From Loxodes magnus (taxonomy: Eukaryota; Ciliophora; Karyorelictea; Loxodida; Loxodidae), in NCBI GenBank assembly GCA_946699065.1, contig CAMPDV010000233.1, positions 1-64,000 on the forward strand: a stretch of DNA of 64,000 nucleotides, in the 5' to 3' direction. The notes beneath the pieces were generated by a model. It searched no databases, was not told the DNA's origin, and saw nothing but the letters and a program-made list of their open reading frames with translations. Shown in pieces: positions 1-64,000 of this stretch (position 1 is the first letter of the stretch; each line of letters opens with the position of its first letter). The translations under genes and the position numbers were made by a program.

Positions 1-2150
1 AAATACTTATTACTTCTCACGAGCATACTCCTTAAATCAGAAATTCTATCTTCTTTTCTTACTTTACATTGTCACTTTTCAAAATACTTAATACTTCTCA
101 AAACATACTACTTAAATCTGAAATTCGATCTTCTTTTCTTACTTTACTTCTTCACTTTTCTAAATACTTATTACTTCTCAAAACATACTACTTAAAACTG
201 AAATTCTATCTTCTTCTCTTACTTTACTTCTTCACTTTTCAAAATACTTATTACTTCTAAAAGCATACTCCTTAAATCAGAAATTCTATCTTCTTTTCTT
301 ACTTTACATTTTCACTTTAAAAATACTTAATACTTCTCAAAGCATACTCCTTAAAACTAAAAACTCTATCTTCTTCTCTTACTTTACTTCTAATTTTTCA
401 AAATACTTAATTACTTCTCAAAACATACTACTTAAAACTGAAATTCTATCTTCTTTTCTTACTTAACTTCTTCACTTTTCTAAATACTTATTTCTTCTCA
501 AAACATACTACTTAAATCTGAAATTCTATCTTCTTTTCTTACTCTACTTCTTCACTTTTCTAAATACTTATTACTTCTCACGAGCATACTCCTTAAATCA
601 GAAATTCTATCTTCTTTTCTTACTTTACATTGTAACTTTTCAAAATACTTAATACTTCTTTAAACATACTACTTAAATCTGAAATTCGATCTTCTTTTCT
701 TACTTTACTTCTTCACTTTTCTAAATACTTATTACTTCTCAAAACATACTACTTAAAACTGAAATTCTATCTTCTTCTCTTACTTTACTTCTTCACTTTT
801 CAAAATACTTATTACTTCTAAAAGCATACTCCTTAAATCAGAAATTCTATCTTCTTTTCTTACTTTACATTGTCACTTTTCAAAATACTTAATACTTCTC
901 AAAGCATACTCCTTAAAACTAAAAACTCTATCTTCTTCTCTTACTTTACTTCTAATTTTTCAAAATACTTAATTACTTCTCAAAACATACTACTTAAAAC
1001 TGAAATTCTATCTTCTTTTCTTACTTAACTTCTTCACTTTTCTAAATACTTAATACTTCTCAAAAGATACTACTTAAAACTGAAATTCTATCTTCTTCTC
1101 TTACTTCACTTCTTCACTTTTCTAAATACTTATTACTTCTCAAAACATACTACTTAAAACTGAAATTCTATCTTCTTTTCTTACTTAACTTCTTCACTTT
1201 TCTAAATACTTATTTCTTCTCAAAGCATACTCCTTATATCTGAAATTCTATCTTCTTTTCTTACTTTACTTCTTCACTTTTCTAAATAATTTATTCTCAA
1301 AACATACTCCTTAAATCAGAAATTCTATCTTCTTCTCTTACTTTACTTCTTCACTTTTCTAAATACTTATTACTTCTCAAAACATACTACTTAAAACTGA
1401 AATTCTATCTTCTTCTCTTACTTTACTTCTTCACTTTTCTAAATACTTATTACTTCTCAAAACATACTACTTAAAACTGAAATTCTATCTTCTTTTCTTA
1501 CTCTACTTCTTCACTTCTTTAAATACTTATTACTTCTAAAAGCATACTCCTTAAAACTGAAATTCTATCTTCTTTTTTACTTTACATTGTCACTTTTCTA
1601 AATACTTAATACTTCTCAAAACATACTACTTAAAACTGAAATTCTATCTTCTTTTCTTACTTTACTTCTTCACTTTTCTAAATACTTATTTCTTCTCAAA
1701 ACATACTACTTAAATCTGAAATTCTATCTTCTTTTCTTACTCTACTTCTTCACTTTTCTAAATACTTATTACTTCTCACGAGCATACTCCTTAAATCAGA
1801 AATTCTATCTTCTTTTCTTACTTTACATTGTAACTTTTCAAAATACTTAATACTTCTCAAAACATACTACTTAAATCTGAAATTCTATCTTCTTCTCTTA
1901 CTTTACTTCTTCACTTTAAAAATACTTATTACTTCTCAAAGCATACTCCTTAAAACTTTAATTCTATATTATTTTCTTACTTTACTTCTTCACTTTTCAA
2001 AATACTTATTACTTCTAAAAGCATACTCCTTAAATAAGAAATTCTATCTTCTTTTCTTACTTTACATTGTCACTTTTCAAAATACTTAATACTTCTCAAA
2101 GCATACTCCTTAAAACTGAAACTCTATCTTCTTTACTTACTTTACTTCTT
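1..2150. repeat. Diverged satellite monomers of about 80 bp
   Basis: Tandem monomers of about 80 bp start with a block like aaatacttattacttctc, then a catactccttaaa block, then tctatcttcttttcttac and tttacttcttcac. Neighbouring monomers differ by scattered substitutions and small indels, so this edge looks older than the homogeneous array to its right. The + strand has almost no G. Short open frames here start at non-ATG codons and simply follow the repeat, so they are not annotated as genes. Confidence 0.93.
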
Positions 2151-5100
2151 CACTTTTTTAGATATTTATATCTTTTTTATATTTAAAAACATATTCCTTA
2201 AAACTTAAATTCTATATTCTTTTCTTACTTTACTTCTTCACTTTAAAAATACTTAATACTTCTCAAAACAACTCCTTGAAACTGAAACTCTATCTTCTTT
2301 ACTTACTTTACTTCTTCACTTTTTTAGATATTTATATCTTTTTTATATTTAAAAACATATTCCTTAAAACTTAAATTCTATATTCTTTTCTTACTTTACT
2401 TCTTCACTTTAAAAATACTTAATACTTCTCAAAACAACTCCTTGAAACTGAAACTCTATCTTCTTTACTTACTTTACTTCTTCACTTTTTTAGATATTTA
2501 TATCTTTTTTATATTTAAAAACATATTCCTTAAAACTTAAATTCTATATTCTTTTCTTACTTTACTTCTTCACTTTAAAAATACTTATTACTTCTCAAAA
2601 CATACTACTTGAAACTGAAACTCTATCTTCTTTACTTACTTTACTTCTTCACTTTAAAAATACTTATTACTTCTCAAAGCATACTCCTTAAATCAGAAAT
2701 TCTATATTCTTTTCTTACTTTACTTCTTCACTTTAAAAATACTTATTACTTCTCAAAGCATACTCTTGAAACTGAAACTCTATCTTCTTTTCTTACTTTA
2801 CTTCTTCACTTTAAAAATATTTTAAATTTCTTTAATCAAATGGCATACTCCTTAAAACTGAAAGACTTTCTTCTTTTCTTACTTTACTTCTTCACTTTTC
2901 TAAATACTTACTTCTTTATATTTAAAAACATATTCCATAAAACTGAAATTCTATCTTCTTTCTTACTTTATTTCTTCACTTTTTTAGATATTTATATCTT
3001 TTTTATATTTAAAAACATATTCCTTAAAACTTAAATTCTATATTCTTTTCTTACTTTACTTCTTCACTTTAAAAATACTTAATACTTCTCAAAACAACTC
3101 CTTGAAACTGAAACTCTATCTTCTTTACTTACTTTATTTCTTCACTTTTTTAGATATTTATATCTTTTTTATATTTAAAAACATATTCCTTAAAACTTAA
3201 ATTCTATATTCTTTTCTTACTTTACTTCTTCACTTTAAAAATACTTATTACTTCTCAAAGCATACTCTTGAAACTGAAACTCTATCTTCTTTTCTTACTT
3301 TACTTCTTCACTTTAAAAATACTTATTACTTCTCAAAGCATACTCTTGAAACTGAAACTCTATCTTCTTTTCTTACTTTACTTCTTCACTTTAAAAATAC
3401 TTATTACTTCTCAAAGCATACTCCTTTAAACTGAAACTTTATCTTCTTTTCTTACTTTACTTCTTCACTTCTTTAGATATTTATTACTTTTCAAAGCATA
3501 CTCCTTAAAACTGAAACTCTATCTTCTTTTCTTACTTTACTTCTTCACTTTAAAAATACTTATTACTTCTCAAAGCATACTCCTTGAAACGAAACTCTAT
3601 CTTCTTTTCTTACTTTACTTCTTCACTTTAGAAATACTTATTACTTCTCAAAGCATACTCCTTAAAACTGAAACTCTATCTTCTTTTCTTACTTTACTTC
3701 TTCACTTCTTTAGATATTTATTACTTTTTTATATTTAAAAACATATTCCTTAAAACTTTAATTCTATATTATTTTCTTACTTTACTTTTTCAATTTTCAA
3801 AATACTTACTTCTTTTATCTCAAAGCTTACTCCTAAAAACTTAAATTCTATATTTTTTTTTACTTTACTTCTTCAATTTTCTAAATACTTATTTCTTCTC
3901 AAAACTTAATACTTAAAACTGAAACTCTATCTTCTTTTCTTACTTTACTTCTTCACTTTAAAAATACTTATTACTTCTCAAAGCATACTCCTTAAAACTG
4001 AAATTCTATCTTCTTTTCTTACTTTACTTCTTCACTTTTCTAAATACTTATTACTTCTAAAAGCATACTACATAAAACTGAAATTCTATCTTTTTTTCTT
4101 ACTTTACTTCTTCAATTTTCTAAATACTTATTTCTTCTCAAAACATAATACTTAAAACTGAAACTCTATCTTCTTTTCTTACTTTACTTCTTCACTTTAA
4201 AAATACTTATTACTTCTCAAAGCATACTACTTGAAACTGAAACTCTATCTTCTTTACTTACTTTATTTCTTCACTTTTTTAGATATTTATATCTTTTTTA
4301 TATTTAAAAACATATTCCTTAAAACTTAAATTCTATATTCTTTTCTTACTTTACTTCTTCACTTTAAAAATACTTAATACTTCTCAAAACAACTCCTTGA
4401 AACTGAAACTCTATCTTCTTTACTTACTTTACTTCTTCACTTTTTTAGATATTTATATCTTTTTTATATTTAAAAACATATTCCTTAAAACTTAAATTCT
4501 ATATTCTTTTCTTACTTTACTTCTTCACTTTAAAAATACTTATTACTTCTCAAAACATACTACTTGAAACTGAAACTCTATCTTCTTTACTTACTTTACT
4601 TCTTCACTTTAAAAATACTTATTACTTCTCAAAGCATACTCCTTAAATCAGAAATTCTATATTCTTTTCTTACTTTACTTCTTCACTTTAAAAATACTTA
4701 TTACTTCTCAAAGCATACTCTTGAAACTGAAACTCTATCTTCTTTTCTTACTTTACTTCTTCACTTTAAAAATATTTTAAATTTCTTTAATCAAATGGCA
4801 TACTCCTTAAAACTGAAAGACTTTCTTCTTTTCTTACTTTACTTCTTCACTTTTCTAAATACTTACTTCTTTATATTTTTAAAACATATTCCATAAAACT
4901 GAAATTCTATCTTCTTTCTTACTTTATTTCTTCACTTTTTTAGATATTTATATCTTTTTTATATTTAAAAACATATTCCTTAAAACTTAAATTCTATATT
5001 CTTTTCTTACTTTACTTCTTCACTTTAAAAATACTTATTACTTCTCAAAGCATACTCTTGAAACTGAACTCTATCTTCTTTTCTTACTTTACTTCTTCAC

Positions 5101-8100
5101 TTTAAAAATACTTATTACTTCTCAAAGCATACTCCTTTAAACTGAAACTTTATCTTCTTTTCTTACTTTACTTCTTCACTTCTTTAGATATTTATTACTT
5201 TTCAAAGCATACTCCTTAAAACTGAAACTCTATCTTCTTTTCTTACTTTACTTCTTCACTTTAAAAATACTTATTACTTCTCAAAGCATACTCCTTGAAA
5301 CGAAACTCTATCTTCTTTTCTTACTTTACTTCTTCACTTTAGAAATACTTATTACTTCTCAAAGCATACTCCTTAAAACTGAAACTCTATCTTCTTTTCT
5401 TACTTTACTTCTTCACTTCTTTAGATATTTATTACTTTTTTATATTTAAAAACATATTCCTTAAAACTTTAATTCTATATTATTTTCTTACTTTACTTTT
5501 TCAATTTTCAAAATACTTACTTCTTTTATCTCAAAGCTTACTCCTAAAAACTTAAATTCTATCTTTTTTTTTACTTTACTTCTTCAATTTTCTAAATACT
5601 TATTTCTTCTCAAAACTTAATACTTAAAACTGAAACTCTATCTTCTTTTCTTACTTTACTTCTTCACTTTAAAAATACTTACTTCTTTATATTTAAAAAC
5701 ATATTCCATAAAACTGAAATTCTATCTTCTTTACTTACTTTACTTCTTCACTTTTTTAGATATTTATATCTTTTTTATATTTAAAAACATATTCCTTAAA
5801 ACTTAAATTCTATATTCTTTTCTTACTTTACTTCTTCACTTTAAAAATACTTATTACTTCTCAAAGCATACTCCTTAAAACTGAAATTCTATCTTCTTTT
5901 CTTACTTTACTTCTTCACTTTTCTAAATACTTATTACTTCTAAAAGCATACTACATAAAACTGAAATTCTATCTTCTTTTCTTACTTACTTCTTCAATTT
6001 TCTAAAACTTATTTCTTCTCAAAACATAATACTTAAAACTGAAACTCTATCTTCTTTTCTTACTTTACTTCTTCACTTTAAAAATACTTATTACTTCTCA
6101 AAGCATACTCCTTGAAACTGAAACTCTATCTTCTTTACTTACTTTACTTCTTCACTTTTTTAGATATTTATATCTTTTTTATATTTAAAAACATATTCCT
6201 TAAAACTTAAATTCTATATTCTTTTCTTACTTTACTTCTTCACTTTAAAAATACTTAATACTTCTCAAAACAACTCCTTGAAACTGAAACTCTATCTTCT
6301 TTACTTACTTTACTTCTTCACTTTTTTAGATATTTATATCTTTTTTATATTTAAAAACATATTCCTTAAAACTTAAATTCTATATTCTTTTCTTACTTTA
6401 CTTCTTCACTTTAAAAATACTTAATACTTCTCAAAACAACTCCTTGAAACTGAAACTCTATCTTCTTTACTTACTTTACTTCTTCACTTTTTTAGATATT
6501 TATATCTTTTTTATATTTAAAAACATATTCCTTAAAACTTAAATTCTATATTCTTTTCTTACTTTACTTCTTCACTTTAAAAATACTTAATACTTCTCAA
6601 AACAACTCCTTGAAACTGAAACTCTATCTTCTTTACTTACTTTACTTCTTCACTTTTTTAGATATTTATATCTTTTTTATATTTAAAAACATATTCCTTA
6701 AAACTTAAATTCTATATTCTTTTCTTACTTTACTTCTTCACTTTAAAAATACTTATTACTTCTCAAAACATACTACTTGAAACTGAAACTCTATCTTCTT
6801 TACTTACTTTACTTCTTCACTTTAAAAATACTTATTACTTCTCAAAGCATACTCCTTAAATCAGAAATTCTATATTCTTTTCTTACTTTACTTCTTCACT
6901 TTAAAAATACTTATTACTTCTCAAAGCATACTCTTGAAACTGAAACTCTATCTTCTTTTCTTACTTTACTTCTTCACTTTAAAAATATTTTAAATTTCTT
7001 TAATCAAATGGCATACTCCTTAAAACTGAAAGACTTTCTTCTTTTCTTACTTTACTTCTTTACTTTTCTAAATACTTACTTCTTTATATTTAAAAACATA
7101 TTCCATAAAACTGAAATTCTATCTTCTTTCTTACTTTATTTCTTCACTTTTTTAGATATTTATATCTTTTTTATATTTAAAAACATATTCCTTAAAACTT
7201 AAATTCTATATTCTTTTCTTACTTTACTTCTTCTCTTTAAAAATACTTATTACTTCTCAAAGCATACTCTTGAAACTGAAACTCTATCTTCTTTTCTTAC
7301 TTTACTTCTTCACTTTAGGAATACTTATTACTTCTCAAAGCATACTCCTTTAAACTGAAACTTTATCTTCTTTTCTTACTTTACTTCTTCACTTCTTTAG
7401 ATATTTATTACTTTTTTATATTTAAAAACATATTCCTTAAAACTTTAATTCTATATTATTTTCTTACTTTACTTTTTAAATTTTCAAAATACTTACTTCT
7501 TTTATCTCAAAGCTTACTCCTAAAAACTTAAATTCTATCTTTTTTTTTACTTTACTTCTTCAATTTTCTAAATACTTATTTCTTCTCAAAACTTAATACT
7601 TAAAACTGAAACTCTATCTTCTTTTCTTACTTTACTTCTTCACTTTAAAAATACTTATTACTTCTCAAAGCATACTCCTTGAAACTGAAACTCTATCTTC
7701 TTTACTTACTTTACTTCTTCACTTTTTTAGATATTTATATCTTTTTTATATTTAAAAACATATTCCTTAAAACTTAAATTCTATATTCTTTTCTTACTTT
7801 ACTTCTTCACTTTAAAAATACTTATTACTTCTCAAAACAACTCCTTGAAACTGAAACTCTATCTTCTTTACTTACTTTACTTCTTCACTTTTCTAAATAC
7901 TTATTTCTTCTCAAAACATAATACTTAAAACTGAAACTCTATCTTCTTTTCTTACTTTACTTCTTCACTTTAAAAATACTTATTACTTCTCAAAGCATAC
8001 TCCTTGAAACTGAAACTCTATCTTCTTTACTTACTTTACTTCTTCACTTTTTTAGATATTTATATCTTTTTTATATTTAAAAACATATTCCTTAAAACTT

Positions 8101-11100
8101 AAATTCTATATTCTTTTCTTACTTTACTTCTTCACTTTAAAAATACTTAATACTTCTCAAAACAACTCCTTGAAACTGAAACTCTATCTTCTTTACTTAC
8201 TTTACTTCTTCACTTTTTTAGATATTTATATCTTTTTTATATTTAAAAACATATTCCTTAAAACTTAAATTCTATATTCTTTTCTTACTTTACTTCTTCA
8301 CTTTAAAAATACTTATTACTTCTCAAAACATACTACTTGAAACTGAAACTCTATCTTCTTTACTTACTTTACTTCTTCACTTTAAAAATACTTATTACTT
8401 CTCAAAGCATACTCCTTAAATCAGAAATTCTATATTCTTTTCTTACTTTACTTCTTCACTTTAAAAATACTTATTACTTCTCAAAGCATACTCTTGAAAC
8501 TGAAACTCTATCTTCTTTTCTTACTTTACTTCTTCACTTTAAAAATATTTTAAATTTCTTTAATCAAATGGCATACTCCTTAAAACTGAAAGACTTTCTT
8601 CTTTTCTTACTTTACTTCTTCACTTTTCTAAATACTTACTTCTTTATATTTAAAAACATATTCCATAAAACTGAAATTCTATCTTCTTTCTTACTTTATT
8701 TCTTCACTTTTTTAGATATTTATATCTTTTTTATATTTAAAAACATATTCCTTAAAACTTAAATTCTATATTCTTTTCTTACTTTACTTCTTCACTTTAA
8801 AAATACTTATTACTTCTCAAAGCATACTCCTTTAAACTGAAACTTTATCTTCTTTTCTTACTTTACTTCTTCACTTCTTTAGATATTTATTACTTTTCAA
8901 AGCATACTCCTTAAAACTGAAACTCTATCTTCTTTTCTTACTTTACTTCTTCACTTTAAAAATACTTAATACTTCTCAAAACAACTCCTTGAAACTCTAT
9001 CTTCTTCCTTAAAACTTAAATTCTATATTCTTTTCTTACTTTACTTCTTCACTTTAAAAATACTTATTACTTCTCAAACTGAAACTCTATCTTCTTTACT
9101 TACTTTACTTCTTCACTTTTTTAGATATTTATATCTTTTTTATATTTAAAAACATATTCCTTAAAACTTAAATTCTATATTCTTTTCTTACTTTACTTCT
9201 TCACTTTAAAAATACTTATTACTTCTCAAAGCATACTCCTTGAAACTGAAACTCTATCTTCTTTACTTACTTTACTTCTTCACTTTTTTAGATATTTATA
9301 TCTTTTTTATATTTAAAAACATATTCCTTAAAACTTAAATTCTATATTCTTTTCTTACTTTACTTCTTCACTTTAAAAATACTTATTACTTCTCAAAGCA
9401 TACTCCTTGAAACTGAAACTCTATCTTCTTTACTTACTTTACTTCTTCACTTTTTTAGATATTTATATCTTTTTTATATTTAAAAACATATTCCTTAAAA
9501 CTTAAATTCTATATTCTTTTCTTACTTTACTTCTTCACTTTAAAAATACTTATTACTTCTACTCCTTGAAACTGAAACTCTATCTTCTTTACTTACTTTA
9601 CTTCTTCACTTTTTTAGATATTTATATCTTTTTTATATTTAAAAACATATTCCTTAAAACTTAAATTCTATATTCTTTTCTTACTTTACTTCTTCACTTT
9701 AAAAATACTTATTACTTCTCAAAGCATACTCCTTGAAACTGAAACTCTATCTTCTTTACTTACTTTACTTCTTCACTTTTTTAGATATTTATATCTTTTT
9801 TATATTTAAAAACATATTCCTTAAAACTTAAATTCTATATTCTTTTCTTACTTTACTTCTTCACTTTAAAAATACTTATTACTTCTCAAAGCATACTCCT
9901 TGAAACTGAAACTCTATCTTCTTTACTTACTTTACTTCTTCACTTTAAAAATACTTATTACTTTTCAAAGCATACTCCTTGAAACGAAACTCTATATTCT
10001 TTTCTTACTTTACTTCTTCACTTTAAAAATACTTATTACTTCTCAAAGCATACTCCTTAAAACTGAAACTCTATCTTCTTTTCTTACTTTACTTCTTCAC
10101 TTTAGGAATACTTATTACTTCTCAAAGCATACTCCTTAAAACTGAAACTCTATCTTCTTTTCTTTCTTTACTTCTTCACTTTTTTAGATATTTATATCTT
10201 TTTTATATTTAAAAACATATTCCTTAAAACTTAAATTCTATATTCTTTTCTTACTTTACTTCTTCACTTTAAAAATACTTATTACTTCTCAAAGCATACT
10301 CCTTGAAACTGAAACTCTATCTTCTTTACTTACTTTACTTCTTCACTTTTTTAGATATTTATATCTTTTTTATATTTAAAAACATATTCCTTAAAACTTA
10401 AATTCTATATTCTTTTCTTACTTTACTTCTTCACTTTAAAAATACTTAATACTTCTCAAAACAACTCCTTGAAACTGAAACTCTATCTTCTTTACTTACT
10501 TTACTTCTTCACTTTTTTAGATATTTATATCTTTTTTATATTTAAAAACATATTCCTTAAAACTTAAATTCTATATTCTTTTCTTACTTTACTTCTTCAC
10601 TTTAAAAATACTTAATACTTCTCAAAACAACTCCTTGAAACTGAAACTCTATCTTCTTTACTTACTTTACTTCTTCACTTTTTTAGATATTTATATCTTT
10701 TTTATATTTAAAAACATATTCCTTAAAACTTAAATTCTATATTCTTTTCTTACTTTACTTCTTCACTTTAAAAATACTTATTACTTCTCAAAGCATACTC
10801 CTTGAAACTGAAACTCTATCTTCTTTACTTACTTTACTTCTTCACTTTAAAAATACTTATTACTTTTCAAAGCATACTCCTTGAAACGAAACTCTATATT
10901 CTTTTCTTACTTTACTTCTTCACTTTAAAAATACTTATTACTTCTCAAAGCATACTCCTTAAAACTGAAACTCTATCTTCTTTTCTTACTTTACTTCTTC
11001 ACTTTAGGAATACTTATTACTTCTCAAAGCATACTCCTTAAAACTGAAACTCTATCTTCTTTTCTTTCTTTACTTCTTCACTTTTTTAGATATTTATATC

Positions 11101-14100
11101 TTTTTTATATTTAAAAACATATTCCTTAAAACTTAAATTCTATATTCTTTTCTTACTTTACTTCTTCACTTTAAAAATACTTATTACTTCTCAAAACAAC
11201 TCCTTGAAACTGAAACTCTATCTTCTTTACTTACTTTACTTCTTCACTTTTTTAGATATTTATATCTTTTTTATATTTAAAAACATATTCCTTAAAACTT
11301 AAATTCTATATTCTTTTCTTACTTTACTTCTTCACTTTAAAAATACTTATTACTTCTCAAAGCATACTCCTTGAAACTGAAACTCTATCTTCTTTACTTA
11401 CTTTACTTCTTCACTTTTTTAGATATTTATATCTTTTTTATATTTAAAAACATATTCCTTAAAACTTAAATTCTATATTCTTTTCTTACTTTACTTCTTC
11501 ACTTTAAAAATACTTATTACTTCTCAAAGCATACTCCTTGAAACTGAAACTCTATCTTCTTTACTTACTTTACTTCTTCACTTTAAAAATACTTATTACT
11601 TTTCAAAGCATACTCCTTGAAACGAAACTCTATATTCTTTTCTTACTTTACTTCTTCACTTTAAAAATACTTATTACTTCTCAAAGCATACTCCTTAAAA
11701 CTGAAACTCTATCTTCTTTTCTTACTTTACTTCTTCACTTTAGGAATACTTATTACTTCTCAAAGCATACTCCTTAAAACTGAAACTCTATCTTCTTTTC
11801 TTTCTTTACTTCTTCACTTTTTTAGATATTTATATCTTTTTTATATTTAAAAACATATTCCTTAAAACTTAAATTCTATCTTCTTTTCTTACTTACTTCT
11901 TCAATTTTCTAAAACTTATTACTTCTCAAAACAACTCCTTGAAACTGAAACTCTATCTTCTTTACTTACTTTACTTCTTCACTTTTTTAGATATTTATAT
12001 CTTTTTTATATTTAAAAACATATTCCTTAAAACTTAAATTCTATATTCTTTTCTTACTTTACTTCTTCACTTTAAAAATACTTATTACTTCTCAAAGCAT
12101 ACTCCTTGAAACTGAAACTCTATCTTCTTTACTTACTTTACTTCTTCACTTTTTTAGATATTTATATCTTTTTTATATTTAAAAACATATTCCTTAAAAC
12201 TTAAATTCTATATTCTTTTCTTACTTTACTTCTTCACTTTAAAAATACTTATTACTTCTCAAAGCATACTCCTTGAAACTGAAACTCTATCTTCTTTACT
12301 TACTTTACTTCTTCACTTTAAAAATACTTATTACTTTTCAAAGCATACTCCTTGAAACGAAACTCTATCTTCTTTTCTTACTTTACTTCTTCACTTCTTT
12401 AGATATTTATTACTTTTCAAAGCATACTCCTTAAAACTGAAACTCTATCTTCTTTTCTTACTTTACTTCTTCACTTTAAAAATACTTATTACTTCTCAAA
12501 GCATACTCCTTGAAACTGAAACTCTATCTTCTTTACTTACTTTACTTCTTCACTTTTTTAGATATTTATATCTTTTTTATATTTAAAAACATATTCCTTA
12601 AAACTTAAATTCTATATTCTTTTCTTACTTTACTTCTTCACTTTAAAAATACTTATTACTTCTCAAAGCATACTCCTTGAAACTGAAACTCTATCTTCTT
12701 TACTTACTTTACTTCTTCACTTTTTTAGATATTTATATCTTTTTTATATTTAAAAACATATTCCTTAAAACTTAAATTCTATATTCTTTTCTTACTTTAC
12801 TTCTTCACTTTAAAAATACTTATTACTTCTCAAAGCATACTCCTTGAAACTGAAACTCTATCTTCTTTACTTACTTTACTTCTTCACTTTTTTAGATATT
12901 TATATCTTTTTTATATTTAAAAACATATTCCTTAAAACTTAAATTCTATATTCTTTTCTTACTTTACTTCTTCACTTTAAAAATACTTATTACTTCTCAA
13001 AGCATACTCCTTGAAACTGAAACTCTATCTTCTTTACTTACTTTACTTCTTCACTTTAAAAATACTTATTACTTTTCAAAGCATACTCCTTGAAACGAAA
13101 CTCTATCTTCTTTTCTTACTTTACTTCTTCACTTCTTTAGATATTTATTACTTTTCAAAGCATACTCCTTAAAACTGAAACTCTATCTTCTTTTCTTACT
13201 TTACTTCTTCACTTTAAAAATACTTATTACTTCTCAAAGCATACTCCTTGAAACTGAAACTCTATCTTCTTTACTTACTTTACTTCTTCACTTTTTTAGA
13301 TATTTATATCTTTTTTATATTTAAAAACATATTCCTTAAAACTTAAATTCTATATTCTTTTCTTACTTTACTTCTTCACTTTAAAAATACTTATTACTTC
13401 TCAAAGCATACTCTTGAAACTGAACTCTATCTTCTTTTCTTACTTTACTTCTTCACTTTAAAAATACTTATTACTTCTCAAAGCATACTCCTTTAAACTG
13501 AAACTTTATCTTCTTTTCTTACTTTACTTCTTCACTTCTTTAGATATTTATTACTTTTCAAAGCATACTCCTTAAAACTGAAACTCTATCTTCTTTTCTT
13601 ACTTTACTTCTTCACTTTAAAAATACTTAATACTTCTCAAAACAACTCCTTGAAACTGAAACTCTATCTTCTTTACTTACTTTACTTCTTCACTTTTTTA
13701 GATATTTATATCTTTTTTATATTTAAAAACATATTCCTTAAAACTTAAATTCTATATTCTTTTCTTACTTTACTTCTTCACTTTAAAAATACTTAATACT
13801 TCTCAAAACAACTCCTTGAAACTGAAACTCTATCTTCTTTACTTACTTTACTTCTTCACTTTTTTAGATATTTATATCTTTTTTATATTTAAAAACATAT
13901 TCCTTAAAACTTAAATTCTATATTCTTTTCTTACTTTACTTCTTCACTTTAAAAATACTTATTACTTCTCAAAGCATACTCCTTGAAACTGAAACTCTAT
14001 CTTCTTTACTTACTTTACTTCTTCACTTTTTTAGATATTTATATCTTTTTTATATTTAAAAACATATTCCTTAAAACTTAAATTCTATATTCTTTTCTTA

Positions 14101-17100
14101 CTTTACTTCTTCACTTTAAAAATACTTATTACTTCTCAAAGCATACTCCTTGAAACTGAAACTCTATCTTCTTTACTTACTTTACTTCTTCACTTTTTTA
14201 GATATTTATATCTTTTTTATATTTAAAAACATATTCCTTAAAACTTAAATTCTATATTCTTTTCTTACTTTACTTCTTCACTTTAAAAATACTTATTACT
14301 TCTCAAAGCATACTCCTTGAAACTGAAACTCTATCTTCTTTACTTACTTTACTTCTTCACTTTTTTAGATATTTATATCTTTTTTATATTTAAAAACATA
14401 TTCCTTAAAACTTAAATTCTATATTCTTTTCTTACTTTACTTCTTCACTTTAAAAATACTTATTACTTCTCAAAGCATACTCCTTGAAACTGAAACTCTA
14501 TCTTCTTTACTTACTTTACTTCTTCACTTTTTTAGATATTTATATCTTTTTTATATTTAAAAACATATTCCTTAAAACTTAAATTCTATATTCTTTTCTT
14601 ACTTTACTTCTTCACTTTAAAAATACTTATTACTTCTCAAAGCATACTCCTTGAAACTGAAACTCTATCTTCTTTACTTACTTTACTTCTTCACTTTAAA
14701 AATACTTATTACTTTTCAAAGCATACTCCTTGAAACGAAACTCTATCTTCTTTTCTTACTTTACTTCTTCACTTTAGAAATACTTATTACTTCTCAAAGC
14801 ATACTCCTTAAAACTGAAACTCTATCTTCTTTTCTTACTTTACTTCTTCACTTTAAAAATACTTATTACTTCTCAAAGCATACTCCTTGAAACGAAACTC
14901 TATCTTCTTTACTTACTTTACTTCTTCACTTTTTTAGATATTTATATCTTTTTTATATTTAAAAACATATTCCTTAAAACTTAAATTCTATATTCTTTTC
15001 TTACTTTACTTCTTCACTTTAAAAATACTTAATACTTCTCAAAACAACTACTTGAAACTGAAACTCTATCTTCTTTACTTACTTTACTTCTTCACTTTTT
15101 TAGATATTTATATCTTTTTTATATTTAAAAACATATTCCTTAAAACTTAAATTCTATATTCTTTTCTTACTTTACTTCTTCACTTTAAAAATACTTATTA
15201 CTTCTCAAAGCATACTCCTTGAAACTGAAACTCTATCTTCTTTACTTACTTTACTTCTTCACTTTTTTAGATATTTATATCTTTTTTATATTTAAAAACA
15301 TATTCCTTAAAACTTAAATTCTATATTCTTTTCTTACTTTACTTCTTCACTTTAAAAATACTTATTACTTCTCAAAGCATACTCCTTGAAACTGAAACTC
15401 TATCTTCTTTACTTACTTTACTTCTTCACTTTTTTAGATATTTATATCTTTTTTATATTTAAAAACATATTCCTTAAAACTTAAATTCTATATTCTTTTC
15501 TTACTTTACTTCTTCACTTTAAAAATACTTATTACTTCTCAAAGCATACTCCTTGAAACTGAAACTCTATCTTCTTTACTTACTTTACTTCTTCACTTTT
15601 TTAGATATTTATATCTTTTTTATATTTAAAAACATATTCCTTAAAACTTAAATTCTATATTCTTTTCTTACTTTACTTCTTCACTTTAAAAATACTTATT
15701 ACTTCTCAAAGCATACTCCTTGAAACTGAAACTCTATCTTCTTTACTTACTTTACTTCTTCACTTTTTTAGATATTTATATCTTTTTTATATTTAAAAAC
15801 ATATTCCTTAAAACTTAAATTCTATATTCTTTTCTTACTTTACTTCTTCACTTTAAAAATACTTATTACTTCTCAAAGCATACTCCTTGAAACTGAAACT
15901 CTATCTTCTTTACTTACTTTACTTCTTCACTTTTTTAGATATTTATATCTTTTTTATATTTAAAAACATATTCCTTAAAACTTAAATTCTATATTCTTTT
16001 CTTACTTTACTTCTTCACTTTAAAAATACTTATTACTTCTCAAAGCATACTCTTGAAACTGAACTCTATCTTCTTTTCTTACTTTACTTCTTCACTTTAA
16101 AAATACTTATTACTTCTCAAAGCATACTCCTTTAAACTGAAACTTTATCTTCTTTTCTTACTTTACTTCTTCACTTCTTTAGATATTTATTACTTTTCAA
16201 AGCATACTCCTTAAAACTGAAACTCTATCTTCTTTTCTTACTTTACTTCTTCACTTTAAAAATACTTAATACTTCTCAAAACAACTCCTTGAAACTGAAA
16301 CTCTATCTTCTTTACTTACTTTACTTCTTCACTTTTTTAGATATTTATATCTTTTTTATATTTAAAAACATATTCCTTAAAACTTAAATTCTATATTCTT
16401 TTCTTACTTTACTTCTTCACTTTAAAAATACTTAATACTTCTCAAAACAACTCCTTGAAACTGAAACTCTATCTTCTTTACTTACTTTACTTCTTCACTT
16501 TTTTAGATATTTATATCTTTTTTATATTTAAAAACATATTCCTTAAAACTTAAATTCTATATTCTTTTCTTACTTTACTTCTTCACTTTAAAAATACTTA
16601 TTACTTCTCAAAGCATACTCCTTGAAACTGAAACTCTATCTTCTTTACTTACTTTACTTCTTCACTTTTTTAGATATTTATATCTTTTTTATATTTAAAA
16701 ACATATTCCTTAAAACTTAAATTCTATATTCTTTTCTTACTTTACTTCTTCACTTTAAAAATACTTATTACTTCTCAAAGCATACTCCTTGAAAATGAAA
16801 CTCTATCTTCTTTACTTACTTTACTTCTTCACTTTTTTAGATATTTATATCTTTTTTATATTTAAAAACATATTCCTTAAAACTTAAATTCTATATTCTT
16901 TTCTTACTTTACTTCTTCACTTTAAAAATACTTATTACTTCTCAAAGCATACTCCTTGAAACTGAAACTCTATCTTCTTTACTTACTTTACTTCTTCACT
17001 TTTTTAGATATTTATATCTTTTTTATATTTAAAAACATATTCCTTAAAACTTAAATTCTATATTCTTTTCTTACTTTACTTCTTCACTTTAAAAATACTT

Positions 17101-20100
17101 ATTACTTCTCAAAGCATACTCCTTGAAACTGAAACTCTATCTTCTTTACTTACTTTACTTCTTCACTTTAAAAATACTTATTACTTTTCAAAGCATACTC
17201 CTTGAAACGAAACTCTATCTTCTTTTCTTACTTTACTTCTTCACTTTAGAAATACTTATTACTTCTCAAAGCATACTCCTTAAAACTGAAACTCTATCTT
17301 CTTTTCTTACTTTACTTCTTCACTTTAAAAATACTTATTACTTCTCAAAGCATACTCCTTGAAACGAAACTCTATCTTCTTTACTTACTTTACTTCTTCA
17401 CTTTTTTAGATATTTATATCTTTTTTATATTTAAAAACATATTCCTTAAAACTTAAATTCTATATTCTTTTCTTACTTTACTTCTTCACTTTAAAAATAC
17501 TTAATACTTCTCAAAACAACTACTTGAAACTGAAACTCTATCTTCTTTACTTACTTTACTTCTTCACTTTTTTAGATATTTATATCTTTTTTATATTTAA
17601 AAACATATTCCTTAAAACTTAAATTCTATATTCTTTTCTTACTTTACTTCTTCACTTTAAAAATACTTATTACTTCTCAAAGCATACTCCTTGAAACTGA
17701 AACTCTATCTTCTTTACTTACTTTACTTCTTCACTTTTTTAGATATTTATATCTTTTTTATATTTAAAAACATATTCCTTAAAACTTAAATTCTATATTC
17801 TTTTCTTACTTTACTTCTTCACTTTAAAAATACTTATTACTTCTCAAAGCATACTCCTTGAAACTGAAACTCTATCTTCTTTACTTACTTTACTTCTTCA
17901 CTTTTTTAGATATTTATATCTTTTTTATATTTAAAAACATATTCCTTAAAACTTAAATTCTATATTCTTTTCTTACTTTACTTCTTCACTTTAAAAATAC
18001 TTATTACTTCTCAAAGCATACTCCTTGAAACTGAAACTCTATCTTCTTTACTTACTTTACTTCTTCACTTTTTTAGATATTTATATCTTTTTTATATTTA
18101 AAAACATATTCCTTAAAACTTAAATTCTATATTCTTTTCTTACTTTACTTCTTCACTTTAAAAATACTTATTACTTCTCAAAGCATACTCCTTGAAACTG
18201 AAACTCTATCTTCTTTACTTACTTTACTTCTTCACTTTTTTAGATATTTATATCTTTTTTATATTTAAAAACATATTCCTTAAAACTTAAATTCTATATT
18301 CTTTTCTTACTTTACTTCTTCACTTTAAAAATACTTATTACTTCTCAAAGCATACTCCTTGAAACTGAAACTCTATCTTCTTTACTTACTTTACTTCTTC
18401 ACTTTTTTAGATATTTATATCTTTTTTATATTTAAAAACATATTCCTTAAAACTTAAATTCTATATTCTTTTCTTACTTTACTTCTTCACTTTAAAAATA
18501 CTTATTACTTCTCAAAGCATACTCCTTGAAACTGAAACTCTATCTTCTTTACTTACTTTACTTCTTCACTTTTTTAGATATTTATATCTTTTTTATATTT
18601 AAAAACATATTCCTTAAAACTTAAATTCTATATTCTTTTCTTACTTTACTTCTTCACTTTAAAAATACTTATTACTTCTCAAAGCATACTCCTTGAAACT
18701 GAAACTCTATCTTCTTTACTTACTTTACTTCTTCACTTTAAAAATACTTATTAATTTTCAAAGCATACTCCTTGAAACGAAACTCTATCTTCTTTTCTTA
18801 CTTTACTTCTTCACTTTAGAAATACTTATTACTTCTCAAAGCATACTCCTTAAAACTGAAACTCTATCTTCTTTTCTTACTTTACTTCTTCACTTTAAAA
18901 ATACTTATTACTTCTCAAAGCATACTCCTTGAAACTGAAACTCTATCTTCTTTACTTACTTTACTTCTTCACTTTTTTAGATATTTATATCTTTTTTATA
19001 TTTAAAAACATATTCCTTAAAACTTAAATTCTATATTCTTTTCTTACTTTACTTCTTCACTTTAAAAATACTTATTACTTCTCAAAGCATACTCCTTGAA
19101 ACTGAAACTCTATCTTCTTTACTTACTTTACTTCTTCACTTTTTTAGATATTTATATCTTTTTTATATTTAAAAACATATTCCTTAAAACTTAAATTCTA
19201 TATTCTTTTCTTACTTTACTTCTTCACTTTAAAAATACTTATTACTTCTCAAAGCATACTCCTTGAAACTGAAACTCTATCTTCTTTACTTACTTTACTT
19301 CTTCACTTTTTTAGATATTTATATCTTTTTTATATTTAAAAACATATTCCTTAAAACTTAAATTCTATATTCTTTTCTTACTTTACTTCTTCACTTTAAA
19401 AATACTTATTACTTCTCAAAGCATACTCCTTGAAACTGAAACTCTATCTTCTTTACTTACTTTACTTCTTCACTTTTTTAGATATTTATATCTTTTTTAT
19501 ATTTAAAAACATATTCCTTAAAACTTAAATTCTATATTCTTTTCTTACTTTACTTCTTCACTTTAAAAATACTTATTACTTCTCAAAGCATACTCCTTGA
19601 AACTGAAACTCTATCTTCTTTACTTACTTTACTTCTTCACTTTTTTAGATATTTATATCTTTTTTATATTTAAAAACATATTCCTTAAAACTTAAATTCT
19701 ATATTCTTTTCTTACTTTACTTCTTCACTTTAAAAATACTTATTACTTCTCAAAGCATACTCCTTGAAACTGAAACTCTATCTTCTTTACTTACTTTACT
19801 TCTTCACTTTAAAAATACTTATTAATTTTCAAAGCATACTCCTTGAAACGAAACTCTATCTTCTTTTCTTACTTTACTTCTTCACTTTAGAAATACTTAT
19901 TACTTCTCAAAGCATACTCCTTAAAACTGAAACTCTATCTTCTTTTCTTACTTTACTTCTTCACTTTAAAAATACTTATTACTTCTCAAAGCATACTCCT
20001 TGAAACTGAAACTCTATCTTCTTTACTTACTTTACTTCTTCACTTTTTTAGATATTTATATCTTTTTTATATTTAAAAACATATTCCTTAAAACTTAAAT

Positions 20101-23100
20101 TCTATATTCTTTTCTTACTTTACTTCTTCACTTTAAAAATACTTATTACTTCTCAAAGCATACTCCTTGAAACTGAAACTCTATCTTCTTTACTTACTTT
20201 ACTTCTTCACTTTTTTAGATATTTATATCTTTTTTATATTTAAAAACATATTCCTTAAAACTTAAATTCTATATTCTTTTCTTACTTTACTTCTTCACTT
20301 TAAAAATACTTATTACTTCTCAAAGCATACTCCTTGAAACTGAAACTCTATCTTCTTTACTTACTTTACTTCTTCACTTTAAAAATACTTATTACTTTTC
20401 AAAGCATACTCCTTGAAACGAAACTCTATCTTCTTTTCTTACTTTACTTCTTCACTTTAGAAATACTTATTACTTCTCAAAGCATACTCCTTAAAACTGA
20501 AACTCTATCTTCTTTTCTTACTTTACTTCTTCACTTTAGGAATACTTATTACTTCTCAAAGCATACTCCTTAAAACTGAAACTCTATCTTCTTTTCTTTC
20601 TTTACTTCTTCACTTTTTTAGATATTTATATCTTTTTTATATTTAAAAACATATTCCTTAAAACTTAAATTCTATATTCTTTTCTTACTTTACTTCTTCA
20701 CTTTAAAAATACTTATTACTTCTCAAAATAACTCCTTGAAACTGAAACTCTATCTTCTTTACTTACTTTACTTCTTCACTTTTTTAGATATTTATATCTT
20801 TTTTATATTTAAAAACATATTCCTTAAAACTTAAATTCTATATTCTTTTCTTACTTTACTTCTTCACTTTAAAAATACTTATTACTTCTCAAAGCATACT
20901 CCTTGAAACTGAAACTCTATCTTCTTTACTTACTTTACTTCTTCACTTTTTTAGATATTTATATCTTTTTTATATTTAAAAACATATTCCTTAAAACTTA
21001 AATTCTATATTCTTTTCTTACTTTACTTCTTCACTTTAAAAATACTTATTACTTCTCAAAGCATACTCCTTGAAACTGAAACTCTATCTTCTTTACTTAC
21101 TTTACTTCTTCACTTTTTTAGATATTTATATCTTTTTTATATTTAAAAACATATTCCTTAAAACTTAAATTCTATATTCTTTTCTTACTTTACTTCTTCA
21201 CTTTAAAAATACTTATTACTTCTCAAAACAACTCCTTGAAACTGAAACTCTATCTTCTTTACTTACTTTACTTCTTCACTTTTTTAGATATTTATATCTT
21301 TTTTATATTTAAAAACATATTCCTTAAAACTTAAATTCTATATTCTTTTCTTACTTTACTTCTTCACTTTAAAAATACTTAATACTTCTCAAAACAACTC
21401 CTTGAAACTGAAACTCTATCTTCTTTACTTACTTTACTTCTTCACTTTTTTAGATATTTATATCTTTTTTATATTTAAAAACATATTCCTTAAAACTTAA
21501 ATTCTATATTCTTTTCTTACTTTACTTCTTCACTTTAAAAATACTTATTACTTCTCAAAGCATACTCCTTGAAACTGAAACTCTATCTTCTTTACTTACT
21601 TTACTTCTTCACTTTTTTAGATATTTATATCTTTTTTATATTTAAAAACATATTCCTTAAAACTTAAATTCTATATTCTTTTCTTACTTTACTTCTTCAC
21701 TTTAAAAATACTTATTACTTCTCAAAGCATACTCCTTGAAACTGAAACTCTATCTTCTTTACTTACTTTACTTCTTCACTTTTTTAGATATTTATATCTT
21801 TTTTATATTTAAAAACATATTCCTTAAAACTTAAATTCTATATTCTTTTCTTACTTTACTTCTTCACTTTAAAAATACTTATTACTTCTCAAAGCATACT
21901 CCTTGAAACTGAAACTCTATCTTCTTTACTTACTTTACTTCTTCACTTTTTTAGATATTTATATCTTTTTTATATTTAAAAACATATTCCTTAAAACTTA
22001 AATTCTATATTCTTTTCTTACTTTACTTCTTCACTTTAAAAATACTTATTACTTCTCAAAGCATACTCCTTGAAACTGAAACTCTATCTTCTTTACTTAC
22101 TTTACTTCTTCACTTTTTTAGATATTTATATCTTTTTTATATTTAAAAACATATTCCTTAAAACTTAAATTCTATATTCTTTTCTTACTTTACTTCTTCA
22201 CTTTAAAAATACTTATTACTTCTCAAAGCATACTCCTTGAAACTGAAACTCTATCTTCTTTACTTACTTTACTTCTTCACTTTTTTAGATATTTATATCT
22301 TTTTTATATTTAAAAACATATTCCTTAAAACTTAAATTCTATATTCTTTTCTTACTTTACTTCTTCACTTTAAAAATACTTATTACTTCTCAAAGCATAC
22401 TCCTTGAAACTGAAACTCTATCTTCTTTACTTACTTTACTTCTTCACTTTAAAAATACTTATTACTTCTCAAAGCATACTCCTTGAAACTGAAACTCTAT
22501 CTTCTTTACTTACTTTACTTCTTCACTTTTTTAGATATTTATATCTTTTTTATATTTAAAAACATATTCCTTAAAACTTAAATTCTATATTCTTTTCTTA
22601 CTTTACTTCTTCACTTTAAAAATACTTATTACTTCTCAAAACAACTCCTTGAAACTGAAACTCTATCTTCTTTACTTACTTTACTTCTTCACTTTTTTAG
22701 ATATTTATATCTTTTTTATATTTAAAAACATATTCCTTAAAACTTAAATTCTATATTCTTTTCTTACTTTACTTCTTCACTTTAAAAATACTTAATACTT
22801 CTCAAAACAACTCCTTGAAACTGAAACTCTATCTTCTTTACTTACTTTACTTCTTCACTTTTTTAGATATTTATATCTTTTTTATATTTAAAAACATATT
22901 CCTTAAAACTTAAATTCTATATTCTTTTCTTACTTTACTTCTTCACTTTAAAAATACTTATTACTTCTCAAAGCATACTCCTTGAAACTGAAACTCTATC
23001 TTCTTTACTTACTTTACTTCTTCACTTTTTTAGATATTTATATCTTTTTTATATTTAAAAACATATTCCTTAAAACTTAAATTCTATATTCTTTTCTTAC

Positions 23101-25410
23101 TTTACTTCTTCACTTTAAAAATACTTATTACTTCTCAAAGCATACTCCTTGAAACGAAACTCTATCTTTTTTTCTTACTTTACTTCTTCACTTTAGAAAT
23201 ACTTATTACTTCTCAAAGCATACTCCTTGAAACTGAAACTCTATCTTCTTTACTTACTTTACTTCTTCACTTTTTTAGATATTTATATCTTTTTTATATT
23301 TAAAAACATATTCCTTAAAACTTAAATTCTATATTCTTTTCTTACTTTACTTCTTCACTTTAAAAATACTTAATACTTCTCAAAACAACTCCTTGAAACT
23401 GAAACTCTATCTTCTTTACTTACTTTACTTCTTCACTTTTTTAGATATTTATATCTTTTTTATATTTAAAAACATATTCCTTAAAACTTAAATTCTATAT
23501 TCTTTTCTTACTTTACTTCTTCACTTTAAAAATACTTATTACTTCTCAAAGCATACTCCTTGAAACGAAACTCTATCTTTTTTTCTTACTTTACTTCTTC
23601 ACTTTAGAAATACTTATTACTTCTCAAAGCATACTCCTTGAAACTGAAACTCTATCTTCTTTACTTACTTTACTTCTTCACTTTTTTAGATATTTATATC
23701 TTTTTTATATTTAAAAACATATTCCTTAAAACTTAAATTCTATATTCTTTTCTTACTTTACTTCTTCACTTTAAAAATACTTATTACTTCTCAAAGCATA
23801 CTCCTTGAAACTGAAACTCTATCTTCTTTACTTACTTTACTTCTTCACTTTTTTAGATATTTATATCTTTTTTATATTTAAAAACATATTCCTTAAAACT
23901 TAAATTCTATATTCTTTTCTTACTTTACTTCTTCACTTTAAAAATACTTATTACTTCTCAAAGCATACTCCTTGAAACTGAAACTCTATCTTCTTTACTT
24001 ACTTTACTTCTTCACTTTTTTAGATATTTATATCTTTTTTATATTTAAAAACATATTCCTTAAAACTTAAATTCTATATTCTTTTCTTACTTTACTTCTT
24101 CACTTTAAAAATACTTATTACTTCTCAAAGCATACTCCTTGAAACTGAAACTCTATCTTCTTTACTTACTTTACTTCTTCACTTTTTTAGATATTTATAT
24201 CTTTTTTATATTTAAAAACATATTCCTTAAAACTTAAATTCTATATTCTTTTCTTACTTTACTTCTTCACTTTAAAAATACTTATTACTTCTCAAAGCAT
24301 ACTCCTTGAAACTGAAACTCTATCTTCTTTACTTACTTTACTTCTTCACTTTAAAAATACTTATTACTTCTCAAAGCATACTCCTTGAAACGAAACTCTA
24401 TCTTCTTTTCTTACTTTACTTCTTCACTTTAGAAATACTTATTACTTCTCAAAGCATACTCCTTAAAACTGAAACTCTATCTTCTTTTCTTACTTTACTT
24501 CTTCACTTCTTTAGATATTTATTACTTTTTTATATTTAAAAACATATTCCTTAAAACTTTAATTCTATATTATTTTCTTACTTTACTTTTTCAGATTTCA
24601 AAATACTTACTTCTTTTATCTCAAAGCTTACTCCTAAAAACTTAAATTCTATATTCTTTTCTTACTTTACTTCTTCACTTTAAAAATACTTATTACTTCT
24701 CAAAGCATACTCCTTGAAACGAAACTCTATCTTCTTTTCTTACTTTACTTCTTCACTTTAGAAATACTTATTACTTCTCAAAGCATACTCCTTAAAACTG
24801 AAACTCTATCTTCTTTTCTTACTTTACTTCTTCACTTCTTTAGATATTTATTACTTTTTTATATTTAAAAACATATTCCTTAAAACTTTAATTCTATATT
24901 ATTTTCTTACTTTACTTTTTCAATTTTCAAAATACTTACTTCTTTTATCTCAAAGCTTACTCCTAAAAACTTAAATTCTATATTCTTTTCTTACTTTACT
25001 TCTTCACTTTAAAAATACTTATTACTTCTCAAAGCATACTCCTTGAAACTGAAACTCTATCTTCTTTACTTACTTTACTTCTTCACTTTTTTAGATATTT
25101 ATATCTTTTTTATATTTAAAAACATATTCCTTAAAACTTAAATTCTATATTCTTTTCTTACTTTACTTCTTCACTTTAAAAATACTTATTACTTCTCAAA
25201 GCATACTCCTTAAAACTGAAATTCTATCTTCTTTTCTTACTTTACTTCTTCACTTTTCTAAATACTTATTACTTCTCAAAGCATACTCCTTGAAACTGAA
25301 ACTCTATCTTCTTTTCTTACTTTACTTCTTCACTTTTTTAGATATTTATAACTTCTTTATATTTAAAAGCATATTCCTTAAAACTGAAATTCTATATTCT
25401 TTTCTTGCTT
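2151..25410. repeat. Main satellite array, 167-bp dimeric unit
   Basis: The unit joins two related monomers of 79 and 88 bp, both containing tactttacttcttcac. The 88-bp one adds an ttagatatttatatc block. The 167-bp period was measured from successive copies at 15,481, 15,648 and 15,815. Variant monomers and larger duplicated blocks are superimposed, for example near-identical segments starting around 6,777 and 8,337, and around 14,651 and 17,123. Each unit holds about 4 G against more than 20 C on the + strand. Because 167 is not a multiple of 3, any reading frame rotates from copy to copy. The right end decays into unique sequence between 25,290 and 25,420. Confidence 0.95.
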
Positions 25411-25420
25411 TACTTCTTTA

Positions 25421-25636
25421 CTTATGTAATATCGCAGATAATTTTATTTTTCAACACTTCATTTTTTTTCTTTATTTCACTATGATTTCGGTCTATTTTT
25501 TTTCTTGTTTTTTTTTATTATCTTTCATATTTTTAATAATAACGTTTCTTTTACTTCTTGTGTTGCTATTCTTCATTTTGCATAAAATTATATTTTATAC
25601 TTTTCTTATAATCTATTTTTAAGCTCTATATATTTC
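25421..25636. other. T-rich unique spacer after the satellite
   Basis: Low-complexity T-rich sequence joins the last satellite unit to the first dispersed RNA copy. No gene is recognised in it. Confidence 0.5.
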
Positions 25637-25910
25637 GGACTGTAACTTCTTGCAGTTTACGATCCAAACACTGCCTTCATTGGATTCGTGGATATCCTGT
25701 TGCATTCTAAAAGCAGCTGCCAGGGAGCTTCATCTCTATTGGCAGCCAAGCTTCAAGCCCCTACCAGGAGTGGATAATTAAGAGGAAGGCGTTCCCTTGC
25801 AAAGGTTGACTTTCACCAGGGACTTTCTCACTTCAGGAAAGGAACTAGTTCCTAGCCATAAAACCAGAAATAATGATTCAAAATTCAATCTCTGCTCCTA
25901 CCATCTTTTT
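25637..25910 (+). ncRNA. Dispersed structured RNA/SINE, copy 1 (diverged)
   Basis: This is one of five copies of a roughly 277-nt element. It begins ggactgtaacttcttgcag, which folds as a 7-bp hairpin with one G-U pair where other copies have G-C. It keeps the gatatcctgttgc block, the ggcagccaagcttcaagcccc block and the aaaggaactagttcct inverted repeat, and it ends in a T run (ccatcttttt). It is the most diverged copy. I do not recognise it as SRP, RNase P, U snRNA or 5S RNA. Transcription by Pol III is an inference from the T run and a weak B-box-like ggcttcaagcc. Confidence 0.7.
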
Positions 25911-26744
25911 AATTATCATTTCTTACTTTTCTTAGCATAATTTTATTTTATTTATTTTATCATTATTTTTTAAATATTTTTTCTTAGTAGATTAAATTTT
26001 TTTTTTTTATTCAAAATCTTTTTTCTTCTTTTATTAACTCTAAAAATCAAAATATTTCATTACCCAAAAATCAAAAAAATTATCACAACCCAATTCAAAA
26101 AAAATTAGCACAACCCAAAATCAAAAATTATATCCTTCATCTTTTTTAATCCCATTTTTTCTCAAAACCCTTTTATATTTTTAAACTTTTTTTTTGAAAT
26201 TTTTTCCTTTATGACCTTTATCTATCATGATTTCCCCCAGTTTGTTCCGTTCGAAAAAAGTCTTGCAGTGTAAAAAGCTGAGCAAAAGAACAAAATTAAA
26301 TTTTTCACGATTTAATGCTTTAAATACACTTAATCGCCTTTCATTTAGCTCTAAAAATCAAAAAAATTCAAAACCAATATCAAAAAAAATAAAACCAAAA
26401 TCAAAAAAATAGTCGCAATTTTTTTTTATTCACATTTTTTTCAAAATCCTTTTATACTTTAAAATTTTTTCTCAAAAAAATTAATCCTTTCTGACCTTCT
26501 ACTTATCCCGAAATCCCCCAACTTGTTCCGTCCCAACTCAGCCCTATAGTGTAAAACGCTGAGTCAAAAAATGCTTTCCCGTTTTTCACGATTCCAGGGC
26601 TTCTATCTAATGGAAATTTAATCTGCTGCACATTAAATGCAGTATTCTACATTTTTCCTATCGGAAAACTACATTGTGCAACTTAAAAATTATAACAAAC
26701 GTAATAAAATTTTATAACAAATTAAAAAAAACTTCGCGCTGTCA
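25911..26744. repeat. Two-copy tandem duplication of about 283 bp with A-rich spacers
   Basis: Two related blocks, about 26,202-26,287 and 26,485-26,570, share a cctt..tgacctt start, cccccaacttgttccgt, a cagtgtaaaa..gctgag core and a tttttcacgatt tail. Each is preceded by aaaaatcaaaaaaatt-type runs. The second copy is richer in GC. No confident gene was found. An ATG-started 61-codon frame in copy 1 is not kept in copy 2. Confidence 0.65.
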
Positions 26745-27075
26745 CGCAACTCAAAAAAATTTGTAAAACTATAAAATAAAATTAACAAAAATTTAACTCA
26801 GTACATCACTCAAAAATTTTTCTAACACTTGAAAATTAAAATTTTTTAAATCCAGTACATACCTCAAAAATTTTTCCAACGCCGGAAAAATGTATATATT
26901 TTTACTCTAGTACGTACTTAGAAAATTTTTCTACCACTTGAAAAATTAAAAAATTTTGACTCTAGTACGTAACTCAAAAATTTTCCTAACACTAGAAAAT
27001 TTATATATTTTTACTTTAGTACATACTTCAAAAATTTTTCTAACACTTGAAAAAAATTTAAAATTTCACTAACAC
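26745..27075. repeat. Tandem repeat, period about 54-55 bp, five units
   Basis: The motif tagtacatac..tcaaaaattt followed by ttctaacacttgaaaa recurs at about 26,799, 26,853, 26,908, 26,961 and 27,016. It lies just downstream of the WD40-type gene on the opposite strand. Confidence 0.75.
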
Positions 27076-27385
27076 TTGACTTTAAAATTAAATTAAAAAA
27101 AAAATTAATAAATATAACTAAGTTCAATAAAAAGACTTAGGAAAAATTAAGAACTTTAAAATTTTAAACTTTAACTGTAATAATAATAAGAGTAAGAAAA
27201 TACTTAATTAGAATAAAGACTTAGAAAATTTAATATTCGTAAATGTAAAAATTAAAATAGTTTAAATAGTTAAACTCGAAATAGATCACTTGGTGTATCT
27301 CTATCTGTCCTCCACACTCATTATTGTATTAGTCATTACACAGTTCTAAAATGATAAGCCATAGTCAGCATATACTTTGCTCCAG

Positions 27386-29584
27386 TCAGTCTATATAAAT
27401 GTGGTGTGATAAATTTTAACTTACCTATTACTAGTTATTAGACTGTTCTCCATTCAATATCCTTCCTATATTCCATCTTCGAATGTTGTAATCTTCCGAT
27501 TAGTTATTTCATGCTTGTCCATTGCTCGATAACAACCATTAGTTGTCCCTAGATAATGATAAACTACCCACTGTGTCCGTATGACCCAATAGTACACAGA
27601 TACATTATCCATTATTGATATTTCATATTCTTATGGTCTTGTCATATGATCCAGATAAAATATACTTGTTGTTAGTTGAGAATATTACCGATAAGACATA
27701 AGAGGTGTGTCCCGATAAGACCTTGGTACAAGACAGAGTTCTTGAGTTCCATATACGAATTGTATTGTCAGAAGATCCAGATATGATGTAAGTGGAATCA
27801 CTGGATATAGCCACAGCATATACATAATGTGTGTGACCACTCATGGTCTTACAGGTACCTGTCTTGACGTCCCATAGTCTCACCGTCTCATCTGCACTTC
27901 CCGATACGATGAACTCTGAATTACTGGATATAGCCACGGCATATACCTAATTTGTGTGACCACTCATTGTCTTACAGGTACCTGTCTTGACGTCCCATAG
28001 TCTCACCGTATAATCTGCACTTCCCGATACGATGAACTCTGAATCACTGGATATAGCCACAGCATATACATAACCTGTGTGACCACTCATGGTCTTACAG
28101 GTACCTGTCTTGACGTCCCATAGTCTCACCGTCTTATCATGACTTCCCGATACGATGAACTCTGAATCACTGGATATAGCCACAGCATATACATAACCTG
28201 TGTGACCACTCATGGTCTTACAGGTACCTGTGGCTATGTTGTAGAGTCTTAGAGTTTTGTCAAATGATCCAGAAAGGATTAAATTGGCATCTGAAGAGAT
28301 GGCAACCGAAGTGACTGATGAGGAGTGTCCAGAGAAAATGTGAGGGAATTCAGAAGAGATTGAAGTTAAGTTAGCGTTGGAGAAGTCACAGTTGATGAAT
28401 TTAGAGTTTCTTAGGTTAGCTGATGTTAGATTGGAGTTAGCTAAATTGCAGTTTGTGAAGGTGGTGTCCGATAGATCAGAGTTAGATAAGTCATTGTTCT
28501 GGAAGTTTTATTACGTGAAAATATAGTTCATGAAGTTCAACATTGTTAGAGCGTTAGAGGCTACTTAAGATAATTAAGGCTAGTTTTTGGCTAGATTTAA
28601 TATCTTTATAAGATTTTACTCATTCGTTTCTGATTTTAACTACTCTAATTCAAACAAGTTTTCAATTTTGCTATTAATCATCATTACGTTTAACGGATTC
28701 TTCATGATTAAATTGACATCTATCGCATGATTTTACAACTCATTGAATATCTTCCATAATAGTTGTATGTCAATCTTCTTACTCTGCTATAAAAAATTTC
28801 TCAACTATTACTACTAAAGCTCCTATTCCCTTTATATCTTGAAATTTACTTCGTCTAACCTATCTCTCACCTGAACATACTTTTATTAATTGTTCATTAA
28901 CTAACTTAATAACTGCTATACCTAGTTCACCAACTGCTTTATGCAAAGCTAGTAATGATCAATTGTCCTTTAACTCTTTGCATTTCTTGCTCTTAACTTG
29001 ATGTTTTCCTCGAAAACATTTTAATCAAAACTCAAAAGATTTACTGCCTCAACTTATGCCTTTTAAATTTAACTTTATGCTGTCTCATTTAACTACTCAA
29101 AATTCTGAATAACAACCTTGTTATCACCTGCTTTTAAACTATTTTAAACATCAAGCAATTTAACCCTCTCTTGATTATATGAAACCAATAAAGCTTATAA
29201 ATCTTTTTATATGCTAGAAACATTAACCATATGCTAACTTTCTAAGTCTTACATAACCTTATTCACTACTTGCAGCTTGGCTTTTTTTAAACTTTATAAA
29301 TGAGTATTTAACTCATTCTCATGGGCTTATAATAACTCTAAATTACTTGATATTTGACTTTATTTTACAGTGTACATTAACTTTTCATCACTTTTAAACG
29401 AGACAGGATGCTCCTAAGTAACTTTTCCACAACCTTATATTAAACATTTGATTTACTTTGACTACAAATGCTATCTCTAAACGCATTCATAACACATCTA
29501 ATGACCACAAGGTAGCATCATTGGAATCTTTACTTAATCTTCAAACTAACCCTTACAGTCTTAACATTACATTATTTCAGACAT
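27386..29584 (-). CDS. RING finger, coiled-coil, pentapeptide and WD40 repeat protein
   Basis: The frame is open from ATG 29,584 to 27,625 when TAA/TAG are read as Gln. In order it shows: a RING finger (C7, C10, C26, H28, C31, C34, C47, C52, with PMMLPCGH); a long Q-rich coiled coil (about 60-330); pentapeptide repeats (about 361-410, e.g. SNSDLSDTTF, NLTSANLRNS); and WD40 repeats from about residue 419 with a 41-residue period. Repeats 2-4 are nearly identical in DNA. In the sixth repeat the Trp of TIRI-W is TGA (27,623-27,625). Beyond it the frame continues into another WD-like unit (GHTDTVGSLSLS, then YNIRRWN). I therefore read TGA as Trp here and at 27,509. The true stop is uncertain: TGA at 27,386 or 27,365, or later. 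RING plus coiled coil suggests an E3 ubiquitin ligase with a beta-propeller substrate platform, by family analogy. A nonsense mutation in a decaying gene is the alternative. Confidence 0.85.
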
Positions 29585-30516
29585 CCTAAAAACTTTTTAT
29601 AATTTACCAAAATATACTGAAATTAATAGACTAGATTAAACTACTAAACTTAGAAATAAAACTTTTAAACACTTAAACATCATATAATTAAAATTTATTT
29701 TTTATTAATAAAAAATATATATTTAAAATATTATTTAAAATCCTTTATGTTAGAATTCAAATAATATTATAATTATTTATTCATACATACCAAAATTAAT
29801 ATATAAAAATAATCATATGATAATTCTCTATAAAAAAGTTAATAAAAGAAATATCAAAATAAAATCACTTAAGAAATTTGAAAAATGATAACAAATAACT
29901 TAGTACTAAAAGTTTAAACTAATATGTATTATTTAATAAAAAATTAGATTAAAAAAATTATAAATTAACTAGATAATAAATTCTTAAAATAATATAAAAT
30001 ACAAAGTTCATAATTACGTAATAATTGATATTTAAACAAAATTTAATTAAATATAAAAATTTAAACTACCATTGAAATATTTATTGACATATTTTAAACT
30101 AATAAGGAAAGCTTTAACAAAATAGAAATTTGATAGCTTTAAGGTATGAAAAATAATAAATAGTCTATACTGTATCTCATAAATACTATTAGAAAGATAA
30201 ATAAAAACATATGTGCATTTTTACGAACAATTTAATTTTAATTAAAAAAAAGATATAACAAAAATTTTAAATTTAACTTTACTGAATAAATATAAATATA
30301 AATAAAAAATTATACTTTATTATAACAAAATATATACTTAAACAAGATGATCAAGCCGATGATTGTAATTAAAATATTTAAAAAAAGCAAATAAACTTTA
30401 TGCAATTATATTTGTAATGAAAATGAAATATTTTCAATAAAACTTAATTGTTGATTCTATAAAGAAAATAAAATTAATACTTATAAAAATTAATTAATTT
30501 TAACTTAAAGAGTTTT
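29585..30516. other. AT-rich spacer upstream of the RING/WD40 gene
   Basis: Extremely AT-rich. No repeat or recognisable gene. It should contain the promoter of the minus-strand gene starting at 29,584, but no motif stands out. The last 30 bases before the RNA copy carry aattaattttaacttaaag, which is conserved upstream of other copies. Confidence 0.45.
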
Positions 30517-30793
30517 GGACTGCAACTTCTTGCAATTTAACGACCCCAACACTCCCTTCATGGGATAACGGGGATATCCTGTTGCTTTCGAAAAGCAGCT
30601 GCCAGGGATCTCCATCGCTATGGGCAGCCAGGCTTCAAGCCCCTACCAGGAGTGGAAATCAAGAGGAAGGCGTTCCCTTGCAAAGATAGACTTTGGCCAG
30701 GGACTTTCTCAGCGACAGGAAAGGAACTTGTTCCTAGCCATAAAACCAGAAAATATGATTCAGAAGGTCAATCTCAGATCCCACCATCTTTTT
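30517..30793 (+). ncRNA. Dispersed structured RNA/SINE, copy 2 (subfamily A)
   Basis: It begins ggactgcaacttcttgcaat with a 5' hairpin, followed by an A-box-like tgggataacgg, the gctttcgaaaagc hairpin, the ctgcc..ggcag stem around a gctat loop, the aggaacttgttcct inverted repeat and a 3' ccaccatcttttt T run. A 64-codon ATG frame inside it arises from a 1-nt deletion relative to copy 4 and is not a conserved protein. Confidence 0.8.
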
Positions 30794-31237
30794 AATTATT
30801 ATACTTACTTATAAAAATTTAAAAATGGTTTTTTACATAATTAAAATTTCAATAAAATTTTTAATATAAAAAATAAAAAATAAAAAATAAATTTTTAAGA
30901 TAACAAATAATATTTTATCTTTAAAAATTTTAAAAAACGTACTGAAAGAAATAATAAATTAATATTTTAAAATTAATATGAATAAAATAATTTTATAAAT
31001 TCCAAAAAAAAATCATTAAAAAGGATTTTTATTTTTCAAAACATTTTTAATTAACTTGAAACACTTATTGTATAAATAAGTATAACTAAAAATAGAAATT
31101 CATTTCAGAAATTAAATTCTCATACCTGTAAACTTTACGGATATTAAAAAAATATTTATTACTTGGTAATTATTTTGAAAACATACTTCTAATAAATTAC
31201 CATATAAATATTGAAGATATTTAAATCGAATTATATA
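30794..31237. other. AT-rich spacer
   Basis: Low-complexity A/T sequence. No gene, repeat or structured element is recognised. Confidence 0.4.
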
Positions 31238-31846
31238 ATGGGATTGTGGATATCAGAATACTCTATTATCAATGAAATATATAATTCAGTAATTTTTGAA
31301 TGAAAACTAAATGAAGGTAGCCTAAAGAAAAAAATCTCGGTCCTGTAGATTGAAAATTCTAAAAAAGTTATGGCAGTATACGATGTTATGTAAATAAGTA
31401 CCTAGTATACCTGTGAAATCTATTCTTCACTGAAATACCTCAAGTACTAGTAATTGCATCTTGTAAAAAGTAAAACAAATAATACTTTTATAAATAAACA
31501 AAAAAAATTTTTAGACAAAAATTAAAATTACTGGATTGAGCATTTTGGTTATACAAAAAGTCAATAAATTAATTCCTATCATCTCCACCAAACTCTCTAT
31601 TTACCTTTAAATTATTAGAAAGCCAAAGGTAGCTGTCTGTTTATTTATATATTTATGAGATATTAATTTCATATTCGAGGTATTGAACTTATTTAGTCAA
31701 AAAAAATTTTCAATAAAGGAATATCGATATAATAATTATTGATAATCATTTATAACTACATCAAGAATTGGGAGATGTATTGTAATAATATGACTCATAG
31801 TTATAAGATGCTGTTGCCTTCAACGACTGTGGAGGAGCTTCAATGA
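31238..31846 (+). CDS. Possible uncharacterised protein, 202 residues
   Basis: Under the Gln/Trp code an ATG frame runs from 31,238 (begins MGLWISEYSI) to TGA 31,844, with one internal TGA (FE-W-KLNEG). The first 80 residues look protein-like. The second half is low complexity and overlaps the upstream part of the ML-domain frame, so the 3' part is doubtful. No family is recognised. It may be one exon only, or noise. Confidence 0.25.
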
Positions 31847-32157
31847 CTGCTTCATCACTCACTGTAAGCCCATGGCCAATTAAAGCTGGTGTAAAAGAAA
31901 ATGTAGTTATTACTGGTAATGCTAAGGCATCTTTCACTATCACTAAGGGATTACTCGATGTAATTTTCGCTGGTACAACTATCTTTGAGGATAAACTCGC
32001 TTTTTCAGGATCATGCTCTAGTGGAACAACTTGCAGTGTTACTTCAGTACTTCCCATGCCATCAATGATTCCACCAGGAACTTATGATTTGAAACTCCAC
32101 TTGAAAGACAGTGCTGACAAGGAACATGTATGTCTTCTTTTCAAGGCTAAAATTTGA
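31801..32157 (+). CDS. ML-domain (MD-2/NPC2-like) secreted lipid-binding protein, 5' end unresolved
   Basis: The frame reads DAVAFNDCGG, then SLTVSPWPIKAGVKENVVITG, then VLPMPSMIPPGTYDLKLHLK and ends HVCLLFKAKI. This matches the ML/NPC2 pattern: an N-terminal DCG, the xSPxPxxxG strand, a late PxxxPPGTY strand and a final VC. Four Cys are visible in place of the usual six. Family members bind sterols or other lipids in lysosomes or outside the cell. Translation ends at two consecutive TGA codons (32,155-32,160). The first ATG in frame is 31,843, but conserved residues lie upstream of it, so the signal-peptide part is probably in an upstream exon. The opposite-strand frame over the same bases is a shadow. 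Confidence 0.7.
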
Positions 32158-34010
32158 TGAAGAACTTTAAATTATTTTATCTTTTATTACCTACCTTTTT
32201 AACCTTTTTTCATATAACTCTTATTCTTCCTACCTAAATCTATTAAAATGACAAAAATTATCTATAATTAAGGGTTATCTTAATAAAACGTAATAAATGA
32301 CAATGATGATGATTAATGAAATGGAAGGATAAATTTAGATAGATAGTAAAGCATTAAATAAATATTTGTTTAATATCTTATTAACTCTTCATTTATATCA
32401 ACAGAGTCAAGTAATGTGGCTTCTAGAGATATTAGATGTGATAAAGACATCTCTAATAGATTAAAATGTTCTAAAGCAAAACTTTTAATTTTATAAAGCG
32501 TTAAAAAAGTTAACTTTATTCATAAAATGTTTAAATTTAGTAATTTTCTACCTTTTAGTCATTTATTTTATAATAATTAAGAAAATCCTAGATTTTATAT
32601 TTATTTTTTTATTGTATCAAAGTTAAGAAACCACAACTTAAGTTTTATTTTAAGGCAAAAATATATTTAATAGCTTTCTAAAATAAAGGATGGTGAAGTA
32701 TAACTAAGTAGTTCTATTTTTTTTTTTCAGATTTTCTTTGCTACCAAATTATTTAAATGATTGCTAGATTTTTATTTTAAAAATCTTAGATAGAATAGCT
32801 AAAGATACTTGTTATAATAATTACTAGTCAAGAAAAGTTATTAAAACATTTTATTCTATTTTACAATTTTTTAATGATCTTGTGACTTTGCATTTAAAGG
32901 TAAAGACTTCAGAACATTAAAGATATTGAAAAATAATAAGAAAATACAATATGAAGTTATTAAAGCAAGATAATATTAGAATAAACTGGATTCTCACTAA
33001 TATTCATATTAGATATTTAAATTAAAGATTCCATTAAGTTGCTATATTTACTTGCTATCACTAACTAATTTTTTCAAAGTGTCTCCAAAAGTTTCCTAGA
33101 CATATTAAATCTTTAAACATGCTATTTACATAACTTCTAACTTAATTTAATTGATCATTTTATTACCTCTAATGACATTTATGCTTCAGAAACAGGTTTT
33201 ATAAGTTAGGATAATTCTTAATAGAAAAGAAATAATTTTAATTAATTTGAGATTAGTAAAAATACCAAGGAATTGAACATTTTGAAATATAGCTAATTAA
33301 GGTCTAAAATAAGAAATTTCTTCTTTATAAACTTTTTTAATTATACTTACACTAATTTATTAAACTAAGAACTTATTAATCTAATCTATAAAATTATAGG
33401 AAGCTGAATAACCTATGATTAAGGAAAAGTTAATACAAAAATATTCTAGAGGATTTTTATTAGCTAAGGCACTGCATAAATATTTTCATACTTTAATAAG
33501 CATGGTTACAAAGTAAATCAGATCTAATTAAAAACCATTTAGAAGTTTAAAATTAATATATTTTTTTTTAATTCTAGCGCTTATATAAAGCTTGCGAGAA
33601 ATTAAGTTTTACATACTCAAATAAATAAAATTTTGAATTAAAAAAGTATTATTATTTATTTTTATTATTTTTGAATAAATAATGATGTATTTATAAAAAT
33701 TTAAATAAGATAGACTAAAGTAGAACAATTATAAATTTTTGTATTACATTGATTAAAATAATAATTAAGAAAAAATAAACTTTAGAACTAATAATTTATT
33801 TTAAATTATCAGTATTATGCTGCTAAGTTAATATAATAATCCTAGCAAAATTTTTATTTAGATTTAATATTATTTTGGAATAAAAGGCTATGCATATAGT
33901 ACTTTTAAATCAAATTATTTTATTTTGTAAGGATTCTAAAATTTGAGAGAACTTTGTTAAGAAAAAATGCCAATTAAATTGGATAAATTTTAGGAAAATT
34001 AAGATTATTA
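32158..34010. other. AT-rich region with open but unassigned frames
   Basis: No repeat or RNA element seen. All three forward frames stay mostly open under the Gln/Trp code and give plausible-looking but unrecognisable peptides, so coding here can be neither claimed nor excluded. An N-terminal extension of the SPRY-like candidate could lie in the last few hundred bases. Confidence 0.35.
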
Positions 34011-34682
34011 ATGGCAAAATATGTAATTTTGGGTTCTTTAAACTATGCAATTCAATTTAATCCAGAAAAAATTAAAAGTTAATTTAAGTTAATTAGTCCA
34101 ACTCATATTTATAATACAAATAATGAATCTGGGAATGTTCTTTTAAATATCAAGTTATAGAGAAAAAGTTTATACTCTATTAAATTTGAAGTCAACTGGC
34201 TGATATAATATTGCTATATGAGAATAGGAACTACTGATAACTTTTCTGAATGAAAGACTAAAAGAAATTATTTATTCTCCTAGCCAAATGTTGTGGTCTC
34301 TTACTAGATATGATTTCATAATTAATAAAATCAAAACTTTTATGTATTTAAAATAAATAAAAATATAATATAATATAATAACAGAGCAATTAGATATAAA
34401 TTAAGGAATTTTAAATTTCTAAATTAATGAGGAAAAATAAGGAAAAACATTTGAAAAAATAGATTTTGAAAATAAAGATTTTTACCCGCATTATTTTTAA
34501 ATTTTAAAGGCGATGAGATAAAATTGATATAATCCCTAAAATTCTAACATTAGAAGCTTATACATTAATTTTAATAAATTTTAATTTAAATTCAACTAAA
34601 GTTATAAGATAAATTTAAAATAATATTTGAATCATATTATGTACTCATTCTCTTAAATATAATACAAATAAAATAGAAATGA
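34011..34682 (+). CDS. Possible SPRY/B30.2-like domain protein, 223 residues
   Basis: From ATG 34,011 (MAKYVILGSL) the frame runs to TGA 34,680 with several internal TGA codons read as Trp. Landmarks resembling SPRY domains are FKLISPTHIYNTNNESG, YSIKFEVNWLIQYCYMRIG and FLPALFLNFKGDEIKLI, the last like the usual closing strand of the fold. A second frame over part of this stretch also looks protein-like (GILNFQIN, DFYPHYF), so a frame change or decay is possible. SPRY domains bind proteins and often sit in E3 ligases. The assignment is tentative. Confidence 0.4.
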
Positions 34683-36083
34683 AAGATAAAAACTTAAAAT
34701 TCTTTATAAAGAAATAATAATATTAAACAGTGGATTATTCTCTTATTATATTTATATTAATTAAATTATTATTTTAATAATTTTACTTTTAAATAGTTAT
34801 TGAATTACCTAATTAAAAATAATCCTAAAAAATTATTTTTTTTATTTTAACAGTGATAATTATAAAAAAATGAATCTGGGCTTTTGATCCAGCAAATAAG
34901 AAATTGAGGAGGGAAAAAAGTTCTACAAATAATTTTTCGTCCTTTAAAGTAAAAGAAAAATATTTAAGTTGGAGAATTAGTAATTTTGTATGTTAATTTA
35001 AAGAGAAAATTTTTCATTATTAAAAGAAATTAACTAAAGACAAGAGGAGATATCTATTAAAAGCATCAAAGAAAGAATTATGAAACAGGGAAGATATTTT
35101 TAAACTTAATGGTATAATCAGGTTTAAGGCAAGAACCAAATAAAATTAATAAAAAAAGAAATTTAATCTAGGTAATTAAAACTTACTGAATAAATGCAAT
35201 AATAAATAAATTTCTAAGGCAAGAAAAAGAAATTATAATTAAATTGTACATGGAAGAAATTGAAAATAGCAGAAAATGAATTAATGAAACTTATGGAATA
35301 AAAGAAAAACAAAAAGTTTCAAATATTAAAAAGCATCAAAAGAAATGCTTTTACCACAATTCATCCTATCATTTTTTCAGTAACTATAAAATGTTTTGTA
35401 ATGAAAGGAAGAAAAAGACCAAGAATTGTGTAGATCAATATTAAAAATATAATGAAATAATGAAATAAAATATAGAGGAAGTTTGAATCTCACTGTGCAT
35501 CCTACTATGATTAAATGGAAAACGAGTAAAAACCTATTTAGAAGCAGGTTAGATATAAAACAAGGAAAGTAAAAGAATTTTAAAGCATTACTTTATTTGA
35601 TATCTTATGAATATAAATATTACTTATTTTCACATTAATTTAAAGAATTCATTAAAAAATTAAAATTATTAGAATCCTTATATTTATTATGATGCAGCAG
35701 CATTATATATTATAGAAATTATTAACTATTATTAATGGTTTTAGGATAGAAATATAAAAAAAACATTAACTCAACAACAAAAGAGAAATTAAAATCAGTT
35801 TAAATTAAGCCAATAACTAAGAACCTGCTTATTCAATCATGTAAGTTGTTGAATAATAAGTTATTAGTGTGTAAGTTTAATTTGAGCGAATTTTACTTTT
35901 CGATAGGCAACATTTACACTATGACTACCTGGTCTCAATAGAGAAGATGATACTAATATAAATAATTGGAGGGATAGAAATAATAAAAATAATGGATTTT
36001 TCATTAATAAATTTGATAATAGTTTTTAGATTTTATTTATTTAAAAATAAAAAAGAGAATATTATAATATTTCTTAATAATTG
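34683..36083. other. AT-rich, purine-rich region; unresolved open frame
   Basis: One forward frame is free of TGA from 34,885 to 35,461 and reads as a K/Q-rich, coiled-coil-like peptide, but the other two frames look equally plausible over parts of it. The rest (35,560-36,080) is low complexity. No family is recognised. Confidence 0.3.
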
Positions 36084-36362
36084 AAAAGATGGTGGAAGCT
36101 GAGAATGACCTTCGTGACAACACTTTCTGGTTTTATGGCTAGGAACAAGTTCCTTTCATGTCGCTGAGAAAGTCCCTGGTCAGAGTCATTTTCTGAAGGG
36201 AACACTGTCTTTGAGATTATCCGCTCTTGGTAGGGGCTTGAAGCCTGGCTGCTCATAGCGATGGAGCTCCCTAGCAACTGTACCTGTAGCACAACAGGAT
36301 TTCCCCGTTATTCCATAAAAAGAGAGCGTCAAGTCGTGCAATCGGAAAGGAGTTTCCGGTCC
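36084..36362 (-). ncRNA. Dispersed structured RNA/SINE, copy 3 (subfamily B)
   Basis: On the minus strand it begins ggaccggaaactcctttccg. The 5' hairpin sequence differs from subfamily A, but the pairing is kept (cggaaa/tttccg). The second hairpin is tgtgctacaggtaca, with one G-T pair. The ggcttcaagcccc block and aggaacttgttcct repeat are identical to other copies. It shares the upstream block aatttcaactaaaaaagttt with copy 5. The 72-codon frame inside is coincidental. Confidence 0.8.
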
Positions 36363-37142
36363 AAAAACTTTTTTAGTTGAAATTTATTATAATATTTCTT
36401 CCTTATGTTAATGAATTTGATATTAATAATTAAAAATAATAAATTAAGTTTATGAATATTTTATTATTTATTTAATTTAAAAAATATTATATTTATAAAT
36501 ATTATACATTTATAACATTTGATTTTATCATTTCATTTAAAATTTTTATTTGAAGATTATCTTTAAAAGTTTATTAATTAAAAAATGGTTATAAAAATAA
36601 AAGTTTTAATATTAAAATTTATAAATTTATTTTAGTTTTACTGTTTAGCAAATATTCTTTATTAAAATACATTTTAATTACAAAATTTTATTCTTAAGAT
36701 ATTTAATAATTAATTTAAAGCTAACTACTTGAATTTATTTATAAAAATAGCTAGTTTATTAGAATAATATCAAAATATTTTTACATACTTTAGCTTTGTT
36801 AAACCTTTAATTTATTTAAATAGTTTTTCTAAAATAAATTTTCAACTTAATCCAAAATAACTTTTTCAACTTAAATATTTGGAGTTCTTTAATATGAATA
36901 GTTCAAAGCTTTTTTATTCTTTAAACTTTCTTTTTTAAATTTTATTAATTCGCATTTTTACTCTTAACACTAAAAAATGAAAAATAGTTAGGAAGAATAA
37001 TAACTAAAATTTATATAAAAAAAATATTAAAAAATAAGGTAACTTAAGGAAAATAGTTACTCAGATAAATTTGGGATCGGAATTATAAGATTTGAGCTTT
37101 ATCCAAACTTTTATTGTCTTGATATAAGTTTAAGTAAGCATA
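36363..37142. other. AT-rich spacer upstream of the kelch gene
   Basis: Mostly A/T low complexity. A second forward frame from ATG 36,977 (MKNSQEEQQL) also reads well and overlaps the kelch frame start. It could be an upstream exon in another phase. Confidence 0.35.
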
Positions 37143-37955
37143 ATGAAGCTGAAAAAATATAATATTATGCTAGATTTATGTAAAAAAAGTGCCGAGCTCT
37201 AAATTTACAATCTTATAGATAATTAGTTTCATCAAAAATAAGTTAACAATTTAGCAAGATTATAAAATGAAAATAGCAATATTTTTTAAATAAATAACAA
37301 TCAGATAATCTTAGTAAGTGGTTCTTAAGTTGAAAATAATTCAAATTAAATCATAACTTTAGATTTTGCTTAAATTAAGCAAATTAAAAACTTAAAGTAG
37401 AGTAGAAAGTTTCCATCTCTTGCTTATAATAATAAATATATTTTATATATCATAACTGGTTGAGATAACTAAGTTTAAAGATATATAAATTCATGTGAAA
37501 GCTATAACATTCTTAATGGAAACTAATCAGTATTAAATTAACATCCTTATAAATTGATTTATAATGGAGCTTGCTATGCTTAAGAGTTAATCTTTACGTT
37601 TGGAGGAAGATATAATTATGGTTTATTAGATAAGATATGCTTTTATGATTTAGTAATAAATAAATGATTAGAGCTTAAGAAAGGAATGATTGAATAAGCA
37701 GATAATGCTTGCTCAGTTTTTGCATAGGATATTAAATAAATATATGTATTCGGTAGTAATAGCGACCTAAAAAGTACCAATGTGTTTGATTTTAATAATT
37801 TCAAAGAGCAAGGTAGTTATTTCCCTAGATAATTTAGTTAGTTTTTAAATAATGTAGAATATTAAAATAGAAAGATACATATGTTTGATGCTGATTATGA
37901 TAAAATTTCATGAATTTATGATACTAAGTTATGTAAATAATGGATTAAGTCATGA
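37143..37955 (+). CDS. Kelch-repeat protein, 270 residues
   Basis: From ATG 37,143 (MKLKKYNIML) one frame runs to TGA 37,953. Kelch blades are visible: QIILVSGSQ, ILYIITGWDNQ, LIFTFGGRYNYGLLDKICFYD, and IYVFGSNSDLKSTNVFDF. TGA encodes residues W107 (ITG-W-DN), W175 (VINK-W-LEL, the canonical kelch Trp after the YD strand) and W257. TAA/TAG give many Gln. Kelch propellers bind proteins or actin and are often substrate adaptors of cullin ligases. Only part of a six-bladed propeller is visible, so the protein is short or another exon is missing. The propeller assignment is firm and the start codon is less so. Confidence 0.75.
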
Positions 37956-39046
37956 ATGATAATCGAAAGTATTAAGTTAAAGAATTTATATATAAATATT
38001 ACTTATATAATATAATTCTTAATCTATCTCAAATAATTAACTAAATAAATTTTAATAAGTTGACATTATAATGTAGTTATTCTGTTTTATTTAAAATTAG
38101 ATTTTTCATAATACTATTTAAACTTATATTTCATAGAAATTATTTAGATAATCATTAATAAATTTTTAGTTTAATCAATATTAATTAATTTTAATTTTGT
38201 AACTTTTATCAAGATTCATTTATTAAATTAACTTTTCTTTTTTTTAATATTTTTAGAGTAATTTTTTTAATTTAAATCCTTAATAATAATTTTTTTTGAA
38301 TTTAAGATAAAAGAAAAAATAAATTAGCTTCATTTGATATTTTTTATTCGAGTCATGAAAGAAAAAACATTATAAATCTAGAATATGAAATTACTTAATA
38401 AGTAATTATAAAATAAGAGGTAGTCTTTGAATTTAATTATTCTAATTATATAAATCCTAAATAAAGAAAAAACTATTATTCATAACAAACAAAATAAAGA
38501 AAACAAATAAAAAGAAATAGCAAAATTTAAGAAAATTTAATAAATTCAAATTTTTAAATTAAGGAATCAATATGTATATTAAAAGGCATCCAAAATATTT
38601 TTTAATTTTAAAGATAGATAAATTATTAATAAACTCACTAGAATAAGCAAAAATTTAATTTAGATATCTAGTATAATTAAATTTAAATTATTTATTTAAG
38701 AAAGCATATAAATATTCAATAAAATTTATTTTAATATTAAAACTTTTATTAATATAAAAGCCATTAAAAAAGTATTTTGATACTCTAAGCTTAAAAAGAT
38801 TATTAGCCGCACTATTTAAAGCATATTCTATAAAATAGAATTATTAATTAAAATTAATTTAATTTATTAAATTTAATCTTTCTAATCTAATATAAAAATA
38901 AGAATAACTTATTAAATCAAAAAATTTTTTCTGCTAAAATAAAATACTAACTATTAATAATTCATCTAATCTTATTTTTTCCATATTTTTTATTTAAATA
39001 TTATTAAAATTTTCTCTTTATTTTAATTTTACTTAAGATATTAAAA
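37956..39046. other. AT-rich spacer
   Basis: Low-complexity A/T sequence with no recognisable gene, RNA or repeat. Confidence 0.4.
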
Positions 39047-39400
39047 AATAACGATAACAGCTACAATTAGAAGAACTTATAGATAATCTGGCTCAGTGCA
39101 TACTATATTTTGCTAATTTTTCACTAGATACCACCACGGATAAGGGTTGACAACGTCTAATTTTCTCGATAGTGCTAAATAGGTTTGACTAATCATGTGT
39201 TCTTAATCAAAGATTCCTCTAAACTTGCATCAAATTTCCTACCTTCATATGCTGCATTGATAAACCACTTAATTTATTAAATTTTAATACTAATTTGGAT
39301 TTTACGTTAGAAGATTAGTATATTTACAACAAGTTTGAGAACAATTTGTAATAAAAAATTTTTATTTGAAGAAACTTACGAAAATAATTTGATGATTCTA
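39047..39400 (+). repeat. Diverged duplicated element, left copy
   Basis: About 350 bp with higher GC than its surroundings. It aligns by eye with 39,507-39,860: taatctgg..cagtg.atact, actagataccaccacgg..aagggt, gtttgactaa and a shared tttgga.tt tail. The left copy has lost the perfect tgcagt/actgca hairpin seen in the right copy, so it looks like the decayed one. Confidence 0.5.
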
Positions 39401-39506
39401 CTAAAATAATGTGATTAATGAGAAATTTAAATTAACTCTAATAGTTTATTCATGACAAAAATAACAATAGTGACATCACGTTATCTTATTATATATAATA
39501 TAAAAT

Positions 39507-39860
39507 GGATGTCGGCCGCGTCAGATAAATTAGAAGGTAATCTGGTGCAGTGTATACTGCATATCGAACAATCTCGCACTAAATGCCAACACGGGAAGGG
39601 TGGATAAGCTCCGTTGCGACATACCTAACTTACCCTGAGGGTTCTCTCTAGCAGTATGAAAGTTTGACTAACGGGTCTTCTAATTACCGACTTAATAACT
39701 ATCTCTTATTTGGACTTTATTCAAGAAGACTGAAGCACTTGACTCAAGATTTAAGAATAATTTTTAATAAGAAGATTCTTTATTTGGCCAAGCTGACATA
39801 ACTCACCGGAATTCTAGAATTTTAGCAAGAAACATGGAAAATTTTTCTTAATATAAAATA
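39507..39860 (+). repeat. Diverged duplicated element, right copy, with hairpin
   Basis: Second copy of the 39,047 element, about 450 bp downstream. It keeps a clean tgcagt-gtat-actgca hairpin and a GC-rich core (ccaacacgggaagggtgg). It ends just before the 39,878 inverted repeat. It may be a small non-autonomous mobile element or an RNA gene. No family is recognised. Confidence 0.5.
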
Positions 39861-39877
39861 TTAATATAGAAAGAGAT

Positions 39878-39910
39878 GCGCACCAATGAGGTGCTACGCG
39901 CTCTATAATC
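39878..39910. repeat. Inverted repeat, left arm
   Basis: The inner 16 bp tacgcgctctataatc is the perfect reverse complement of 46,554-46,569. Pairing continues imperfectly outward for about 34 bp. The outer part itself can fold (gcacc/ggtgc around a 5-base loop). Confidence 0.6.
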
Positions 39911-40367
39911 ATTTTTATTTATTTATTCATTTATTTATATGAAAAAAAGTTTTGTATTTCTAACTTTATAATAATATACTATTGCTATAGAAAAATTTAA
40001 TATTATTTTATCTACTAAATTTGAGTTTTCTTAAATTAATCAAAGACTTTTATATTTGATGAATAAAATTACTCTATGTTTAAATTTAAATTAAATATTT
40101 TCTAAGTAAATATCATTTAATAAATATTTATACATTTTTATTATTTTTCAGCTTATTTCAAATTTTATATTTTGATGTTTTTGATTTGTGTGATTTAAAC
40201 GTATAAGATTATCTAATAGTTTTCACTTTATTATTTTAATTTTTTCTTCAAGTTTTTAGATCACTTTTATAAATTAGGATCACTATATAATAATGAAAAA
40301 TTCTTTAGTAAAATATCTGTAAATTAACACAATAATTTAACGAAAAATTAACTTTAATGGAAGGAAT
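39911..40367. other. AT-rich spacer with atttatttattc-type simple repeat
   Basis: Starts with a short ttta/ttca simple repeat (39,911-39,945). The rest is low complexity. It should hold the promoter and 5' UTR of the 40,368 candidate gene. Confidence 0.4.
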
Positions 40368-40946
40368 ATGCAAACATTTACATGCTCCTAGCAAAAGGTA
40401 TCTTAGAATTTCTAGGACTAGGAAGAAACAGACAAAAAGGCTACCTAAAAATAGAGCTTCTATATTTTAAGAGAAGCAAATAGACAATAATGCAGCAAAA
40501 AAAAATTAGTTTATCACAACAAAAGTAGAAATGTTAGTTTAGCTAGTTAAAGTGGAACTTAACCTCCAGGAAGAAACCAAAGAAAGATAATAGAAAACTT
40601 ATGGAAAAACTAGAACTGTCTGAGTAAATAAATTCAAGAATAATATCTCAGAGATTTAAACGCTTTCTGGATTATATAATAGAGAAATAATACTTAATCC
40701 TAAAACTAAGAATATAAATAGAGAGATGTGGAAAAAAAATTAATACAGCTAGCAGAAAATAAATTTTAGCTACAATAGTAAATTGACTCGCAAGACAAAA
40801 ATTATATTACAATGATAATAGAAGTAGAAGCAATCAGAAAACCTAAAAGAAATTCGAAAGAAGCTATTGCTGTAATTCTTAAATGCCTCTGTGGAGAAGA
40901 TACAGGAAATTTCTAAATTTTAAACGGGAATTTTGAAAAAAAGTGA
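40368..40946 (+). CDS. Candidate Q-rich coiled-coil protein, about 192 residues
   Basis: From ATG 40,368 (MQTFTCSQQK) one frame is free of TGA to 40,944. It reads as a Q/K-rich coiled coil (VEKKLIQLAENKFQLQQQI) followed by KEAIAVILKCLCGEDTGNF. The frame is in fact open from 40,176. The other two frames break at TGA but also look partly protein-like, so this call rests on composition. The frame continues past the TGA if it is read as Trp, and a 30-nt GTATAA...TTTTAG intron-like stretch lies near 41,040. The 3' end is therefore uncertain. No family is recognised. Confidence 0.4.
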
Positions 40947-42530
40947 TAATAATAATTGAAGTTAAAGAACGAGAGAAGTTTTATGTAAATTTATTAGGAA
41001 ATAATTACAGAAGAAAAAAGCTAGAAACAAAATAAGGAGTATAAAAAATTTTTGAATTTTGATTTTAGCCTCTATGGAACAATCAGAATGTAGGTGGTTA
41101 AGAGATTGTAAATTCCCATAATCCCAAAATTTAATATTATCCATTAGATGAAACTTATCTCTATTTAATTTAAGGAGTTATAAATTAAAAAAAATTTTTA
41201 AGTGACCTTTATTTTTTATATATTAAAAAGAAAAATTAATAAAATTTTAAGTTAAAATATATGAATAAAATAAAATGAAACTAAAACATTTACTAATTTG
41301 ATATTTTAGATTTTCAAAATAAATAGTATAAAAATAAAATTAATTGTTTAATCAACACAATAAAATATAATAATATTTGAAATAAAAAAGATTTCTAAAT
41401 AATTCTTATTATTAAGTAAGTTAATAAAATAGAATATTTTTGTCAAAGAGATTATGTAAAATATTTTATTTAAAGTATAAAAATAAGAAAGTAATTTATT
41501 TAATAATAAAAAGTAAAGTTTTACTTTTAAGAGAAATTATAAGATTATATAATTTATCATATTAATTATATAAAAAATAGACTTTTTCATACAATCTCTT
41601 ATAATAACTATAATAAACTATTTTTATAAAAATATAATCTAAATAAAGTAAATTTTAATCTATTTTATTTTTTATAATTGTTCTATTTAGTAAAAATATT
41701 ATGCTTGTTTATAAACACAACGAAATTTATAGAATTATAAAAATTCTTAACAATATAATATTAAAAATATATAAATCTTATATTAATTAAAGCAATTAAA
41801 ATTATTTATTTATCAAAATAAGAATAAAAAAATAAAGCTTTATATTTAAATATTATATATCATTTTAAATATATTTTATCTTATTAAAATCAAATTATAA
41901 TTATTATTTTTTTGATCAAAATTTATTTAATTTTTATACGATTAAAGAATATATGGTTTAGTTTTTTTAATTAAATAGTACATATTTAAAACTAAATTAC
42001 TTAAATATGAAGCTATCTTACAATTAAATAGTTTCCATTCTAGATATTTTTACTCTTATTTACAACATTTTATTTATTCTACTTAATTAAACTCTTATTA
42101 ATTAAAAAGAAAATAAAATTAATCATATATTTAAAATATTAACATCAGTTTAATAATTAAAAATTTAGTATCTATATTTTAGTAAATAATAAAATTTTAA
42201 GTATTTATTATGAAGCGATCATTTTACTTTATTTATGCATAACTTATAAAATTATTGCTTAGATATTTATTTTAAATATCTTGTTTTAAGATTTTAAGTA
42301 GAATCTTTGATGACTTCTGATTAAAAAATTAACCAGAAACATAAAATTAATACATCATAATTTATTTTTTAATTATATAATTCTGCATTTATTTTAAAAA
42401 TTTAAAGTTTTTATTTACTATTTTTTTAATTTATTAATTTATTAATTTTAACTATAAGGGTTAGGGTCATCTTTAATTAGAGTAAATGTTTCCTCAAATT
42501 AAAGACAATAAAAGTTTTTATATTCAATAC
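40947..42530. other. AT-rich region; 3' part of a neighbour or spacer
   Basis: Between 40,947 and 41,160 both strands carry protein-like frames: the continuation of the 40,368 frame, and a minus frame starting MDNIKFWDYG at 41,144. I cannot choose between them. From 41,160 to 42,530 the sequence is low complexity and presumably includes the 3' UTR of the zinc-knuckle gene. Confidence 0.35.
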
Positions 42531-43382
42531 TCAACTGTACATGTCTTCATCTGAATCAATTTCAAACTGAGATAATTCTTCTTTCTCTTCAATAAGCTCA
42601 TAGAATTGTTCTTCCATCTTCTTGTAATTTTTCTCCAGCTTCTCTAAACAAATTTTAAGGTCATTGTTGTCCTTTTAAAGCTATTTATTCTGTTACTATT
42701 AATTACCAAGATCCTGTTTGATTAATGTCACACTTGAATCATCTAATATCAGCTTCTTTCTGTAAATACCTCTAAAGTAGTTACAATATAGCCTCCTCGA
42801 TGTTCCAAATTATTTACGGTGCTGCTCAAGCACTCTTCTTCACTTCGGACATTACCTCAAAAAATGTCCAGCCTTTTGACAACAATAGCAAAATTTTATT
42901 AAGGGCTTGAATTAAAATTTTTATTCTGCTTACATTTTTTCAATTTCCATCTTTTCTGATTGAAGTTAGTTTTTTTTGATTGGTAATAGAATTTCTTCTT
43001 TAATTTTCTATTGATTTACTTCTAGGTTTTTTTCTAATAGTTCAAATTAGGAAGTTAAGGCTTCAATTTAAAACTAAACTTTACTTACCAAGTCTTGATC
43101 TTCCTTTTTTCTATCTTAAAAAAGAAGCCGAAGATTCAAGTTTTCCGCCTTCTGGATCTATATTTCGGTATTCATTTTCTCAATTAATGAATAAAGCTAA
43201 ATAATGTCTTGCTCGTGGGGTTTCTCAAGCTTTTTCAGTTTGCTAGGAAATTCCGTATTTCCCAATCCCTAACAGGAGTAGATTTATCTTTTTTGAATTC
43301 TTGGCTCTTGTTAGTTAACTGAGACTTAAGATTGATCTTTAAGGTTAGAATTCAAGGTTTAGATTCCCGGGTTTTTTTCCAT
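42531..43382 (-). CDS. Coiled-coil protein with CCHC zinc knuckle, 283 residues
   Basis: From ATG 43,382 (MEKNPGIQTL) one frame runs to TGA 42,531-42,533. It shows a long coiled coil (about 35-155), one CCHC zinc knuckle (C165-x2-C168-x4-H173-x4-C178, seen as CYCCQKAGHFLRQC), a basic linker, and a second acidic coiled coil ending EIDSDEDMYS. An in-frame TGA at residue 181, directly after the knuckle (CPK-W-RR), is read as Trp. Gln is often TAA/TAG. CCHC knuckles bind single-stranded nucleic acid and occur in retroelement Gag/ORF1 proteins and in cellular RNA-binding proteins. Coiled coil plus one knuckle resembles LINE ORF1, but no reverse transcriptase is adjacent. The gene sits inside the 39.9-46.6 kb inverted-repeat segment. 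Confidence 0.75.
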
Positions 43383-43963
43383 TGGAAATTGACCGTGGAT
43401 TCTTGTAGTTCGCATTCTAACAAGCGGAGTTACGCAGTTAATAATGAACACAAAAACTGTTTGAAAGCTTTCAGCTTTGATGGCGAAATCATTCCATTCT
43501 GTTCTCGCCCCTTCTAGCCTTTCTTGAGGAAAGGTAAATATTATATAGGTGGTATTGTAGAGAGAAACAAGAAATTGAACCCTTATGTGGTTTTAATAAA
43601 GCAGACATACGAACCTATTCTAATTTATCTTAATATAATTTTCTTTTTATATTCTGATACTTTTAGTTTATCTAAAATTAATTTAAACTTAATTTATTTT
43701 ACCTTATGAATAAATCTTGCTTTATACCTAATTCCATTTAATCTATTTACTATGATTTCTCTTTTAAGTATTTTCTTCCTTTTTTCTTACCTTCTTGCGT
43801 GCAGAAGATTTTTAACATATTTTTTCATTACTATTCTATTATTTTATTTTTCTTAAATTTATGTATTTGCTTTATTTATGTCTTTTTCATTTTTAATATT
43901 ATCTAATATTGTTTTTGAAAGGAAATAATTTATATTAGAGATTATTATTTTATTTAAAATGGA
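43383..43963. other. Upstream region of the zinc-knuckle gene
   Basis: The zinc-knuckle frame remains open and fairly GC-rich on the minus strand back to about 43,560 (e.g. EWNDFAIKAESFQ), so the true start may lie upstream of 43,382 or an upstream exon may be present. Two short plus-strand ATG frames here look like shadows. 43,600-43,960 is T-rich. Confidence 0.35.
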
Positions 43964-44164
43964 TCATAATAACTTAGTTATAACTATTAATGCATTCAAT
44001 TTCAGAGTTTTAAATTTATATAAAATCATTTCAGTCTATGAAATTTTTCCTTGGATTTGTTGCAAAAATGTGTTTTGAATTAACTCTAATCTTAATTTTG
44101 AGTTTTCTGATTTTAGTAAATCTATCATGCTCATCAAGTCTTGAGTTCGGTTGATACGAAACAT
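43964..44164 (-). CDS. Small coiled-coil protein candidate, at least 66 residues
   Basis: From ATG 44,164 (MFRINRTQDL) to TGA 43,964 the frame reads MSMIDLLKSENSKLRLELIQ and then an FLQQIQGKISQTEM segment, a convincing heptad-like pattern. The frame is open upstream to about 44,292 (NGSSKKASPKKSNSSQQN), so the real start may be further up or in another exon. An overlapping minus frame ending at tandem TGA 44,131-44,136 (CKRCKCFVSTELKT) is the competing reading. No family is recognised. Confidence 0.4.
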
Positions 44165-44887
44165 TTACAGCGCTTGCAAACTTTAAGATTACTGTCTAAA
44201 GTAAAAGAGATTGGTAGTAATATTTTATTAGGAGCTATTAGACTTTTTAGGAGAAGCTTTTTTGCTAGAACCATTTTTATATAATATAACAATTTGACTA
44301 AAATAATAATTAATATAATATTTTTATTAAATATATTAAAATATTTAAAATCATTACTATACAATACTTAAATTTCCAAACCTATTCATAAGTTTTAGTA
44401 TCTTATAATATCTAATATATTGAACCAATTAAAATAAATGCCTTTTAAATGTAAAATTTAAATATTTTATTTATTTATTAATTTTTAAAGGTTTCAAAGA
44501 TTCAAGCTTCTAATTTATAAAAAGGAAACATTAGAATCTGTATTTCTACTAAAAGGAATGTAATATTAAAATAATAAATAGATTAAATAGTTATTTTTTA
44601 TAAATAACTATAAATATTAATAATTTAGATTTACCCTTCTTAAAAGCGTTTATCAACATTCTAATAAATTAAAAATCATAATTAAATATTAAATTTTTAA
44701 AATCTTAACCCTAAAGGCTAATATTATAATGAGGAGTTGTAGTTAATATTTGATTTAAAAAATAGCAAAACTAAATAAGCACGAAAGTTAAAATGTTTAA
44801 ATGATTAATGTAATTTAGTTTGAAGATTCTATATATTTTATTTTATCTTAGAAATATATTTTTTATAACTTTTTAATTTAAATAATT
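44165..44887. other. AT-rich spacer
   Basis: Possible N-terminal extension of the 43,964 gene to about 44,292. Beyond that it is low-complexity A/T without recognisable features. Confidence 0.35.
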
Positions 44888-45165
44888 AAAAAGATGGTGG
44901 GAGCTGAGATTGACCTTCTGAATCATACTTTCTGGTTTTATGGTTAGGAACAAGTTCCTTTCCTGTCGCTGAGAAAGTCCCTGGTCAAAGTCAACCTTTG
45001 CAAGGGAACGCCTTCCTTTTGATTATCCACTCCTGGTAGGGTCTTGAAGCCTGGCTGCCCATAGCGATGGAGCTCCTTGGCAGCTGCTTTTCGAAAGCAA
45101 CAGGATATCCCCGTTATCCCATGAAGGGAGTGTTGGGGTCGTTAAACTGCAAGAAGTTGCAGTCC
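44888..45165 (-). ncRNA. Dispersed structured RNA/SINE, copy 4 (subfamily A, best preserved)
   Basis: Read on the minus strand it has a perfect 5' hairpin (actgcaa-cttc-ttgcagt), a gctttcgaaaagc hairpin, a perfect ctgcc/ggcag stem, the ggcttcaag block, the aggaacttgttcct repeat and a T run at its 3' end. Upstream it carries aattaattttaaacttaaag as in copy 2. A TGA and indels break any frame shared with the other copies, which argues against a protein product. Confidence 0.82.
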
Positions 45166-45313
45166 AAAAATCTTTAAGTTTAAAATTAATTAATTAGTTA
45201 TTATTGAAATTTTAATATAGCATTTATTTAGTTTACTTGCAAAATTAGCATCATAAAGATTTATTTACAATTAAGTTTATAAAAATTTAGTAGTCTTTTA
45301 TATTTAAGAATCC

Positions 45314-45397
45314 TAGCGTATACTTAGCAGCAGACAATAAGGTCAGTGATCTGGGGCGCTAGTTTTTCCGAGCTGGGTTCAAATCTTGCCGCTATCA
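45314..45397 (+). pseudogene. tRNA-Leu-like pseudogene
   Basis: The 3' half (ggcgctag, then gggttcaaatcttgccgct and atca plus a T run) closely follows the intact tRNA-Leu at 56,521. The 5' half is scrambled, although tagcg/cgcta can still pair as an acceptor. The T-arm stem has mismatches and no clean anticodon arm forms. A degenerate or tRNA-derived copy is most likely. Confidence 0.5.
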
Positions 45398-45789
45398 TTT
45401 TTTAGTATTAAAAAGCAAAATTAATGTTAATTGAATTCTTTAGTTTACAATAAAAAAGAATTAATACATGTGCTGGAACAATTACAATCATCTAAACACT
45501 AAAATAATTTTAAATCTAACACTATGAATGATAATACTTTCTATCAATATTAATCCATAAAATCTTATTTTTATATCTTTAAATAAAGTATTTTATTTTT
45601 AGTAGATTAAAGTTAATTAGGCAAAGATATTAATTAGACTGTGGAAAAAGCAGAACATACGATTTAGAAGAGTTTTAAATTACAAATATATCATAAAAAA
45701 TAATTAGTATAAAAACATTCTGAAAAATAATTAAGGCAAAAACTTTTATTATCATGAGCTCATATAATTAAACATAGCATCAATTGGTA
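45398..45789. other. AT-rich spacer
   Basis: Low-complexity A/T sequence. Nothing recognised. Confidence 0.4.
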
Positions 45790-46104
45790 ATGGCACAAGG
45801 AGCCAAACTCAAATCATTATTAAACTATTGAACCCATTGGATCTTTTCGCGAGGTGAATATCCTTTTAATTATTTCAGAAAGATGAGGTTGCGATAAGGA
45901 CGATTGAAGTTTAATCTTTCGCAGTGCTTCATTGGGCTGCTGAATCAAATGTGAACTGACATTACCATAGGATCAGATGAAAAATATCATTTTTCAAGCA
46001 TAGCTACTTATGAAGATACTATGTTCTGTACTTAGAGACTTCTGGAATTCCAAAATCCTGAGCTAATAAACAAGCTAAACTTTTTATCTTAATCTTAATC
46101 ATGA
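45790..46104 (+). CDS. Small uncharacterised protein, 104 residues
   Basis: A locally higher-GC island reads from ATG 45,790 (MAQGAKLKSL) to TGA 46,102 with a balanced composition: FSRGEYPFNYFRKMRLRQG, SDEKYHFSSIATYEDTM, RLLEFQNPELINKL. Two internal TGA codons are read as Trp (NY-W-THW, NQM-W-TD). No TM segment or signal peptide. No family is recognised. The GC rise over the flanks is the main support. A structured RNA is the alternative. Confidence 0.45.
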
Positions 46105-46553
46105 ACTTTTAATAATTAATTTAGTTTTATATTTCATTTTATTCATAAAGAAGGTGATATTATATAAAATTAAATTATGAACAATACTAAAAAACTTTGA
46201 TCATAAAAGTATTTATTTTTTTCTAATTGATTAACACCTTAAATAAATTAAAATTTTTAAGGGAATTTATTTTTTTTGGTTTTTTTACTTTATTAATTTT
46301 TAATGCCTAATTTTAGTAAAAATTTAAAATTCTAAGAACAGCAAATCTGCCTTATGTTGAATTAATAACTAATTTTATATTATTCGCTTATTATAAAATG
46401 ATTTATAAAATTACTAGATAAATTAAATTTAAATTTAAAATTATTCTTCATAATAAATGTATAGCCTCAGATTTATCTTTATGACATAATTAACTCAAAA
46501 TGACCAAAAATAATTTATAAAAATACTTTTAATTAAAATAAATAAATAAATTG
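46105..46553. other. AT-rich spacer
   Basis: Low-complexity A/T sequence. Nothing recognised. Confidence 0.4.
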
Positions 46554-46587
46554 GATTATAGAGCGCGTAGCCCTCTTGTTGGTACGC
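46554..46587. repeat. Inverted repeat, right arm
   Basis: gattatagagcgcgta is the exact reverse complement of 39,895-39,910. The outer part (ccctcttgttggtacgc) is an imperfect match to the left arm. Confidence 0.6.
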
Positions 46588-46599
46588 AGCTTTAAATTA

Positions 46600-46910
46600 A
46601 TTTTATTTAATGTCGAAAAATAAAATTTTATGGGTCTCTCTATCCTTGTTTTCTCTTCCTGCAGTACGTTCCTGTAATTTTTCCTTCCAAAGCATAGGAT
46701 GAAATATGCGATTACGGGCAGATTTCCCCGACCTATGATGAAGAAAGTATCCTCCTGACAGTCAGAGTTCTCCCGTTTTTCATATCATCTTCTCTTGTTA
46801 TTTGTTTCTATTCCTCCGATTTACCCTCCACCTGCGATCATTTTTTTGTTGCCTTACTGGGCCTCCAAGTAGCATTCGAAGGAAAGGGCTTTCCACCCTA
46901 TTTAAAATAT
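46600..46910. other. GC-rich island of unknown nature
   Basis: About 300 bp far richer in GC than its surroundings, directly outside the right inverted repeat. The plus strand has an ATG frame from about 46,631 (begins MGLSILVFSS) that stays open with one TGA, and the minus strand is also open. It ends with a gaaaggg/ctttccaccc block. It could be a small gene, a structured RNA or the end of a mobile element. The left inverted repeat has a GC-rich block in the matching outer position (39,507-39,860), but the two are at most weakly similar. Confidence 0.35.
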
Positions 46911-47043
46911 ATTAAATAATAAAGCATAATCCTGTGAAGTTAGTATAGATATAAGAATTAAATATTAATAATTAGATGATTGCTATAATTATATTTCCTT
47001 TTAAGATTAATATAATATTTAATTTGAGTGTTTTAAGTTAAAA

Positions 47044-50000
47044 TCAATCAGAAATTTTAACTTCCTCTTGTTGCTTTATATCTTGTTCTTTAAAATCTTG
47101 ATTCTTCAAAATTAAATTATTACTCTGATCAACAGTTTAATTAAGAATCTCACTTTATTCAATGAAGGATTAATAATTTTTTTAATTTTATATTTTATCC
47201 TTATTTAAATTAAGATCTCCTTCAATCTTACTTAGCTTTTATTAAAGAGCTTGCTTTGAGAAATCTTGCTAAGTAGTTTTATATAAATTTTATAAAGCAT
47301 TTTACTATTGAGAAATAGACAATGAAGAGACTGAACTCTTTAAGCTAAGTCTTTATATTCTATTTTTTTGAGTATTCAAATGATTGCTTAGCATACTAAC
47401 TTTTGAGTTACATTTATAAGCAAATCTAAACAAAGTCACAGTATCAATCTGATCCTCTACTAAGTATTTAGGATAATATTTCTTTATTGTATAAACTGAG
47501 TAAGTAATAGTGAGACAAGCAATTATCAAAAAAATTAGAATAAAGACGAACTAAGAGTAACTGTTTCAGAGTAGTGACAAAGATGTAAAGAAATAAAGCA
47601 TAGATATGATAAATAAAAGAGTAACTGCAATTATATTTGCTCTTTCATAGGTATAAGGTTTCATTCTAAAGGTAATGAAAGTATGTATAAGTAAGAGGAA
47701 AGTAACTGTAAAGCCATGAGCTATTTGACTGTATTTCTTAAGTATTTTATTGATGCAAACTAAAATTAGCTGTATCTGCATTTTAATTAAAATACTTAAA
47801 GGCTTTTCTTTTATATGCAATGCAGCGCTCTTCATATCTTATCAATGAGGTCTAGATAGAAAAGTCAGAGGCAAAAATAAGGTAATACTCAGTACAGATA
47901 AGAAAGCTTTATACTTATATTCAGAAGAACTACACCAAAGGAAACAATCTTTGTCCATAAAAGATTCTTCATAATCTATTTTACCATCTAAGTTCTCATC
48001 CAAACCTTAAGTACACATAAATATTTCAGTCAAAACAAATAAAATAGGCATGTATAATAATTCTCCGATTAAAGGAAGCAAAAGAAAAATAAAAAATCCA
48101 ATAACTCTTGAAATTAGAGCATCAAACCTTATTTCTAATTTAAAGAAAAAGCTTAAAAGAAGAAATAGAAATATCATTACTATAGCAATGCATATTCAGA
48201 AAAAGTTACTATAAAGATGTCTATCATTTATATTTAACAATAAAAGATTTATTGCTATATCTAACTTTTCATTCAAATCTTTTAAACTAGGACCTAAAGC
48301 TATATATTATAAATTAAGGAGTAGTAAGATAAAAATTAATAAATCATCTTCCATGGTTTTTTCTATATAGTCTGTTATTTTTTAATAAACTCTTTCTCTT
48401 CAAATTTTTTTTCCTATTATTAATAAAATAAAGCCAATTAATATAAAACTAATCATTATTATATCTGAAGTTAACTTTCCCTATCTATAGTCCAATAAAT
48501 GTCTTTTTGTGAAATCACAATCTTTATATTAGTCAAAGTAATCTTTTGGCGGTTCTATTGTTTTCTCGAAAAATAAAATATTAGTTTCGAAATCCCATAT
48601 GATGGCACATCCAGGACAGTATTTGCCGTTATAGTAAAAGTCATAGTAATCTGTTTAATTTGCAAATAGACTTTTGAAAAGGAAGTTAACATTTGTTCTA
48701 AAATGATTTTTGAATTGCACTCTTCCACTACATCCAATAAAATCAACGTTACTAATGGCTTAATAAATAACTTAAGGATCTTCAAAGTCTAAACCTTAAG
48801 AAATTATTTTTTCCATTGCATGAGCGACTATATAAGACTCTTCATAAAAGTAGCACTAATAATCTGGTAATATCAACTATGTACATTGTTTAGCTTAGTC
48901 ATATTATTTTTGTCCTATTTCGTTTTTTCAGGCTATAGGAACTATATTTATTTAGCTTCCTGGAAAAATTTTCATCATTCATTCTGTTCCATAATTTTTA
49001 GATTAATTACTATAAATAACGTAATTTCCATTGCTATTCCCTATTCAAATCAGGTCTTCCTTTTAACCTCCTAATTTATAAAACTGATAGCCAATTTCTA
49101 CCTGAGATTCAAGTCAGGAGAGGCAGACAATTATTCTTATTTACTTTTTTAAGATATCCTCAGCTATATCTCCATATATTTTAAAATGACTATCCAAATC
49201 TTTACTACGAAGCCATAATCATTCGAAAATTTTAAAATTAGGGTTACTAATTATCTATATCTAATAAAGTTAAGCTTGCTTTGTAATATAATCAGAAATA
49301 GCTATATATTCTGGTATGTTCTCAACATATAATCCTATTTACTTTCAAGAATTCTTGATAATAAACCTCACTATCACTTCTGCAAAATCTTCAGAATTAA
49401 CATAATTATAGGTTATATCTTTAAAACCATTTTTAAGAGCTAAGTCATCATTAGTCACTATTAAAAAAGAAGGGATTTTTACTTAGAACTCTTAAAGTAT
49501 CTAAATAGTATCTTATATTGTTTAAGAAGTTCTAACCACATGAGCTGATCCTAATTTATCCTAATTGCTTATTAAATGCTAGATATAGTATTCTCTATTA
49601 AATATCTACTCACTGTATTCAATTCCCACTGCTTCAAAATTATAATTACGAAGTATATTGCTGGAATATTTTACATCCTAAGCTCCACATCATACAGTTT
49701 TTTAAATTTAGAAGCTTAAAATGTTTTGAATTCCATTATAATCCTGGAAATTAGTACTGTAACTGAAAGTTAAATTTATTTTATTAGGAGGAGGAGATGT
49801 AGAATTTCCAGGTCATATGATATCATAAAATTAAGTAACTTAGGCTTAATTTATTTAATGTGTTAAGATAATTTCTGATTCTCTTTTGTTATATACTGAA
49901 ATCTTATTTAGTTCTTAATCTTAAATTCCAATCTAAAATAAATTAGATTTAAAGTCATTTGCTTGCTCTTTATATCTTAGAATATTTTCTAATTATTTTC

Positions 50001-50775
50001 CTAAATAGCTTCATACTCATTGCTTGTAAGTTTGCTAATATTAATCTCTAGAGTTTAAACAAATTATCTAAGTAAAAAGACTATCATCTTTGCTATTCGT
50101 AAAACTTGATTGAATAGGTAGGATTCAGCCATATCCTTTCTAATATAATTTAGCTTGCTTAGCTGTTTATATAATATTTGAAGCTGACTATAAGTTAGTG
50201 CTAAGTATGAATACTGAGGCTCCAGATGATTTGATAAAGGAAACTAGTTATTGTCTATTAAATTCTGATTTAAATACAAAAGTACTTTTAATATTTGTTT
50301 ATTCTAAGTAATTGATTGTTCAGGTATGTTTATAAGTTTCTTAGTGAATAACTAAAATATTTTACAGATTGTGATAGTCTAAAAATGCTTAAATAGCCTA
50401 TCCTTCTAATTAATAGCTAGGTAAAATCTAAAAGCTGTACTAGTATTTTTAAGTTAGTTATTCTCTATAGCAAATTAAATGTAATATCTTTCTCTAGTAG
50501 CAGATTACTTTTAATATATTTGTTATTTATTTATTCTCAGTAGCATCTATTATTATTTCTCTCCTACTTATATTTAGACCAACTAACTTATCTAACTTTG
50601 AGATTTCTTTCATTTCAATTTCCTAGATTTAACTCTATCAATCTTACATTTCTAAATATTCTATCTACTATTAGAGAAACCATCCCATTTCTCTTGTCTC
50701 CTAAGTAAATATTATTAATCAACTATGAGCTAAAGCAACTTAGGATGCTATTGTTAAAAATAGAAATTCTAGCAT
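47044..50775 (-). CDS. Receptor with two periplasmic-binding/ANF-type domains, multi-pass membrane region and Q-rich tail, 1,243 residues
   Basis: One unbroken frame runs from ATG 50,775 to TGA 47,044. It starts with a signal peptide (MLEFLFLTIASQVALA). A first ligand-binding-type domain (about 90-300) includes the SGASVFIL strand and GYGWILP with W217. A second (about 400-720) includes NSWKQIGLYVE (W477), IRIIVCLSWLES, LIWIG (W577), then EESYIVAHAMEKII and VDFIGCSGRVQF, close to the ANF-receptor/class C GPCR fold. About seven or eight membrane helices follow (about 770-1105), with an EF-hand-like lumenal or extracellular loop near 925 (DENLDGKIDYEE). A cytoplasmic Q-rich tail ends VKISD. At least 18 Trp are TGA against about 4 TGG. 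By analogy it is a surface receptor for a small ligand. The signalling partner is unknown. No intron is needed. Confidence 0.85.
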
Positions 50776-53667
50776 TTATAAATTATTAGTTTAACTTATA
50801 AAAGAGCTACTAGTATTTAGTCTAAAATATAACTATTTAAACTATATATGCTAAGATTATCCTAACCAAGTTATTAATCATAGTTATAGTAATAAATCAT
50901 TATCTTAGTTACTAGGTACTATATAACTTTCATTTGGTATTCAAACTAAAATTTGACTCCTAAGTTTATTTATAAATTATTATCTTATATTTTAAATATT
51001 TATCCCATAGCATCGCTAATCTAAGATATAGTCAACTAAATAAACTCTAAATAAAATTGAGCAAACCTTTTCGTAAAAATTTGGTATAACAAGTAATTAG
51101 TTCAAGTTAATAGGTAATCAAAACAGCGCTTTTTATTATCTTCACTAATAGATAATTTCTTTTAAGAGCAATAGAAATATAATAATTAGATTTAATTAAC
51201 TAATTCGTTTTTTCAAATAGTACTAAATTGAAAGCAAATGTATTAACTTTACAATAGCACTAAAATGTAGAAATTATAGTGCGAATCTAATTATATTGTT
51301 ATATCATTTTATTTATTTAATTTTTAGGGTGTTATATTTATATTTCATATGATATATATTGATAGCTTATAGACAATTAAAGCAAAGTTAAATAAATAGA
51401 GCCATATCTCTTAAAAATAAACATTTAGATGATTTATTCTAATAATAAGATATCTTTCTTTAATAATAAATATAACCCTTTTTTTAATAGTTCTATATAA
51501 TAGTTATATTTAATATTTATGCATAGAGTCTCTCTAAGTATTATCTAGAGTTTCTAGAAGATTTATATAGTTATGCTAAATTTAAATAGTTATAAAGCTA
51601 TTTAATTATAATAAAGTATTTTTAGGAAAATTGTATAAATATCTACTTTATAAGTTTGATTGCAATAACATTATATTTTAGATTAAGAGAAGTGATGTTT
51701 CTCTAGTTATATTTATATCTTTTATTATTATTTAAAAGCTTAAGTTTTAATTATATCCTCATTTTAATAGTAATAGATTAATTACTAGCACTTAGGCTTA
51801 TTTGTAGAAAAGAAAAAGAAACTAATTAATTTAAATTAAAAACTTATAAAATTAAGTTAAATAGAGTTTTGACTATAATCTATAAACCTTTATTGCAATG
51901 CATTTAACAAAATTTACTCCTGTACAATAACTTAAAGATTCAAACTAGAAGTTAAGCAAATTCTTAATAAATCATAGGAATGATATTACTTATAACCTAA
52001 TACTTCAAAACTATCACTATGATATTAATTAATTTTAGTTTATTTATTTCACCTCTTTAGTGAAAATACCTGATATAATTTGAAAGAAATAGGAATAAAC
52101 ATATTTAATAAGAGTTCTTCACTTAAAAATTAATTATTGATTAAGCAAGAATATTGCTGTTTAAATTTGTAATTTATCTAACTCTTCTTTATTAGTTTTT
52201 AACTACATTTAGTTTAATTGTAATTTATAGATAAATAAATATTTTTAATTAAGAGAGTAAACTTATAATCATATTTCTTAGATAATATAGCTATATCTAT
52301 CCTATATTGCAATGCTTCATTTCCACCCATAAGATATTTTAGCCTACTTTTCTTAAACTTCCATCTATTAAGCAGCTATTTTTGATTATTTAAATATTAA
52401 AACTAAAATGACATTCTAATTTTAGAAAATAATAAATCTAATAAAAATAAAGGAAGAAGGATATACTTAATTTCTAAGGTAATTAGTTCTAAAGAAGCAA
52501 AAGTACTTAATTAACTATAAAGTATAAAAGCTTAAACACATTATATTAACTATTTTATCTTTAATTTTTAAAGCATATCTCTGAATATATTAATAACTAG
52601 AATTTCTTAATTCTTTTAAGTATTTTATATAGCTATAATAATACTAAAAATTTAATTAAAAAATCAATAAAAATCAGCGTTATTCCAGTCACTATATAGT
52701 TCTATCTGTTATTCTTAATTTAGGAAGAAAAGTTAAAAGAAAAGTATTAGAGATAAAGGATTTAGTTATCATAATCTACTAAATAAAAGTTAAAATTAAT
52801 TCTTTAATTTTATTAAATTTATCCTAACTTTTAAATATTTACCTTTAATTACAAATTAAAAATATCTCAGATGCTATATAATTTTAAATTATTTCTTTTG
52901 CAAAAGAATCAATTTATTTTTTCTAAATTTTGCTTATTAATCATGCATTATAAATTAGTCTAAATAAATATTTGTTTAAAACTTAACTGATTTTTTTATT
53001 ATTTATGAGACTAAGCTTATGTGATAAATTTAAAAAATTATAAATATTTTGAAGCTTATTAATAAAATTGCTAGGTTTATTTTAATTATTATTTATTAAT
53101 TAATAAAATAGTTATACTTAATTAAATTTTGGTTACATTTCTTTTCTTAAGCTACTTTAATCTAGTTATCTACAATAGAAATATAATTTCTACTCTTTTG
53201 ATTATTGTTTATTTAGGATATATTTTAATTTTTAAGTTAAAGCTATATTTAATGTGTTTAATATACCATTTTAGAGAAATTATAGAAATAATTGTAAGAT
53301 GTTTCTCTTCCTTATGATTTAATAGGATATTCAAAATATTTTTGCTGCTTTTTTATCTGAGAAGCTCTTAAATAGCCTCTTCAAATAATTTTATAAATAA
53401 ATTTGACTGAAACTATTTTCTTTAACTTATAAAAATAATTGACTAGTACAGCAAATTAAAAGAAATAAAGGACTTAGTAAAATTTACTTTTGAAAGAGTT
53501 AAAATTTATTAATTAGCCTTATATAATTTATTTTTTGTGCATGCTTTCTAAATTACACTAATATTACTTATAAGATCTTTAAACTTTAAATATATCCTTA
53601 TATATTTTACTTTTATAAAGCAATCTAAACTTTTAAAAATAAATTTTTATTTTTGATGTTATAAAAA
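50776..53667. other. AT-rich region with long open frames, unassigned
   Basis: The region upstream of the receptor start must hold its promoter. On the minus strand about 51,840-52,420 is open and reads like protein (e.g. MGGNEALQYRIDIAILSKKY), but an alternative frame is equally good. Plus-strand 53,129-53,317 is a hydrophobic frame without other support. No repeat is seen. Confidence 0.35.
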
Positions 53668-53830
53668 TCTAGTCAGAACCACTTATTCCCCAAGCGTCAT
53701 CGAAACCTCCTGCTGGGAAAAGTGCGTTAATCATCTTCCTAGATTGGGTTGGAGTCTCGTTTGTTGGAGCAAACGAGTAGAATCTCCTATAGAAGTGATC
53801 CTGTACGAGTACAGTCTTACTCTTTTCTCT
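53668..53830 (+). other. Candidate structured RNA or foldback element
   Basis: An isolated GC-rich island of about 160 bp in AT-rich sequence. It contains a perfect 8-bp hairpin (ctcgtttg-ttggag-caaacgag) framed by ggagt/atctcc, a perfect ctgtac-ga-gtacag hairpin, and an outer cactt/aagtg pairing. It ends in T-rich sequence. Only one copy is seen in the window. No known RNA family is recognised. Confidence 0.4.
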
Positions 53831-55844
53831 CCTTACTCCTTTTATTCTATTATCTCTTTATTTCATTAAGGTTTCTAATATTAAAATGTTTATCAGTTAA
53901 ATGTCTTAAAAATTGAAAAGCATTAATTAATAACCAAATATAGTTCTATTTTTATCTTCATATATTCTTCTTAATATTTAGATCACACTCCATTACAAAT
54001 TTAATTTTACCTTAATAGATTATCAATGAAATATATACAAATATTTTTTTCACACTTTAGAAATTTAAGTTAATTTGCATAAATATTAACTAAAAAGAAA
54101 ATAACTTAATTTCTTACAATTTATAACTATTATTTTAAATCAAATAGGCTTTTTTCATAGGTATGTGGAAGGATTAAAAGTGTTTCTAATATTAAGCAAT
54201 AAATATTTTATAGAGTATAATCAATCTGGTATTATAGATTTATATAACTTTGCTAGTATAATAAGCTATATTAAATTAAGTGCTTTTAACTAAATTAAGA
54301 TATAATAAATTATCTTTATTAAGCAATTTAAATTAAAAAACACTTAAATATAATAATTTTTTGACTCTACTAATTGTTTCTTTTTTTAAATAGTAGTTTA
54401 TAGCTTTTATATTAATAAATAATTAGTCTAGTAATATCTCTTTACACTTTTGTATCCAAATATCCTTATAAATAAATAAATTTAGTCTATTTATTAATGT
54501 ACTAAAGCCTTACAATTATTTTAAATCACTTCTTTAATTTAAGTTTTGAAGCTAAATTAATTTAATTTTAAGTGTTCATTTTAGAAGCTTACAATCATTT
54601 GTACCAAAGAAAACAAAATTATTTTACTTAAGTAATTAGATTCTGGGACTTAATAAAGTTACTAACATTACTACTAAAGTAAATAATTTCTAAGAATACA
54701 AGCAAGTTTGATAAAGATAAAAGAGAACTTATTCATAATAAAGCTTTAAACTCTATAATATATAGCTAAATATTTAAACTTGCTGTATAAATTCTAAATT
54801 TATTACTTATACTATTATTAATTTATTTTAGTGAGTCTTCTTAAAAATATAGGTTTAAGTATTTTTAATTCTATCATTAATCATTTTAAAGTACATTCCT
54901 TATAAATAAATTAAATATATTCATATCTAAACCTAATTTAATATAATTACAATGAGTATTTTATTTAAAAAGTTATCTTTAAGTATATAATTAAAACGAT
55001 ATAGTTATAATACATAAGGTAAAATTAGTTAGATTTGCTTATAAGTTATTTGCTTAAATCATAATAAATACTTTTCTAATTTAAATAAAACAAATAGATA
55101 ACTTTGCTTAAATTGGGTAAATAGGAAATTATACTAAGAAATTCAGATTAAATTAAGAGGAATAAATCTTTGTTGGAAATGGAATAATAAATATGAAATA
55201 AGCTAGAGTATTTAAATTATATAATAAACTAATTATAATTTAACTGTTTGCAGAGTTTGATATAAACAAAGTTTACTCTTTAAGAAATTCTATTTTTTTC
55301 AAAAAACATTTGATATTTAATAATCTGAAATTGCTTTTAGTCAAATTTAATAGGTAGATGATGAAAATATTATGATATAAGGAGTGTATTTTTTAATTAA
55401 AGAGATTTGCCACTATAAAGGGAAAAGTATTGAAAATACTTGTTGAAGTTTATAGGTTTTATTACATAATTAACATTGAATATTATAAATAGTTTATATA
55501 ATTTTGCGCCTCAATTATTAAAAAGATCTATAAATAAAAGTGTGAGGTATTTAATTCATAGGGTCAGACTTTTGAAAGTATTTAACATATTCAACATTAA
55601 ACATGAGCTTTTAAATTTATTAAATTAGAAATAGAATTTGCTTAAATGGGGTATATAATTAGGGAAGAGGATGCAAAAAGATTTATTTAAAAGATATAAT
55701 ATGAAAAAAGTTAAATGGGAAGTATGCTATAGATAATTACTTAAAAGACTCAAACTACTTGTGCTTATCTACATAAATGAAATTATTTTTAAGATATACT
55801 GTAAACAATATTTTAATTAATTAATTTCAACTAAAAAAGTTTTT
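53831..55844. other. AT-rich region; possible gene near its right end
   Basis: Mostly low complexity. Plus-strand 55,240-55,800 has a frame that reads moderately well (KQKCEVFNSQGQTF, EIEFAQMGYIIREEDAKRF), but I recognise no family and no start. The last 25 bases carry the aattaatttcaactaaaaaag block shared with copy 3 of the RNA family. Confidence 0.3.
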
Positions 55845-56123
55845 GAACCAGAAATTCCTTTCCGATTGCACGACCCGACGCTCTCTTTTTATGGAATAAC
55901 ATGGATATCCTGTTGTGCTCCAGGCACAGCTACTAGGGAGCTCCATCACTATGAGCAGCCAGGCTTCAAGCCCCTATCAAGAGCGGATAATCTCAAAGAC
56001 AGTGTTCCCTTCAGAAAATGACTCTGACCAGGGACTTTCTCAGCGACAGGAAAGGAACTTGTTCCTAGCCATAAAACCAGAAAGTGTGGTCACGAAGGTC
56101 ATTCTCAGCTCCCACCATATTTT
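55845..56123 (+). ncRNA. Dispersed structured RNA/SINE, copy 5 (subfamily B)
   Basis: It has the same organisation as copy 3. The second hairpin is tgtgctccaggcaca, where G-C replaces the G-T pair of copy 3, a compensatory change. The 5' hairpin keeps tttccg with one mismatch. The aggaacttgttcct repeat and the ggcttcaagcccc block are intact. The T run is reduced to atatttt. The 81-codon frame here matches copy 3 but is broken in subfamily A. Confidence 0.8.
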
Positions 56124-56520
56124 CAATTATTCCAAAAAACTCAAAATATTAAATTTGTAATAAGTTGAAAAATAATAAAAATTTAAAATTTTTATTATTT
56201 ATTATTTACTTAGGAAACATTTAATTTAAGCTTAATCATAGAGTAATTTACTTAAGCAATATGTATAAATATTTTTATTTATTTTAGGAAAATTATAAAA
56301 TTTAGTAGATAAAAGATTATTAAAATTGTTTCTATAGCAATATTATGTAACTATAAAGTTAGAAATACAAAAGCTTTTTTCATATAATAAAACTAAAAAT
56401 TTCCATATTTTTTTCTTTTTTTTCTTTTATAATTGTTTTAATATTGTTAAATGTATGATTTAAATCAAAAATTGGATGAAGAATTAATTTATTAAAGGGG
56501 TTTGAAACTTATAAGTAAGA
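56124..56520. other. AT-rich spacer before the tRNA gene
   Basis: Low-complexity A/T. Nothing recognised. Confidence 0.4.
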
Positions 56521-56600
56521 GACAGCGTGGCCGAGTGGTCTAAGGCACTAGCTTTAGGCGCTAGTCTTTCGGGGCGTGGGTTCAAATCCCACCGCTGTCA
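56521..56600 (+). tRNA. tRNA-Leu (anticodon UAG)
   Basis: Acceptor gacagcg pairs with cgctgtc. The A box is tggccgagtgg and the B box ggttcaaatcc. The anticodon arm is ctagc-tttaggc-gctag with UAG at positions 34-36, followed by a long variable arm typical of tRNA-Leu and discriminator A. No intron. The UAG anticodon reads CUN Leu codons. It is not a suppressor for the reassigned stop codons. Confidence 0.96.
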
Positions 56601-56605
56601 TTTTT
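56601..56605 (+). terminator. Pol III T-run terminator of tRNA-Leu
   Basis: Five consecutive T directly follow the discriminator base of the tRNA. Confidence 0.8.
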
Positions 56606-59600
56606 AAATTCTAGTTATTTTAATAATTTTATAGTTATATAATTATTTATTTGGCTTCAATTAAATTAAATTAAACAAAGTACAGTTGTTTCTTATATTT
56701 AAAGCAGTGAAAAAATTATATAACTTTTTTCATTTAAACGCATCAAAATTATAATTATCAAAATGTTTAAATGAAAATTTTCTTAATTTAAAAATATGTA
56801 GCTCAAAAACTAGCATTTTATAAAGGAAAAACGAATAAAGATTTTTGATATAAGCTTGCAATAAATTAACTCATTGAAATTAAAATTACCTAGCATTTTA
56901 AAGAAAAATAAAGATATTTATAAATATTTTAATGACTATTAAATTTTAGAATTTATTACATATAAAGAAAATAAAAAATATATTTAAAAATAGAGGATAA
57001 ATATAATATATGAGATATAAATATTTTGCAAGCTTATCCTAAAATTCAAATATAAATAAGATAATTTTAATAAAAAATCTACCGTAAATTCACTTATAAA
57101 ATAGTGTAATTTGTTTAATTAATCATAATTTTTAATATTTAGAAGAAAAAGTTTATAATTGCTATATAAAAAGAAAAAAAGTATATTTATTCTTTATATT
57201 ATCTTATTTTACTCTTAGTAAAAAATTAATAAGATTATTATTAATTTATAACTTCTTTTATTAGTATAAAAAACTAAGAATTTAAATTTTAAAAATAAAA
57301 ACTAATATATTTGAAATGAATTCTATATTTAAAATTAAATAAATATTTAAAATTAAATAGATATTATTTTACTTATAATAATAATTCTTTTTGTCCTAGA
57401 TTTTTATAATAATTATTATTTTATATTCATTCATGAAATATTTGATTAAAAGCTTCAAAAAAAAATTTAATTTTATTTAGATTTTTTAAATACAACAAAT
57501 TATTATTTAAGAAGTTAGAAGATCTAGTTTTCCTTCAAATATTATTAACTTCATGCAAAGTATCTTGGATGAAATTTCGTTTATATAAGAAATTAATCTT
57601 TAATGCTTAAAATATTTTTCTTTATTACATGAAATAATTTTTAATTAATAATTACTTTCTTAAAGTTAAATTTTAAACTTTTATTTTTTTAAATATCATC
57701 ATTGTAATATAAAATTTTAATTTAATTTTTTAAATTTAATTATGAAATTTTTAAATTATTATGCTTAAAAAATAAATAAAAAAAAAGTAATTATTTTATT
57801 GATTTATTAATTTTAAAGGATCATAGTATATTAAAATTATTTATTATATATAAAACTTATTAGTTTTTTAATTTAATAGAATATTTAAAATACTTTTCCT
57901 TAAAAAATTATAGAAAAATTTAATGTTTCTGATATTTTTTATGAATATCTAAGGAAGCACTTCTTTTAATTTCGGCAAGTTTAATATTAAGACTGAAATA
58001 AATTTTTCAAAATGTAATTATGCAAATATTATATAAAATTTAAGTTTTAAAGTAGAAATATATAAAATTATAATAATCTATTTAGATTAAGATATATCAT
58101 CGCTATAAGACAATTAAATAGAATTATATAAAAATTTATATAAACTAAAAATGTAATTAAATAGTCCTTATTATATCTAAATTACATAAAGTTTAATTAT
58201 TAACTTAGAATTAAAATAACTTTAGATGCAATAGCTATTTATTAATTTAACAGACTATTTATAAATTATTTATTAAGTGACATCAAATTTATAGAAACAC
58301 TTTTTATAATTATTAAGAAATTTTAGATGTTTAAAGAGAAATTCTTGAGATTGAGAAATTTGTTAATTTAATTTAAAATAAAAATTGTGAATAGATATTT
58401 AGAGAAAGTTTGGATAAATAACTATTCTTTTTAACTTAGTTAATTATCTAGATTGCTTAAATATTACGAAGATCAAATAATTTTAGCATAATTATTTAGC
58501 GATTAAGCTAAATCTTAGTTTTTTGAATTTGAGTAAATTATATTTGTCTTTCAAGTTGTAATTGAAAATTCATCTTCATACATTCTTCAAAATGAAATGT
58601 AAAATATATAAAGTTAAAAAGTTTTGAAATAATTTAATTCTAATTGCTATTATTAACCTACTTTACCATATCTATTTATTTCAAAAGATTTCTTAAATTT
58701 GTTGGATATTAATTTTCAGACTAATTTCCATAACCAAGTGCTTAAAGTAAATAATTTCTAATTTTATTTTCAACATTTTAAATAAGCATAAAATATCTAA
58801 AAGCTAAATTATCTTTAAATATTTAATTTTTATTAATTTAAGTAAGCATATAAATAAAATATGTTCTTAATAGCACTATTAAATATAATAAAATAGAAAG
58901 ATATTTTAAATAGCTATCAATTACATATAATTTAATTCTAATTTTTAAATTAAATAAATAATAGTTTTAATATTTTATATCTATAGATATTACATAATTA
59001 CTTCTAAATAGTTTATTCATTCATTCATTCAAAATAGTTAACTAAAAATTAAAAAGGTTTTTTAGGCATTGCCCTTATTTAATTATATTATAGTTATTTC
59101 ATAAAAAATGTATAATGAAAATATTATTAAAGTAAATAGACATAAAGATGGCTTATAATTTTAGTTCTACATTTTAAACATAAATATTTTATTCTTTTAT
59201 ATTCATTTTAAATTAAAATTTCTTAAATAATAAAAATGGAGGATTAATATGATCATAAAATGTTTATTAAATAAAAAAGATTAAGCTTAAATGAAATAGT
59301 AGTTTAGAACATTTATATAAGGAATTTTTTTAAGATATTATATTTGTATTGAAATAATTATTTTAAATTCCAATCTAAATTTGCATAAACTATGTTATAA
59401 AAATAAGCTTAGTAATTAATGTCTATCAAGTAAATAAATTAAGAGGACTTTAATTATTTTTAATTCTTTAATTAAGCTATTTCACATATCTTTAAAATAA
59501 TCTTTGACTGGTAAAAATAAGCATTAAATGTTTTGCTAAAAATGAAAAGAAAAAGATAAAATAAGCAATTGACATTTGAAAGTTTGATTTAACTTGTTGA

Positions 59601-62600
59601 AAATAAATAAAATTTTAATAGAGTTCATTTTTTTGGTTCTTGGTTAGTAAAAGGAACTGGTTTTTTTTTTTTCTTATATGCCTCCTTTTCGTCTACGACC
59701 TTATTTTTGGAGAATATTCAACAGTTCAATTAGCCTTATCCCATCATGTCAAATAAATTTTTGTTGAAAACTTGTTTGATATTTATTATATTGACAATTA
59801 TATTCGATAATGCTTATAATTTGCAAAATTCCTTATAAAGTTTTCTACTTAATTATCTACTTAGCAAAGCATTCGAATAAAAATTTATCAAATTCTAAAC
59901 CTTTTAAAAGATAGTTAAGGCAAATAAATTATTACATCTTCTATTTATTAAGTCTTATAGTAAGGAAATAAGCTCGTTCAATATTCAACGCAATTAAAAT
60001 AAAATCTCTGTTTCAAATTAATATTTACTGGTTGTCTCAATTTACAGTTATTTATGAATAAATTAAATTTTTTATATCTTAAAGGGTTATCTTATCTTAT
60101 TTTACTTTCATCTTTGCTATGATTAGTAGTAAAAGACAGCAGTTTTATTTTTGTTTGTTTCTTTACTAATAAGATTAAAATTGCATCGAGAGTTGTATTA
60201 TCAAAAAGTATTCTTAAATAGCACCAAGTTCTTTCAAGAGAATATAATATCGTATAGATAAGCCACACCATCATAACTTGATGTTCTTAAACTATTTTCC
60301 CATATTAGATTATAAAAATTATGAAATAATCAAAGTAAAATAAATAAATTCTATTTATGAAATCTATTTTTATGAACAAAAAAGCAAAAACACGTATATT
60401 TGTATCATAATATGTGTTACTCAGAATACAAACAAAATTAAAATGATATACAAATTTAATTTATTTTATGCTGTAAAATTATTCTAAATAATAACTTAAT
60501 TTAATTCATATTTTTTATCATTTGAAGAAGTAAAATTTATGAAACTTAAAATAAGATCAAACAGTTGTATATACTTTTCTAAATAATAAGAAAATTAGCA
60601 TGCAATTTAATTGATATCTAATTTTATTCTTAGCTTATTTTTGTAATAAATCCTTATTAAATCTAATAAGCTTATTACAAGTTAGTTTAAATCTTAAAAG
60701 ATAAAATTTATAATATAACTTATTTAGCTATTAATGCTAAATTTAATCATGACTAATAAACATATTAATAAGCTAACTAAATATTCATAACTAAACAAAT
60801 ACTTTGATCATAAAAATTTAAGCTGTAAGTAATTTTTTTAATAAATATAGCGAATATTAGATGAAATAACTTTAAGATGAAAATTTCAGATTAATTGATC
60901 ATAAAAGAATAAATTGAAATAAAGCTTATACTTTATTTTATTTAAGCTTATTTTAAATATTTCAATACTCTTGTTGAATTTTTTCTAGAATAAAATATCT
61001 TAAAGAAGAGATATACATGCTTTAAAATATTTTTAAAAGAAATAAAATTTAAAAATAAAATTTAAATCCAAAAACGATTAAAGTTTAAGTGATTAGATTT
61101 TTTTAATTGTTCTTATATCTTTTTTAAGTAAATTTAAATTTATAATTTTTATAAAAATTACTTCTAGATTAAAAAATATCTTTCAAACTTTGAAAATTTA
61201 AATAAGTAAAAGGAACAAAAATTTGAAAGATAATTAATTGATTTTTCTTTAGTTTAAAGCTAGACATCTATTTAATGGAGTTTAATTGATTTTAAAGTAT
61301 ATCCAAATACAGTTTTAATTAAAATAAAAAAATTGAATCTAATTTAAATAAATTATATTCCTTTAACTCGATTACTCAACTTTGTTTAAAGAATAAAATT
61401 TCGTATTGTCTGAAGCATTCCTTACTATTTAAAATTTTTATAAAATAAAAAAAAATAAAATAAAAAAGTTCTTCTAATTAAAAGTCTATTACTTCTTAGT
61501 AGGTGATCTAATTATATTTTTGAATATATATCTTCATATTTAAAATTTAAAAATTATAGGAATATAGATATAATAAATTTTAAATTATCTTTTAGTATAA
61601 ACTTTTATATTTACTAATATTAATATTTATTTTTTAAATACAGTTAAATATTTTATTTATAAGAATGGAATAATTAAAAAAAATTAAAAATATGTTACTT
61701 AAAATAAAAAGCATATAAAATATTTTATAAAATATACAAATTTATCTAACATTCTTAAAATAAATTATTGCCATAATTTTTAAATTATAATATGCTTTAT
61801 GATATATAAATTAATATATTAAAATAAAGAAAATCTAGATTAAAATTAGTAAATGAAAGAAGATATTTAAATAACAAATTAATTATAAAAAATTAATATT
61901 AAATAAAATAGAAGTTAAAATAATTTAAAATTAGATTAGAAAATTTAAATATGGCCTTTCATTTATTAAAAAATTATTTAAGTATGAAAATTAAAATTTT
62001 AATAATTATATAAAGTTAAATAAATGAATGGAAAATAAACTATAAAAATATAGAATGGCAAAAATATTTATTTTATAAACTTAATTAATAATTAAATTGA
62101 AACTAAATAAATGTAAATAATAGTTAGAATTTTTAAAGTTAATATTATTATTAGACTCAATAAAAAAAACAAAAGTTGTATTTAATGTTTTTTTAATTTG
62201 CTTCTTAAAAATAAATTTCAATATAAGTATTTCAATGGTATTTAATATGCCATATTTATTTTAGAAATTGAAAAATATAAAAATTAAAAATAAATAATTA
62301 TTTAAATATAATACAATTATTTTTAGAATGAACAAAGATACAAGAAGAAGAGAAACTAAACTAAAAAAAATCAATCAAAACAATAATGAAGACCTAAGAG
62401 TTTCAGAATGAGAGTGATATCAAAAAAATTATTTTATTAAGCTGAAAGGCGAACATTATTTAATTTAATTTAATTTAATTTAATTTTAAATATAATAAAA
62501 AATTAAATAAAATTGCTAAAATTACAAAAGTTACTACGAAAAGTTTAAATATAAATGTTAAGATAGAAATTTTTTATATTTAAAATAAAAGTTAAAGAAA

Positions 62601-62934
62601 TAAATAATTCATATAAATTATTTTAGTTTTAAAATATTAACTCATCTAAAAATATTCATATTTAATCAAAAAGTTTACTTAATTAAAGAATATATTAAAA
62701 TTTATAATTCTAAATTTGAAATATAAATTTGTTTTTATATTTTAATATTAATATCTTAAAGAAATATATTATAACTCAAATAATTTTTTCACATAAGCTT
62801 TAAATATAATTAAGATAATTTAAAAATTTTATTTTTATCTACTTTATCTTAATTTTTTGTTTTTCCATTTAATATATATTAAAAAATAAATAGATGTTTA
62901 CATATTTAAATAATAAGAAATATTTTAAATTACT
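56606..62934. other. Long AT-rich region, no confident gene
   Basis: Over 6 kb of low-complexity A/T sequence without the local GC rises that mark the other genes. A tcattcattcattca run lies at about 59,016-59,030 and a (taatt)n run at about 62,456-62,487. A small minus frame at 60,092-60,274 (MMVWLIYTIL) has no other support. Genes could be hidden here, because the code leaves nearly every frame open. Confidence 0.4.
62456..62487. repeat. Microsatellite, pentamer taatt
   Basis: About six tandem copies of a taatt-type pentamer. Confidence 0.85.
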
Positions 62935-64000
62935 TATCTTGAAAAAGTTTAGCTTTAAGTTTCTTTTAAGAGTTTTCTCAATTGCTTTGTGCTTAAATCT
63001 ATATTAAAATTAAAGGATTCTTAAATATTTAATGAAAATACTAAAATTGTTCTGAACTTTTCTTTTAACTTTTAAATTTATTCATTGCTTATTTAGGTAC
63101 TACCAATTATCAATTTTCTTTATTTCTTATAAATTTGATAGTAAAATCATCATGCGTTTGTAAATGATAAAGCTTTAAAAGTGATATCTTAGTTATCACT
63201 TAAATTTAAGTCACGCATTTTTATGCAGTTTTAAATTATTAAAACTACATCCTTATCAAGCAAATTACATCCAAGAAGAGTTAATTTTTTAAGATATTTC
63301 AACTTTATTATTTGCCTTATTCACTCTTAGCCATTAATATAACAGTAAGCAAATTATATTTCTTCCAATAGCTAGCAGTTTTTACTAATTACTTCCAATG
63401 TTTCTCATTATAAATCAGGAATATCAGATAGGATTATTTTTTTAAGTTTTCTACATCCTAAAAATATTGATCTAGCAGATGCATTTGTAAATTATTATAT
63501 CATATTTACTTATATTTTCTCATAATTTCCTCCATATTTTCCTATTTATTATAATGCCTCGATATTTATTTATTACAAGTATCCTAGATATAAAGATCTA
63601 AGTTAAGGAGTATTCTATAGTAATAGTATTAAGCAATCATCATCAAAATACTCGCAATTAATAATATGGACTTATTATAATTTTTAGTTCTGTAATGAAA
63701 TTAATAAAAGACACTTTAGTAACATTAATATTTTGTAGTTTTATACTTTAGAAGGAATATCCTCTCAGTCTATCTAATGTGCTATTCTATGTACTTTCAA
63801 TTTGTTGCATCTCTATTTAATTTAAATTTGGGCAATAGTCTATAAACTCAATTATCTTTTAATTGCTATTTATTGATATTTACTCAATTAAGTGTCCTTT
63901 AATCTCTAAAAACTTTTTTATGTATTCATAGTTTATTGACTAGCTTTATATTATAATTATTTTTAAGCTAAGCTACTGACTAAACTCAATTAGAAAATTT
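62935..64000 (-). CDS. Leucine-rich-repeat protein (cysteine-containing LRR type), partial at window edge
   Basis: The minus frame that includes 63,458 is open to the window edge, so the 5' end is missing. LRR units are clear: LQQVHIINCEYFDDDCLILL, NTPQLRSLYLGYL, GCRKLKKIILSDIPDL, LEVISKNCQLLEEIQFAYCY, LKYLKKLTLLGCNLLDKDV and IKMRDLNLSDN, like the LRR series of F-box/AMN1 proteins. TGA gives Trp in LQ-W-ETLE and GQE-W-IRQI, and a TGA-TGA pair inside the frame gives two Trp (NA-WW-FYY). The last recognisable unit is RKLIIGSTQISNEQIQKLK. No in-frame TGA follows for several hundred bases, so the 3' boundary given is approximate; the true end may use another stop or a splice. It is probably a ubiquitin-ligase adaptor or similar scaffold by family analogy. 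Confidence 0.75.

Follow-up and report, generated by a model that had tools for sequence, protein, structure and literature searches.

The window analysed here is a 64 kb stretch of contig C233 of Loxodes magnus, and it was compared with the whole genome of 705,730,643 bases in 7,843 contigs. The part of the assembly paper available to us describes a macronuclear assembly of 706 Mbp with 231 Mbp of tandem repeats (Seah et al. 2024, PMC11441545). At its beginning, the window consists of a single tandem-repeat array over 25.4 kb. The following features were read from the sequence:

27386..29584, minus strand: WD40 gene with a RING-like start (Pfam); stop probably at 27386-27388, possibly at 27365-27367; TGA at two Trp-like sites (27623-27625 and 27509-27511)
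27623..27625, minus strand: TGA at the putative closing Trp of a WD40 repeat (DKTIRI-TGA-NI; frame reading)
31813..32160, plus strand: ML-domain stretch (Pfam) with tandem TGA TGA at its end (32155-32160)
37296..37955, plus strand: kelch stretch (Pfam); in-frame TGA at 37461, 37665 and 37911, terminal TGA at 37953-37955
37665-37667, plus strand: TGA at the putative kelch Trp (INK-TGA-LEL; frame reading)
42531..42890, minus strand: 3' part of a candidate zinc-knuckle gene (CCHC pattern only); internal TGA at 42840-42842, terminal TGA at 42531-42533
47044..50775, minus strand: receptor gene with two ANF-receptor stretches (Pfam, paralogs, codon alignment)
50125..50127, minus strand: putative Trp site GYG-TGA-ILP; 18 TGA, 3 TGG and 1 Cys in 22 aligned rows
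49345..49347, minus strand: putative Trp site KNS-TGA-KQ; 9 TGA and 13 TGG, so that 22 of 22 aligned rows carry one or the other
49045..49047, minus strand: putative Trp site EDLI-TGA-IG; 14 TGA, 5 TGG, 2 Phe and 1 Leu in 22 aligned rows

Pfam searches with the window genes, translated with TAA and TAG as Gln and TGA as Trp, returned matches to four of them: ANF_receptor (6.8e-15), WD40 (3.3e-73), Kelch_6 (6.4e-7) and the ML domain (2.2e-5). A codon-usage segmenter was tried and dropped; of the genes here it picked up WD40 and ML but missed the receptor and the kelch stretch. Read with the standard code, the whole 64 kb contains no stop-free run of 200 codons on either strand. This result bears out the warning of the first-pass annotation that nearly all genes in this DNA would be missed or split under the standard or Tetrahymena code. 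Code assignment carries practical weight for this reason, since gene calling with either of these codes loses or fragments the genes listed above.

The receptor frame runs on the minus strand from 50775 to 47047 and is followed directly by a TGA (47044-47046). Its 1,243 codons include exactly 18 internal TGA and 4 TGG in one uninterrupted frame, where the first-pass annotation had counted about as many of each and seen no need for a frameshift. The same annotation had named four family-conserved Trp positions occupied by TGA, and all four codons (27623-27625 in the WD40 gene, 37665-37667 in the kelch stretch, 49345-49347 and 49045-49047 in the receptor) are TGA in the claimed frames. The closing position of the WD40 repeat is TGG in five other repeats of that gene (28118, 27995, 27872, 27749 and 27473). 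The number of TGA codons in the receptor is unremarkable, as the five other frames of this stretch hold 15 to 37 TGA per approximately 1,242 codons. Since this number is no more than expected by chance, the placement of TGA is the test. Residue-by-residue scoring against Pfam, in which each of the 20 amino acids was put at the receptor TGA codons, gave 62.8 bits for His, 57.8 for Trp and 54.8 for Tyr; because His outscores Trp, we do not take this scoring as proof.

A genome search with the receptor produced 38 matches including the receptor itself, every one with internal TGA. Several of these matches are pieces of single genes, and 30 were retrieved as loci. We aligned 29 of them (fragment L033 was left out) with TAA, TAG and TGA masked as X. 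Codons were tallied over 22 rows after removal of seven close copies (L010-L015 and L036), so that the window gene is compared with 21 distant paralogs. Defining a Trp-type column as one with at least 60% TGA plus TGG gives 16 columns, which contain 206 TGA, 111 TGG and 35 other codons. The first-pass annotation had suggested a count of residues opposite TGA, and the exchange of TGA and TGG at Trp sites is directly visible in it. The column partners of the two codons are nearly equal as well (TGA share 41.9 and 41.3%, TGG share 22.4 and 24.6% for TGA and TGG, respectively). TGG occurs in at least three of the 21 distant paralogs at 13 of the 18 receptor TGA columns, compared to 7 of 1,130 columns where the receptor has any codon except TGA or TGG; for TGG in at least one paralog the numbers are 14/18 and 40/1,130. 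Fisher's test on the counts for at least three paralogs returns p = 7e-22, a value that is only indicative because the aligned rows share ancestry. At the four other receptor TGA (codons 19, 46, 152 and 1070), no TGG is found in the column in any of the 21 paralogs.

Substitution profiles from the receptor alignment agree with these tallies. By correlation, TGA is closest to Trp (r = 0.989; next best Tyr, 0.137), and TAA and TAG are closest to Gln (r = 0.967 and 0.981, followed by Glu at 0.674 and Lys at 0.664). The codon data thus support the assignment, already made in the first-pass annotation, of TGA to Trp within genes and of TAA and TAG to Gln.

To the same annotation, TGA also seemed to end genes. 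In-frame terminal TGA codons were seen for the kelch stretch (37953-37955), the ML stretch (32155-32160), the zinc-knuckle gene (42531-42533) and the receptor (47044-47046). The terminal KISD-TGA of the receptor lies at the identical place in all four close copies whose end is intact (L009-L012). Beyond the receptor family, the three actin genes that were read all end in HRKCF-TGA, and KCF is the usual C-terminus of actin. Both copies of eRF1 end in TGA, and all five thioredoxin reductases above the model cut-off (see below) end in TGC-TGA-GGT-TGA. TGA therefore stands at conserved protein ends in 14 cases from four families (four close receptor copies, three actin, five thioredoxin reductase and two eRF1), and neither TAA nor TAG was found as a gene end among them. 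These comparisons support a role for TGA in ending genes.

Comparison of the close receptor copies adds less to the placement of the stop. Relative to copy L011, the receptor has 129 differences in 3,729 coding bases and 99 in the 514 bases that follow the stop. Gaps relative to L011 and L012 occur solely after the stop; two other copies have a gap before it, of 15 bases in L010 and of 1 base in L013. Divergence rises already within the last 270 coding bases, and for this reason the fall in constraint locates the stop only loosely. Substitutions between the receptor and L011 are spread over the three codon positions (45, 36 and 48) with no third-position excess, which indicates that these copies are under little constraint at the protein level; it is therefore the distant paralogs that carry the argument. 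Around the internal TGA, the two flanks show similar numbers of differences (26 and 25 of 810 bases in L011, 23 and 29 of 810 in L012), and the 18 receptor TGA codons themselves show not a single base difference in L011 or L012.

For eRF1, the first-pass annotation had advised a search for substitutions. Two copies are encoded, both on contig C196. In a comparison with human eRF1, GTASNIKS corresponds to GRAQNIKS, and INTSLYLCDNKF corresponds to INTTFFLCENTF. From these readings, the NIKS motif is kept intact, and in the YxCxxxF motif Phe replaces the first Tyr.

The genome also contains tRNA genes for the reassigned codons. ARAGORN confirmed tRNAs with anticodon UUA at four of four chosen loci and with anticodon CUA at three of three (labelled Stop and Pyl by the program). 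Based on the tRNA bodies and the codon data, we infer that these tRNAs would carry Gln. A pattern search for tRNA-Trp(CCA) returned 201 matches. Among the 100 of these that were listed, at least 48 form an array on C67 with a period of approximately 187 bp, and at least 27 form an array on C148 with a period of 241 bp. Of 28 copies in the adjoining part of C148, one was included in this count, which brings the array copies to at least 102. In a DNA search with tRNA-Trp(CCA), 40 of 174 candidates were scored; all lie on C67 and are identical to the query. All 37 array copies that were read have an anticodon stem of 4 bp, in which 27:43 is unpaired (A.C or U.C) and the other four pairs are kept. 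A copy on C110 has a 5-bp stem. Tandem tRNA arrays are not confined to Trp: a tRNA with anticodon CUA is repeated on C130 in 16 copies with 588-bp spacing.

The first-pass annotation had also pointed to a tRNA-Trp(UCA), and here the outcome differed. One UCA pattern hit the genome 74 times, compared to 406 hits for a backwards control. All 74 loci carry the pattern, and ARAGORN finds a tRNA in none of them; the tRNA-Sec genes described below, which have UCA anticodons, stand apart from this result. What the genome offers instead is the amplified tRNA-Trp(CCA) with a 4-bp stem. According to the accessible text of PMC13092985, tRNA-Trp(CCA) of this form raises UGA readthrough in reporters of other organisms. 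By analogy, we infer that the 4-bp form would be responsible for reading UGA in L. magnus. The same source reports this form from Loxodes, so this part of the finding is already known.

We consider it very probable that this DNA is nuclear, from the macronuclear assembly of the karyorelict ciliate Loxodes magnus, and that it follows NCBI code 27. UAA and UAG would be read as Gln by the tRNAs with UUA and CUA anticodons. Internal UGA would be read as Trp, most likely by the amplified tRNA-Trp(CCA) that lacks the first base pair of the anticodon stem and for which UGA is a near-cognate codon. The last UGA would act as stop through eRF1, probably owing to its nearness to the poly(A) tail, a rule that we adopt from the literature.

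Could the TGA-containing frames be pseudogenes instead? Under a Tetrahymena code, TGA would always be a stop, and TGG sites would have decayed to TGA. Among the receptor copies on this contig, some (L013 and L014) do have broken frames, and the even spread of substitutions over codon positions in the close copies would also fit decay. Yet paralogs at 34-49% identity keep full-length frames with 9 to 21 TGA, TGA sits on Trp columns, and all 18 receptor TGA are unchanged at every base in L011 and L012. TGA is also present in thioredoxin reductase, SepSecS and several actin relatives. Decay as the origin of these codons is therefore exceedingly improbable. A code of the Condylostoma type (code 28), in which UAA and UAG also end genes and UGA is one of three context-dependent stops, is an alternative as well. 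Since codes 27 and 28 share TAA and TAG as Gln and TGA as Trp, internal codons cannot tell them apart, and the decision falls to the gene ends. All 14 examined ends are TGA, a sample that comes from four families only, and the L. magnus paper, as far as its available text goes, gives UGA as the sole stop (PMC11441545). We consider code 28 very improbable.

Another explanation leaves code 27 in place and changes only the adaptor: the reader of UGA-Trp may be a tRNA-Trp(UCA), either undetected or imported, instead of tRNA-Trp(CCA) with a 4-bp stem. Ciliate mitochondria encode such a tRNA, as stated in the portion of PMC4967479 at hand. Furthermore, the UCA pattern requires a purine at position 37, no intron and a T-loop of the form GTTCRANYC, and because of these demands unusual tRNAs would escape it. 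Against this explanation stand the 74 pattern hits without a tRNA, the reporter data for the 4-bp form from other organisms (PMC13092985, in the same accessible text) and the high amplification of that form here. We regard an adaptor with a UCA anticodon as unlikely and retain the 4-bp tRNA-Trp(CCA) as the preferred reader of UGA.

Code 27 is already known for Loxodes and other karyorelicts. According to Seah et al. (2024, PMC11441545), the code of Loxodes is NCBI table 27, with UGA as the sole stop and also as a Trp codon if far enough from poly(A). The first-pass annotation had recognized this context-dependent karyorelict code, and codon alignment, gene ends and the tRNA set agree with it: TAA and TAG as Gln, and TGA as Trp or stop. 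The same combination of Gln, Trp inside genes and stop at ends is described, in the available parts of PMC11441545 and PMC4967479, for Loxodes and Parduczia, and the window shows no departure from it. The tRNA resembles that of Blastocrithidia and Condylostoma as presented in the accessible text of PMC13092985, with a CCA anticodon, an unpaired 27:43 and no tRNA-Trp(UCA) found. In L. magnus, at least 102 copies stand in tandem arrays, with one 5-bp copy among those read. No mention of tandem tRNA-Trp arrays was found in the accessible text of PMC13092985 or in the literature searched.

The thioredoxin reductases point to a probable third meaning of UGA. Three of 52 tRNA-Sec matches exceed the Rfam gathering score and have UCA anticodons. 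SepSecS is represented by one match (1.9e-104), which contains a TGA within KYVL-TGA-PRID. A TGR model matched the genome ten times, five times above cut-off; TGC-TGA-GGT-TGA was absent from the two tails that were read among the five weaker matches. The thioredoxin reductases read whole (L086-L088, of which L086 and L088 are nearly identical) have two earlier in-frame TGA. Both of these coincide in L087 with Trp residues of thioredoxin reductase 2 (1zdl), a relative of solved structure; the third TGA falls on the Sec position of 1zdl, which is Cys in that chain. Since the TGA codons of L087 fall on Trp, Trp and Sec sites and are followed by a terminal TGA, UGA probably has all three meanings, Trp, Sec and stop, within a single frame, with Sec and stop two codons apart.

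The 3' tails of these genes were searched for a SECIS element. Four of four fold better than shuffled sequences (z from -2.48 to -5.99), and GTGA is invariant in the four tails. A search of L086-L088 with Rfam, in which E values up to 10 were allowed, found no SECIS, and a scripted scan for the SECIS core matched one of five tails, away from the invariant GTGA. UGA triality that includes thioredoxin reductase has been described for Condylostoma and Parduczia (Swart et al. 2016, PMC4967479, in the parts available), and the pairing of Trp with Sec for Blastocrithidia (PMC12153298) and Amoebophrya (PMC6394959), again according to the accessible text. Common to Condylostoma magnum, Parduczia and the present case are a tRNA-Sec and a thioredoxin reductase in which a Sec UGA adjoins the stop (PMC4967479, same parts); the difference is that here, in Loxodes, two UGA would encode Trp, one Sec and one the stop within one frame. 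In the literature as searched and partly available, Loxodes appears together with selenocysteine only in a 2015 review.

Three findings may be new: a probable selenoprotein in Loxodes, the arrays of tRNA-Trp genes, and the lack of UGA-Trp codons in eRF1 and the main actin genes. With UGA as Trp, probably as Sec, and as stop within approximately 490 codons of a single gene, the genome offers an internal test of the code. Because these three meanings coexist with 4-bp and 5-bp forms of tRNA-Trp, it could be possible to separate the roles of tRNA structure, SECIS and mRNA position in one organism. A wider proposal, to which we give an even chance, would combine UGA as Trp twice, Sec and stop in thioredoxin reductase with a dosage effect: the array genes for 4-bp tRNA-Trp(CCA), at least 102 in number, would sustain UGA-Trp, the 5-bp copy would be suited to UGG, and heavily or accurately translated genes such as main actin and eRF1 would keep UGG. 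In both copies of eRF1, the four Trp codons are all TGG. A search with actin gave 96 matches, the best 44 of which list no TGA; 43 of these are apparently copies of one gene, and since they are nearly identical, main actin without TGA counts as one case, not 43. In the three actin genes that were read, four of four Trp codons are TGG, and several actin relatives contain TGA.

As judged from sequence, UGA probably has a third meaning, selenocysteine, since the genome assembly contains three tRNA-Sec genes, a gene for SepSecS and five thioredoxin reductases (L086–L090) with the ending TGC-TGA-GGT-TGA.

C30:829388-829473, tRNA-Sec (L081)
C6:804625-804710, tRNA-Sec (L082)
C6:164898-164983, tRNA-Sec (L083)
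C53:630645-631820, SepSecS (L085)

The 44 best actin matches in the genome are free of any TGA, and 43 of these genes are apparently near-identical to one another. In the three actin genes that were read, every Trp codon is TGG. Many of the 44 matches lie on contig C266. Besides the tRNA-Trp(CCA) arrays, a tRNA with anticodon CUA, interpreted as a Gln tRNA for UAG, forms an array of 16 copies in contig C130.

Contig C233, to which the window belongs, carries the ANF-receptor-type gene at four sites spaced by about 50-60 kb, and the frames of two copies (L013, L014) are broken.

C233:47047-50775, window copy
C233:105703-109037, further copy
C233:158667-161999, further copy
C233:211889-215602, further copy

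Non-coding RNA genes and repeats were also located in the window. The single tandem-repeat array is strongly skewed toward C over G, and the four mutually similar GC-richer stretches look like copies of one dispersed repeat.

53667-53818, minus, U3 snoRNA (RF01848, 75 bits)
56521-56600, plus, tRNA, called tRNA-Leu by ARAGORN
1-25423, tandem-repeat array, period about 79/167 bp
about 25634-25867, 30510-30790, 44897-45166 and 55877-56110, both strands, GC-richer stretches
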